A stretch of 42,483 bases of DNA from a virus, in the IMG/VR virus record IMGVR_UViG_3300007236_000010, positions 1 through 42,483 of that record. One strand, 5' to 3'. A program made the position numbers and the translations under genes. This document shows positions 1-42,483 of this stretch, in pieces. Under the pieces are notes generated by a model that was not told the origin of the DNA, did not search any database, and saw nothing but the letters and a program-made list of their open reading frames with translations. Position 1 is the first letter of the stretch, and every line of letters starts with the position of its first letter.

Positions 1-1608
1 GGGCAAAGATATGACTGTCTAAGAAAGTCTATACTTGTTCAAAGAAAAACTGATTCAAATGGAGAATATTACTATGTTTGTGAGGATGGTATTTTGTTCC
101 ATTCTATTGCTGATACAAAAGTAGTTTCAGGTGGTCAATATGATGAACATCCATGCAGACAATCTAGCCTGAATAACATTTTACCAAAGCCAGCAACTTT
201 CAACATAACAACAATATCTAGCACTAAGCCTTCTGTTACAAAAGTCAAGCGTGGAAGTGCCAAAGCACCATATCTAAAACAACTATCTGCAAATTGGGAT
301 AAATCCCTAAAGGGTGCTGTTCTAGTGTCTTGTCAATGCTGTAAAGGTAAAGGTAGAACTAGGGCTAGTATTTACAACAAAGCAAGTGTTTGTGAATGGT
401 GCAATGGAACAGGTCTAAGTTTCATCTCAGAAAAACAATTTTCAACATTGCCTGATTCTAAAAAGAATTCAGTTGTTGAAACCGATGTTGAAACTCGTCA
501 TTCTCATCCTGAGATTGCAGCACTTCAAGATGCTTTAGATATGGGTACAGTTCCAAACAGAAGTATTAGTTTCGCTGAATCTTTAGTTAGTCAATTCTTA
601 GCGAACGGAAAACTATCTTCTTCTCAGATGTATTATGTCAAGGAACTAAATACGCCTCAAGCAAGTCGTGGTGGAAATCCAAAAATTGATGCTCTAAAGA
701 AAGTCCATGAAAGTCTTACAGGTCGAGACAAAAACTTCGCAATTGATTTGATTGGTTCATGGAATAAATATGGCCGTCTTTCTGACAAGCAAATGTATTG
801 GGTTGGGGAATTAACCAAGAAAGGAATTGCGACTTCTCCTGACGTTACTAAAGTGCAAGATGGATGGGATGCAGTTGTTGAACTATTCAATCAGTTTGAA
901 GGTTCAGAAAACGGCAAACCTTTGAAACACCCAATCATCACTTTAGTTGTTGAGTCCAACACCAAAGAAGCACCAGCACCATGCGTTCCAAAATACGGAA
1001 CAAAAGGTGTTGAAACTTTCAATTCATTTCAAAGAGAATTAGTAATTCGCCCACTAAACTTCTTTGACAAAAGAACAGGAACATCCGAATCAGCAGAATT
1101 ACAGTTTACAGAAGCAGAAAGAGCATCTTCTCAGGATAGCCGTAGATTCATCCAAAATGGTGCAACCCTAGCAAGAGGTAATGTAAACCGTTTCAACGGC
1201 ACTATGACACCTTCTATGGGGCTTCCTGACGATACTTGGATAGTTCTTCAATCCCTTCGTGCAGACCCAATCGCAACTATCCGTAGATTAGGTCGAAAAA
1301 GTGGTTACTGTTGTTTCTGCAACAAGCACCTTTCAACAGATGTTTCAATGACTCATGGATATGGTGCAACCTGTGCTAAGAATGCAGGTCTGCCTTATGG
1401 TAAAAAATCAGCAGCATTGATTGAGAAAGAAATAGAGAATGAAGTAAGCCGAGTTGTTATGCAATTAGAAGGCGGTTCATGGGCTGTTGTATGCCTAGAA
1501 ACTAACTCAGTCATTATGACTTTCGACAACAAAGACCAAGCAGAAAATTGGTTGGATGAAGATACCAAAGTTGCCTTCCAAAACAAAGCAGGGGAATTAG
1601 TAGAATGA
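1..1608 (+). CDS. Zinc-binding viral protein with C-terminal DUF6011-like domain (5' partial)
   Basis: The frame is open from base 1, so the real start lies left of the window; the first internal start-like codon (TTG at 94) cuts into good protein sequence. In the visible 535 residues there are three parts. A DnaJ-like zinc ribbon comes first (CQCCKGKG, then CEWCNGTG, at about 310-415). Two similar segments follow in the middle, FAESLVSQF..LSSSQMYYVKEL and LIGSWNKYG..LSDKQMYWVGEL. A C-terminal treble-clef-like motif (YCCFCNKHL...GYGATCAKNAG) resembles DUF6011. Proteins of this build are common in tailed viruses, usually near replication or structural genes, but their role is not known. The next gene starts inside its stop codon (ATGA), so the two are co-translated. 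A palindrome copy lies at 948-961. Domain calls are from motif memory only. Confidence 0.75.
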   Translation, partial: GQRYDCLRKSILVQRKTDSNGEYYYVCEDGILFHSIADTKVVSGGQYDEHPCRQSSLNNILPKPATFNITTISSTKPSVTKVKRGSAKAPYLKQLSANWDKSLKGAVLVSCQCCKGKGRTRASIYNKASVCEWCNGTGLSFISEKQFSTLPDSKKNSVVETDVETRHSHPEIAALQDALDMGTVPNRSISFAESLVSQFLANGKLSSSQMYYVKELNTPQASRGGNPKIDALKKVHESLTGRDKNFAIDLIGSWNKYGRLSDKQMYWVGELTKKGIATSPDVTKVQDGWDAVVELFNQFEGSENGKPLKHPIITLVVESNTKEAPAPCVPKYGTKGVETFNSFQRELVIRPLNFFDKRTGTSESAELQFTEAERASSQDSRRFIQNGATLARGNVNRFNGTMTPSMGLPDDTWIVLQSLRADPIATIRRLGRKSGYCCFCNKHLSTDVSMTHGYGATCAKNAGLPYGKKSAALIEKEIENEVSRVVMQLEGGSWAVVCLETNSVIMTFDNKDQAENWLDEDTKVAFQNKAGELVE

Positions 1609-1823
1609 AAGTAACAAACTCACAAAGCGTATGCGTGGATTGTGGTCTATCCTCTATCTCCATTGGGGATGACCAACCACGCTGCCAATGTGAGTTCTGT
1701 ATGCTATGCTCTAGGCCAATAAAATGGAATGGACAAAATTGGATTCATGTGGAATCCAAAACAGCAGTTTGGGTTTGGTCAAATCCAACTGCAATTGTGA
1801 ATTGTGTAGATGCTCAGGCTTGA
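1605..1823 (+). CDS. Small cysteine-rich, probably zinc-binding protein
   Basis: A 72-residue protein whose ATG overlaps the previous stop as ATGA, implying coupled translation. It carries CVDCG, a CQCEFC cluster and CSRP, giving enough paired cysteines for one or two zinc knuckles. The tryptophan-rich C-terminal half (WNGQNWIHV...VWVWSN) could pack against them. I do not recognise the family. Being in one operon with a larger zinc protein suggests a shared, probably nucleic-acid-related job, but that is inference. Confidence 0.65.
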   Translation: MKVTNSQSVCVDCGLSSISIGDDQPRCQCEFCMLCSRPIKWNGQNWIHVESKTAVWVWSNPTAIVNCVDAQA

Positions 1824-1882
1824 ATCCGTCATCTACATTTTACAATTCACAAAAATATTTTCTCTGACATCTCAGATATACC

Positions 1883-1896
1883 TGTTGACATCAACA
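1883..1896. repeat. Dispersed palindrome copy, intergenic (TGTTGACATCAACA)
   Basis: A perfect copy of the 14-bp palindrome, lying between a TATA-like stretch (CAGATATACC, 1873-1882) and the start of the next gene. It is one of four copies outside genes. Here it could sit in the promoter of the gene at 1928. A second intergenic copy just past that gene (2238) is also preceded by ATATAC. Confidence 0.85.
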
Positions 1897-1927
1897 GTAA
1901 TTAACCGTAATTTCTCCTTCGATGATT

Positions 1928-2212
1928 ATGGGAAACCGAGCGTTCAGTTTAGCAACAGGAAACAACTTAGTTTTTGCATCAACAACTAACCTACTTTCCA
2001 TAGCAGGTAATACAACAGGTGGAACAGTAACATTAGCACTTTACAATGGTAAAGTTGTAGGTGATATTGCAGCCGCAAATCTTGTTCATACTTTCACTTT
2101 GGCTGCTGGTGCAGTTACATATGGTTTTGAGGGTATTTTATTCCCTGCTGGAATTGTTGCAGTTTTGACTTTGAATGGTGGAACTGCTGATATTCTTTTG
2201 GAACACGATTGA
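1928..2212 (+). CDS. Small beta-rich protein, candidate minor virion (decoration or fibre) protein
   Basis: A 94-residue protein starting MGNRAFSLATGN, rich in Thr, Gly, Ala, Val and Leu in alternating patterns typical of beta-sandwich virion proteins. It has no signal peptide and no cysteines. ATG 1928 is preferred over ATG 1922 because a TATA-like TAATTAAC (1897-1904) is centred 28 nt before it, the spacing seen for other leaderless genes here; no ribosome binding site is present. It is a single-gene unit convergent with the terminase gene. The family is not recognised; the structural role is a guess from composition. Confidence 0.6.
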   Translation: MGNRAFSLATGNNLVFASTTNLLSIAGNTTGGTVTLALYNGKVVGDIAAANLVHTFTLAAGAVTYGFEGILFPAGIVAVLTLNGGTADILLEHD

Positions 2213-2489
2213 GATTCAATTTGCATAGTTCATATACTGTTGAGTTCAACATGGTCGAAAAAGCACTCAACATCTTTTTTTCAGATTTTTACAAATCTAA
2301 ATATTCTGTATTTCTGACTATTTTTTTCTAAATTTGATTTATTCTGCAACCTGCTAGGGGTCAAAACCCTTATTTTCCGATATTTGCCTATTTAGAGCCA
2401 ATCTGACGGCCTCTTTTGTGTTTTAGGACTCTACCTACCAGCGACCCCAAAAAACGGTCAGAAACGCTTCTATTGATATTTGTAAGATT
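2213..2489. other. Convergent intergenic region with terminators and a palindrome copy
   Basis: No gene is seen. On the + strand, T-runs at 2275-2281 and 2321-2327 can end transcripts of the 1928 gene, with a short hairpin AGATTT/AAATCT (2283-2298) between them. On the - strand, the T6 complementary to 2449-2454 lies about 40 nt past the terminase stop. A perfect palindrome copy sits at 2238-2251. The stretch is very AT-rich up to about 2345. Confidence 0.6.
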
Positions 2490-4007
2490 TTAGTCTCCAA
2501 ACACGCCAATTTGGGGCATTCCACTATCTTCATCGAATCCAATTGCTAGTCTTGCATACAATAAAGCATGAAATGCGTGGTCATCTCCATCTCTACCAAA
2601 TTTAGTTTTATTTTGAGCATGAGTTGGTCGCATATTTTGTTCATCTTGTTCTGCTGATGAATTCAAAGAAGTCCATTCGTGTAAAACCCATTCCAAATCT
2701 GTTGTTTTGTATGGTAGAGAAATTTCTTTATTTTTGATTGCTTCAATTGTTGATTCGATGTAAGTTGTTCTATCTACAACAGCCATGTAAATTAGGTTTC
2801 TATTGTTGTCTCTTTTCTTGTATTGAAATGGAGTCAATGGCCGACTAGAATAATAACACGATTTTACCATATCTCCGTACTCTCTTTGGAGTTCTTTTAC
2901 CTGTCTTGCCCCATACCCTATATCGCATACAACTTGTACGCAATTATAGCGTTCTATGAGATTCTTAATTTCTTCAACTTCATCGTTTTGATAGTCAGCC
3001 CTTGAATCTAATTTTAGAGCATTTACAATTTCACCATTTTTTCTCATAATCACAACTGTTGTTTGATTTCCCCAATCAACACCCATCACAGTTTCTTCCG
3101 GTGCATCTACAAATCTCAAAATCTTCCTGTTGGTGTCAACAGCCTTCAATGCTTCATCAAAAGTCAACGGTTTTGTCGAACCAGCGAAAAATTCTCCAAG
3201 AACTTCATTCGCATATCTTCTTGGAGTGTAAGTTGCTTTTTTCATTTTGATATCTTCATCAGTAATTTCAGGATGCATCTTTTGACTGATATGATATCCG
3301 ATAATTCCTTCTTCTGAATTTCCATGAATCCATTCTTCTCCGTTCCATTCTCCTTTGGTAGTTTTCTCCCATAATTTCCAAAAGTCTGAACCCTGTTCTC
3401 TAGCAGTTCCACTAACAAGAACCCACTTGTATTCTGATAGTGCTAACATCTCAACCAACATAGGTAAAACATCTGCACCCGAATCCTGATATTCGTCAAT
3501 ACATACCATGTCTGCTTCGATACCCAATAGACCATGTGCATCACCCCAATTTGAGTAAGCATATAGGTGATTCAAAGACCTTGCACCAACATCAAAAGTT
3601 TGGTGGCTAACTGACTGTTTGATTCTTGGTTTCATCAGGCATCCACCATTGATAGATGACATCAAAGCACCATTGAATCTTTCATCAACAAATCTACTAA
3701 CTTGTGGTTGTCTTGGTGCTGTGTAAACTGCATTGAAATATGGTATGTTCAGAAGGCCATACATTAGTAGATTACAGATGGTTTCAGTTTTCTCAACTTT
3801 TCTACTACATTTGAGAACAACCATTTTTGTTTTTGAAGATTTATTGCTTGGTTGAAAATGCCGATAGACATCTATCAAATATGGTCTTTCGTGAAGGCTA
3901 AATGGCTGACCATTTATTGTTCTAAAATACTGACTCCATCTATCAGGATAAATTGCGATTTCTCTTGCTTGTGTTGCTGTTAATTTAGCAGTAATACTAT
4001 CGCTCAC
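2490..4007 (-). CDS. terL: Terminase large subunit (DNA-packaging ATPase/nuclease)
   Basis: The packaging motor ATPase that drives DNA into procapsids and cuts it. In 505 residues the ATPase domain shows a Walker A-like KCSRKVEKTET (about 66-76), Walker B MVCIDE (167-172) and coupling motif SGTA (199-202). The C-terminal RNase H-like nuclease shows GVDWG (D311), VVCDIG (D362) and GDDHAFH (D475/D476/H477). The Walker A lacks its usual glycine before Lys-Thr (Glu instead), an oddity to verify. The start is GTG 4007, 28 nt from the centre of a TATA-like element at 4032-4039, so the mRNA is probably leaderless. It runs opposite to the head genes and no small subunit is recognised nearby. Confidence 0.9.
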   Translation of the reverse strand: MSDSITAKLTATQAREIAIYPDRWSQYFRTINGQPFSLHERPYLIDVYRHFQPSNKSSKTKMVVLKCSRKVEKTETICNLLMYGLLNIPYFNAVYTAPRQPQVSRFVDERFNGALMSSINGGCLMKPRIKQSVSHQTFDVGARSLNHLYAYSNWGDAHGLLGIEADMVCIDEYQDSGADVLPMLVEMLALSEYKWVLVSGTAREQGSDFWKLWEKTTKGEWNGEEWIHGNSEEGIIGYHISQKMHPEITDEDIKMKKATYTPRRYANEVLGEFFAGSTKPLTFDEALKAVDTNRKILRFVDAPEETVMGVDWGNQTTVVIMRKNGEIVNALKLDSRADYQNDEVEEIKNLIERYNCVQVVCDIGYGARQVKELQREYGDMVKSCYYSSRPLTPFQYKKRDNNRNLIYMAVVDRTTYIESTIEAIKNKEISLPYKTTDLEWVLHEWTSLNSSAEQDEQNMRPTHAQNKTKFGRDGDDHAFHALLYARLAIGFDEDSGMPQIGVFGD

Positions 4008-4031
4008 GAATACTGCTGATATTTTGAGGGT

Positions 4032-4039
4032 CTATATGG
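4032..4039 (-). promoter_or_regulatory. TATA-like element of the terminase gene
   Basis: On the minus strand this reads CCATATAG, centred about 28 nt before GTG 4007. This spacing matches archaeal TATA-to-start-site distance and implies a leaderless mRNA. Confidence 0.55.
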
Positions 4040-4055
4040 TTTCGATTTTCAAAAT

Positions 4056-4086
4056 AAAAAAAGGGGATTGCCCGAAGGCAACCCCC
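4056..4086 (-). terminator. UUCG-tetraloop hairpin plus T7, minus strand
   Basis: Read on the minus strand: a 10-bp stem GGGGGTTGCC / GGCAATCCCC (one G-U pair) closed by TTCG and followed by seven T. It ends the minus-strand unit that starts near 4395. Its sequence, including the trailing TATTTTGAAA, is closely matched by the + strand terminator at 26340-26371. Confidence 0.8.
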
Positions 4087-4171
4087 TGATTTAGTTAGGT
4101 ATTTTTATTTCCTGTGTTGACTCCAATCATAAGGTGTTGGAGTGCAATTTTGTGTGCATATGCAAGCAGGT

Positions 4172-4378
4172 TCAGGCGAATGCCCGATTGTGAATATTCC
4201 ACCACAAAACCATTCTTCGTATTGCATTCAAAGTACCCCCAAGATTGTCTGTATTACCCATTCTAAGAAACAAATGTGTCCGATTAACATTTGAAGATGA
4301 GAAGCAATGAATTCTCCATTCCTTAACATCTCCTTTCGGAGTGGTTTGTTCCATATCGCTCGTACTGCATTTCCCCAC
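4172..4378 (-). CDS. Small unknown protein in an isolated minus-strand unit (reading frame uncertain)
   Basis: This unit has its own promoter (4409-4426) and terminator (4056-4086), so something is expressed here. Two frames compete. This 68-residue frame starts at GTG 4378 (or ATG 4354) and has a plausible composition (WRIHCFSSSNVNRTHLFLRM..., then RRMVLWWNIHN). The alternative, 4228-4395, is 55 residues from ATG 4395, placed exactly where the promoter predicts a leaderless start (MSTLRMWGNAVRAIW...). A frameshift joining them, or a non-coding RNA, cannot be excluded. No family is recognised. Confidence 0.35.
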   Translation of the reverse strand: MGKCSTSDMEQTTPKGDVKEWRIHCFSSSNVNRTHLFLRMGNTDNLGGTLNAIRRMVLWWNIHNRAFA

Positions 4379-4408
4379 ATTCTAAGTGTTGACATGAGCC
4401 TTCGGGTG

Positions 4409-4443
4409 TGGTTTCCCTATATCAATGATTTCATATCTGACTA
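4409..4443 (-). promoter_or_regulatory. Second-family promoter, minus strand (ATTGATATAGGGAAACC)
   Basis: On the minus strand, ATTGATATAGGGAAACC occupies 4426-4410 and is centred 27 nt before ATG 4395, with GGCTCAT reaching that ATG. About 8 nt upstream lies TAGTCAGATA (4443-4434), also found upstream of the related promoter at 25707. Both are copies of the five-member ATTGATAWRGGGAA family. Confidence 0.6.
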
Positions 4444-4552
4444 TAATTTTAGACTAATTTAGAAGTATTCTTCAAAATCTATCAAAACTTACTCTTTCTG
4501 ACGATACTCTAAAGAGCCTCGATAAAACAGACTTTGAATTAAGGCGACTAGT

Positions 4553-4996
4553 ATGGCTAAAACTACTGCTTCAATTCAACCCCCAACACGCCCCAAAAAG
4601 CCAATTACATTCAATGATATTTTACTCATAGTTCTAGGTGTTCCACTAATCTTAGCATGGTTGTTTTTCGCCTGTTATGTTATCTATTCAGGAATCCAAG
4701 ATGATACGGGTTTAATCCAAGACAATCTTGATTTCTATGTTGCACTAATCGCAATTGTTGGTTCACCAGCATTGTTGTTTATGAATTCCGTTTTGGAATC
4801 ATGGAAAAGTGAACAAGCAGCAGAACTTTCTGCTTTACCGTCCCGTCTTGAATCTGAAATGAAAAGTGCAGAAGCATTCCTTGCTCACGTCAAGGAAATG
4901 GAGAATGCTCATATCCAACATGAGATACAACAAGCAGCCCTAAGACAAAAGCACGAATTAGACATGGATGAGTTCAATACAAAAAAGAAAAATTAA
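4553..4996 (+). CDS. Two-span membrane protein with cytoplasmic coiled-coil tail
   Basis: A 147-residue protein with two hydrophobic spans, about residues 23-49 (ILLIVLGVPLILAWLFFACYV) and 61-82 (FYVALIAIVGSPALLFM). A charged helical tail follows (EQAAELSALPSRLESEMKSAEAF...). A TATA-like CGATAAAACA centred near 4524 lies 29 nt before ATG 4553, so it is probably first in a leaderless three-gene unit. Size, topology and position just before the portal gene fit a holin-like or other membrane-active viral protein; no family is recognised. Confidence 0.65.
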   Translation: MAKTTASIQPPTRPKKPITFNDILLIVLGVPLILAWLFFACYVIYSGIQDDTGLIQDNLDFYVALIAIVGSPALLFMNSVLESWKSEQAAELSALPSRLESEMKSAEAFLAHVKEMENAHIQHEIQQAALRQKHELDMDEFNTKKKN

Positions 4997-5006
4997 GGTG
5001 AAGTAA

Positions 5007-5336
5007 ATGCAAATATATGGAGTAGATTTAGAATTATGGATTGCTGTTTTAGCAGCAGTTCTTGGACTGACAGTATGGGGATTGAAAAAGTATCAGAAAA
5101 TTATGGCTGATGGTAAAGTAAGTCTTGACGAAGTAATTGAAACTTTAACAGAAAGTGAAAGTAAGATTGATGATGTTGTAGATGCAGTTGAAGATTTAAC
5201 TGCTGCTATGGATGCTAAAAAGAAAGCAGAATTAGTAGAACTGTGCAAAGAAAAAGGACTCCCAACATCAGGAACAAAAGCAGATTTGATATCACGCCTT
5301 TCTGAGTCTGTTGAAGCCAACACCGAAGAAGAGTGA
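5007..5336 (+). CDS. Membrane-anchored SAP-domain protein
   Basis: A 109-residue protein with an N-terminal membrane span (about residues 7-24, LWIAVLAAVLGLTVWGL), a short acidic helical linker and a C-terminal SAP motif (KKAELVELCKEKGLPTSGTKADLISRL, about 71-98). SAP motifs are helix-extended-helix DNA-binding units. A membrane-tethered one could hold viral or host DNA at the membrane, or simply be a helical adaptor. The ribosome binding site is AGGTGA 5 nt upstream. A palindrome copy (5309-5322) lies in its 3' end. A second SAP protein is encoded at 13475. Confidence 0.7.
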   Translation: MQIYGVDLELWIAVLAAVLGLTVWGLKKYQKIMADGKVSLDEVIETLTESESKIDDVVDAVEDLTAAMDAKKKAELVELCKEKGLPTSGTKADLISRLSESVEANTEEE

Positions 5337-5342
5337 TTCTAA

Positions 5343-5585
5343 ATGTCAGAAGAACTCGATTTTATCAAAGAATCTTTGATTCAAATTAGAGAAGATATGA
5401 CAGTTTTGAAAGACAACCACCTTGCTCATGTCGAAAAAGATATGAATAAATTAAAAACTGATGTCGCTGTAATCAAAACTAGATTATCTCCGATTGAAAA
5501 GTTTGTCGAAATGTGGACTCAAAAGATGGCTTTAATTTTCTTCGCTGCTGTCTCAGCAAGCGTTGGAATACCAATGGTTCTTTGA
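5343..5585 (+). CDS. Coiled-coil protein with C-terminal membrane span (XhlA-like)
   Basis: An 80-residue protein with a heptad-patterned helix (about 1-58) and one C-terminal hydrophobic span (ALIFFAAVSASVGIPMVL, 63-80). This architecture matches the haemolysin XhlA-type lysis accessory proteins of bacterial phages; the sequence match is not proven. It lies 6 nt after the SAP protein gene, so it is the last gene of the membrane cluster. No endolysin is recognised nearby, as may be expected for an archaeal host. Confidence 0.6.
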   Translation: MSEELDFIKESLIQIREDMTVLKDNHLAHVEKDMNKLKTDVAVIKTRLSPIEKFVEMWTQKMALIFFAAVSASVGIPMVL

Positions 5586-5711
5586 GATAAATGACTCTTG
5601 AAACCTGTTGCTGGTTGATACTTTTTTTCATGTTCTCAATAATTTCGTTAGATACCAATAAACTAGGTTAGAGCCGTCATGGTGAAAAACCGGAACACAA
5701 CCCATTAACTT
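5586..5711 (+). terminator. Oligo-T terminator and leader before the portal gene
   Basis: Seven T at 5622-5628 follow the membrane cluster, without a strong hairpin, consistent with an archaeal oligo-T terminator. Further on, TCATGGTGAAAA near 5677-5688 is the only TATA-like or GGTG-containing stretch at the right distance from ATG 5712. It is a weak match to the class I promoters. Confidence 0.45.
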
Positions 5712-8135
5712 ATGGCCGAGCGTCAGCGAAGTATCATTGACAGGCTTTTGAGAAGAAGGGCTGACCCTTCTGATACTCAAAAGATGTCAGATTTAATCAA
5801 TGGTAATATGGGAAATGATGGAGTTTCTTGGGATGGAAAAACTCTTGCATCCCTGTCAAAAATAGGATTAGCAACAACTGCTGGCCGTCAATCTGCATCA
5901 GGTGCAGATACACAAGTTTCATACAATCTTCTCAGACAAATTTCTCTTAAATCGGAAGTCGTAAATGCAATCTTGAGAAGATGTGTTGATGATACTCTTG
6001 CGAATGGATATGAATTTGTTTTAGCAGATGGAAAAGATGAGGGAAGTCAAGAACAATTAGACAAGTTGCGAAAGTTCTTCAAAAACCCAAATCCTGACGA
6101 TATGGGAGATGAATGGTTAGAGTCTCTTCTGTTCGATTTAATCCTCTTCGGGGATGCCTATTTAGAACTCGATGGAAGTGCCGACAAATCATCTGCAAAT
6201 GGTGAAAATTGGTCATATGGTGGAGACTTGTTGGCTGTGTGGACTATTCCATCAGAAACCATGAAACTCGTTCCAGCAAATCAAACTCCAAAGCCACCAA
6301 AAATGGCGTACATTCAAACGATTGACAAAGTGGTTAGAAAGTTCGATGCAAATAAGGTAATTCACATTGCTAAGTTTAAGCAAGGTAGAGGATATGGTTC
6401 AAGTCCATTAATTCCTTTAATGGAGATAATAGCAGGTCAATTAAATCTATCAAATTATTTGAATATGCTTTACACAGGAACTTTACCAAAAACCATTCTA
6501 AATGTTGGAGATATTTCTAACAGCGAAATGAAATCTATGTTAGGTCTTATCGAGCAACAATTATCAGGTGGAAAATCACCATTTGGACTTATCGCAATCA
6601 ACGGTGGAACAGGATTCAATATGCACCGATTAATTGATTCAACAAGAGAAGGGGCACAGTTAGATTTGTTGTATTATTACCGTGAAGAAATCTGTGCTGT
6701 TTTTGGTATTCCACCAATGAAACTTGGCTGGGTTCAGACAGGTAAATTAGCAAATCCTGAGCAACAACTTGATGCTTGGTATGATGTTATCGAATCTTAT
6801 CATGCGAGGATATCTTCTATGATGAATAATCGAATACTTCCATTGCTTGGAATTACAGATTGGAAATTCAAGTTTGTAACTATCAGACCTTCAAGAGAAA
6901 CAGAAAGAGCCGAGACATTGAAAGCACAGGCATCTGCTGTGGCAACATTAAGACAAGAAGCAGCAATTACAATCAATGAAGCAAGAGAAATGTTAGGTTT
7001 CCCTGTAATCAAAAATGAACAAGCAGATGACCCATTTTTCATTAGTCCAAAACTTTCAATCAACACTCCAAAAAATGCTGATGCAGAATCCAATACAGAT
7101 TCAGAATCAGATGTTGGTTTAGATGATTTATTTCCAAATCCAATGGAACAAGAAGATGAAGAAGAAATTGGTGATATGCCTAAGTTTTCTGAGCCTGAAA
7201 CTGAAATAACATATTCAACAGAAGAACTTCAAAACATGAAAAAAAAAGTTGATGATGCAAGTCGAAATCAATATGATAGAATTATCAGAACAACTACAAG
7301 AGAAACAGAAAAAAAACTTCTGAAAAATCAGGAAGAATTTGCTGACAGATTAATTGACAAATATTCTGAGAGAATAAATCCGACAGATGTTTTTGAATAC
7401 AGTCTTGGAAACGTGTTGAACCCAACATCTGATTTTGACGGTGTTCTGACAAAAGCAGTTGGTGGAGATGACTTAGTTTGGATGGTTGATTTACTCGATA
7501 GAGAATTACAAGAATTACTTGACAAACAAACTATTTCAACATCAACTGCACTTACAGTTGGTTTTGATGAAACTCTTGCTACAATGGCATCTGCATCAGG
7601 TGTTGGAATATCTTTTGATTTTAGAGATGCAGAAGCAATGAGATATTGGAATGCAAGGTGGAGAGTTCCAGCATTGAGAAACACTCTTGGGGCATTCAGA
7701 AAAGAAATATTTACAGTCTTTGAATCAGCACTTGCAGATAGTAAAAATTGGCAATGGGTTCAAAGAGAAATGAGAAAAGTAATTGACCCATCAGGAAAAG
7801 CATTCCCAAGATATTATTACAACAGAATTGCTAGAACAGAAACAAGAAGAGTTGTTGAAAACTCACATCTTTCAGGATTGAAAAAATTAGGATTTTCACA
7901 AGTCCAAAGATTAGTAACTGTTGATTCTGTAACAGACCGAGATTTGTGTATTCCTTTTGAGAATGCTGTATATCCAATTGACAAATCAGGTGGGGTAATT
8001 CCAGCCCATCCAAATTGTCGCTGCACATTTACCCCATACGAAGCATCTGACGAAATTAATCCAATAGAACCTGTGGCTGATTCACAGATTTTGAAACCTG
8101 ATGTTGAGGGTGCTGAGATACTAGATTTGGAGTGA
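5712..8135 (+). CDS. Portal protein fused to a MuF-type head morphogenesis domain
   Basis: An 807-residue protein. About residues 1-450 are portal-like: the order of ...RQISLKSEVVNAILRRCVDD, a phage-portal core with LLFDLILFGDAYLE, then IHIAKF and the YREEICAVFGIPPMKLG clip/stem region, is typical. An acidic linker follows (about 470-500). The C-terminal part has the MuF signature ARTETRRVVENS ... D..VTDRDLC ... IPAHPNCRCTF (about 702-775), normally a separate minor head protein. A fusion would place MuF domains at the portal vertex in fixed copy number. It starts with ATGGCC at 5712. A palindrome copy lies at 7414-7427. Confidence 0.88.
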   Translation: MAERQRSIIDRLLRRRADPSDTQKMSDLINGNMGNDGVSWDGKTLASLSKIGLATTAGRQSASGADTQVSYNLLRQISLKSEVVNAILRRCVDDTLANGYEFVLADGKDEGSQEQLDKLRKFFKNPNPDDMGDEWLESLLFDLILFGDAYLELDGSADKSSANGENWSYGGDLLAVWTIPSETMKLVPANQTPKPPKMAYIQTIDKVVRKFDANKVIHIAKFKQGRGYGSSPLIPLMEIIAGQLNLSNYLNMLYTGTLPKTILNVGDISNSEMKSMLGLIEQQLSGGKSPFGLIAINGGTGFNMHRLIDSTREGAQLDLLYYYREEICAVFGIPPMKLGWVQTGKLANPEQQLDAWYDVIESYHARISSMMNNRILPLLGITDWKFKFVTIRPSRETERAETLKAQASAVATLRQEAAITINEAREMLGFPVIKNEQADDPFFISPKLSINTPKNADAESNTDSESDVGLDDLFPNPMEQEDEEEIGDMPKFSEPETEITYSTEELQNMKKKVDDASRNQYDRIIRTTTRETEKKLLKNQEEFADRLIDKYSERINPTDVFEYSLGNVLNPTSDFDGVLTKAVGGDDLVWMVDLLDRELQELLDKQTISTSTALTVGFDETLATMASASGVGISFDFRDAEAMRYWNARWRVPALRNTLGAFRKEIFTVFESALADSKNWQWVQREMRKVIDPSGKAFPRYYYNRIARTETRRVVENSHLSGLKKLGFSQVQRLVTVDSVTDRDLCIPFENAVYPIDKSGGVIPAHPNCRCTFTPYEASDEINPIEPVADSQILKPDVEGAEILDLE

Positions 8136-8142
8136 ATAAAAT

Positions 8143-8541
8143 ATGGCAAATCCTTTTTCTCGTTTCGCTTCTGAATTAAGAAAAGGGTCGAAAGGAGTTC
8201 CAACCAAAATAGTTCCTTCATACCTAGATTTATTGGCTTCAAGAATACTAACTCAAGCAAAGAAAAATGCCCCTGTACGCACAGGTGCATTGCGAGCGAG
8301 TGGAAGAATAGAATTAACAGCAAATCCTACACAAAGGATTGTTTCTTTTGGTGGTCAAGGAACTATGGTTGACTATGCAAGATATGTTGAATTTGGCCGA
8401 TTTAGTTTTGCACCATATGACCCAATCCCATATCTCAGACCAGCGTTAATTTCAGTAATGAAAGATGCAAGAATAGATTTGAAAAAATCTTTAACAAAAT
8501 CACTAGATGAATTTGAAACAAATTATGGGGTATTGAAATGA
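8143..8541 (+). CDS. HK97 gp10-like head-tail joining or tail completion protein
   Basis: A 132-residue protein with the family pattern: KKNAPVRTGALRASGRIE, then VDYARYVEFG and PYLRPAL. In HK97-like viruses gp10-type proteins help terminate or join the tail at the neck. The gene follows the portal stop by 7 nt, with GGAG upstream, and its stop overlaps the next start (ATGA). Its position before the protease differs from the usual post-capsid position. Confidence 0.8.
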   Translation: MANPFSRFASELRKGSKGVPTKIVPSYLDLLASRILTQAKKNAPVRTGALRASGRIELTANPTQRIVSFGGQGTMVDYARYVEFGRFSFAPYDPIPYLRPALISVMKDARIDLKKSLTKSLDEFETNYGVLK

Positions 8542-10958
8542 CAGAACTCCAAACTAAGAAAACGCCAACAAGACAACAACTAACTCCACCAGCAGGTGTC
8601 AAAGCGGCCTGTAAAACAGGAATAAAAATGGTAGAAGAAGGAATGGGTGGAAGTGGATTAGAACCAGCCACAGTTAGGGAAGCAAGAGCAATTGTTAGGG
8701 GTACACCAATCACAGTTGCCAAAGCCAAAAAAATGGTTCGATGGTGGGGAAGAAATGCAAGGTTTTTGACTTACGATAAAGATTCACCAGCATGGGTTGC
8801 TGCATTACTTTGGGGTGGCCGAGCAGGGTTATCTTGGTCAAGAAAATTAAAGAGAACTTTTGATGCAGAAGATAAGGCTGCACAGGGTTCAGTTTCGTCA
8901 GGAGATTTTGTTTCTTGGACTACAAGAAAAGGAAGATATGTTGGAAAAGTTGAGAGAGTTCAAACATCAGGAAGTATCTCAGTTGCTACAAGTGAAGGTG
9001 GCTCAGAAAAAGTAGAAGTTTCATCTGATAATCAAGTAGCAATAGTTCGTGTATATGTGGATAATGAAGATAGCACTTTTTCACGTTCAAACAGAACTGT
9101 TCCTGTAAAAGTTTCAATGTTAAGAGTTCGACAAGAACCGAAAATAAAAGCATCTGCTGCTGTCAAAAAAACTCTCAAACAAAAAGCAGATGACCACAAT
9201 AAAAAAGTTGGAAATGCAAAATCTAAAAGAACAAATGTAAGAACACTTTCAGCCGTTTTTGATAGGGGAGTGGGGGCATACCAAACTAACCCTCAAAGTG
9301 TTCGCCCAACAGTCAATTCAGCAGAACAATGGGCGTATGCTAGGGTAAATTCATTTCTCTATGTTTTGAGGAATGGTAGATTCAGGGGTGGTAAGCACGA
9401 TACAGACTTGCTTCCAAGTGGTCATCCTCAATCATCTAAGAAAGAAGCGAATCCCTCAAGAACCATAACTTCTACAAGCGAAGATATGACTCACGAAATC
9501 TCGATAGATGATGCTACAATAGTTGGAGATAATGACTTTGAATCTAAGGCTGGAAAATCTATGCCTGTTGAGATTCATTACAGAATAATTACACCATTCA
9601 AAGTTGACAAAACAATTCAAGAAAAAGAATCAGATGATGTCAAGATTCGTGGTGCGGTTTATGTCGGTGGAGATGATATGCTAGACAGGCATGGAGAACT
9701 TGTTGATTCTAAGGCAATAATGGATGCGTGGGAGAAGTATTCCAAGAATCCTGTCATTCTATACAATCACTCAAAAACATACGGTGTAATAGGCCGTATG
9801 ACCGATGTTTCTATGGAAGAACAAGACGGTGTAAAAATGCCTATGGGAACTGCAATCATTGATGGTGGAGAAAAAGATATCACAAGAAAAATCAGAAAAG
9901 GAATGTTGAAGGCATTCTCAATCGGATTTATCGCTAAGGCAGCAGTAAAAGAATGTAAAGACGATGATAGTTGCTACATGAAGTTCACCGAAATTGATTG
10001 GGTCGAAACTTCGGTTGTAGATGTTCCAGCAAGTCCTGACGCACTTTTCTCAGTTCAGAAATCTGTAATGTTAGGTGTTGAGGCCAACATGGAAGATTGC
10101 GACTGTGGAGATGATTGCTGTGATGAAAAAGATGCAGAATCAAAAATTAAGAAATTAGATTTTGATACTACTGAAAAACACATAGTAAGAATCGAAGAAG
10201 ATGACCAATATATTACTGTCGTCTATGGTAAATCCGAAGAATGGGAAGGAATAGATGTTGATACAACAGATGCACCCGAAGAAGCGGGATATTATGATGA
10301 AGATGATGATAAAAAGATGATTTTCGATGTTTTAGCCAAATTAGATGCTATTGAGAGTCGTCTTGAATCAGACGAATCAGTTAATAGCCACTTGGAGTCA
10401 AGCAAGGGATTAATGAACTCCGAAGATATGGACATAATCACAGAAGATGCTGCTGCAACCGAAGAGGAATCAGTAGTTGTCGAGACTCCTGAATTAACAG
10501 AAGAAGTTGTTGAAACAACAGAAGAAATGATGGAAGAAAAATCCGTAGAAGAAGAGGTCGCAATGCCTTCTCCAAGAGAAGCATTAATTGATGTTGCATC
10601 TGCATTAAAGAGTATCATGGAGACTCTTGAGTCTATGCAAGAAAAATCACAAGAAGTTGTTGAAGAAGAAATTGACAATTCAGAAGATGAAATTACAAAT
10701 CTAAAGGCTGAAATTGCTGCACTTAAAGAAGAGAAAGCAGCAAGAGAAGCAGCAGAAAAACTTGAGGCAGAAGTAGCCAAGAGAGTAGAAGAAAGACTTG
10801 CAGAAGTTGGTGTTGAAGCAACTCCATCTCGCAAATCTATCCCAACTGTTTCAGAAAAGAAAACAGTAGCAAAAACATTCGACCCACAACCAAATGTGAG
10901 TAAGGGCATGAACGGATTAGCAGTATGGCTAGAATCCAATATTGCACATAGGAACTAA
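8538..10958 (+). CDS. HK97-type prohead maturation protease with N-terminal accessory and C-terminal scaffold-like domains
   Basis: An 806-residue multi-domain protein. At about 12-100 lies a phage module PPAGVKAACK...GLEPATVREA...WGGRAGLSW, often seen beside proteases. At about 110-160 is a small SH3-like unit (GDFVSWTTRKGRYVGKVERV), which resembles DUF2945. The U35-type protease follows at about 355-505, with catalytic His411 (YNHSK) and Ser461 (AFSIGF) and the ETSVVDVPA strand. After residue 520 it becomes strongly acidic and then coiled coil (EITNLKAEIAALKEEKAAREAAEK), as expected of a scaffold cleaved off during maturation. It lies directly before the capsid gene. A palindrome copy lies at 10076-10089. 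Confidence 0.87.
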   Translation: MTELQTKKTPTRQQLTPPAGVKAACKTGIKMVEEGMGGSGLEPATVREARAIVRGTPITVAKAKKMVRWWGRNARFLTYDKDSPAWVAALLWGGRAGLSWSRKLKRTFDAEDKAAQGSVSSGDFVSWTTRKGRYVGKVERVQTSGSISVATSEGGSEKVEVSSDNQVAIVRVYVDNEDSTFSRSNRTVPVKVSMLRVRQEPKIKASAAVKKTLKQKADDHNKKVGNAKSKRTNVRTLSAVFDRGVGAYQTNPQSVRPTVNSAEQWAYARVNSFLYVLRNGRFRGGKHDTDLLPSGHPQSSKKEANPSRTITSTSEDMTHEISIDDATIVGDNDFESKAGKSMPVEIHYRIITPFKVDKTIQEKESDDVKIRGAVYVGGDDMLDRHGELVDSKAIMDAWEKYSKNPVILYNHSKTYGVIGRMTDVSMEEQDGVKMPMGTAIIDGGEKDITRKIRKGMLKAFSIGFIAKAAVKECKDDDSCYMKFTEIDWVETSVVDVPASPDALFSVQKSVMLGVEANMEDCDCGDDCCDEKDAESKIKKLDFDTTEKHIVRIEEDDQYITVVYGKSEEWEGIDVDTTDAPEEAGYYDEDDDKKMIFDVLAKLDAIESRLESDESVNSHLESSKGLMNSEDMDIITEDAAATEEESVVVETPELTEEVVETTEEMMEEKSVEEEVAMPSPREALIDVASALKSIMETLESMQEKSQEVVEEEIDNSEDEITNLKAEIAALKEEKAAREAAEKLEAEVAKRVEERLAEVGVEATPSRKSIPTVSEKKTVAKTFDPQPNVSKGMNGLAVWLESNIAHRN

Positions 10959-11002
10959 GGAAGAGGGTCAAACAGAGAAAAAATCAAACTGAGGAATATA
11001 AA

Positions 11003-12058
11003 ATGTCAGAAGAAATAGAGTTTAATGATGTAGTAGAAAGAGTGAAAGATGCACTTGCTGGCAATACAGCAGGGTCAGGGGCAACAATGTTGCCTACTGA
11101 AACAGCAGACGAAATTATTGCGATAGTGTATGAAAGAAATTTCATGCGTGGATTATTCCCAGCACTTCCAATGTCTCGCAGAACTGTAAACGTACCAAGC
11201 CTAACAGGTTCAGTTGCGTTCCACCAACAAACACTTGCAGATACAACATCAGGAACAGCACAAGCAGAATCATCTCAGACAACTGCTGAATTGACTATGA
11301 CTCTAAAAACCATGATTGCTAACGTGCCTGTTGGAAACTATCTAATCGCATACGGTGTTGAAGGTTTACTATCCGTTCTTCGTGATGATATCGCATCCCG
11401 TCTTGCATACAATGAGCAATCACTTTTACTAAACGGTGATACTGAAACAGGAAGTGCATATGCAGACAACATTAACGGTATCTATAACGCATCAACCAAC
11501 CCAACAGGTGTTGACGCTGATGACAACGATTACCTACTAATGTTCGATGGTCTAAGAAAGTCTGCTGGAAAATCAGTTCTAGTAAGCGGAACTTTCGCAT
11601 TATCGCACATTCGTGAAGCAATTAACGAACTTGGTGTTTACGCTGAAAACCGTGATGACCTTGCTTTGATAGTTCCTAGGAATCTTGAGGTTCAACTGCT
11701 CGGCTTAGAGCAACTACAAACGCTCGATAAATATGGAAGCGGTGCTACAATCTTAACAGGAGAAATCGGTAAGATTTACGGTATCTCAGTATTCGCAACA
11801 TCTGCCCTTGCTACTAACTTAGGATGGGATGGAACTTTCGATGCTACTGCTGCTGTTGCTAACAAAACAACTGCACTTCTTGTTCACAAGAGAAGTCCTT
11901 TGATTGGAAACCCAACTGTTGCTGACAGAAGATTTAGCATAGACTTCCACGATGAGCCAACAAAAGACAGATTCGTTTTGATTCCACGACAAGACATTGC
12001 TTTCGGTGTTCGATACGCAGACGCATTAGTTAGATTTAACGGAATCAACATAGTCTGA
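11003..12058 (+). CDS. Major capsid protein, HK97 fold
   Basis: A 351-residue protein placed right after the protease. It shows the usual capsid layout: a short helical N-terminus, then MLPTETADEIIAIVYERNFMRGLF, a beta-rich SLTGSVAFHQQ, the AYNEQSLLLNGD spine-helix region, and the C-terminal RFVLIPRQDIAFGVRYADALVRF strand. It has no long N-terminal delta domain, in line with scaffold supplied by the protease fusion. The ribosome binding site is GAGG about 9 nt before ATG 11003. GC-ending codons (TAC, AAC, CTA) seem more frequent here than in its neighbours, as expected of a highly expressed gene. Confidence 0.88.
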   Translation: MSEEIEFNDVVERVKDALAGNTAGSGATMLPTETADEIIAIVYERNFMRGLFPALPMSRRTVNVPSLTGSVAFHQQTLADTTSGTAQAESSQTTAELTMTLKTMIANVPVGNYLIAYGVEGLLSVLRDDIASRLAYNEQSLLLNGDTETGSAYADNINGIYNASTNPTGVDADDNDYLLMFDGLRKSAGKSVLVSGTFALSHIREAINELGVYAENRDDLALIVPRNLEVQLLGLEQLQTLDKYGSGATILTGEIGKIYGISVFATSALATNLGWDGTFDATAAVANKTTALLVHKRSPLIGNPTVADRRFSIDFHDEPTKDRFVLIPRQDIAFGVRYADALVRFNGINIV

Positions 12059-12077
12059 GACTGTTGAAACAAACCTT

Positions 12078-12118
12078 GCCTGATGGCTTAGTTTGGCGGC
12101 TACAAATAGCCGTCAGGC
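12078..12118 (+). ncRNA. Nested stem-loop after the capsid gene
   Basis: GCCTGA (12078-12083) pairs with TCAGGC (12113-12118). Inside, CGGCTA (12097-12102) pairs perfectly with TAGCCG (12107-12112) around CAAA. It lies 20 nt past the capsid stop in a 170-nt gap and is not followed by a T-run, so an mRNA 3'-stabilising or processing structure fits better than a terminator. Confidence 0.45.
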
Positions 12119-12228
12119 TAAGTCCTTTAGCATCGGTGATAAACCATAACGGATTAGACCTAGAGTATGATTCTCTTGGGCTATACTTTTGGTCAATTAA
12201 TAATAGAAGAAAATGAGGGGTATTACTA

Positions 12229-12906
12229 ATGTCAGTCGGCTGGACTATGGGGCAGTTGATTGTAGATGAAAGTGCTACTTCTGCGATTGATTATTGTACA
12301 GTAGCAGATGTTGAAGCATATACAGGAGTTGACTTCTCAGAAGGTATTGGTGCTACCGAAGCACAGATTGCTACAATGATTTCAAATGCATCAAGATTAG
12401 TAGATGCTTATGCTGGTGTTCAGGTCGCTGGAACAGTCGGAGTTACAGAATATTTTGACGTGAATGAATATACAAAACACATCGTCTTGGGTGTAAGACC
12501 TGTTGCTTCAATTACCAACATTTATTCAGTTGATGATAATGGAGTTGAAACGGCTTTAGTGCAGGGTAGAGTCAGAAATACGGATGAATATTGGCTACAT
12601 GATAAAGAGGCTGGAATTGTAAGATTTATGGGGAAATTTACAGAAGATGGAATGGTTGCTTTGAAGGCCGAATATATTGCTGGAACAGCAACACCAACAA
12701 TAGAAGCAAAGATGGCTACAATTATGATGGTATCACGAAATGCAGCACGTTCTGCATTGAATGATGAGAACTGCATGGATAGAGTAAAAGAGATGTGGTC
12801 GAGACTTCTGAAATCATCAGAATCAGATATGAAAGATATGTTAGAATTAGTCAAAAAACATTCTAAGATTGCAGTTGCTACTTTTGGTTTGGAAGGTAAC
12901 TATTGA
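12229..12906 (+). CDS. Head-tail connector (gp6-like adaptor)
   Basis: A 225-residue protein with the connector pattern: DYCTVADVEAYTGVDF, then ATEAQIATMISNASRLVDAYAG, and a beta-hairpin centre (IVLGVRPVASITNIYSVDDNG). Such adaptors form a ring below the portal. Either a TATA-like AATTAATAAT centred near 12201, 28 nt before ATG 12229, or a GAGGGG stretch can drive it. The location after the capsid gene agrees. Confidence 0.78.
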   Translation: MSVGWTMGQLIVDESATSAIDYCTVADVEAYTGVDFSEGIGATEAQIATMISNASRLVDAYAGVQVAGTVGVTEYFDVNEYTKHIVLGVRPVASITNIYSVDDNGVETALVQGRVRNTDEYWLHDKEAGIVRFMGKFTEDGMVALKAEYIAGTATPTIEAKMATIMMVSRNAARSALNDENCMDRVKEMWSRLLKSSESDMKDMLELVKKHSKIAVATFGLEGNY

Positions 12907-12916
12907 GGGAAATAAT

Positions 12917-13432
12917 ATGTCAATTTCAGACACAGGAATTCCAGCAATAGACCCACATACAATGTTGTCAAGTTTAATCACTACAAACATGACTTCTCCT
13001 GATGGAGTTTGGACTCCAATTGTGAATAGTGGATGGCTTGAATTCAAACGTCAAAAAACATACCAAATCTCAATCGTTCCACTATATACAGATTCAGACG
13101 CATTCAATCTTACAGGTGGTGCTTCGTCAACACAACCAAGAATATCAACAGGATATTATACCATAGTTTTGTATGCACCAACAAGAGCAAAGTTATGGTC
13201 TTTATTTCAGAAATTAATGCTAGTTTTGAACGATGAAACTTTGACTTCTCCACAATCAGGAAGTGGAATGTCAGGAGTTGATGGAAGTGATTATCATTTT
13301 GTCCGAGTAGTTAGGTCAGAAGATGCTAAAACAATTGAGTTCAAAGATTCATTATGTGGTATAGATATTGACAAAACTGATGTTACAGGATATAGAGCAG
13401 AAATCACGGTTTCATGCCGATGGAATGAATAA
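12917..13432 (+). CDS. Tail terminator or tail completion protein candidate
   Basis: A 171-residue protein starting MSISDTGIPAIDPHTMLS. ATG 12917 is chosen over earlier in-frame codons because GAGGGA lies 7 nt upstream and it follows the previous stop by 10 nt. The alternating strand-helix pattern with a central GYYTIVLYAPTRAKLWSLFQKL and C-terminal EITVSCRW fits the small alpha/beta tail terminator type. No family motif is decisive, so the call rests largely on position between connector and tail genes. Confidence 0.55.
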   Translation: MSISDTGIPAIDPHTMLSSLITTNMTSPDGVWTPIVNSGWLEFKRQKTYQISIVPLYTDSDAFNLTGGASSTQPRISTGYYTIVLYAPTRAKLWSLFQKLMLVLNDETLTSPQSGSGMSGVDGSDYHFVRVVRSEDAKTIEFKDSLCGIDIDKTDVTGYRAEITVSCRWNE

Positions 13433-13474
13433 ATACCGATTCCTTGAATAACCGGAAATCAACGGTCAAGTAAT

Positions 13475-13840
13475 ATGGCTCTCATAGATTTGAAGAAAGC
13501 AGAACTAATCGCTCTTTGTGAAGAAAACGATTTAGATACAGAAGGAACAAAGGCAGAACTAGCAGAAAGACTAGGTGCAGTATTATCTTGGGATGATGTA
13601 GTTGAAGAAGTAGTTGAAGAAGTAGTTGAAGAAGTAGTTGAAGAAGTAGTTGAAGAAGTAGTTGAAGAAGATGAAGATATTGAAGTTTACATCAACAATG
13701 TATTCAAAAAATATCTCAAAAGAGATGCAACTGTCAATGAGTTAAATCATTACAGAAAAGCATTGACATTCCATTGTAATTTAACAAAAGAAAACTTCGT
13801 TTTTGGAATCAAAAACTCAGACGAAGCACGTTCATTGTAA
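13475..13840 (+). CDS. SAP-domain protein with acidic VVEE repeats and DUF4214-like tail
   Basis: A 121-residue protein with an N-terminal SAP motif (LKKAELIALCEENDLDTEGTKAELAERL, about 5-32), then six perfect VVEE repeats (42-65). The helical C-terminus YINNVFKKYLKRDATVNELNHYRKAL resembles DUF4214 repeats. The SAP part resembles that of the membrane-anchored protein at 5007. A TATA-like TTGAATAACC centred near 13448 is 27 nt before the ATG. A role linking DNA and virion assembly is possible but unproven. Confidence 0.68.
   Translation: MALIDLKKAELIALCEENDLDTEGTKAELAERLGAVLSWDDVVEEVVEEVVEEVVEEVVEEVVEEDEDIEVYINNVFKKYLKRDATVNELNHYRKALTFHCNLTKENFVFGIKNSDEARSL
13598..13669 (+). repeat. Six tandem 12-bp repeats (GTAGTTGAAGAA)
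   Basis: Six identical in-frame units encode VVEE. Perfect identity at synonymous sites points to recent expansion by slippage or recombination. A second, differently coded VVEE array is in the ssDNA-binding protein gene at 34785-34844. Confidence 0.95.
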
Positions 13841-13922
13841 ATATGATAAATATTGGTTTTTTATCGAAAAAATATTTTGTTAATCATAACTATCAATAAC
13901 AGCAAACTGACAGGTTCGTTTC

Positions 13923-14303
13923 ATTCCTTACAAAGACGCATCGAAAAGAGCAGCCTACAATCGTAGGTATCAGAAGAAAAGATATGCTAAAAGGAAGGCA
14001 TCATACTTACACAATAAGAAGGTCAGAAGAGAACAAATGAAGGAATGGTTCAAGTCATTAAAACACACGCTGAAATGTGCTGATTGTAATATCTCAGGTT
14101 ATCCTCATTCTTGGATTTTAGATTTCCATCATTTAGATTCTTCTGAGAAGTTTTCAATGGTTTCAAAAATGGTTCACGATGGATATGGAAAAGAAAAGAT
14201 TCTAGCAGAAATTGAGAAGTGTGTTGTTTTGTGTTCAAATTGTCATCGGATTAGACATATCGAGGATGTTGAACTCAACACACGGCTCAAGTCAAAAAAG
14301 TGA
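13923..14303 (+). CDS. HNH endonuclease, probably with an ATT start codon
   Basis: A 126-residue HNH protein. CADC (about 56-59), the central LDFHHLD and CSNCHRIRH form the zinc-bound HNH nuclease site. The only in-frame ATG (14037) would remove a basic N-terminal part, PYKDASKRAAYNRRYQKKR, typical of phage HNH proteins that begin MPYKD. In that exact place the codon is ATT (13923). A TATA-like TATCAATAAC (13891-13900) lies 28 nt before it. No in-frame ATG, GTG or TTG exists between the stop at 13908 and 14037. Its role may be packaging support or homing. A palindrome copy is at 14267-14280. Confidence 0.72.
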   Translation: MPYKDASKRAAYNRRYQKKRYAKRKASYLHNKKVRREQMKEWFKSLKHTLKCADCNISGYPHSWILDFHHLDSSEKFSMVSKMVHDGYGKEKILAEIEKCVVLCSNCHRIRHIEDVELNTRLKSKK

Positions 14304-14377
14304 TTTTGATATCAAAAAACATTGATATTTGGGATATATTGATAAGGGGAAAGCCTACGGTGGCTCATTTATGAGCC
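14304..14377 (+). promoter_or_regulatory. Conserved operator-promoter-start hairpin element, copy 1
   Basis: A perfect palindrome TTTTGATATCAAAA (14304-14317), then CATTGATATT. At exactly 34 nt from the first base comes ATTGATAAGGGGAAAGCC (14338-14355), and then the hairpin GGCTCAT-TT-ATGAGCC (14362-14377), whose second arm begins with start codon 14371. The same layout occurs at 30141-30215 (-) and 40630-40704 (+). Confidence 0.8.
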
Positions 14378-14790
14378 ACATGAGCCAACCAACAAACCGA
14401 CCAAACCTATCAGTCCACGCTTTACAAAGAGTTGATGAAAGATTAATTGGAGAAGAAGCACAAAAAGTAATTTCAGCAGTTAGAAAAGCATCTGCAAAGT
14501 ATGGAACAAAATCAGTAGGAATTATTGCACATGACTTAGGCTCACAAAGAGGCCAAGCATGGGGCAATACCAGCAACGGAGATTTAGTAGTTGTAATCGT
14601 AAGAAATGGTCAAGTGAAAACTGTTTACCTACGAAGGGCAACACAAACATTCGACCTTTCAGTTTCACGTACAGATGTATTAGTTGATATGACAGGAAGA
14701 GTTCTCTCAGCACCATTGAGAAACAATCCATCAGCAGGTCGAAGAGGAAGCAGAAATGCACCAAGAGATATCTTTGCTAACAGGAGATGA
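14371..14790 (+). CDS. Accessory protein, DUF4258-like or RNase-toxin-like fold candidate
   Basis: A 139-residue protein (MSHMSQPTNRPNLSVHALQRVDERL...). The His and Arg in SVHALQRVDERL and later NGQVKTVYLRRATQTF recall the compact H...R...R layout of DUF4258 or BECR-fold RNases, so an RNase or toxin-like role is possible. This is motif-level only. ATG 14371 is set by the promoter at 14338 (29 nt from its centre) and by the hairpin over the start codon; the longer in-frame start would lie within the promoter. Its stop overlaps the next ORF (ATGA). It is one of three genes with the conserved regulatory element. Confidence 0.6.
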   Translation: MSHMSQPTNRPNLSVHALQRVDERLIGEEAQKVISAVRKASAKYGTKSVGIIAHDLGSQRGQAWGNTSNGDLVVVIVRNGQVKTVYLRRATQTFDLSVSRTDVLVDMTGRVLSAPLRNNPSAGRRGSRNAPRDIFANRR

Positions 14791-14795
14791 AAAAA

Positions 14796-15608
14796 ATGAC
14801 AAATGTAAAACCAAAAATGCAAGTAACAAAAAACGATGAATACCCACGCCATGACGGAAATAAACCCAAGACAATTTCTGCTGTAAGAAAAGTAAAATGC
14901 AGCAGATGTGGTGGGGGCGGTAGAATGCCTTTCAGAATTGACGGTGGTAGATGTTGGGGATGCTTCTCATCAGGAACAGTAAACAACTCATATCGAAAGT
15001 GGATTTTTCCTCAAACATGGAATGGAAAAGATTGCACCCAATGGCTTCTTGAGCGTCAAGCAAATCTTGACGAAAAAAGAGCGAAGAAACAAGCAGAAAT
15101 TAAAGCAAAAACAATGACTAGAGTATTACACGCTAGAAAAATAAATGATGACAAATTAGTAGATTTAATTGGCTTAACTGTTGAGGAACTTTCTTCTGAA
15201 TTATCTTGGAATAATTTTGTTACAGATGTATGTGCTAAAGCAAATAATTTCCAACTAACACAGGGTCAACTCAATGCTCTTGCTAAATCATACCGAAAGC
15301 ATACAGATAGACAACAACAGAAGCAAGCAAAAATAGATTCTATGGTAGAAGTACCAACAGGTAGAAACGACATCACAGGAACTATTGTTAGTGTTAAAAT
15401 TGCTGAAACAGAGTTTGGTACAACTGCAAAGATGTTGGTAGAAGTAGATGGATTCAAAATCTTCGGTTCTGTTCCGAAATCTATTTGGATAAATGAAGAA
15501 AGCCTAAGAGAATTAGTTGGCAAAACTGTTCAATTTTCAGCAACATTACAACCTAAAGAATTAGGATTTGGATTCTTTAGCAGACCTACCAAAGCAAAAT
15601 TAATTTGA
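14796..15608 (+). CDS. Zinc-ribbon and OB-fold protein, nucleic-acid-binding candidate
   Basis: A 270-residue protein with a DnaJ-like ribbon near the N-terminus (KCSRCGGGG...CWGCFSSG), a helical middle containing LTQGQLNALAKSYRK, and a C-terminal OB-like domain (ITGTIVSVKIAETEFGTTAKMLVEVDGF...FFSRPTKAKL). Similar zinc plus helical plus OB proteins occur in many tailed viruses without a known role. GGAG at 14783-14786 suits ATG 14796 (9-nt gap). ATG 14787, overlapping the previous stop, would add three residues. Confidence 0.7.
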   Translation: MTNVKPKMQVTKNDEYPRHDGNKPKTISAVRKVKCSRCGGGGRMPFRIDGGRCWGCFSSGTVNNSYRKWIFPQTWNGKDCTQWLLERQANLDEKRAKKQAEIKAKTMTRVLHARKINDDKLVDLIGLTVEELSSELSWNNFVTDVCAKANNFQLTQGQLNALAKSYRKHTDRQQQKQAKIDSMVEVPTGRNDITGTIVSVKIAETEFGTTAKMLVEVDGFKIFGSVPKSIWINEESLRELVGKTVQFSATLQPKELGFGFFSRPTKAKLI

Positions 15609-15612
15609 GTCC

Positions 15613-15628
15613 ATTCATAACGGTGGGA
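15613..15628 (+). promoter_or_regulatory. Class I promoter (ATTCATAACGGTGGGA)
   Basis: The TATA-like ATTCATAAC is followed directly by GGTGGGA. It is centred about 29 nt before ATG 15645, so the mRNA is probably leaderless. One of nine copies. Confidence 0.7.
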
Positions 15629-15644
15629 TTTCCCATCATTTTCT

Positions 15645-17006
15645 ATGGCTAAAGCGAAGTCAAAGAAATTGAGAATCCTGTGGGGTTCTGAGCAACCAAC
15701 TCGACCAACAGGATATGGAACTGTAACTAGAGAAATCTGCAAACGATTAGTTGAAAGAGGACATGAAGTTTTCATAATCGGATGGGATTACAATGGTGAA
15801 GATTTCAAACACGAAGAAGGCTGGACTTTAGTTCATGCTGGGATTTCAGGATATGGTGCTGAGAGATTAAGTGGCGACCATAGCCCAACTGTTTTGGAAT
15901 ATCATTTGGCTAGATTACAACCCGATTTATATCTGACATTGAATGACCCATTTTATATTGGTTCATCTGTTGTCAGCACCAATAAAATGAATGTTCCATA
16001 TGTTGCATATATGCCGATTGATGGATATCCAATTTCATATGCTTGGAAGGATGTTTTGAAAATGCTTCATACTCCACTTTGGATGGCAAAATTTGGAAAA
16101 TCTGTATTTACTGACTTTGTGAATGAATATAGTAGTGCTGGAAATGCCGATAAGACGCTCAGGGATGCTATGTTAGACCGTTATAGGGGGAATGAGGGGG
16201 ATATACTGTTACATGGCGTAGAAACGTCTGTATTTGCCCCTATATCGGAAAAGAAAAAGGAAGAGACTAAGCAGATGTGGGGAATATCTCATTGGGATTA
16301 CATTTTTTGTTCAGTTGGAAGAAATACAAATCGAAAACAAATCCCAAGATTATTAGAAGCATTCAGAAAGTTTCTCGATGAAGTAGATGACCCTGATTCT
16401 GTTGGACTTCTACTTCATTGTGGTGATGCATCAGATACGATGGGAATGGGGGGTTGGGATTTACCATTAACTTTGAATCAAATGGGATTAACAAAAAATG
16501 TCAGATTTACAGACAAAGGCAACAATCCATTGATGGGATTATCAAGAGAAGAATTAGCACTCGTCTATGGTATCTCAGATGTTCATGTTTTAGCAACAGG
16601 TGGAGAAGGCTTTGGAGTTCCAAGTGCAGAAGCAATGTCATGTGGAATCCCAATCATACTTCCTGACAACAGCACAGGTTCAGAATTGACAGGCGGAATC
16701 TTACCGGAAGGAAAATCATATGTTGAAGCCAACAGGGGATGGTTGGTGAAATGCATCACTTCGATTTGCGGTGGAAAGTGGTCAGTCAATATGGGATTGG
16801 TGGATGTTGATGCTTTGAAATCTGCAATGATTGAATCATATGAAAATGAAGATTTGAGAAAAGAACTTGGAAGAAATGCAAGAGACTTCGCAATCGAAAA
16901 TCTTGATTGGGAAATTATAGTTGACCAAACAGAAAAAATACTATCTAAGGCCGCCAATACTAAACACCCACTTGGTAAACATTCAACAATGGGAATGAGG
17001 CGATAA
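15645..17006 (+). CDS. Glycosyltransferase, GT4/GT-B type
   Basis: A 453-residue protein. The N-terminal Rossmann half starts LRILWGSEQPTRPTGYGTVTREIC with the usual Gly-rich acceptor-side loop. The C-terminal nucleotide-sugar half has VGRNTNRKQIPRLLEAF and the EX7E site GEGFGVPSAEAMSCGIP (about 319-335), followed by PDNSTGSEL. It would transfer a sugar from a nucleotide donor. Placed just before the tail tube gene, it may glycosylate virion or host surface molecules; the target is unknown. It has its own class I promoter. A palindrome copy lies at 16721-16734. Confidence 0.85.
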   Translation: MAKAKSKKLRILWGSEQPTRPTGYGTVTREICKRLVERGHEVFIIGWDYNGEDFKHEEGWTLVHAGISGYGAERLSGDHSPTVLEYHLARLQPDLYLTLNDPFYIGSSVVSTNKMNVPYVAYMPIDGYPISYAWKDVLKMLHTPLWMAKFGKSVFTDFVNEYSSAGNADKTLRDAMLDRYRGNEGDILLHGVETSVFAPISEKKKEETKQMWGISHWDYIFCSVGRNTNRKQIPRLLEAFRKFLDEVDDPDSVGLLLHCGDASDTMGMGGWDLPLTLNQMGLTKNVRFTDKGNNPLMGLSREELALVYGISDVHVLATGGEGFGVPSAEAMSCGIPIILPDNSTGSELTGGILPEGKSYVEANRGWLVKCITSICGGKWSVNMGLVDVDALKSAMIESYENEDLRKELGRNARDFAIENLDWEIIVDQTEKILSKAANTKHPLGKHSTMGMRR

Positions 17007-17007
17007 A

Positions 17008-17343
17008 GTGAGTAAGAAAAACAAAGTAATTACCTGTGGTCATAAATGGAGATGTGTCTGCGAACATCACAATCTTAGATGTATAATTCCTGTTGATTTT
17101 CCACAGGGAGATTCACGTTTGAGATTCGTTTCTGAACTACAAAGAATGGGTGCTGAAAAACATACGAAAGATTCTGAACATAGATGTGAATTATGTGAAA
17201 AAGAAAGACAAGATGGAAGAAGGGCTGGGTATTATCAGAAAGACCCAAAAGACGGAAAAGTGAAACCAAAGATTCTGATTGAAAGATTAGAAAAAGAACG
17301 TGAAGCAAAGCGGAAATACAAACAATCTAAGCGAGACAGTTAA
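17008..17343 (+). CDS. Basic zinc-binding protein
   Basis: A 111-residue protein starting at GTG 17008, with GAGG 7 nt upstream, directly after the glycosyltransferase stop. Cysteine and histidine groups CGHKWRCVCEHH, C and HRCELCEKE suggest one or two zinc sites. The C-terminus is a Lys/Arg-rich helix (LIERLEKEREAKRKYKQSKR). No family is recognised; a nucleic-acid contact is plausible from charge. Confidence 0.6.
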   Translation: MSKKNKVITCGHKWRCVCEHHNLRCIIPVDFPQGDSRLRFVSELQRMGAEKHTKDSEHRCELCEKERQDGRRAGYYQKDPKDGKVKPKILIERLEKEREAKRKYKQSKRDS

Positions 17344-17369
17344 TAGCCCCATAAGAAGAGGTTTTGGAT

Positions 17370-17783
17370 ATGGCAGTTCACGCATTCACAGGTGTAACAG
17401 GCAAGATAACAGTTTCAGGAAGCGTAGTAGGGTTTGTTAGTGGTGATTTATCATTAGCAGTAGCGACAGGAAAATATGTTACTCTTGGTGGCAACACAGC
17501 AACAGCAAATACAAGAGGATTGAAATCAGTTTCAGGTACACTAAAATATGCTTGGGGAATAACTGACTCAACACTTTACACTTATTTCAATACTGATGCT
17601 GAATTCGATATAGAGTTTGAAGCAGCAAATGATGGTGCAAGCCCCCCTGTCGGACTACACACATATACTGCTTCAACTTGCGTATTTACAGATATGTCAA
17701 TCGAAGGATTAGAAGCAGGTTCAGAAGGTGCTTTAATGATTAATGCTTCTTTTGAGGGTTTGGATTGGTCGAGAGTTGCTTAA
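17370..17783 (+). CDS. Major tail (tail tube) protein candidate
   Basis: A 137-residue beta-rich protein (MAVHAFTGVTGKITVSGSVVGFVSGDLSL...). The pattern of an N-terminal tag-like strand followed by sheet, and the ending FEGLDWSRVA, resembles small tail tube proteins. It sits directly before the frameshifted chaperone and the tape measure gene, the invariant order in long-tailed viruses. ATG 17370 is preferred to TTG 17364 because GAGG is 9 nt upstream. Confidence 0.75.
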   Translation: MAVHAFTGVTGKITVSGSVVGFVSGDLSLAVATGKYVTLGGNTATANTRGLKSVSGTLKYAWGITDSTLYTYFNTDAEFDIEFEAANDGASPPVGLHTYTASTCVFTDMSIEGLEAGSEGALMINASFEGLDWSRVA

Positions 17784-17800
17784 GCCTCAAATACCACTTC

Positions 17801-17816
17801 ATTCATAACGGTGGGA
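17801..17816 (+). promoter_or_regulatory. Class I promoter (ATTCATAACGGTGGGA)
   Basis: Identical over 16 bases to the copy at 15613. Here the start codon (17851) is about 46 nt away and has its own AGAGG, so this mRNA would have a short leader. Confidence 0.65.
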
Positions 17817-17850
17817 AATCTGATTTTACAGATAATAAGAGGCGAAAAAT

Positions 17851-18183
17851 ATGTCATGGCTCGATTCCGCAATTGAACAAGCAAACAACCCGATTGATGT
17901 TGATGTTTCAGGTCTTGGATTATCAGAAGATATTATCCAAGCGAAACCACTATCAGCAGCAGAATTTCAGGTTCTCAAAGCAGAACCCGAAATCGCAAGA
18001 TTATCAGGAGAAGATAGAAACGAATTACTTGGTTTACGAACCGTTTATGAAATGTTATCCAAGTGCGATAAATCATTATCTTGGGGCAAGTTCAGACAAC
18101 TTCCAATGCAGTTACTTGGAGAGTTGGCAACAAGAGTTACAGCAGCAGTTGGAACAGGCCAAGACGGTGCTTTGGGAAAATAA
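17851..18183 (+). CDS. Tail assembly chaperone, short (gpG-type) form
   Basis: A 110-residue helical protein (MSWLDSAIEQANNPIDVDVSG...). It lies between tube and tape measure genes, where chaperones coat the tape measure during tail assembly. AGAGG stands about 8 nt before ATG 17851. Its last two sense codons, GGA AAA, lie within the slippery heptamer GGGAAAA, immediately before TAA. A second frame continues 56 codons past the stop. Confidence 0.8.
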   Translation: MSWLDSAIEQANNPIDVDVSGLGLSEDIIQAKPLSAAEFQVLKAEPEIARLSGEDRNELLGLRTVYEMLSKCDKSLSWGKFRQLPMQLLGELATRVTAAVGTGQDGALGK

Positions 18184-18350
18184 TAGATTACTCCAAATCA
18201 GACGAAGGACAATTTCTTTTTCAGATATTGACCGAAACAGGAATAACCCCTCAAGAATGGCGACAACTAGACCCAAGAGATTCTATGTTTCTTTGGTCGG
18301 CTTTTGCAGAAAAAGTAAGGCGGCAATATGAGAGGCAACAAGGTAGGTGA
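17851..18350 (+). CDS. Tail assembly chaperone, -1 frameshift (gpGT-type) fusion
   Basis: A -1 slip at 18174-18180 gives a 166-residue product: the 110 residues of the short form followed by 56 residues beginning IIDYSKSDEGQFLFQ and ending RRQYERQQGR. The extension has no good start of its own and overlaps the short form in the -1 frame, exactly as in lambda G/GT. The short:long ratio would set tape measure interaction. The tape measure ATG follows 4 nt after its stop. Confidence 0.82.
18174..18180 (+). promoter_or_regulatory. -1 ribosomal frameshift site GGGAAAA
   Basis: It is read as G GGA AAA in the zero frame and GGG AAA after slipping, with TAA next. This is a canonical X XXY YYZ heptamer; lambda G uses GGGAAAG. 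I see no strong hairpin just downstream, so the stop codon itself may provide the pause. Confidence 0.85.
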
Positions 18351-18354
18351 ATAG

Positions 18355-20577
18355 ATGGCTAAAGATGTAAAAATGTCAGTAGTCATTGAAGGTAATTCAA
18401 AACAATTACAGGCAGCAATGGCGGCTGCTGCTGCTTCATCTGATTCTGCCGGAAAAACAATTACATCCTCATTGAAAAAAATAGGCAAATCTATGGCTAA
18501 AGCAAGTGTAGCAGCAGTAACATTAGGTGCAGCAATTACAGGAGTTTTTGTCAAAAAATCAGTTAGCACATTTTTAGAGTTTGAAGTTGCTATGGCAAGG
18601 ATGGGTGCAACTCTCGGTGAAACAAGTGAAATCACAGGAGAACTCAATGAAAATATGGATGGTCTTGAATCTGTAATCAGGAACATAGCGGCTCAATCTT
18701 CTGCTACTGCTACACAGGTAGCACAGGCTGGTAACGTACTTGCTCTAGCGGGTCTTAGCCTAGAAGAATTGGGTACAGAAACAGAAGGTGCAATCAAGAG
18801 TTTAGTTCAGTTTTCAGTTGTTGCTGGAACTGATGTTGAAACTGCTGCTGGAATTGTAATTTCTGCTGTCAAAGGTATGGGTCTTGAGATTGCAGATATG
18901 GATAGAGTAATGGATGTTTTTGTTGCTACTATGACATCATCATTTACAGACTTACAATCTCTTGGAATGTCAATGAAATTTCTTGCCCCAACAGCACAGG
19001 CGGCTGGACTTTCTATTGAAGAAATGGCAGCAGCAGTTGGTGCATTGGGAGATGCAGGTTTGCAGGGTACAATTGCTGGTACAGGATTGAGAATGTCAAT
19101 TAACAAGTTGTTGAGTCCAACAGATGATGCAAGAAGAGTCATGGATAGACTCGGATTGAACTTCCTAACTTTGACCCCTGCTGGTCAATCAGCCGATGCA
19201 GCATTAAGAGCAGTTTCAGCAACAATTACTCAGACTAAAATTGATGTTGAAAGAACATCATTTGCACTTGATATTCTAAATGGAAAATTAGAAGATTTGT
19301 CAATTGAACAACAATCTAATTCTCTCGCAATAATGCAGATTAGAGCAAGGGCTGAACGTCAGGGAAGAGAACTAACTGAAACAGAAATAAAAAGAATTGA
19401 AAGATTAGAAATGGCTAACAAAAGTTTGGCTGTTGAACAAGCATCAGTTGCACTTGAACAAAGGATTGCTCAAAGAGAAAATAAGAAGTTTACAGATAGT
19501 CTGAAAGAACAGGAAAAACAGTTCTCAGAAAACAAAGATATTGTTGAATCTCAAACTATGGGATTAACATCTTTGGTTGACGTAATTAATCAGTTAGAAG
19601 CAGCAGGTGCAACAACAGCAGAAGTGCTAGAAATATTCTCAGTTCGTGGTGGTACTGCTATCATGGCTTTACAGGGTCAACGTGAAGGATTTTTGAATCT
19701 GATTGACGTTACAAATAATGCAGATGGTGCAACTCAAAGATATCTACAAACCATGAAAACAACTTCTGATTTCCAACTGAAAGTTGTTGCTTCATCCTTT
19801 GAAGAAACAAGACTTGTAGTTGGTGAATTATTTGCTGAATTAATTGGTCTTGCAGATGCTAATGATGGCAAGATTTCTAACTCACTAATCCGAGTATCAG
19901 AAACACTACGAGAAAATACTGACCAATGGATTGCTTTGAGAGATGCAATTGAAAGAGATATTTTACCTTTGATTGCCGGATTACCTGATTTAGTAGATAG
20001 AATGATGGTTTCTTTTGATTTAGCAGTTCCTTTTATTAGAGCATTCGGGAATATAATGAGAGTTCTTGGATTCCTTTTGAAACCTGTATTCTTTATACTT
20101 GATGCAATTGCTACTGCTATTAAAGAGTTAGAAAGTAGTAAAATTGGTAAAGTAGTTAGTTCGACATTAACGGGTGCAATATCGGGTGCAGTTGGTGGTG
20201 CAATGGTTGGTGGTGGAATCTTTAGTGTTCCATCATCAGTAATTGGTGGTGTTGGTGGTGGATTGATTGCTGGTGGTGTAGAAGCAAATGAACAATATTT
20301 CCATAGGGGCGGTGTTGCCACATCAGCAACAAGAGGGGTCTTTGGTGAAGCAGGTCGAGAAGCACTTGTTCCACTAGACCAATATGATATGTCAATAAGT
20401 AAGAAATCAGGAATGAATACGGGTTCTCAATCGAATAGTGGATTAACCCTCAATTTTGAGAGTATAACTATCAATGGCGGGGGAAGTATGACAGCAGGTG
20501 ATGTTCGGTCTATAATTAGTGCAGAAATGCCTAAAATCGTCAAGCAATCATATAGAGGGGCAAGGGGGGTATTCTAA
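18355..20577 (+). CDS. Tape measure protein (TP901-like)
   Basis: A 740-residue protein. The N-terminal part (about 60-260) has the TP901 core pattern: FLEFEVAMARMGATLGETSEI..., ATQVAQAGNVLALAGLSLEEL, MGLEIADMDRVMDVFVAT. A coiled coil lies at about 290-400. Hydrophobic segments near 550-640 include LLKPVFFILDAIATAI and a Gly-rich run. By analogy with other tape measures its length (740 residues) would predict a tail of roughly 100 nm. It starts 4 nt after the frameshift product and its TAA overlaps the next ATG (TAATG). A palindrome copy lies at 19109-19122, in a different codon phase from most copies. Confidence 0.88.
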   Translation: MAKDVKMSVVIEGNSKQLQAAMAAAAASSDSAGKTITSSLKKIGKSMAKASVAAVTLGAAITGVFVKKSVSTFLEFEVAMARMGATLGETSEITGELNENMDGLESVIRNIAAQSSATATQVAQAGNVLALAGLSLEELGTETEGAIKSLVQFSVVAGTDVETAAGIVISAVKGMGLEIADMDRVMDVFVATMTSSFTDLQSLGMSMKFLAPTAQAAGLSIEEMAAAVGALGDAGLQGTIAGTGLRMSINKLLSPTDDARRVMDRLGLNFLTLTPAGQSADAALRAVSATITQTKIDVERTSFALDILNGKLEDLSIEQQSNSLAIMQIRARAERQGRELTETEIKRIERLEMANKSLAVEQASVALEQRIAQRENKKFTDSLKEQEKQFSENKDIVESQTMGLTSLVDVINQLEAAGATTAEVLEIFSVRGGTAIMALQGQREGFLNLIDVTNNADGATQRYLQTMKTTSDFQLKVVASSFEETRLVVGELFAELIGLADANDGKISNSLIRVSETLRENTDQWIALRDAIERDILPLIAGLPDLVDRMMVSFDLAVPFIRAFGNIMRVLGFLLKPVFFILDAIATAIKELESSKIGKVVSSTLTGAISGAVGGAMVGGGIFSVPSSVIGGVGGGLIAGGVEANEQYFHRGGVATSATRGVFGEAGREALVPLDQYDMSISKKSGMNTGSQSNSGLTLNFESITINGGGSMTAGDVRSIISAEMPKIVKQSYRGARGVF

Positions 20578-23500
20578 TGGCTTCAATCAAACAAGATATT
20601 ACAAAAACATTCTCAAGAATGGGTAACGGATTAGTAGAATTACAACGATGGTTTCCCGTCTATATCAAGAATGATGGAGTCGGTGGTATCTCAGTTGACC
20701 CTGTGCTTTATCGAACTAATTTTGGAAACAAAACACCCGAAGATGAAGGTGGTCTAAATGATGAGTCAAATACTGCTGGTGTAAGAGTCGAAGTCATTGA
20801 TGATGATGGCTCTACAATGTCAGGAACTTACACCCTGACAATCTCAGGTTCAGGAACACATACACCACTTGCAGAAGTCAACTACAATGGAACTTCTTAC
20901 AACTTTATGCTGATAGCCCCAACATCTCCTTCTGCATCAACAGATGGCATTTACGGATATTCAAGTGGGCTAGTTATTGAGAATGCAGGTGCATCTCATT
21001 CTTCGGGATTATCTTCAAGCCCAACTATGGTGTTTATGACCGTTCAAGAGTTTGCTGAAATGTTAGACACTTACAGACATATTGGGGCAACAAGTAAAGA
21101 TGCAACAAAACCAGCATTCTTGCCACATGGTTTGACGGGAAGAACGGTAGCAAGTGCATCAGCAAATCCTTTGATGAATGCTGACCCAAGATTGAGTTCT
21201 AGTGGTCTAAATAAAGCATCAGCATTGTATGGAAATCAACACAAAGTTAGAGCAACGGTTTTCATGCCTATGATGTTAGATAATAATCAATTTGACAAAA
21301 GAATAGCAAATGCAGAAGTTGGTTTTTCATATCCAAGAAGGGCTGGTGTTTCAGGGTTTACAGGTTACAAAGCAAACACAATAACAAGATATAATTCTGA
21401 CCCAAATACTGCTGGAATCAGATACAAAGAAGTTGGATATTCAGGCGACCACAAAACGGGTGCTATTGGTGCTTGGTCTATGCAACGACAAGCAACTGTT
21501 TCAGCAGATGGTATTAATCATACGATTCATGCAAACTCAGGCGGTGGTAATTATTATGAACAAGTTGGATATGCAAATGCAGATACTTCTCCTGATTCTG
21601 CTGCTGCTTTGAATCCAAAATATAGAATGAGAATGGCTCTTGCTTGTTTTCTAAAAGATGGAACTTACACACTAAATGATGGTGGCACTATAATCCCATA
21701 TATCTATGATGCAGATAGAACAATTGGTGGTGTTAATTCTCAAACACTTTACGCTGTTTGGGATGGGAAAAATGGTTATGGTAATTCTCAACCCGTAGCA
21801 GATGATTGTGATGCTCAGATTTATCCAATGTTCGACTTTGTTCAAGGGATTGTTTCACCAGCATCACAGGGAAATAATTTCGATATTTCTTCTAATGAAA
21901 TGGAACACGTTATGTTTCCATTAATTGAAGATGACCAACCACTAACAGGTGGTGGTGCTGTAACTGATAAATTAATTCAGCCAAGACAATATTTGGTCAG
22001 ACCAAATCCCAAAAGAGCAGAAATATTTGCTGTTCAAAAAACATCTGCTGGAATCCTCAGAATCTACATTACAGCAGCATCAGTAACAAGTAATTTTAGA
22101 GGCGGTCATGGAATGCCTATTTACATCTCAGGGTTAGGTGGAACATTAGGCACAGCGAATACTAGCAATGCAAGATGGAATGCAGAAGTAGATACTGCGA
22201 CAGGGGATGATTCGTCAACAAACAATGGAAATGACATTGACCATAATGGCTGGTGGATTATGGATAGGATTTCACAAGTTACAACAGGAACAATAGATGG
22301 TGTTTCAGGAACTAAAACATATCAAATGATTGACGTTAGAATTGGTTTGGGTGTATTCGGTGGTTCAGGAAAATCCACATATGAAACAACGGGCTATGTC
22401 TGTCAAGGAAGATTACATGGTGCTGAACTTCCTAATGGTTCACAAACCACACCAGCAAATCTCTATGGCTTCGATGAATCTTGGCAGAAAACAACACGCA
22501 TTCCACAGACAGGAATGTGGCCGATTGGTATGTCTCAGCCCGACTCAAATTGCCCCAAAGGTGGTTCAACAGATTCAACATATCCAAGTAGGCCAACTCA
22601 ATTTTCTCCCCAACAAAAAAATGCTGATGGAGTATATGTTTTAGGCTCAACTCAAACTCCAAGAAGTATATCAATTAGAGATGAAGGAGATTCTATTTTT
22701 CTTGCTTCTCCAACTACTTCAAGTGTGGGTGGTGGAGTTCTAAGAATACCACCACCGATAGGATGGGATTTAGCATCAGTATATTATTCTTCGACAGCAA
22801 CAACTCCGACTACCTACACAAAAGATTGGGATTGGACTGATACTGCTTCTACACTTGATGGTCTGCCTACATCTCGATGGGGGTTCAGGGGTGTCAATAT
22901 ACCCTTTTGGTCTTTCATAGATGGATTGACGGGAAGGCATGGTTGGGATGTAACAAAACCTGACGGTTGGGCTTATGGAAGAAATAGACCATTCCCAGCA
23001 CATGAGAGAGTTGGAACAAGAGCAGGTTATTCTCCTTCATTATACGCTGATGCTGGTCTAAATGGTTGGGGCGTTTCTGCTGGAACTAATACACTAGCAT
23101 CGGGTGCAGAATCAACAAAGATTGGACTATCAGAAATGGGTTGTTCTCCAATATGGTTAGACATGGAAATGAAGGCTTTTATTCCGATTCAAAAAGATAG
23201 GCTTCTTTTGATTGAGTTTGACAATGGAGTTACGTTTGGAAAAACAGGCCGACATTCGATGCTAACTCACGGTGGAACAAACAATTTCCTTCAAGGTCAT
23301 GGCTTCTATTCAATATGGGATGGATTGGGTATTCAAACTCATCCGATAGCAACCAAAGTTAATCTGTTTGGTCAAGCAGATAGTAATTCATCTTATGCTG
23401 TGAATAGGCCGACAATTTGGGCTTGGGGAACAGATACAGAATGGTTCACAAATAAGTGGATTAGTAGTGATGAAAATCTATTTCCAACTGACCCATCAGC

Positions 23501-25265
23501 AAACCCAGCAATACGACCAAGTGGTGCTAAAGGAACAGCAATTGGTGGTAATAATGGTTGGGGAAGTTTAGGAAATCTTTACGGCTACGGAACACCTAGA
23601 ACCATGTCAGAAGGAATGCACACAATCAGGACAGTTTTTACTGAGGCTGGAATGACTTACATCCTTGATGGAACAACAGTTGGAACAGATACTAATTCAG
23701 CAAATGCAGTATGGGGAATGACAATAAAAATTGGAGATTCTATGGGATTGATGAATCCTGTATTAACCCCTATTGCTGTTAATAATAATGCAGGTCAATT
23801 AGTAGCACCAACAAGACCCAATTTGAACGTCAGTCAAGCAGATTTACAAATTGACGAAATCATTCTTCGTCAGATTCCAACAAAACCAATGCTACCATTT
23901 ACAGTTGATTCGATGAAACAACAAATCACAAACGTGGCAAGATACAATTCTTTAGATGTTGAAGTCAACAATGTAGATACGAGTAAAGGGATGAATATCA
24001 CAGCAACTTTGCTTGAGCCACCAACATCAACACAAAATGGAATTGAGATTGAGGCTTCGACTGTGATTTCAGGATATGATAATGTTGACCTCAACATCTT
24101 AGGTGGGTTCGGAACTTTGGATTTGTCAAACCTTCCAGCAACAGCATTGACTAATGGTTTCGTAATCAGATTCAATTTTTACATTCCTGATAATACTCAA
24201 ACTGAATATCATCCAATTGATTGGAATAAAATTCCGATTGTCAGAAATTGGTCAATCAATTATGATATCAAACCCGATGCAACTTTGACTTGCACAGGTA
24301 ACACATTCAATGGAGATGTAACTCCACCAATCAATACAAAAATAGGAAATATTGTTTCTTTCAGAATTGGTGCTGCAACTACTGATTCAGATAGAACAAT
24401 ATCATCTGTAAAAATAGATTTTGGAGATGGTTCTGAAAGTGGATGGATAGATGTTGCAGACCAAACTTTGACATCAACAACTTACGATGTTTCTCATGTA
24501 TATACGGGTGCGGGAACAAAGTCAGCAGTAGCATATGTCAAAGACGATAAAGGAAACATTAGTGATGCTTCTACGGCTATTTCAGTAGTGATTGCAGAAG
24601 GACTTCCTGTTGCAGTTCTTAGAGCAAGTCCAGCACTAATTTATGCAGGTCAAACAATAACACTTGATGCATCAAGTTCATACTTAGTTTCTACAACATC
24701 AGGAATCAATATTGCATCATATGTTTTCAATAGTGGTGTAAGCGGTGCAAGTGATGTATCTCAATCAGGTTCATCATTACAAGTTACTTATTCTGCTGCT
24801 GGTGAATATGCAGCAACACTTCAAGTCAAAGATAATCAAAGCCCTGTAAATACTTCATCAACATCAACTGTTGTTGTCAAAGTTTTACCAGCAAATACAG
24901 CAATAGATTTGTTTGCTAATTTGAACACAAGACCAAGTGGTTTTACTGCAAAGAGAAGTGCAAATATAACTGCTGTTTCTGTTTTGGATTCTGAATATCC
25001 TGATGTTACAGATATGGGTACTAGAGATGAAAGATTTACTCTAACAGGTTCATTCTTGAAGGCAACAGCAACAACTGATATCTTGCAGATGGAGACATAT
25101 ATTTCTGACGGAACATTGTTGTTCATTGAATGGGAAACTACGAATTGGGCTGGTCAATCTTCGGTACAAAGATTCACAGGAAGAATGATTGATTTCGATT
25201 ATGAAAGAGAAGGTGGTAGGCATGGAGAAACACCATACACAGCAACCTTCCAAATAGCATCTTGA
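20577..25265 (+). CDS. Giant tail/adsorption protein with PKD-like domains
   Basis: A 1562-residue protein, the largest in the window, downstream of the tape measure. The N-terminus (FSRMGNGLVELQRWFPVYIKND) is followed by long Gly/Ser/Trp-rich beta structure. A concanavalin/LamG-like stretch with HTIRTVFTEAGMTYILDGTTVG lies at about 1020-1045. Two PKD-like domains follow at about 1250-1340 (VKIDFGDGSESGW...VSHVYTGAGTKSAV) and 1342-1430 (PALIYAGQTITLDASSS...YSAAGEYAATLQV). The C-terminus (about 1480-1562) looks like a compact tail-tube- or baseplate-type domain. Such proteins bind host surface glycans or S-layer. Palindrome copies lie at 23957 and 24083. Confidence 0.72.
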   Translation: MASIKQDITKTFSRMGNGLVELQRWFPVYIKNDGVGGISVDPVLYRTNFGNKTPEDEGGLNDESNTAGVRVEVIDDDGSTMSGTYTLTISGSGTHTPLAEVNYNGTSYNFMLIAPTSPSASTDGIYGYSSGLVIENAGASHSSGLSSSPTMVFMTVQEFAEMLDTYRHIGATSKDATKPAFLPHGLTGRTVASASANPLMNADPRLSSSGLNKASALYGNQHKVRATVFMPMMLDNNQFDKRIANAEVGFSYPRRAGVSGFTGYKANTITRYNSDPNTAGIRYKEVGYSGDHKTGAIGAWSMQRQATVSADGINHTIHANSGGGNYYEQVGYANADTSPDSAAALNPKYRMRMALACFLKDGTYTLNDGGTIIPYIYDADRTIGGVNSQTLYAVWDGKNGYGNSQPVADDCDAQIYPMFDFVQGIVSPASQGNNFDISSNEMEHVMFPLIEDDQPLTGGGAVTDKLIQPRQYLVRPNPKRAEIFAVQKTSAGILRIYITAASVTSNFRGGHGMPIYISGLGGTLGTANTSNARWNAEVDTATGDDSSTNNGNDIDHNGWWIMDRISQVTTGTIDGVSGTKTYQMIDVRIGLGVFGGSGKSTYETTGYVCQGRLHGAELPNGSQTTPANLYGFDESWQKTTRIPQTGMWPIGMSQPDSNCPKGGSTDSTYPSRPTQFSPQQKNADGVYVLGSTQTPRSISIRDEGDSIFLASPTTSSVGGGVLRIPPPIGWDLASVYYSSTATTPTTYTKDWDWTDTASTLDGLPTSRWGFRGVNIPFWSFIDGLTGRHGWDVTKPDGWAYGRNRPFPAHERVGTRAGYSPSLYADAGLNGWGVSAGTNTLASGAESTKIGLSEMGCSPIWLDMEMKAFIPIQKDRLLLIEFDNGVTFGKTGRHSMLTHGGTNNFLQGHGFYSIWDGLGIQTHPIATKVNLFGQADSNSSYAVNRPTIWAWGTDTEWFTNKWISSDENLFPTDPSANPAIRPSGAKGTAIGGNNGWGSLGNLYGYGTPRTMSEGMHTIRTVFTEAGMTYILDGTTVGTDTNSANAVWGMTIKIGDSMGLMNPVLTPIAVNNNAGQLVAPTRPNLNVSQADLQIDEIILRQIPTKPMLPFTVDSMKQQITNVARYNSLDVEVNNVDTSKGMNITATLLEPPTSTQNGIEIEASTVISGYDNVDLNILGGFGTLDLSNLPATALTNGFVIRFNFYIPDNTQTEYHPIDWNKIPIVRNWSINYDIKPDATLTCTGNTFNGDVTPPINTKIGNIVSFRIGAATTDSDRTISSVKIDFGDGSESGWIDVADQTLTSTTYDVSHVYTGAGTKSAVAYVKDDKGNISDASTAISVVIAEGLPVAVLRASPALIYAGQTITLDASSSYLVSTTSGINIASYVFNSGVSGASDVSQSGSSLQVTYSAAGEYAATLQVKDNQSPVNTSSTSTVVVKVLPANTAIDLFANLNTRPSGFTAKRSANITAVSVLDSEYPDVTDMGTRDERFTLTGSFLKATATTDILQMETYISDGTLLFIEWETTNWAGQSSVQRFTGRMIDFDYEREGGRHGETPYTATFQIAS

Positions 25266-25276
25266 TAAAACGGTTC

Positions 25277-25292
25277 ATTGATAACGGTGGGA
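25277..25292 (+). promoter_or_regulatory. Class I promoter (ATTGATAACGGTGGGA)
   Basis: Centred 29 nt before ATG 25309, with GGTGGGA directly downstream of the TATA-like part. It marks a new transcription unit after the giant tail gene. Confidence 0.68.
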
Positions 25293-25308
25293 GAAAAAAG
25301 GTAGTATC

Positions 25309-25677
25309 ATGGGAATAGACCGGATAGACGATGATATGTATGACAAAATAAAATTAGATGTGATGAAATATCACATTCAATATACCTTACAAATTACTGC
25401 TGATAAACTTGCAGAAGCGGGGAAAACATTGGGTGATTTACCAATACCTTCTGTTGAAGATATAGGAAATGCAGCATTCGCAGAATTACTTAACGCATCG
25501 TCTCAACAAAACCAAACATTGAAAGAAATAACAGAAGAAGAAGGATATTCAACATCAGCCCCAAACGTAATTCTTCGATATGATGAAAGTGATAAGAGAG
25601 ATTTCAGTAAAATATTTCGTGAATCAATTATTGCTGCTGTAAGTAATGTCAAAACATTTTCAGATAAGTTTGCCTGA
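25309..25677 (+). CDS. Unknown helical protein in the tail region
   Basis: A 122-residue protein (MGIDRIDDDMYDKIKLDVMKYHIQYTLQ...), mostly helical and acidic, with no cysteines, membrane span or motif I recognise. The start is fixed by the class I promoter 29 nt upstream; no ribosome binding site is seen. Its place between tail adsorption and baseplate genes hints at a virion or tail assembly role, without proof. Confidence 0.6.
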   Translation: MGIDRIDDDMYDKIKLDVMKYHIQYTLQITADKLAEAGKTLGDLPIPSVEDIGNAAFAELLNASSQQNQTLKEITEEEGYSTSAPNVILRYDESDKRDFSKIFRESIIAAVSNVKTFSDKFA

Positions 25678-25706
25678 TATTCTGTAAGAATAGTCAGATA
25701 GAGAAT

Positions 25707-25724
25707 ATTGATAAAGGGAAACCC
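25707..25724 (+). promoter_or_regulatory. Second-family promoter (ATTGATAAAGGGAAACCC)
   Basis: A member of the ATTGATAWRGGGAA family. TAGTCAGATA lies just upstream (25692-25701), as for the minus-strand copy at 4409. It lacks the start-codon hairpin, and the predicted start site leaves a leader of about 25 nt before the small gene at 25766. Confidence 0.6.
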
Positions 25725-25765
25725 CTTCGGACACATTGCGAAAACACGCAACGGAGATGAAAAAT

Positions 25766-25852
25766 ATGACAACAACAGGAATAAATGGATGCTATGAAGA
25801 TGCAAATGGAAACTATTGGTACAATGGAGAACAAGTAACTTTTGAGTATTGA
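25766..25852 (+). CDS. Very small protein (28 residues)
   Basis: MTTTGINGCYEDANGNYWYNGEQVTFEY. It is preceded by GGAG with a 9-nt gap, in the same GGAGATGAAAAAWATGAC context as the starts at 14796 and 25891; ATG 25757 would add three residues. The Asn-Gly-Tyr-Trp content suggests one WW- or SH3-like hairpin. It lies between a promoter and the next gene of the same operon. No family is recognised. Confidence 0.45.
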   Translation: MTTTGINGCYEDANGNYWYNGEQVTFEY

Positions 25853-25890
25853 ATAAATGAATGAAGGAAATAAAAAAGGAGATGAAAAAA

Positions 25891-26319
25891 ATGACATGGC
25901 TATGGAATGAAATGGATGACGAAAATACCCTAATGAATACTGATAATTATGATTCAATTGTCAGAAATCTTGGAGTTGGATATGTAGTTTTGAGAGATTC
26001 TTACAAAGATGGTTTTGTTGGTGTAAAATCCAATGACCGTGAATACTTTGTATGCAATGCTTTCAAAGGTGGTTGGGATAACCCAACATTCGATGGAGAA
26101 AACCCATCCGGTGATATCTACACTTCTATAATCAGCCCCTATGCTCTACGCTTGAATATTGATTTACTATTTGACAATGATTTCAAATCTGTACCTGTGT
26201 TGGCTGATGATAGAAACTTGAATGTTTCAATAATCGGAGTTGACACAAGCCGAGATGAAATTGTTGTTAAAGTTCAATTTTGGAACAGGGCTTACGGAAC
26301 TGACGATATACTATACTGA
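25891..26319 (+). CDS. Unknown protein of the tail region
   Basis: A 142-residue protein (MTWLWNEMDDENTLMNTDNYDSIVRNLGVGYVVLRD...), alpha/beta in pattern and acidic, without recognised motifs. GGAG with a 9-nt gap favours ATG 25891; ATG 25861 and 25882 are alternatives. It is the last gene before the strong hairpin terminator at 26340, so it closes this small operon. Confidence 0.6.
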   Translation: MTWLWNEMDDENTLMNTDNYDSIVRNLGVGYVVLRDSYKDGFVGVKSNDREYFVCNAFKGGWDNPTFDGENPSGDIYTSIISPYALRLNIDLLFDNDFKSVPVLADDRNLNVSIIGVDTSRDEIVVKVQFWNRAYGTDDILY

Positions 26320-26339
26320 AATAGATACCTAACAAAATC

Positions 26340-26371
26340 GGGGGTCGCCTTCGGGCGACTCCCTTTTTTTT
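26340..26371 (+). terminator. UUCG-tetraloop hairpin plus T8
   Basis: The stem GGGGGTCGCC / GGCGACTCCC (one G-U pair) is closed by TTCG and followed by eight T. It lies 20 nt after the stop at 26319. It is a near copy of the minus-strand terminator at 4056-4086; the match continues into TATTTTGAAA past the T-run. Confidence 0.88.
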
Positions 26372-26425
26372 ATTTTGAAATTCGATAGATATTCTATTGA
26401 ACCACGTTTGCCCGATAGAGCCAAT

Positions 26426-27532
26426 ATGAGCGACTTCTTTGACTTGATAGTGGAACATTACAACCCAACGTCAGAAGCGTGGGAAAACGTAACTATAACG
26501 GGTGTAATCAGTATCAAAGTCAAACACCGATTGAATGCCCCATCCGAATGTCAAATTGTTCTATCAAATGTAAAAGGAAAAAGAGCATTTACAATTTCAA
26601 GAGGCGATAGAGTTACAGTCAAAGCAACACCGAATAAATGGATTTCAGGAAGCGTTACAAAACCGTTTGTATTTTGTGGAATTGTCTCAGATATAGAAAC
26701 TTCAAATTCTACATATTCAGTTCTTGTTTACGATACATTGGGTTTATTGTCAAATGAAATTATATTATCTAATCCATTATCAATATCAACACGTTCAGAT
26801 GGTGCTTCTGTTCTGAAAGAAATTGTTTCAGGGAGTTCATACAATCTACTAACAAGTCTTGAAAAAATGTTAGGTGAAACAAGAATAATAATTCCAAGTA
26901 ATTTGAATCTAAAAGGTAAGACAAGATTATCGGGAATGCAATCCGTTCTATCTTTGATTAATGCAACTCCAAATCTGTTCAGATTATCTTCAAGTCTCTC
27001 AGAAAGACGTGTTGAGTTCAACAGGCTACCTTCGCTTGATGATACAAATTACACGCCATATATCGCTGGAAGATTACCAAGAACTACTGCACCTTTGGAT
27101 ATCATACCAACTTCAATAATTAGAGAAGAAGATGATTCTGATTTGATTAATGTTGTTTCAGTTCAAAATAGTGATTTAGATATTCTAGTAACTGAACCAG
27201 CAATTTTGCCAGCATCACCGATACAAAGATTGTTTGAAGAAAGTATGATTTCTGACGAAGTTTCTGCAAGATTATTTGCACGTCAAATTTTGAATCAACA
27301 GGGAGTGGATAAATCAAGATGGATTGTAGAAGCAATCCCAAACAGATTGGATATTATTGCAGGTGATATTATTGAGTTCAAATCTGTTGAAGGTGGGCTT
27401 GCTGGAAAACATATGGTTTTCGATGTTACTTGGAACATGACTACGGATGGTTGTGATATGACTTTGACAGTTGGCCGACAAGCCCCTGATTTCATTACAT
27501 CTATCAGATTTGCAGCAGGTCAAAGTATTTGA
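26426..27532 (+). CDS. Baseplate hub-like tail protein
   Basis: A 368-residue protein (MSDFFDLIVEHYNPTSEAWENVTITGVISIKVKHRLNAPSECQIVLSN...). The opening swapped beta-barrel with FCGIVSDIETS..YSVLVYDTLGLLS, and the later RLFARQILNQQG...IPNRLDIIAGDIIEF, resemble gp27/late-control-D-type hubs. ATG 26426 is preferred: the longer frame starts at a TTG inside the terminator's downstream tail, and a TATA-like TCTATTGAACC lies at about the right distance. A palindrome copy lies at 27010-27023. Confidence 0.68.
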   Translation: MSDFFDLIVEHYNPTSEAWENVTITGVISIKVKHRLNAPSECQIVLSNVKGKRAFTISRGDRVTVKATPNKWISGSVTKPFVFCGIVSDIETSNSTYSVLVYDTLGLLSNEIILSNPLSISTRSDGASVLKEIVSGSSYNLLTSLEKMLGETRIIIPSNLNLKGKTRLSGMQSVLSLINATPNLFRLSSSLSERRVEFNRLPSLDDTNYTPYIAGRLPRTTAPLDIIPTSIIREEDDSDLINVVSVQNSDLDILVTEPAILPASPIQRLFEESMISDEVSARLFARQILNQQGVDKSRWIVEAIPNRLDIIAGDIIEFKSVEGGLAGKHMVFDVTWNMTTDGCDMTLTVGRQAPDFITSIRFAAGQSI

Positions 27533-27577
27533 TTACAAATCTGACTATTACGAATATCAAAATAGTGGTGTTTTAAG

Positions 27578-27594
27578 CCCGTCTTTTTTTCGGG
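27578..27594 (+). terminator. Oligo-T terminator with short CCCG/CGGG arms
   Basis: CCCG (27578-27581), T7 (27584-27590), CGGG (27591-27594). The T-run lies within the loop, so it probably acts as an archaeal oligo-T stop. It separates the tail genes from the helicase. Confidence 0.5.
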
Positions 27595-27641
27595 TGGTAT
27601 GATTTGACCTGTTGACGAAAAGAAGCCCTTAGAATGCTTGC

Positions 27642-27657
27642 ATTCATATCGGTGGGG
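27642..27657 (+). promoter_or_regulatory. Class I promoter (ATTCATATCGGTGGGG)
   Basis: Centred 28 nt before ATG 27673, which selects that start over an earlier in-frame codon at 27634 that would lie inside the promoter. Confidence 0.7.
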
Positions 27658-27672
27658 GTAAAATCAGTTGTC

Positions 27673-29412
27673 ATGGCCGTAGTCAAAATCAACATTCCAT
27701 CAAAAAACAGACTTCCTGACCTTTGGGAAGATATTCAACCTGACTTTCCAATGCCTTCTCCAAGAACATATCAGGCCGAAGCATTATCTGTAATCAAATG
27801 GGCTTTGGATAATGATGATTTTGATAACATAATTGTTCAAGCACCAACAGGTATTGGGAAGTCAGCAATTGCTATGACTTTACAGAAGTGGTTTCAATCT
27901 GCATATCTACTCGCACCAAGTCTTGGTTTGACTGAACAATACAAGAGAGATTATGGTTCATCTTTGAAAGAAATAAAAGGGAGAAATAATTTTCCTTGTT
28001 GGGTTAGAGAAGGTACAGCAGAATCAGCACCTTGTTATGGTGCAAAGCGTTCATGTCCTCATACAAAAGAGGATGACCCATGTCCGTATTATGAACAGAA
28101 ATTTGAGGCTGCAAATTCAAGATTAGTTTTATCGAATCCAGCATATCTTTTCAGATTGATTCAAGGAGACAAAAACTTTGGTCAAAGAGAATTTACAATT
28201 GTTGATGAAGCACATGATATGGAATCATTTCTTCTAGGATTATTTGAAACAAGAATTACTCTTGGAGATTGGGCGTTGGCTCATGGCTCAACAACTAATT
28301 TTCCAATGCATTATCATGCGGCAGATTGGATTCCAGCGATTACAGAATTACACAAAGCGGCACAGGTTGGAATAGAAATATCTGAACAGAATGAAGATGA
28401 GAAAGCAACAGAAAGATATCGAAAATTATTGGGTAAAACTACGACACTTCTTGAACTACTGAAAGAACCAAATCGAGTTGTTGTCGAAAATGAATCTGAC
28501 CGGAACGGAAGGTATCTGAAAATAAGACCTGTTCGTGTCAACAGGTTAGCATCAGAAATGCTAGAACGTGTCTCCAAAAAACGAATCTTTCTTTCAGCAA
28601 CAATTCTCGATGTTGATACTTTTCTTTCAGGTCTTGGATTAGAAAATCAAAAGAATCTTTATGTCAATATTACCAAGTCTCCATTCCCCCCTGAGAACTT
28701 CAAAATACATTATGCCCCATGTGGTTCAATGTCATATTCAAAGAGAGACAAATCTGTTCTGAAACAGGTCAAAGCAATTGCTGCAATTATGGAAAAATAT
28801 CCTGAGAGAAGAGGGGTTGTTTTACCACATAGTCATTTCATCAGAAATGCGATTGTGAATGGTTTGAAAGAACTCGGATATGGTGATAGAATTGTTACAC
28901 ATGATTCTAATCCAAGAGCAAGAGATGTTGCCCTGAAACATTTCTTTTCTAGCGAAGATAAAAGTCTAGTTTTGATTAGCACATATGTTGGTCAAGGATT
29001 CGATTTCAAAGGCAAGTTAGCAGAATGGTTGGTCATCTGTAAAGTTCCATATTTACCAATCAAAGGAGATGCCGTAATAGAGCAGCGTTTACAGGAAGAT
29101 GAACACGCTTGGCGGAGTAAGTACGAAGGTACTCTTGATTGCCCTTATGAGCCGCCTACAAAGTATTCTAACGGTATGTGTGGGTCATTCAATTGCCCTG
29201 CCCCATGCAAGGCTTGGTATCAACTCCAAACAGGTCTAAAATTAGTGCAAGGTGCTGGCCGAATAATCAGAAGTCCAACTGACAAAGGAGACTTGTTTAT
29301 CTTGGATGGTTCATGGGCTAGATTTGCTAGAATGAATGCTCGACTTTTACCACATTGGTTTCGGGGTTCAATCGGTGAAACACCGAATTGGTTGAAGCGA
29401 CATATTCAGTAA
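27673..29412 (+). CDS. XPD/Rad3/DinG-type DNA helicase
   Basis: A 579-residue superfamily 2 helicase, 5'-to-3' in this family. Motif I APTGIGKS (57-64), motif II DEAH (178-181), LSATI (motif III), and motif VI VQGAGRIIRS with GDLFILD after it are all present. Four cysteines between motifs I and II (109, 121, 128, 137) are placed as in the Fe-S cluster domain of XPD. A second Cys group (MCGSFNCPAPCKAW) lies just before motif VI. It probably acts in viral DNA replication, repair or recombination. It is monocistronic, with a class I promoter. Confidence 0.88.
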   Translation: MAVVKINIPSKNRLPDLWEDIQPDFPMPSPRTYQAEALSVIKWALDNDDFDNIIVQAPTGIGKSAIAMTLQKWFQSAYLLAPSLGLTEQYKRDYGSSLKEIKGRNNFPCWVREGTAESAPCYGAKRSCPHTKEDDPCPYYEQKFEAANSRLVLSNPAYLFRLIQGDKNFGQREFTIVDEAHDMESFLLGLFETRITLGDWALAHGSTTNFPMHYHAADWIPAITELHKAAQVGIEISEQNEDEKATERYRKLLGKTTTLLELLKEPNRVVVENESDRNGRYLKIRPVRVNRLASEMLERVSKKRIFLSATILDVDTFLSGLGLENQKNLYVNITKSPFPPENFKIHYAPCGSMSYSKRDKSVLKQVKAIAAIMEKYPERRGVVLPHSHFIRNAIVNGLKELGYGDRIVTHDSNPRARDVALKHFFSSEDKSLVLISTYVGQGFDFKGKLAEWLVICKVPYLPIKGDAVIEQRLQEDEHAWRSKYEGTLDCPYEPPTKYSNGMCGSFNCPAPCKAWYQLQTGLKLVQGAGRIIRSPTDKGDLFILDGSWARFARMNARLLPHWFRGSIGETPNWLKRHIQ

Positions 29413-29420
29413 AACTTTGA

Positions 29421-29434
29421 TGTTGGCCTCAACA
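29421..29434. repeat. Dispersed palindrome copy at a convergent gene junction (TGTTGGCCTCAACA)
   Basis: It fills most of the 25-nt gap between the helicase stop (29412) and the minus-strand gene stop (29438). Being outside coding sequence, it shows the repeat is a DNA signal, not a peptide motif. Confidence 0.85.
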
Positions 29435-29437
29435 CGT

Positions 29438-30148
29438 TTATGCTCGGCAAACTCTTGCATCTCCAACTGCACAAACTATTTTCAAAGGCAGGTCATTCCA
29501 TCCCCATTCAGCCGCTATTCTGAGAGAAGTTATTCTCCTAGAAGCGTTAGAACTGTTTCTTGATTCGTGGCCGCTAAGACCATATCCTGTGATTGCTGTG
29601 TAAATGTCAGAAGCAATGTATGTTTGCTTTGCGAATGCTTCCCATTCCCAAACTCTTTCATTGTATGCGATTTCAGAATGTGTTCCTTTTTGGATTTGAT
29701 TAGTTTCAGATAATTTGAATGAGTAAACCCAATCTGCTTTGTTGAAGTTCCACACACACTTCAATCTCCTAGAAGCATATTGAGCAACGTGAACTAACTC
29801 ATGTGCTAGGGCTACAATTGATTTAACTGAGCCATCGAAATAAACGTGAACACTTACAGCCGTAGCAAAATCATTTGCATCTGTATCATCCAATTGAACA
29901 AATGCTTCTTTGCCTACACCCCATTCGTCATATGTAGTTTTACTTACACATACAATTGATATTCTGAACTTGTTCAATGCGATTTTACTAACACCTTCTG
30001 TTGTTAATGTTTGAAACACACTTTCTGCAACATTCTTTGTTGTGTAAGGTGCTGACATATTCTCAGGATTATAGAAAATGATAGGCATTTTATATCCATC
30101 CACTAAAACGGATTCCCATGATGTTTGTGTCTCTTGCGTCTTGCTCAT
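29438..30148 (-). CDS. Zincin-type metallopeptidase-like protein
   Basis: A 236-residue protein with HELVH (116-120) inside VALAHELVHVAQYASRR, and a candidate third zinc ligand Glu170 (VWEWEAFAKQ). This is the gluzincin/SprT-like layout of an intracellular peptidase; no signal peptide or membrane span is present. The substrate is unknown; host-protein cleavage or virion maturation are both open. It runs alone against the flow of its neighbours. It starts at ATG 30148, under the conserved operator-promoter-hairpin element (copy 2), and so is probably co-regulated with the genes at 14371 and 40697. Confidence 0.72.
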   Translation of the reverse strand: MSKTQETQTSWESVLVDGYKMPIIFYNPENMSAPYTTKNVAESVFQTLTTEGVSKIALNKFRISIVCVSKTTYDEWGVGKEAFVQLDDTDANDFATAVSVHVYFDGSVKSIVALAHELVHVAQYASRRLKCVWNFNKADWVYSFKLSETNQIQKGTHSEIAYNERVWEWEAFAKQTYIASDIYTAITGYGLSGHESRNSSNASRRITSLRIAAEWGWNDLPLKIVCAVGDARVCRA

Positions 30149-30215
30149 GTAATGAGCAAGGGGGGCATTCCCCTTATCAATGTTTAGGCAATATCAATGG
30201 TTTTTGATATCAAAA
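30141..30215 (-). promoter_or_regulatory. Conserved operator-promoter-start hairpin element, copy 2
   Basis: On the minus strand: TTTTGATATCAAAA from 30215, CATTGATATT, then at exactly 34 nt ATTGATAAGGGGAATGCC (30181-30164). A hairpin follows with nine-base arms CTTGCTCAT and ATGAGCAAG around TAC, its second arm starting at the start codon (30148). It shares the divergent region with the class I promoter of the 30280 gene. Confidence 0.82.
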
Positions 30216-30248
30216 TTGTATTTTCTATCCACGCCAGCCATGTGATTC

Positions 30249-30264
30249 TTTCATAATGGTGGGC
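30249..30264 (+). promoter_or_regulatory. Class I promoter (TTTCATAATGGTGGGC)
   Basis: Centred about 29 nt before ATG 30280; it opens the replication module. Confidence 0.68.
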
Positions 30265-30279
30265 TAATCCTGATTGTTC

Positions 30280-31407
30280 ATGGTCGAAGATGCGATAATT
30301 GTAAGGCAAGCCCGTAGATGGATTCGTAAACAGGCGAAGGGGGATATGCCTGATGAATTGTATTCTGCACTAGCAGAAGGTGCTGATGGCCTTGAAAAAA
30401 GACAAATCAAAAGTCTTGCTAAAGTCTCAAGAATTGTTGCTGATAATGGAACAATTCGACCATACAACGATTTCAAAAAAGATTGGAAATATACCAAGTC
30501 AATCTATGGTCATAGAGAGTCATGTTCGTTATGTGGAAAAAGACCGATAGTTGAGAATTGTGTTTTACGAGATGAGGATGCAGATAGAGAAATCATTGTT
30601 GGAAATGTATGTGCATATAGATATGTAGAAATCACAGTTGATAATCGAGTTTTAGATGGTGAAGAAAAAAAGGAATATCTCAAGAAAAATATGAAAGAAG
30701 CCAAACATAAATTTAACCGAACTACTTTCACTCAAAAATATCCATCTGCAATGTCTGACTTGAAAAGATATGAACAGATGATGACGAACAATAGATTTCT
30801 ATCTCAACCAAGAAAAAAACTATGGAAATCTATTCATAGAAACATGGTCAAGAGATTAATGTCTCATGGTTATCCAAGTCCTAAATTAAGCAGACAATGG
30901 GAATCATTTATGATTGATGCAGAAGAAGAATATCAAGAGTATTGTCAACAAGAAAATGAACACCAAGATAAGATAAGAAAACTTGTAGAAGAACGACAAG
31001 AAAGAAGAAGAAAAATGGCTCAAGAAATTGCTAATAAAAGACAAGAATGGCATGAGCAAACTAGGAAGTTTCAGATGATGGTTAAGTCTCTCGATAATCT
31101 AAGTTCATGGGAACAAACAATGTCCGTTAGAGTTGCTCAAAGAATTAAAAATCAAGGAGTCAAAAGATTGGATTCGGGTTACAAGAGATTTTACCAAGAA
31201 ATAGTAATTAGATATGCTTTAGAAACGGGGGATGAAAATCTCCCATCAACACCACTATCAGAAGAGATACAGGGGTGGGATAAAACAAGATTAAATGGAT
31301 GGGAAAATGATTTTGTAAAATCAATAATAATCAAGGCAATGTTGAATCGAGAAATGACATCGAAACAGATGGAAATTATTGAAAAAATTAGGAAGAGATT
31401 GGCATGA
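30280..31407 (+). CDS. Unknown zinc-motif and coiled-coil protein
   Basis: A 375-residue protein. CSLCGKRPIVENCVL...EIIVGNVCAYRY (about 81-115) is a treble-clef-like zinc site of the kind seen in DUF6011-type viral proteins. The middle is a long basic coiled coil (EYCQQENEHQDKIRKLVEERQERRRKMAQEI, about 220-260). The C-terminal helical part has LSSWEQTMSVRVAQRIKNQG and MTSKQMEIIEKIRKRL, recalling the S-x-Q-M helix of the first gene in the window. ATG 30280 is set by the promoter. The next gene overlaps its stop (ATGA). The function is unknown. Confidence 0.65.
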   Translation: MVEDAIIVRQARRWIRKQAKGDMPDELYSALAEGADGLEKRQIKSLAKVSRIVADNGTIRPYNDFKKDWKYTKSIYGHRESCSLCGKRPIVENCVLRDEDADREIIVGNVCAYRYVEITVDNRVLDGEEKKEYLKKNMKEAKHKFNRTTFTQKYPSAMSDLKRYEQMMTNNRFLSQPRKKLWKSIHRNMVKRLMSHGYPSPKLSRQWESFMIDAEEEYQEYCQQENEHQDKIRKLVEERQERRRKMAQEIANKRQEWHEQTRKFQMMVKSLDNLSSWEQTMSVRVAQRIKNQGVKRLDSGYKRFYQEIVIRYALETGDENLPSTPLSEEIQGWDKTRLNGWENDFVKSIIIKAMLNREMTSKQMEIIEKIRKRLA

Positions 31408-31688
31408 GATTTTTAGATGGTAAACCAATTCCTAAGCAGGTTCTAACGCCTGATAATAGGAACTTAGGTTCTCCCTCAAGAATAGCAGATGTGTATGGTG
31501 TAAGCATCATCGAAAAATGTCTAAATCCTGATTGTGAGAGAGAAGCAGAAATGGATGCATTACTACTATCTCCGTTGAATCAATTTCCCAATATTGTAGT
31601 CATATGTGGAGACAAAGGTTGTGGAGTTTATTGGACTTTGATTGGTTCTCCACCAAAAGAAACAGTATGGCTTCATATCGAGGATTGA
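31404..31688 (+). CDS. Small zinc-motif protein
   Basis: A 94-residue protein translated from an ATG overlapping the previous stop. CLNPDCEREAE (about 39-48) and CGDKGCGVYW (about 73-82) form two CxxxxC-type halves of one zinc site. It is acidic overall, with no known family. Coupling to the preceding zinc/coiled-coil protein suggests they act together. Confidence 0.6.
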   Translation: MRFLDGKPIPKQVLTPDNRNLGSPSRIADVYGVSIIEKCLNPDCEREAEMDALLLSPLNQFPNIVVICGDKGCGVYWTLIGSPPKETVWLHIED

Positions 31689-31699
31689 AAAGGGTGGGA
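31684..31699 (+). promoter_or_regulatory. Class I promoter (ATTGAAAAGGGTGGGA)
   Basis: Overlaps the end of the previous gene. It is centred 29 nt before ATG 31716, which selects that codon over GTG 31707. Confidence 0.6.
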
Positions 31700-31715
31700 T
31701 AAACAGGTGGATAAT

Positions 31716-33728
31716 ATGGAAGAAAATCAGATAGAAGTTTTACAGTCATCAGAAAGTGCAAGTAAGTTTACAGTTATGATTGGTGAACATGAAGTTGTTC
31801 TCACATTTTTGTCATCTAAGAAAGGGAGAATTGACTTCTCAACAGACATAGATGGGAAGCCAAAAGGAAAACTAAATCTTCTATCTCAACACAGTATAAA
31901 TCGGTTCGTTTCTGCTGCTGGTATTGCAGAAGGTCAGAAGCAACTTTTCAAAGATACATTATTGGAAGTTGGAGTTATCATTAGAGATGCTAAATATACA
32001 CCAGCACCCGAAGTTGTGAAGATTCCTGAAATTGACAAATATCTTGGTCAAGATTCTACATTAGGAGTTGTTGATGCCAACACGATGGAAAAGTTTCTTG
32101 CTGACGAATTGTTGTTGGATAAAATCAACAAAATATTACACGAATCAAGAGACACGCCTTTCATTGGTGATGATGCAAATTTATTGTTGACTTTTCTAGT
32201 TATTATGTCATGTAAAACAGACAACCCATTGAACTTGGAAATGGTAGCAACTTCTGCTGCTGGAAAAACATACATGGTTTTGACTGCAAGAAATGGTGTT
32301 CCAAAATCAATGTGTATGGTTCTTGCAGGTGCAAGTAGAGAGGCTTTGAAATATGATTATGATGAGATTGATGATGAAGGAAATTTCATCATTCACGTTG
32401 ATAACAAATGCATCATAATTTTGGAGAAAGATGAGTCATATTCTTTTGTCAAAAAAATGAAACCTTTGATGTCAGGTGATGATGATGAATTGGTTTGGAA
32501 AACACCAATCAAGAATGACTTGACAGGAGAAATAGAAACAAGAGATTTCATCATTCGTGGTCAACCCTCATTCATTACTTTGACTACAAGAAATCCAACA
32601 GAACAAGAGCAGATAACAAGAACTCTTTTGATGACTCCTGATACTACTGCTGGCAAGGTTGCTGATGTTGTGAAAAACTCTCTTTTGGCTAAAGCAAATC
32701 CTGACTTATTTCGGGTTCACAAAGACCTTACTTTAATGCAAGCATCCATGCTTTCGCTAGGCAAATATAGAGTTAGAAATATCTTCGCCCCTCAGATGGC
32801 AGATTTCTTCCCATCAAGGTCGGCTCAACATCAAAGAGATATAGGAAAAGTCCTATCAATTATTGACTCGATTACATTACTACATCAGAAGCAAAGACCT
32901 ATTTACACGAATTCAAATGGAGAAGAATTTTTACTTGCATCTATTGAAGATAATATCATAGGTTTGGTGTTAGCAGATTTGGTTCTTAGAGCAAGCCTTT
33001 CAGGTGTACCCGATGACTCTTGGGCTACCTTTACTCAGATGATTAAAATGGATGAGTCTAATAGGGCTTTAACGATTGATAATATACTACAATGGTTACA
33101 CATCCATGCCTTCTCTCTTTCAAAGAATGCTTTGGTAGAAAAACACCTTCCAACTCTTGAAGATTCAGGTCTAATAGAAGTTCTTAGAAGAGGCGGTGGA
33201 AGAGGCGGAAAAAAGAAAACTTACAAGATTGTTAAGACAAGAAAAGGACTCATGGATAATTATTCTTTGACTCCATTATTTGTAGAAGGAATCCGAAACA
33301 GTTTGATGGATATCATCTCAGAATATCGAAGTATAATTAACAAATCAGAAGTTCCAAATTCTGTAAGAAAGTTAGACAAAGGAGAAGGTGTAATATTGAA
33401 AGATTTGGGTTGTCAAAACAAAAAAGAATCTAAGGTTTGGAGAAGTCTTTTCTTGCCGACATATTTTCGACCAATCAATAAAGACACGTTGATGTCAACA
33501 ATCATTGGAGATAGTGAACAGAAGGACATTTTGTTTTCAGGAAAATCTTGGTTAGATGATGAACTAGAATCAGATGCAACTCAAGATTTAGAGAAACATC
33601 GAGTCATAAAAGAAAAAGTTAGAGAAGCATCCAAAGTTCATGTTAATGCTGACGATAACGATGTATGGGATGCTCTCATGGAAAATCATTTTTCAGATGA
33701 TGATTTAAATCCCACTAATCATTCATAA
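31716..33728 (+). CDS. P-loop ATPase with C-terminal winged helix, candidate replicative helicase
   Basis: A 670-residue protein. About 1-110 is a non-conserved beta-rich N-terminus. A P-loop ATPase follows: Walker A-like ATSAAGKTY (178-186), Walker B-like CIIILEKDE (232-240), and sensor-like FITLTTRNP with Arg 302 beyond (about 286-302). Residues about 440-510 form a winged helix (LSKNALVEKHLPTLEDSGLIEVLRR). This plan matches the viral/primase-associated ATPases often annotated as zinc-finger CHC2-linked helicases, not classical MCM. Being between replication genes supports a helicase or loader role; it is not proven. A palindrome copy is at 32069 and a near copy at 33487. Confidence 0.65.
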   Translation: MEENQIEVLQSSESASKFTVMIGEHEVVLTFLSSKKGRIDFSTDIDGKPKGKLNLLSQHSINRFVSAAGIAEGQKQLFKDTLLEVGVIIRDAKYTPAPEVVKIPEIDKYLGQDSTLGVVDANTMEKFLADELLLDKINKILHESRDTPFIGDDANLLLTFLVIMSCKTDNPLNLEMVATSAAGKTYMVLTARNGVPKSMCMVLAGASREALKYDYDEIDDEGNFIIHVDNKCIIILEKDESYSFVKKMKPLMSGDDDELVWKTPIKNDLTGEIETRDFIIRGQPSFITLTTRNPTEQEQITRTLLMTPDTTAGKVADVVKNSLLAKANPDLFRVHKDLTLMQASMLSLGKYRVRNIFAPQMADFFPSRSAQHQRDIGKVLSIIDSITLLHQKQRPIYTNSNGEEFLLASIEDNIIGLVLADLVLRASLSGVPDDSWATFTQMIKMDESNRALTIDNILQWLHIHAFSLSKNALVEKHLPTLEDSGLIEVLRRGGGRGGKKKTYKIVKTRKGLMDNYSLTPLFVEGIRNSLMDIISEYRSIINKSEVPNSVRKLDKGEGVILKDLGCQNKKESKVWRSLFLPTYFRPINKDTLMSTIIGDSEQKDILFSGKSWLDDELESDATQDLEKHRVIKEKVREASKVHVNADDNDVWDALMENHFSDDDLNPTNHS

Positions 33729-33736
33729 GGGTGGGA
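33721..33736 (+). promoter_or_regulatory. Class I promoter (ATTCATAAGGGTGGGA)
   Basis: Overlaps the stop of the ATPase gene and is centred 28 nt before ATG 33753. Confidence 0.7.
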
Positions 33737-33752
33737 GAAACGGATAGGTTTT

Positions 33753-34955
33753 ATGTCGCCTAAAAAGACCCCAAGTAAATTGCCAAAGTATGCTGAAAAG
33801 AGATTACGCCCATTCATAGATAGTGGGATTTCAAAAGGAATCTTTACTGATGATTCCACAGTAATTCAACTGTTCGCAAACTTTGCTAAAGACCCAACAA
33901 ACAAACCGCAAATAGACGCTCTAGGTGGAATGAAAAGTGAGATAGCACAGTCATTCGTTACAGATGCAGTTCTGATAGATTTAACCAGCATTCTAAGACA
34001 GAAAAGATACACAGCACACGTTGATGTTTTTGAAGTTGCACATAGGACAGTTGGAATCAATAAAGGCAATCCTCGACCTGCCTGTTTTATGATAGGTCAA
34101 GCAGTTATCGAAGATACAGATGGAAGCGTTATGGATTCAGCACTTTTCAGAATGAGTTTATGGGATGCCGAAACTGCAATAGCAGACGATGTTGAAGCAG
34201 GTGGAACTTACTCTCTAAGTGTATCTTGTAGGAATCTTGATGCGGAAGTTCTTGACCTTAGAACTCTTTCAGGAATTACTTCTTTCAAATCAGAAAATTA
34301 TGACCATTCTGATAGAAGTGAATTGCTAAAATCAATGTTCGATATTACACCAATTTCTGACTTAGATGATGACATTAGCAGAAGCCCAACTGATTATCGT
34401 TTAGTTGAAGCAACTGTATCATATGCAGGTGTTCAGAATAGTAGGGCTGGAAGTCAATTTGGCAAGATGCTTTTGAAGGATGATTCTACTATGACTATGG
34501 AAGCAATTGAAAGTGGTGAAAACTTACTTTTGAATTGCATAACATCAACATCTATTGCTTCAAGATTTGGAAAATACAGTCGCATTTTAGCACTCCTAAC
34601 TACGAAAGATAATGGTGAATATGGACTATCTGCAAATGTAGAAACTGCAATTGGTATTATCACAGTTGCACCCCCTGTTCCTGAAACTTCTGTTGGTTCA
34701 GATGATGATGATGATGATGCTGCTGATTACTTCAATAATTCAGACATCAAAACAATCGGTGATGATGAAGATGATGAAGAAGAAGTTGTGGAAGAAGTTG
34801 TGGAAGAAGTTGTGGAAGAAGTTGTGGAAGAAGTTGTGGAAGAAACCGAATCTGAAACAGAAGAAGAAGCGACTGTTGAAGTCAACACGGAATCTAATGA
34901 AAATCCAAGTCCAGCAGAATCCGATGACGATGACGATGATTGGGAAGATTGGTGA
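33753..34955 (+). CDS. OB-fold single-stranded DNA-binding protein (RPA-like)
   Basis: A 400-residue protein. Two OB-like regions are suggested by strand patterns, about 100-185 (YTAHVDVFEVAH...AVIEDTDGSVMDSALFRMSLWDAE) and 215-310 (YRLVEATVSYAGVQNS...KMLLKDDSTMTMEAI). The last 80 residues are very acidic and carry five VVEE repeats. They end in DDDDDDWEDW, an acidic tip with aromatic residues like the partner-binding tails of SSB proteins. The gene precedes RecA-like, nuclease and PCNA genes, fitting a replication ssDNA binder. A palindrome copy is at 34874. Confidence 0.7.
   Translation: MSPKKTPSKLPKYAEKRLRPFIDSGISKGIFTDDSTVIQLFANFAKDPTNKPQIDALGGMKSEIAQSFVTDAVLIDLTSILRQKRYTAHVDVFEVAHRTVGINKGNPRPACFMIGQAVIEDTDGSVMDSALFRMSLWDAETAIADDVEAGGTYSLSVSCRNLDAEVLDLRTLSGITSFKSENYDHSDRSELLKSMFDITPISDLDDDISRSPTDYRLVEATVSYAGVQNSRAGSQFGKMLLKDDSTMTMEAIESGENLLLNCITSTSIASRFGKYSRILALLTTKDNGEYGLSANVETAIGIITVAPPVPETSVGSDDDDDDAADYFNNSDIKTIGDDEDDEEEVVEEVVEEVVEEVVEEVVEETESETEEEATVEVNTESNENPSPAESDDDDDDWEDW
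34785..34844 (+). repeat. Five tandem 12-bp repeats (GTTGTGGAAGAA)
   Basis: Five perfect in-frame units, encoding VVEE as at 13598-13669 but with different valine codons (GTT GTG here, GTA GTT there). The two arrays therefore expanded independently or diverged before expanding. Confidence 0.95.
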
Positions 34956-34960
34956 TTGAA

Positions 34961-35848
34961 GTGGCGAAAAAGAAAGTTGCGAAATATGCAGATTTGATTG
35001 AGTCATGCGACACAGGTTCAGATATGGCAAATAGACCCCAACTAAGGCACATAAAACTGCAAGGATTTGCTGGTGGTGGTAAATCTCATTTCGCAATTTC
35101 TTTCTTCGCACATCAATCGAAAGGACTGAAACCCGAAGAGTGTTTATGTACGATTATTGATTGTGATTTAGAAGGTCAATCTGCTTTGGTGAAAAGAGAA
35201 GATATCTTGCCAAAAGAACTTCGACCAAGACTTCTGAGAAAGGTTTGTAGAACACCAACAGATGTCAATGAAATTTCACTTGCATTTATTGATTTACACA
35301 GGCAACATCAGGAAAAATATCCTGATGGATGTCGAGTATTAATTTTTGAAAACGAATCTGCATTTTATGTTGGATGTAGAGATTTTTATTCTCAAGAAGT
35401 TCATGGTAAAAGTGAAGCAGATTTGATGCTAGAAAGACAAACCCAAGCGATAGCAGAAGGCAAGAAAACTTTACCTGCTTTCAAGGAAGGTCAAATGCAC
35501 TCATACAAAGTCATTAACAGATTATTCTTTACACCATATGAAAGGCTTAAAATTGCAGCAGAAATGTTTCAGTTTCACTTCCTATCAACTGTGCTTCTTA
35601 GAGAATATACTGAGGGGTATGGAACAGCCAACGAAAAGAGAGTTGTTACAGCAGCAGGTAGAGCAGAAATGACTGACCCTATCTTCGATTGGATTATTGA
35701 GTTTCATCAACAACAAAGAGCCAAAGGAAAAGAAATCAAAACTAGACACATTTCCATTGTTAGAAAGAGTAGAGTTTGCACTCCATTCCAACTGATGAAT
35801 CCGAATCAAGAAAAGTTTTGGAAGGCTGTTGAAGATAACAGTCAATAA
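34961..35848 (+). CDS. RecA/Sak4-like P-loop ATPase, recombinase candidate
   Basis: A 295-residue single-domain ATPase. Walker A GFAGGGKS (35-42) follows a strand in RHIKLQ. The first strand after it ends in IIDCDLEGQS, and Walker B-like CRVLIFENES lies at about 110-119. The layout is that of viral RecA-fold recombinases or RadA-like ATPases of the Sak4 type; no N-terminal HhH is present. GTG 34961 is preferred (GGTGATTGAA upstream), but GTG 34952, overlapping the previous stop, is possible. Operon partners are the ssDNA binder and a RecB-like nuclease. Confidence 0.72.
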   Translation: MAKKKVAKYADLIESCDTGSDMANRPQLRHIKLQGFAGGGKSHFAISFFAHQSKGLKPEECLCTIIDCDLEGQSALVKREDILPKELRPRLLRKVCRTPTDVNEISLAFIDLHRQHQEKYPDGCRVLIFENESAFYVGCRDFYSQEVHGKSEADLMLERQTQAIAEGKKTLPAFKEGQMHSYKVINRLFFTPYERLKIAAEMFQFHFLSTVLLREYTEGYGTANEKRVVTAAGRAEMTDPIFDWIIEFHQQQRAKGKEIKTRHISIVRKSRVCTPFQLMNPNQEKFWKAVEDNSQ

Positions 35849-35879
35849 TTATCAAATAGAGACAAACTGAGGCATTGAA

Positions 35880-37076
35880 ATGAAAGTTCCGTACTTATCC
35901 GCATCAAGACTAAAACTTGCTCAGGATTGTATGTTTTCTTATGGGAAAAAATACGACCCTGATACTGCTGATGATAGAACTATCAGATGGAAGAATGAAC
36001 ATCGAGATAATATGCAAGCAGCGAAGTTAGGAAATAACATTCACAATGCTTTGGAAGAATGGAGAAGGCCGAACCCCGAAACAGGAAAAGTAAGAAGGCC
36101 ATTGTTGAAAAAATTGCTAGAATTGTATGACGAAGAATCTTCTAAGAATGAAGTAAATTTCGATATGTATGAAGATGGAAAAAATATGATTAAAAGATGG
36201 TTCGTAGAAAGGGGTGGAAATAAGGTAAAAGTTCTTGCAGTCGAACAAGCATTTGGCTCACACAAAGCACCATACAAACTATCCAATGGAACACCCATTT
36301 TCGGTTTCATAGATTTGGTGTTAGAACACCCTGATGGAACAATAGAATTGCTCGATTACAAATCGCAAAGAAAACCAATCAAACAAGAAGAAGCAGATTC
36401 AAATGTTCAGGCTGGAATGTATCTTGCAGTAGCAAGTGAAATATGGCCTGATAGAGATATCATTTTTACTTTTGATTTGTTACGATATGGAACTGTAACA
36501 ACCATATGGTCAGATGAAAAAATAGACTCATTCAAATCATGGTTGAAAGGTAAGTATGAATGGATTCAATCTGTAACTGACCCTGTACCAACAATAGGTG
36601 AAGGATGTAAGTGGTGTCCGTTTGTAGATATATGTCCGACAGCACAGGATTTGATAATGAATGGTTCATGGGATTTGGTAGTGCCTGATGACCCAACTAT
36701 TCTTGACCAAAATGAAATGCTTACAACTCTTGCATCAGTCAAAGCAGCACAGGCAATTTTGACTAAGAAAAGAAAGCAAATAGAAGATACAATAAAACAA
36801 GAATGGTTTGACATGGTTTCAGGTGGAGAAGCAGTAGAAACTAAGGAGTGGAAGGTTACATATGATGATAGAAAAAGAACAGAATATATTCCATCAGAAG
36901 TTCAAAGAATAGTAGGTGCAACAGCCTATGGTCAAATCTCAACTTTATCTAAGACTGCTGTTGAACGAATATTGCCTATATTACCCGATAATGTAGCCGA
37001 AGAAGTAAAGAGTTCCGCTATTACTAAACCCTACCGCACATTGAATGTAAGACGAAAGGCGAATGACGAACTCTAA
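35880..37076 (+). CDS. RecB/Cas4-like PD-(D/E)XK nuclease with Fe-S cluster motif
   Basis: A 398-residue nuclease. Core motifs are GNNIHNALEEW (His55), FGFIDLVLE (Asp145), IELLDYKS (Asp159-x-Lys161) and Gln177 (NVQAGMYL). Cys17 near the N-terminus with Cys243, Cys246 and Cys252 (CKWCPFVDIC) matches the four-cysteine iron-sulphur arrangement of AddB/Cas4-type enzymes. It would trim DNA ends in recombination or packaging. GAGG lies about 7 nt before ATG 35880. No CRISPR genes or arrays are present, so a Cas4 role in spacer acquisition is not supported. Confidence 0.85.
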   Translation: MKVPYLSASRLKLAQDCMFSYGKKYDPDTADDRTIRWKNEHRDNMQAAKLGNNIHNALEEWRRPNPETGKVRRPLLKKLLELYDEESSKNEVNFDMYEDGKNMIKRWFVERGGNKVKVLAVEQAFGSHKAPYKLSNGTPIFGFIDLVLEHPDGTIELLDYKSQRKPIKQEEADSNVQAGMYLAVASEIWPDRDIIFTFDLLRYGTVTTIWSDEKIDSFKSWLKGKYEWIQSVTDPVPTIGEGCKWCPFVDICPTAQDLIMNGSWDLVVPDDPTILDQNEMLTTLASVKAAQAILTKKRKQIEDTIKQEWFDMVSGGEAVETKEWKVTYDDRKRTEYIPSEVQRIVGATAYGQISTLSKTAVERILPILPDNVAEEVKSSAITKPYRTLNVRRKANDEL

Positions 37077-37419
37077 CGATGAACAAAAAGACCCAATTTC
37101 AAGGGAAGTTCCTTCGTCAAAATATGGTACTCGTAAGTTCGGTAGAATGGGTAAAACCGATGGCCGAAATGTCAAAAGATTATGGAAGGCTTTGATTGCT
37201 GCTGGTGCAATTTATCCTGACGGAAATCCCTTGACAACAGGGGAAATAGTTCAGTTGAAAAATCAACCATTTGAGATTCATAGATTGACAAATCATCTAG
37301 CCAAAAAACCACATCTGTTTTTTTGTGCTGGTGAATCGAGAGTTGCAGGTCTTGATGGAAGAACAAAATATCCTCAGAAAACTTGGTTAGCACATGAAGA
37401 TGCTTACGATGAAAAATAA
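37063..37419 (+). CDS. Small helix-turn-helix-like protein
   Basis: A 118-residue basic protein overlapping the nuclease gene by 14 nt. GRNVKRLWKALIAAGAIYPDGNPLTTGEIVQL...FEIHRLTNHLAKKPHLF (about 35-82) has the helix spacing of a winged helix, with the rest unstructured in look. No family is recognised. It could be a DNA-binding regulator; if so it is one candidate to bind one of the repeated sites in this window, but there is no direct evidence. Confidence 0.55.
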   Translation: MTNSNDEQKDPISREVPSSKYGTRKFGRMGKTDGRNVKRLWKALIAAGAIYPDGNPLTTGEIVQLKNQPFEIHRLTNHLAKKPHLFFCAGESRVAGLDGRTKYPQKTWLAHEDAYDEK

Positions 37420-37551
37420 ATTTCTCGATTTTTTCCTCAGTTTTTTTCAAACATTCCATGTTGAAGCCAACATCTGAATTGATTCAAGCCGAAAAACTAT
37501 GAATTCACAAAATGACTTCATTTATATCGGTGGGCTAACCAATGAAAAATT
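37420..37551 (+). other. Intergenic region: oligo-T terminators, palindrome copy and class I promoter
   Basis: T6 at 37429-37434 and T7 at 37441-37447 end the previous operon. A perfect TGTTGAAGCCAACA lies at 37459-37472. The class I promoter ATTTATATCGGTGGGC at 37520-37535 is centred 27 nt before ATG 37552. Confidence 0.7.
37520..37535 (+). promoter_or_regulatory. Class I promoter (ATTTATATCGGTGGGC) of the clamp gene
   Basis: The best TATA match of the nine copies (TTTATAT). It is centred 27 nt from ATG 37552; an out-of-frame ATG at 37542 lies too close to be the start. Confidence 0.72.
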
Positions 37552-38349
37552 ATGATAACACCCAACAGTCATGTATCAAGAAATGCAACAATAAGAGTAT
37601 CAGCATCATCACTTTCAAAGACGTTGAAAAGAATAGTTATGGATAAGCCAGCCAGCCCTGTGAGGATGCTTCTAACAAACGATGGAATTAGTATATGGAC
37701 TCACGACATATCTAACACTATGAATCTTCTATTAACCAATTCTAAGGTAGATGATTTGAAAGTAAAAGAGCCGTGTGTTTTACTCATTTCTCCCGATTCG
37801 TTTTCTGATTTATTATCTGCAAAATTTGGTAATGAAATAATACAAATTTCAACAGAAGCGAACAAGCCAATTGTCATCAAAAATAAAAACGGTTCTCGAA
37901 CTGTATATCATGCAGCAGATGAAGATGACTGTGCAATAGTTCCTGATAGATGGTTGATGCCAAAAGACAAGAAAGGATGGGTCAAGATTCCTCAAAAAGA
38001 CAATGAAGTTTGCACTACAAGAATAACGATTTCAAGAGATTCATTATCTCAAGGTTTGGTTGATATGAAAGTAGCCAAAGCACCTTACATTGTATTTACT
38101 TTTGACAACAAAAAATCAACCTGTGCATCAGGTCATTGGGGTGCTAAAAATAATCAATCTTATTCCGTTATAGATGCAGAAGTTGAAGGAGAAAAAGTCG
38201 AGATTAGTTTGTCAGAAATACTTGCTGGAATACTATCTCGATGTGATGGAAATACTTTCATTATTCACAAACACAAAGATATTCCATTTATTGTTGTAGA
38301 ATGTGGTGATACAACATTGATTGTTGCTGAGACAATGAGGGATGTGTGA
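37552..38349 (+). CDS. Sliding clamp, PCNA-like
   Basis: A 265-residue protein of PCNA length and plan. The first half begins IRVSASSLSKTLKRIV and has the clamp signature GISIWTHDISNTMNLLL. LLISPDSFSDLLSAKFGNEIIQIST, the inter-domain stretch and a second half ending TLIVAETMRDV complete two similar domains. A trimeric ring would tether polymerase and other factors. It is divergent from cellular PCNA, and the canonical C-terminal partner-binding end is not obvious. It opens the operon with primase and nuclease genes. Confidence 0.78.
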   Translation: MITPNSHVSRNATIRVSASSLSKTLKRIVMDKPASPVRMLLTNDGISIWTHDISNTMNLLLTNSKVDDLKVKEPCVLLISPDSFSDLLSAKFGNEIIQISTEANKPIVIKNKNGSRTVYHAADEDDCAIVPDRWLMPKDKKGWVKIPQKDNEVCTTRITISRDSLSQGLVDMKVAKAPYIVFTFDNKKSTCASGHWGAKNNQSYSVIDAEVEGEKVEISLSEILAGILSRCDGNTFIIHKHKDIPFIVVECGDTTLIVAETMRDV

Positions 38350-38576
38350 GTATGTTCGACCCAAACAAAAACCGATTCGATTTACAATTAGCAGAAGAGA
38401 TGTTAGGTATGACAGAAGATGACAAAATATCCTTGAAACTAATTGTCTCAGTTGACCTACTTTTGGCTCATGCTGGAATCACCGATGAACAAGTTCAGAT
38501 GGCTTACAAAGCAAGAGTTAAATCTCACATTCAAGATGCTTCGGATAATCTAAAAAATATACTGAATGAAGAGTGA
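38346..38576 (+). CDS. Small acidic helical protein
   Basis: A 76-residue protein whose GTG start overlaps the clamp stop (GTGA); GAGG lies 5 nt upstream. ATG 38352 is an alternative. It is all-helical in look (LQLAEEMLGMTEDDKISLKLIVSVDLLLAHAG...), with no recognised family. It sits between clamp and primase genes in one operon, so an accessory replication role is a reasonable guess only. Confidence 0.55.
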   Translation: MSMFDPNKNRFDLQLAEEMLGMTEDDKISLKLIVSVDLLLAHAGITDEQVQMAYKARVKSHIQDASDNLKNILNEE

Positions 38577-38581
38577 TTGAG

Positions 38582-39772
38582 ATGAGTTTATTCGATGTTG
38601 ACAACATTGATGAAATGGCTAATCATTTTGGATTCAAACATTATCCAAGAGCCATAGGAAATCCACGTCAAAACTTTGTCTTTGCTACGGAAGATATCTA
38701 TCGGTCTTACTCAAAATGGAATGGAAATAAATCTTGTTTCATAAGCACAGGTGGATATGATAATTTACAATATGAAGTTGGAAATAAACAATCTCCAAAA
38801 ACAATTGTTTACGAACTAACTTTCTTCGACTTTGACCATTCAACAAAACCTGAAAATGCATTTGCTGATGCTCAAAGATTATCTGCGTTTTTGAGAGAAA
38901 TGAATGTGGCTCATTGGGTTCAATATAGTGGTAGTAAAGGATATCATTTATTCATAGTCCATGAGGCTACTAGATTCAAATTTGACTTCAAGGATGGTAG
39001 TGGTGAAGCATTGAAGCAAATCGTGCATCAGACGCAAGACCATTTGCGTAAAACGATAGGTCTGAATACACTTGATGAGCAGACAACAGGCGACCCCAAA
39101 AGACTGTGCAGATTTCCTTTTTCTAAGCACATAGATAGACATGGAAATAGTAGTGGCCGACACGCAATGCCTGTTGATGTGGAACTTCTCGATACACTAT
39201 CACATGAGGACATTGAAAAGATGTCTTATCGGCCAAAATATGAGTTGCCTAAAATCAATGGAAGGAAATTAAAACTGATTGATTTTGTAAAGGAACTCGG
39301 AGTAAAATTACATTCTCCTGAATCATTACTTCGACCCGTTGTAAATGTTGACTTCAACATTGCTCAAACCGATGCGGAAGCATCTCGATTTCTTGCATCC
39401 TTAGATAGAAGATGTATGGGAGTTGTCAATGAATTAAAGAGAAGAAATCCACCACATAAGCCGAGAGTTTATTCTGCTTTGTTTGCTAAAATATTAGGAA
39501 TGGGTTTGCATGATTTTGAAAAGATATGGATGCAGTTAGGAACTGAAATTGGATATGTAGATTTACACAATACTGAACATCGGCTGTATCAAATGTCAAC
39601 TATCTTCGATGACCCCAAATATTACATCTTCCCAAACTGCACTACGCTCAAAGCAAATGGATGCTGTGTAGGCGATATTTGCCCCCGATTCAAGGATATG
39701 GGGGGCATGGATTATCAACCCCGTCAGATTAAACGCAAATGGTCGAAACGGGATGATATCAAATCAACGTAA
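38582..39772 (+). CDS. Archaeo-eukaryotic primase: PriS catalytic domain with PriL-like C-terminal domain
   Basis: A 396-residue protein. The catalytic AEP core shows FFDFD (Asp83, Asp85), the motif II SGSKGYH (116-122) and motif III DPKRLCRFPFSKH (171-183). The C-terminal part (about 270-370) has Cys278, Cys353, Cys361/362 and Cys367, in RRCMG...YQMSTIFDD...PNCTTLKANGCCVGDICP. This is the layout of the Fe-S domain of the large primase subunit. Thus one polypeptide may do the work of PriS and PriL. ATG 38582 is chosen over GTG 38573. It overlaps the nuclease gene by 20 nt. A palindrome copy is at 39346. Confidence 0.85.
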   Translation: MSLFDVDNIDEMANHFGFKHYPRAIGNPRQNFVFATEDIYRSYSKWNGNKSCFISTGGYDNLQYEVGNKQSPKTIVYELTFFDFDHSTKPENAFADAQRLSAFLREMNVAHWVQYSGSKGYHLFIVHEATRFKFDFKDGSGEALKQIVHQTQDHLRKTIGLNTLDEQTTGDPKRLCRFPFSKHIDRHGNSSGRHAMPVDVELLDTLSHEDIEKMSYRPKYELPKINGRKLKLIDFVKELGVKLHSPESLLRPVVNVDFNIAQTDAEASRFLASLDRRCMGVVNELKRRNPPHKPRVYSALFAKILGMGLHDFEKIWMQLGTEIGYVDLHNTEHRLYQMSTIFDDPKYYIFPNCTTLKANGCCVGDICPRFKDMGGMDYQPRQIKRKWSKRDDIKST

Positions 39773-40616
39773 GACAAGATATGGAAGATTACTTGATGAC
39801 CGTTCTGAACTAATTGATTTTCTCGATTCTGCTTCACTTGGTCAACTGCTGGGATTCTCTCGATTCCTAACTGTGGAACTTGTTGAAGTCAACACGCAAT
39901 CATTGTCAATTTCTCCAAGTTCAGATGAGATTTTTCCACTTGTCAATCAGATGATTTTGAATGAGTTATTTTCTCGACATAGACGGGTTGACCATAGAGA
40001 ACATAAAGAAATGCTGACCTATCTTTCTGAACTTGGTTTTGAGATAGTTAGTCTTGATACAGGCAAGGGTGATGTATCAACAAGAAAGGTCAGCATAGAA
40101 CGTAAGGAAGATGACTTCATTCCTTCCCTGTTTGATGGCCGTAGGCTCAAGCAGTTGGGTGCTATGAGAGAAGAGGCTGAATACTCCTATCTGATTGTTT
40201 CAAAGTCTTACGATGCGATTAGATTAGGTGCAAGAGATAGGGGTGTTAGTGAACAAACTCTAATCTCTTTCATAGCATCTCTATGTGCTGTTGGATATCC
40301 ACCAATTTTTATTGACAACAGGCATGATGCTGCATTACTAACTCACAAGATAGTTCAGAAAATAGAAGATGATAATCCAAGACTGTATGTGCCTAGACCA
40401 AAATCTCCAACTGTAAATGAATATCGAGATTGTCTGATTGAAGGATTACCAAAAATCGGTTCAAAATTACGAAGAAGGATTACCAAAAAATATCCAACAA
40501 TAATTTCACTTTGTCAAACAACACCGGAAGAACTCTCGACAATCGAAGGTGTTGGCCTCAACACAGCAAACAGAATACTCTCAGTTTTACGTGGAGAAAA
40601 AAATGATTCGGCTTAG
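39753..40616 (+). CDS. XPF/ERCC4-type structure-specific nuclease with HhH domain
   Basis: A 287-residue protein. The nuclease core has GD (106-107) and the signature VSIERKEDDFIPSLFDGR (113-130), with ERK at 116-118. A C-terminal (HhH)2 domain lies at about 230-285 (EGLPKIGSKLRRRITKKYP... TIEGVGLNTANRIL). There is no helicase domain, as in the short archaeal XPF form. It would cut branched or flapped DNA during replication or recombination, likely with PCNA from the same operon. It is the only gene in the window seen to end in TAG. Palindrome copies lie at 39881 and 40550. Confidence 0.85.
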   Translation: MISNQRKTRYGRLLDDRSELIDFLDSASLGQLLGFSRFLTVELVEVNTQSLSISPSSDEIFPLVNQMILNELFSRHRRVDHREHKEMLTYLSELGFEIVSLDTGKGDVSTRKVSIERKEDDFIPSLFDGRRLKQLGAMREEAEYSYLIVSKSYDAIRLGARDRGVSEQTLISFIASLCAVGYPPIFIDNRHDAALLTHKIVQKIEDDNPRLYVPRPKSPTVNEYRDCLIEGLPKIGSKLRRRITKKYPTIISLCQTTPEELSTIEGVGLNTANRILSVLRGEKNDSA

Positions 40617-40629
40617 TCAGAAAATGAAG

Positions 40630-40704
40630 TTTTGATAGAAAAAACCATTGATTTACCCTATGTATTGATATAGGGAATGCCCCCCTTGCTCATAACATGA
40701 GCAA
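40630..40704 (+). promoter_or_regulatory. Conserved operator-promoter-start hairpin element, copy 3
   Basis: TTTTGATAGAAAA (from 40630) is a diverged form of the TTTTGATATCAAAA palindrome. CCATTGAT follows, and at exactly 34 nt comes ATTGATATAGGGAATGCC (40664-40681). The hairpin TTGCTCAT-AAC-ATGAGCAA (40686-40704) ends over start codon 40697. Confidence 0.8.
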
Positions 40705-41185
40705 CCAAGCAGACAACAAAAACGCACCGGAACTTGTGTTAATGATGGGATTACCAGCAGCAGGTAAATCATATGTAAGAGAAAATATGTTCTTGGGAAC
40801 TCATTCTTTCATCGACTGTGATACAATCAAAGAATCAATGCCTGAATATGACCCACTAAATCCTCAAACTGTCCACGAAGAATCAAAAGTATTGTGTCAT
40901 CAAATGATGCTAGACTTATTTGAAAACCCAACCAATGCAGTATATGATTCCACAGGAACTAACTCTGAGAAAATGACAACATACATTCACATGGCTCAGG
41001 CTGCTGGAATGACAACAAAATTAGTATTCGTAGATGTTTCAATCGAGACATCAATTTACAGAAATGCAAACAGGCCAAGAGTAGTGCCTGAACACATCAT
41101 CAGAACCAAAGCACAACAAATCTACGAATCATACGATATTGTATCATCATTAACAGATTCAATCGAGAGAGTTTTGAACGAGTAA
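40697..41185 (+). CDS. P-loop kinase, polynucleotide kinase or zeta-toxin-like
   Basis: A 162-residue kinase. Walker A is GLPAAGKS (18-25), followed by SFIDCDTIKESMPEY (Asp40/Asp42), the VYDSTGTNSEKM strand, and RPRVVPEHIIRTKAQQIYE as the lid. This matches the AAA_33/T4 polynucleotide kinase-zeta family, which phosphorylates RNA/DNA ends or small molecules; the true substrate is unknown. It starts MSNQ at ATG 40697, within the start-codon hairpin. It is the third member of the co-regulated set with the genes at 14371 and 30148. Confidence 0.78.
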   Translation: MSNQADNKNAPELVLMMGLPAAGKSYVRENMFLGTHSFIDCDTIKESMPEYDPLNPQTVHEESKVLCHQMMLDLFENPTNAVYDSTGTNSEKMTTYIHMAQAAGMTTKLVFVDVSIETSIYRNANRPRVVPEHIIRTKAQQIYESYDIVSSLTDSIERVLNE

Positions 41186-41194
41186 AATCAATTC

Positions 41195-41210
41195 TATCAT
41201 AAGGGTGGGA
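41195..41210 (+). promoter_or_regulatory. Class I promoter (TATCATAAGGGTGGGA)
   Basis: Centred 29 nt before ATG 41227. Confidence 0.68.
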
Positions 41211-41226
41211 TTAAACAGATTATCTC

Positions 41227-42252
41227 ATGTGGTCTGAAAAGTATCGCCCAAATAATCTCGATGATATTGTTGGTCAGGAACATATCGTGAAAAGACTCAG
41301 GTATGTAGTTGAGAAATTACATGAGAATGGTGATGATGCTGCATTCCCTCATATGATGTTTTCAGGCAAGGCTGGAACAGGAAAAACATCAGTTGCAGTA
41401 GCCCTGATGAAATCTATGTTTGGTGAAGATTGGAAGGCCAATTTTATCGAGTTAAATGCAAGTGATGAGAGAAGCATCAATGTCATCAGAACTACGGTCA
41501 AAGACTTCGCTAGAAGAGGGACAATTGGAACATATCAAACTAAGGATGGAAAAGATTTGTTGATTCCATTCAATGTTGTATTTCTCGATGAGTGTGATAA
41601 TCTCACTTCTGATGCTCAAGCAGCATTGAGAAGAATCATGGAAAAATATTCCAAGCAAACTAGATTCATTTTATCCTGTAATTATCCTCACAAAGTTATA
41701 GCACCAATCAGGGATAGATGTGCTTTCTCAGGTTCAAGGTTCAAGCCTATCCCATCTGATGCTATTTGCAGGGCTTTAGAGGCCGTTGTAGAGCAAGAAC
41801 GTCTCGATATAGCACCGAATGCACTAGAGGCCGTAGGAATGGCTGCAAATGGCTCTATGAGAAGTGCATTAAATTTGCTTTTTTCTGTTACTCGCATTCC
41901 AATCCGAGTAGAAATTGAAGATGTCAATGAAATTACAAACGAAATATCTCAGAAATCGCTTCGACAAATGCTAGGATTGGCTGTTGAATCCAACAAATTA
42001 GGTGTTGAAGATTCAAAATATGTCAAGATTCACCAGCGATTAGATTCTATGGTCGAGAATTTGGGTGAAAAAGGTATGAGTGGAGTCGAAATTTTAGATG
42101 CATTTTTGATGACTGTTGAAGAAGATTCCAATGTTCCAAACAAACTGAGAAAATCAATCTACAAAAGTATGGGCGAAGCAATATATTGGTGTTCAATTTC
42201 ATCTGACGATTTACTAACCGTCAAGACATTTCTAAGGAGAATAACTGTATGA
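41227..42252 (+). CDS. Replication factor C small subunit (clamp loader)
   Basis: A 341-residue AAA+ clamp loader of full family length. Conserved boxes are [16 protein letters not shown], Walker A GKAGTGKT (47-54), [12 protein letters not shown], Walker B FLDECDNL (119-126), sensor 1 LSCNYP (149-154) and IRDRC (161-165) where SRC is usual. A C-terminal helical collar domain follows. It would load the clamp encoded at 37552. No large RFC subunit is seen, so loading may use a homopentamer or host partner. The gene ends in ATGA overlap with the next. A palindrome copy is at 41982. Confidence 0.93.
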
Positions 42253-42476
42253 GTGAAATTGAAGAAAAAGTAATAGAAAAAATACGACAAAGAGCCGAGT
42301 TAGGTTTGAACAAATATAACACAACAATGGAACGTACAGATTTGACTTTGAAAGAATGGATAAATCATGCTATGGAAGAGGCTATGGATTTGTCAGTTTA
42401 TCTTCAACGGATTCTGATGATGTTGGAATCTCAAGATGTTGAAACCAACACGGAGTTTTTGGAAGAATCCGAGTGA
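42249..42476 (+). CDS. MazG-like / DUF550-like nucleotide pyrophosphohydrolase
   Basis: A 75-residue helical protein overlapping the clamp loader stop (ATGA). The pattern R...[37 protein letters not shown] fits the short all-alpha NTP pyrophosphohydrolases, with the metal-binding Glu/Asp set in EEAMD (about 43-47). Such enzymes adjust nucleotide pools for viral replication. It ends 7 nt from the window edge. A palindrome copy (42437-42450) encodes its DVETNTEF tail. Confidence 0.65.
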
Positions 42477-42483
42477 AAAAAAA

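Follow-up and report, generated by a model that had tools for sequence, protein, structure and literature searches.

A 14-bp palindrome forms an array along the genome of the virus analysed here: both of its arms are under selection, its word switches symmetrically between related viruses while a 14-bp frame and a similar copy number recur, and the spacing of the sites is in part even. With a probability of about 0.48, we propose that these palindromes are candidate binding sites of a symmetric, dimeric protein that would be encoded by the virus and would co-evolve with its genome-wide array.

The palindrome array

The window, by which we mean the whole stretch of 42,483 nucleotides that was analysed, contains 22 exact matches to TGTTGRNNYCAACA, the first starting at 948 and the last ending at 42450, approximately one palindrome per two thousand nucleotides. 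A preliminary description of this DNA gave the same count and span and the arms TGTTGR/YCAACA; indeed, the R/Y pair is present in all 22 copies of TGTTG-N4-CAACA. Its rough chance expectation of 0.01 was of the right order, given that 100 dinucleotide shuffles yielded a mean of 0.05 matches and none of them more than one. Decaying copies are hardly present, since just two sites lie one mismatch away from the motif and 19 lie two mismatches away. With a gene set of 42, 18 of the 22 copies fall within genes and four outside, the latter number being that reported earlier. The sites, given without strand, are as follows.

Site 1, 948..961, inside gene 94-1608
Site 2, 1883..1896, intergenic
Site 3, 2238..2251, intergenic
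Site 4, 3128..3141, in the terminase-like gene 2490-4007 (minus strand)
Site 5, 5309..5322, close to the 3' end of gene 5007-5336
Site 6, 7414..7427, portal gene, second codon phase
Site 7, 10076..10089, prohead protease gene 8538-10958
Site 8, 14267..14280, HNH-like gene 14037-14303
Site 9, 16721..16734, glycosyltransferase-like gene
Site 10, 19109..19122, minor-tail/tape-measure-like gene, second codon phase
Site 11, 23957..23970, inside gene 20577-25265
Site 12, 24083..24096, inside gene 20577-25265
Site 13, 27010..27023, inside gene 26375-27532
Site 14, 29421..29434, between convergent genes
Site 15, 32069..32082, inside gene 31707-33728
Site 16, 34874..34887, close to the 3' end of gene 33753-34955
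Site 17, 37459..37472, intergenic
Site 18, 39346..39359, gene 38573-39772 (weak primase-polymerase match, below the Pfam cut-off)
Site 19, 39881..39894, ERCC4/HHH gene 39753-40616
Site 20, 40550..40563, close to the 3' end of the same ERCC4/HHH gene 39753-40616
Site 21, 41982..41995, clamp-loader (RFC small) gene
Site 22, 42437..42450, close to the 3' end of gene 42249-42476

The coding copies are distributed over two codon phases, 16 in one and two in the other, as previously described. One dominant phase is expected by reasoning on the sequence, since TGTTGA read in phase 0 would bring in a TGA stop codon and the peptide specified in phase 2, V-[D/E/G]-x-N, is a mild one. The common phase of 16 of the 18 coding copies could count in favour of chance, compositional bias or a recurring peptide. 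However, shuffles that keep both the protein and the codon usage, a check proposed in the preliminary description, gave a mean in-gene count of 0.43 and a maximum of 3 (n=1000), against the 18 observed. Both types of shuffle thus produce far fewer copies and refute this explanation, against which the intergenic copies, the two phases and the symmetric switching of the word also speak, so that its probability is negligible. The codon-preserving shuffles, the intergenic copies and the two phases agree in supporting the earlier view that selection acts on DNA and not on a peptide. The palindrome, likened before to an operator, has the form expected where a symmetric dimer binds.

Conservation and switching of the word in related viruses

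The contig of 64.9 kb to which the window belongs (G001) has 34 TGTTG copies and its relative at 90% DNA identity (G003) has 32. Both arms are kept in G003 at 30 of the 30 alignable sites, compared to 53% of the same-phase neighbouring windows, an alignment that shows purifying selection on both arms. In slightly more distant relatives, the TGTTG word is nearly absent and TGTCG-N4-CGACA is found instead; at 14 of the 23 aligned G001 sites, this other palindrome occupies exactly the same place, and the switch is symmetric. Two right-half contigs, fetched later via their PolB and VWA proteins, contain 14 and 9 TGTCG copies. Further relatives have other arms within the same 14-bp frame, namely TGTTC (27 exact sites in G015), TATYG, CTATTG, TACTG and TAMG, and each of the nine long contigs (65-83 kb) carries 27-60 copies, depending on the pattern used. 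The search of related contigs suggested in the preliminary description therefore recovered the array, with words that are specific to classes.

Between classes, 3-5 of the 19-21 mappable G001 sites coincide, versus 0.2-0.3 expected (comparison with G009, G027 or G023). The place homologous to site 4 (3128..3141) reads TGTCGGTGTCGACA in G004 and cTATTGGCGTCAATAg in G009. Most sites move between classes, so that copy number and distribution are better conserved than location. The words of G016, G017, G032, G029 and G033 are degenerate or weak; those of G029, G030 and G033, where just a degenerate word was obtained, are left tentative because unrelated control genomes reach log10P of -8.3 to -16.5 in the same search.

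Several other signals were set aside. GGTCC-N4-GGACC, considered as a further word in G016, G017 and G032, is confined to one region in G017 and G032 and to the two ends of G016, and by eye corresponds to Gly-Pro coding repeats; a GGTCC-type signal is also present in G481, and GGACC in G009. These regions of G016, G017 and G032 were removed before the word search in which 'CMKG'-type signals, taken for gene-internal repeats, came top in G009 and G015. A separate palindrome, TATAAC-N6-GTTATA, occurs in G017 and G032 and was excluded from the counts. The site numbers from palindromic EM (up to 90) were not used, its null model ignoring both coding structure and iteration.

Spacing and placement relative to genes

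The sites are spaced more evenly than random in five of the nine long contigs, with coefficients of variation of 0.60 in G001, 0.62 in G009, 0.56 in G025 and 0.75 in both G023 and G027, against about 0.96 for random spacing. Combined by the Fisher method over five genomes, one per class, evenness reaches 4e-8 with G025 for TATYG; given that G025 is the most even genome of that class, the value was recomputed with each of the other three (G023, G027 or G480), which gave 5e-6 to 2e-5. Evenness is not significant in G480, G015, G016 and G017 among the nine long contigs, and in a spacing test of 16 contigs, 10 likewise fell short of significance. The sites of G001 are dispersed, with no parS-type clustering in one region.

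Among 400 sites in ten genomes, 273 lie in gene bodies, those between genes are 1.5-fold enriched (82 vs 53.7 expected) and there is no preference for the first 90 nt of genes (17 vs 26.3 expected). In G015 alone, 17 sites lie between genes, compared to 4.6 expected, a count that changes with the genes called: with minimum ORF lengths of 60, 100 and 150 aa, 24, 17 and 10 of the 27 sites, respectively, fall within ORFs. Many sites of this genome avoid the larger genes and for several the next ORF is about 57-72 nt away, a placement that would suit gene control.

Gene content, affiliation and host

The clamp-loader is closest to haloviruses among the matches listed and a family-B polymerase is also encoded; this gene content is consistent with the earlier label of an archaeal virus. 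Pfam matches comprise PolB, ERCC4, PD-(D/E)XK, portal, capsid and protease, with a primase-like match below the cut-off, and PADLOC gives just Cas4-like matches for the PD-(D/E)XK protein. Pfam detected no methyltransferase, integrase or ParA/ParB among the 57 proteins of G001 that were scanned, a subset of its ORFs. In the Magrovirales, viruses of Poseidoniales, tailed-virus head genes occur together with replication genes that include PolB, a primase and an ERCC4 nuclease (PMC10160649, PMC12999244). The GenBank matches listed for terminase, PolB and RFC are all below 40% identity and include no named magrovirus. No description of the array was found in the literature searched, a scope that excludes most subscription papers, and the magrovirus papers found by text search use 'palindrom' in the CRISPR sense only.

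L124 (contig G014), an archaeal locus whose title is euryarchaeal, led to 98 archaeal genomes of one order. The palindrome has 1-3 matches in 27 of them, over 0.9-3 Mb of sequence each, and a reversed control pattern has 0-5; this order is probably not that of the host. A search of 398 genomes from the phylum of L124 recovered no rhodopsin gene, which does not prove its absence, and the group of this locus is only probably distinct from Poseidoniales. At least 119 IMG/VR loci with one exact form were examined, and the two that carry at least three copies both belong to the present clade, so these loci give no sign of a host factor common to unrelated viruses.

Candidate readers of the palindromes

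Two encoded proteins were considered as potential readers.

HTH190, G001 56927-57499 (outside the window), predicted winged helix with a ribbon-helix-helix-like tail, first-choice candidate
p118, 37063..37419, plus strand, predicted winged-helix-like, well conserved, second-choice candidate

HTH190 may be the reader, a tentative assignment that we put somewhat short of even odds. Its structural model consists of a winged helix and a beta-alpha-alpha-like tail, in which the two helices were modelled and the strand was read from the sequence. Its structural neighbours include winged-helix proteins (Z up to 8.7); Foldseek gave no match at E 0.001, and the only match of the sequence profile in the PDB is a weak one, to a designed coiled coil (E 0.008). 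The family is present in 19 contigs by profile search and, by tblastn, in G025; it extends to the contigs with degenerate or weak words (G016, G017, G032, G029 and G033) and, as called, lacks the tail in G015, G029 and G033. Differences in HTH190 between the classes follow the virus tree and so are not independent evidence of co-variation. None of the 14 contigs examined has a palindrome within 250 nt upstream of the gene (the nearest are at -276 in G027 and G482 and at -338 in G478), hence there is no sign of autoregulation. The predicted winged helix p118, whose Foldseek matches are weak, comes second because its presumed recognition region is identical in the TGTTG, TGTCG and TGTTC classes. 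Another protein, p377, was dropped as one restricted to motif bearers after a profile search placed its family in 26 contigs.

CopG, Arc and MarR/Fur-type operators have symmetric half-sites separated by roughly one helical turn and act at single promoters or small sets of them. The palindromes resemble such ribbon-helix-helix and winged-helix operators in their spaced symmetric half-sites and in the predicted fold of the candidate reader but differ in that they show no general preference for gene starts, with the possible exception of those in G015.

Alternative explanations and known systems

By analogy, the closest known kind of site is the stoperator, though stoperators are asymmetric and oriented. 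L5-type phages have 20-30 copies, and related phages have their own consensus and their own repressor (PMC6550527); the sites lack symmetry and follow the direction of transcription (PMC6550527, PMC9283540), and each has a length of 13 bp and a monomer as its reader (PMC9283540). As in the Cluster A phages (L5, Bxb1), many copies of a short site are spread phage-wide with a consensus that differs between relatives; unlike there, the sites are 14-bp palindromes, mostly in genes, partly evenly spaced and in archaeal-type viruses. A viral repressor that silences the whole genome from all sites, with the class words as immunity specificities, would accord with the copy numbers (34 in G001, 32 in G003, 27 in G015), the class-specific words and the enrichment between genes, in G015 above all. 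Nevertheless, the palindromes (22 of 22) cannot be oriented while L5-type sites fail when reversed (PMC9283540), gene bodies hold most sites, gene starts are not favoured, Pfam found no integrase among the proteins scanned and even spacing is not expected, so we regard this explanation as unlikely; the palindromic form also weakens, in its strict version, the likeness to L5 drawn in the preliminary description. A reader supplied by the host, such as a chromosome-organising or partition protein for which the virus carries host-type sites and whose words follow the host, is improbable: the GC content of the TGTTG class (38%) and the TGTCG class (43-46%) leaves room for different hosts, but no array turned up in unrelated viruses among the IMG/VR loci examined, and the few matches in 27 of the 98 archaeal genomes also speak against it, although those genomes are probably not the host's.

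Dispersed centromere sites are found in the phage-plasmid N15, and these and the parS/ParB system share with the present array, where binding is predicted, palindromes bound by a protein at several places per molecule. Chromosomal parS sites lie around the origin, in about 15% of the DNA (PMC5016525), unlike the some 27-60 sites over the whole contig seen here, where no ParA/ParB was recognised among the 57 proteins scanned. The Chi and KOPS marks of bacteria likewise spread genome-wide, under DNA-level selection inside genes and with lineage-specific words, but they are asymmetric and strand-biased, not palindromic. A palindrome that signals a stopping point or self DNA to a viral helicase-nuclease would need just such spread-out, position-free and lineage-specific sites, and a DEAD/Helicase_C_2 helicase, a PD-(D/E)XK nuclease and an ERCC4 protein are encoded; yet known Chi sites are shorter and oriented, and the TGTTG and TGTCG versions of the two nuclease-like proteins share 81 and 86% identity (45-67% with other classes), which makes a protective mark of this kind more improbable still. 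Recognition by a modification or restriction enzyme, which the preliminary description held equally possible, fits a symmetric motif with a free centre, but the 10-12 constrained bases (12 in the window) exceed such sites known to us, the palindrome is strongly over-represented instead of avoided and Pfam detected no methyltransferase in the 57 proteins scanned, leaving this proposal with very little probability.

Proposed reading of the array by a virus-encoded dimer

In the reading that we prefer, the palindromes would constitute an array of binding sites that recur about every 1.3-3 kb throughout the genome, and their reader would be a symmetric, fast-evolving DNA-binding protein encoded by the virus itself. 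Protein and sites would co-evolve, such that a shift in the preference of the protein changes the word of the whole array. The function may be to organise or mark the viral DNA genome-wide, for instance in compaction, packaging or the definition of replication territory, with control of single genes appearing disfavoured. A more specific version, in which a winged-helix/ribbon-helix-helix-like dimer at some 30-60 spaced palindromes would serve tailed viruses of archaea as a sequence-specific chromatin or packaging ruler and, across the clade, switch its specificity with the array, seems to us rather on the unlikely side.

Judged from sequence comparison, the array points to a DNA-binding protein that would read the whole viral genome. 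The related viral genomes, with some 27-60 sites that switch their word together in several steps, form a natural series for studying the joint change of specificity in a DNA-binding protein and all of its sites on a genome, as well as the role of a protein array at regular intervals in a tailed archaeal virus.

The array in the window and its virus

The preliminary description reported 22 copies of the 14-bp palindrome, four of them intergenic and two of the coding copies in a different codon phase, and proposed comparison with codon-preserving shuffles. A search with TGTTGRNNYCAACA recovered the same 22 places, 4 outside genes and 18 inside (16 in one phase, 2 in another), compared with a mean of 0.05 and a maximum of 1 in 100 dinucleotide shuffles of the window. 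When synonymous codons were shuffled 1000 times inside each of the 42 genes, in-gene copies averaged 0.43, with a maximum of 3, against the 18 seen. The codon-phase bias is due to the stop codon TGA that the motif contains in phase 0. The R/Y pair is present in all 22 TGTTG-N4-CAACA sites; near copies include 2 with one mismatch and 19 with two.

The window sits inside a virus contig of 64,851 bases (IMGVR_UViG_3300025759_000090; G001), with site positions offset by 4309-4321. This contig encodes a family-B polymerase (PolB), a clamp-loader subunit, ERCC4/HHH and PD-(D/E)XK proteins, as well as portal, capsid, protease and minor-tail proteins. Among the matches listed, GenBank phage records are only distantly similar to its proteins: the terminase-like protein is at best 25-31% identical to annotated phage terminases, and PolB and the clamp loader are 22-24% and 37-39% identical to those of haloviruses. 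Given these distant matches, we call G001 an archaeal-type tailed virus, a designation drawn from sequence comparison. In gene content the virus is similar to the magroviruses (PMC10160649; PMC12999244), its possible relatives.

Several other genes deserve mention. Runs of the acidic repeat EEVVEEVVEEV occur in two otherwise unlike genes (window 13475-13840, which also has a SAP domain, and 33753-34955); a small HNH endonuclease-like gene of the head-tail module (window 14037-14303) has profile matches in 19 contigs; and CobS/CobT-like AAA and VWA genes lie outside the window (G001 50859-52106 and 53532-55706), an AAA and VWA pair being annotated in halovirus HCTV-5 as well.

Conservation and switching of the arms

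The palindrome also recurs in related viral contigs, where the preliminary description had proposed to look for it: there are 34 TGTTG copies in G001, 32 in G003 (58 kb) and 16 in G002 (23 kb). Aligned DNA of G003 and G001 is 90% identical, and all 30 alignable sites of the 34 in G001 keep all ten arm bases, compared with 53% of nearby windows that share the codon phase (P ~5e-9). Identity is 85% at the four centre positions and 90% in the flanks. Arms are likewise kept at 10/10 sites in G002 (P 5e-4) and, without significance, at 4/4 in G475 and 8/8 in G476.

The relatives G004, G005, G021 and G022 have no more than one TGTTG palindrome apiece; TGTCG-N4-CGACA occurs 12, 9, 14 and 8 times in them, respectively. 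Their identity to G001 is 81% (G004) and 79% (G005) for the portal, 91% (G004), 93% (G021) and 90% (G022) for the terminase, and 77% (G004) and 75% (G005) for aligned DNA. Two more contigs, found via PolB and VWA proteins, whose sample numbers match those of G021 and G004, have 14 and 9 TGTCG copies. With gaps allowed, 23 G001 sites align in at least one of the six TGTCG-class contigs; an exact TGTCG palindrome occupies the aligned place at 14, and the other 9 comprise 5 near misses, 1 unconverted site and 3 lost or gapped. Hybrid TGTTG/TGTCG sites number two in G474 and three in G021, with none in G001, G002, G003 or G477. At the terminase site, the TGTTG.., TGTCG.. and cTATTG.. versions occupy one and the same place. 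The two classes also differ in GC content, which is 38% in G001 and 43-46% in its close relatives G004, G005, G021, G022, G473 and G474.

Words across the clade

Among exact 5-N4-5 palindromes in the 24 terminase-bearing contigs of the tree, TGTTG (3 contigs), TGTCG (3), TGTTC (G015, 27 copies), TATTG/CTATTG or TATCG, and TACTG stand out; TACTG has 4 copies in G019 and 8 in an additional contig, G478. Degenerate words were searched in 15 contigs with four-base arms and gaps of 2-11, after removal of collagen-like repeat regions from three.

Degenerate words, copies observed/expected
TATY (14-bp frame): G023 52/4.7; G025 47/1.3; G027 60/3.7; G480 40/5.9
TAYY (14-bp frame): G478 24/2.3
TAMG (14-bp frame): G016 42/3.4; G017 38/3.7
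WAMG (14-bp frame): G032 63/12.6
YTAT-N8-ATAR (sole word): G029 40/7.0; G030 39/4.4; G033 18/3.5

Other, repeat-like signals top the list in G009 and G015, and GGTCC-N4-GGACC in G016, G017 and G032 was rejected as a false palindrome signal from Gly-Pro-like coding repeats. Exact palindromes went no further than log10P -4.9 in four control virus genomes (HCTV-5, HRTV-25, Bacillus phage Finn and marine virus AG-345-P14; first 50 kb of each). Among 49 archaeal loci 9 kb or longer, two gave only N runs and the best of the others reached -4.7. In the degenerate search, the same four phage controls reached log10P -8.3 to -16.5, so that P alone is insufficient support; their enrichment was 2- to 4-fold, versus 5- to 36-fold for the words of the clade, those of G029 and G033 (5- to 6-fold) being tentative. 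The motif class largely matches the terminase tree of the 24 contigs.

A second palindrome, TATAAC-N6-GTTATA, is present in G017 (L205-L209; 6 copies, 5 outside ORFs) and G032 (L243-L245; 3 copies, 1 outside ORFs), possibly as an operator or promoter element.

Placement and turnover of sites

In five of nine genomes the sites are spaced more evenly than under random placement (CV ~0.96); in G480, G015, G016 and G017 the evenness is not significant.

Genomes with even spacing
G001: CV 0.60, P 0.0009
G009: CV 0.62, P 0.0014
G025: CV 0.56, P <0.00005
G023: CV 0.75, P 0.016
G027: CV 0.75, P 0.014

Fisher combination over five genomes of different classes gives 4e-8 with G025, and 5e-6 to 2e-5 when a different TATYG genome takes its place. 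With slightly altered patterns in 16 contigs, P was at most 0.009 in 6; the 10 without significance at 0.05 are mostly partial contigs.

Of 400 sites in ten genomes, 273 lie in gene bodies, 82 are intergenic (53.7 expected), and 28 and 17 fall in the last and first 90 nt of genes, respectively (26 expected for each). The exception is G015, with 17 of 27 sites intergenic by the gene list of this count, or 10 of 27 outside ORFs of at least 100 aa; several of its TGTTC palindromes (L195-L199) are 57-72 nt from the next ORF, a more promoter-like placement than in other classes that would suit operators.

Across classes, sites mostly occupy different codons: G001 sites coincide with those of G015 at 1/19, G009 at 3/21, G027 at 4/19, G023 at 5/20 and G016 at 0/18 mappable places (0.06-0.27 expected by chance), whereas inside the TATYG and TAMG classes 20/38, 9/37 and 18/35 coincide. 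Thus, the number and spread of sites are kept while their positions change slowly.

Candidate readers

An IMG/VR scan for TGTTGAAGCCAACA returned at least 120 matching stretches; among the 119 readable loci listed, 115 have exactly one copy, two have two, and two, G001 and G003, have three or more. Of 98 archaeal genomes belonging to a single order, 27 contain 1-3 matches, with 0-5 for a reversed control pattern; this order is probably not the host. A distant terminase relative (G387, locus L251; E 6e-56) resides in an archaeal genome of the searched group.

The array and its changes are observed; its reader and function we infer. Pfam identified no methyltransferases or integrases among the 57 G001 proteins scanned. 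Two candidates are as follows:
G001 56927-57499 (outside the window): HTH190, predicted winged helix with two tail helices
Window 37063-37419: p118, predicted winged helix

HTH190 is the best candidate. Its AlphaFold2 model (mean pLDDT 78, 15 sequences) has the winged helix and two tail helices, and the tail with the preceding stretch can be read from the sequence as ribbon-helix-helix-like. VIA-align matched the model to winged-helix proteins with Z up to 8.7, a range that may mean just a common arrangement. The protein occurs in 19 contigs by profile search and in G025, and is among the more divergent of the shared proteins. Against this role, the tail is absent, as called, in G015, G029 and G033, and the between-class differences follow the virus tree. 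Against p118, the presumed recognition region is identical across three classes.

Relationship to known dispersed sites

The array shares copy number and lineage-specific words with stoperators (PMC6550527), but a stoperator is an asymmetric, oriented site that a monomer reads (PMC6550527, PMC9283540). The parS sites of chromosomes share the palindromic form of the array, yet are grouped around the origin (PMC5016525). Because of this mixed likeness, we file the array as a variant of the dispersed-site kind that belongs to neither the stoperator nor the parS family.
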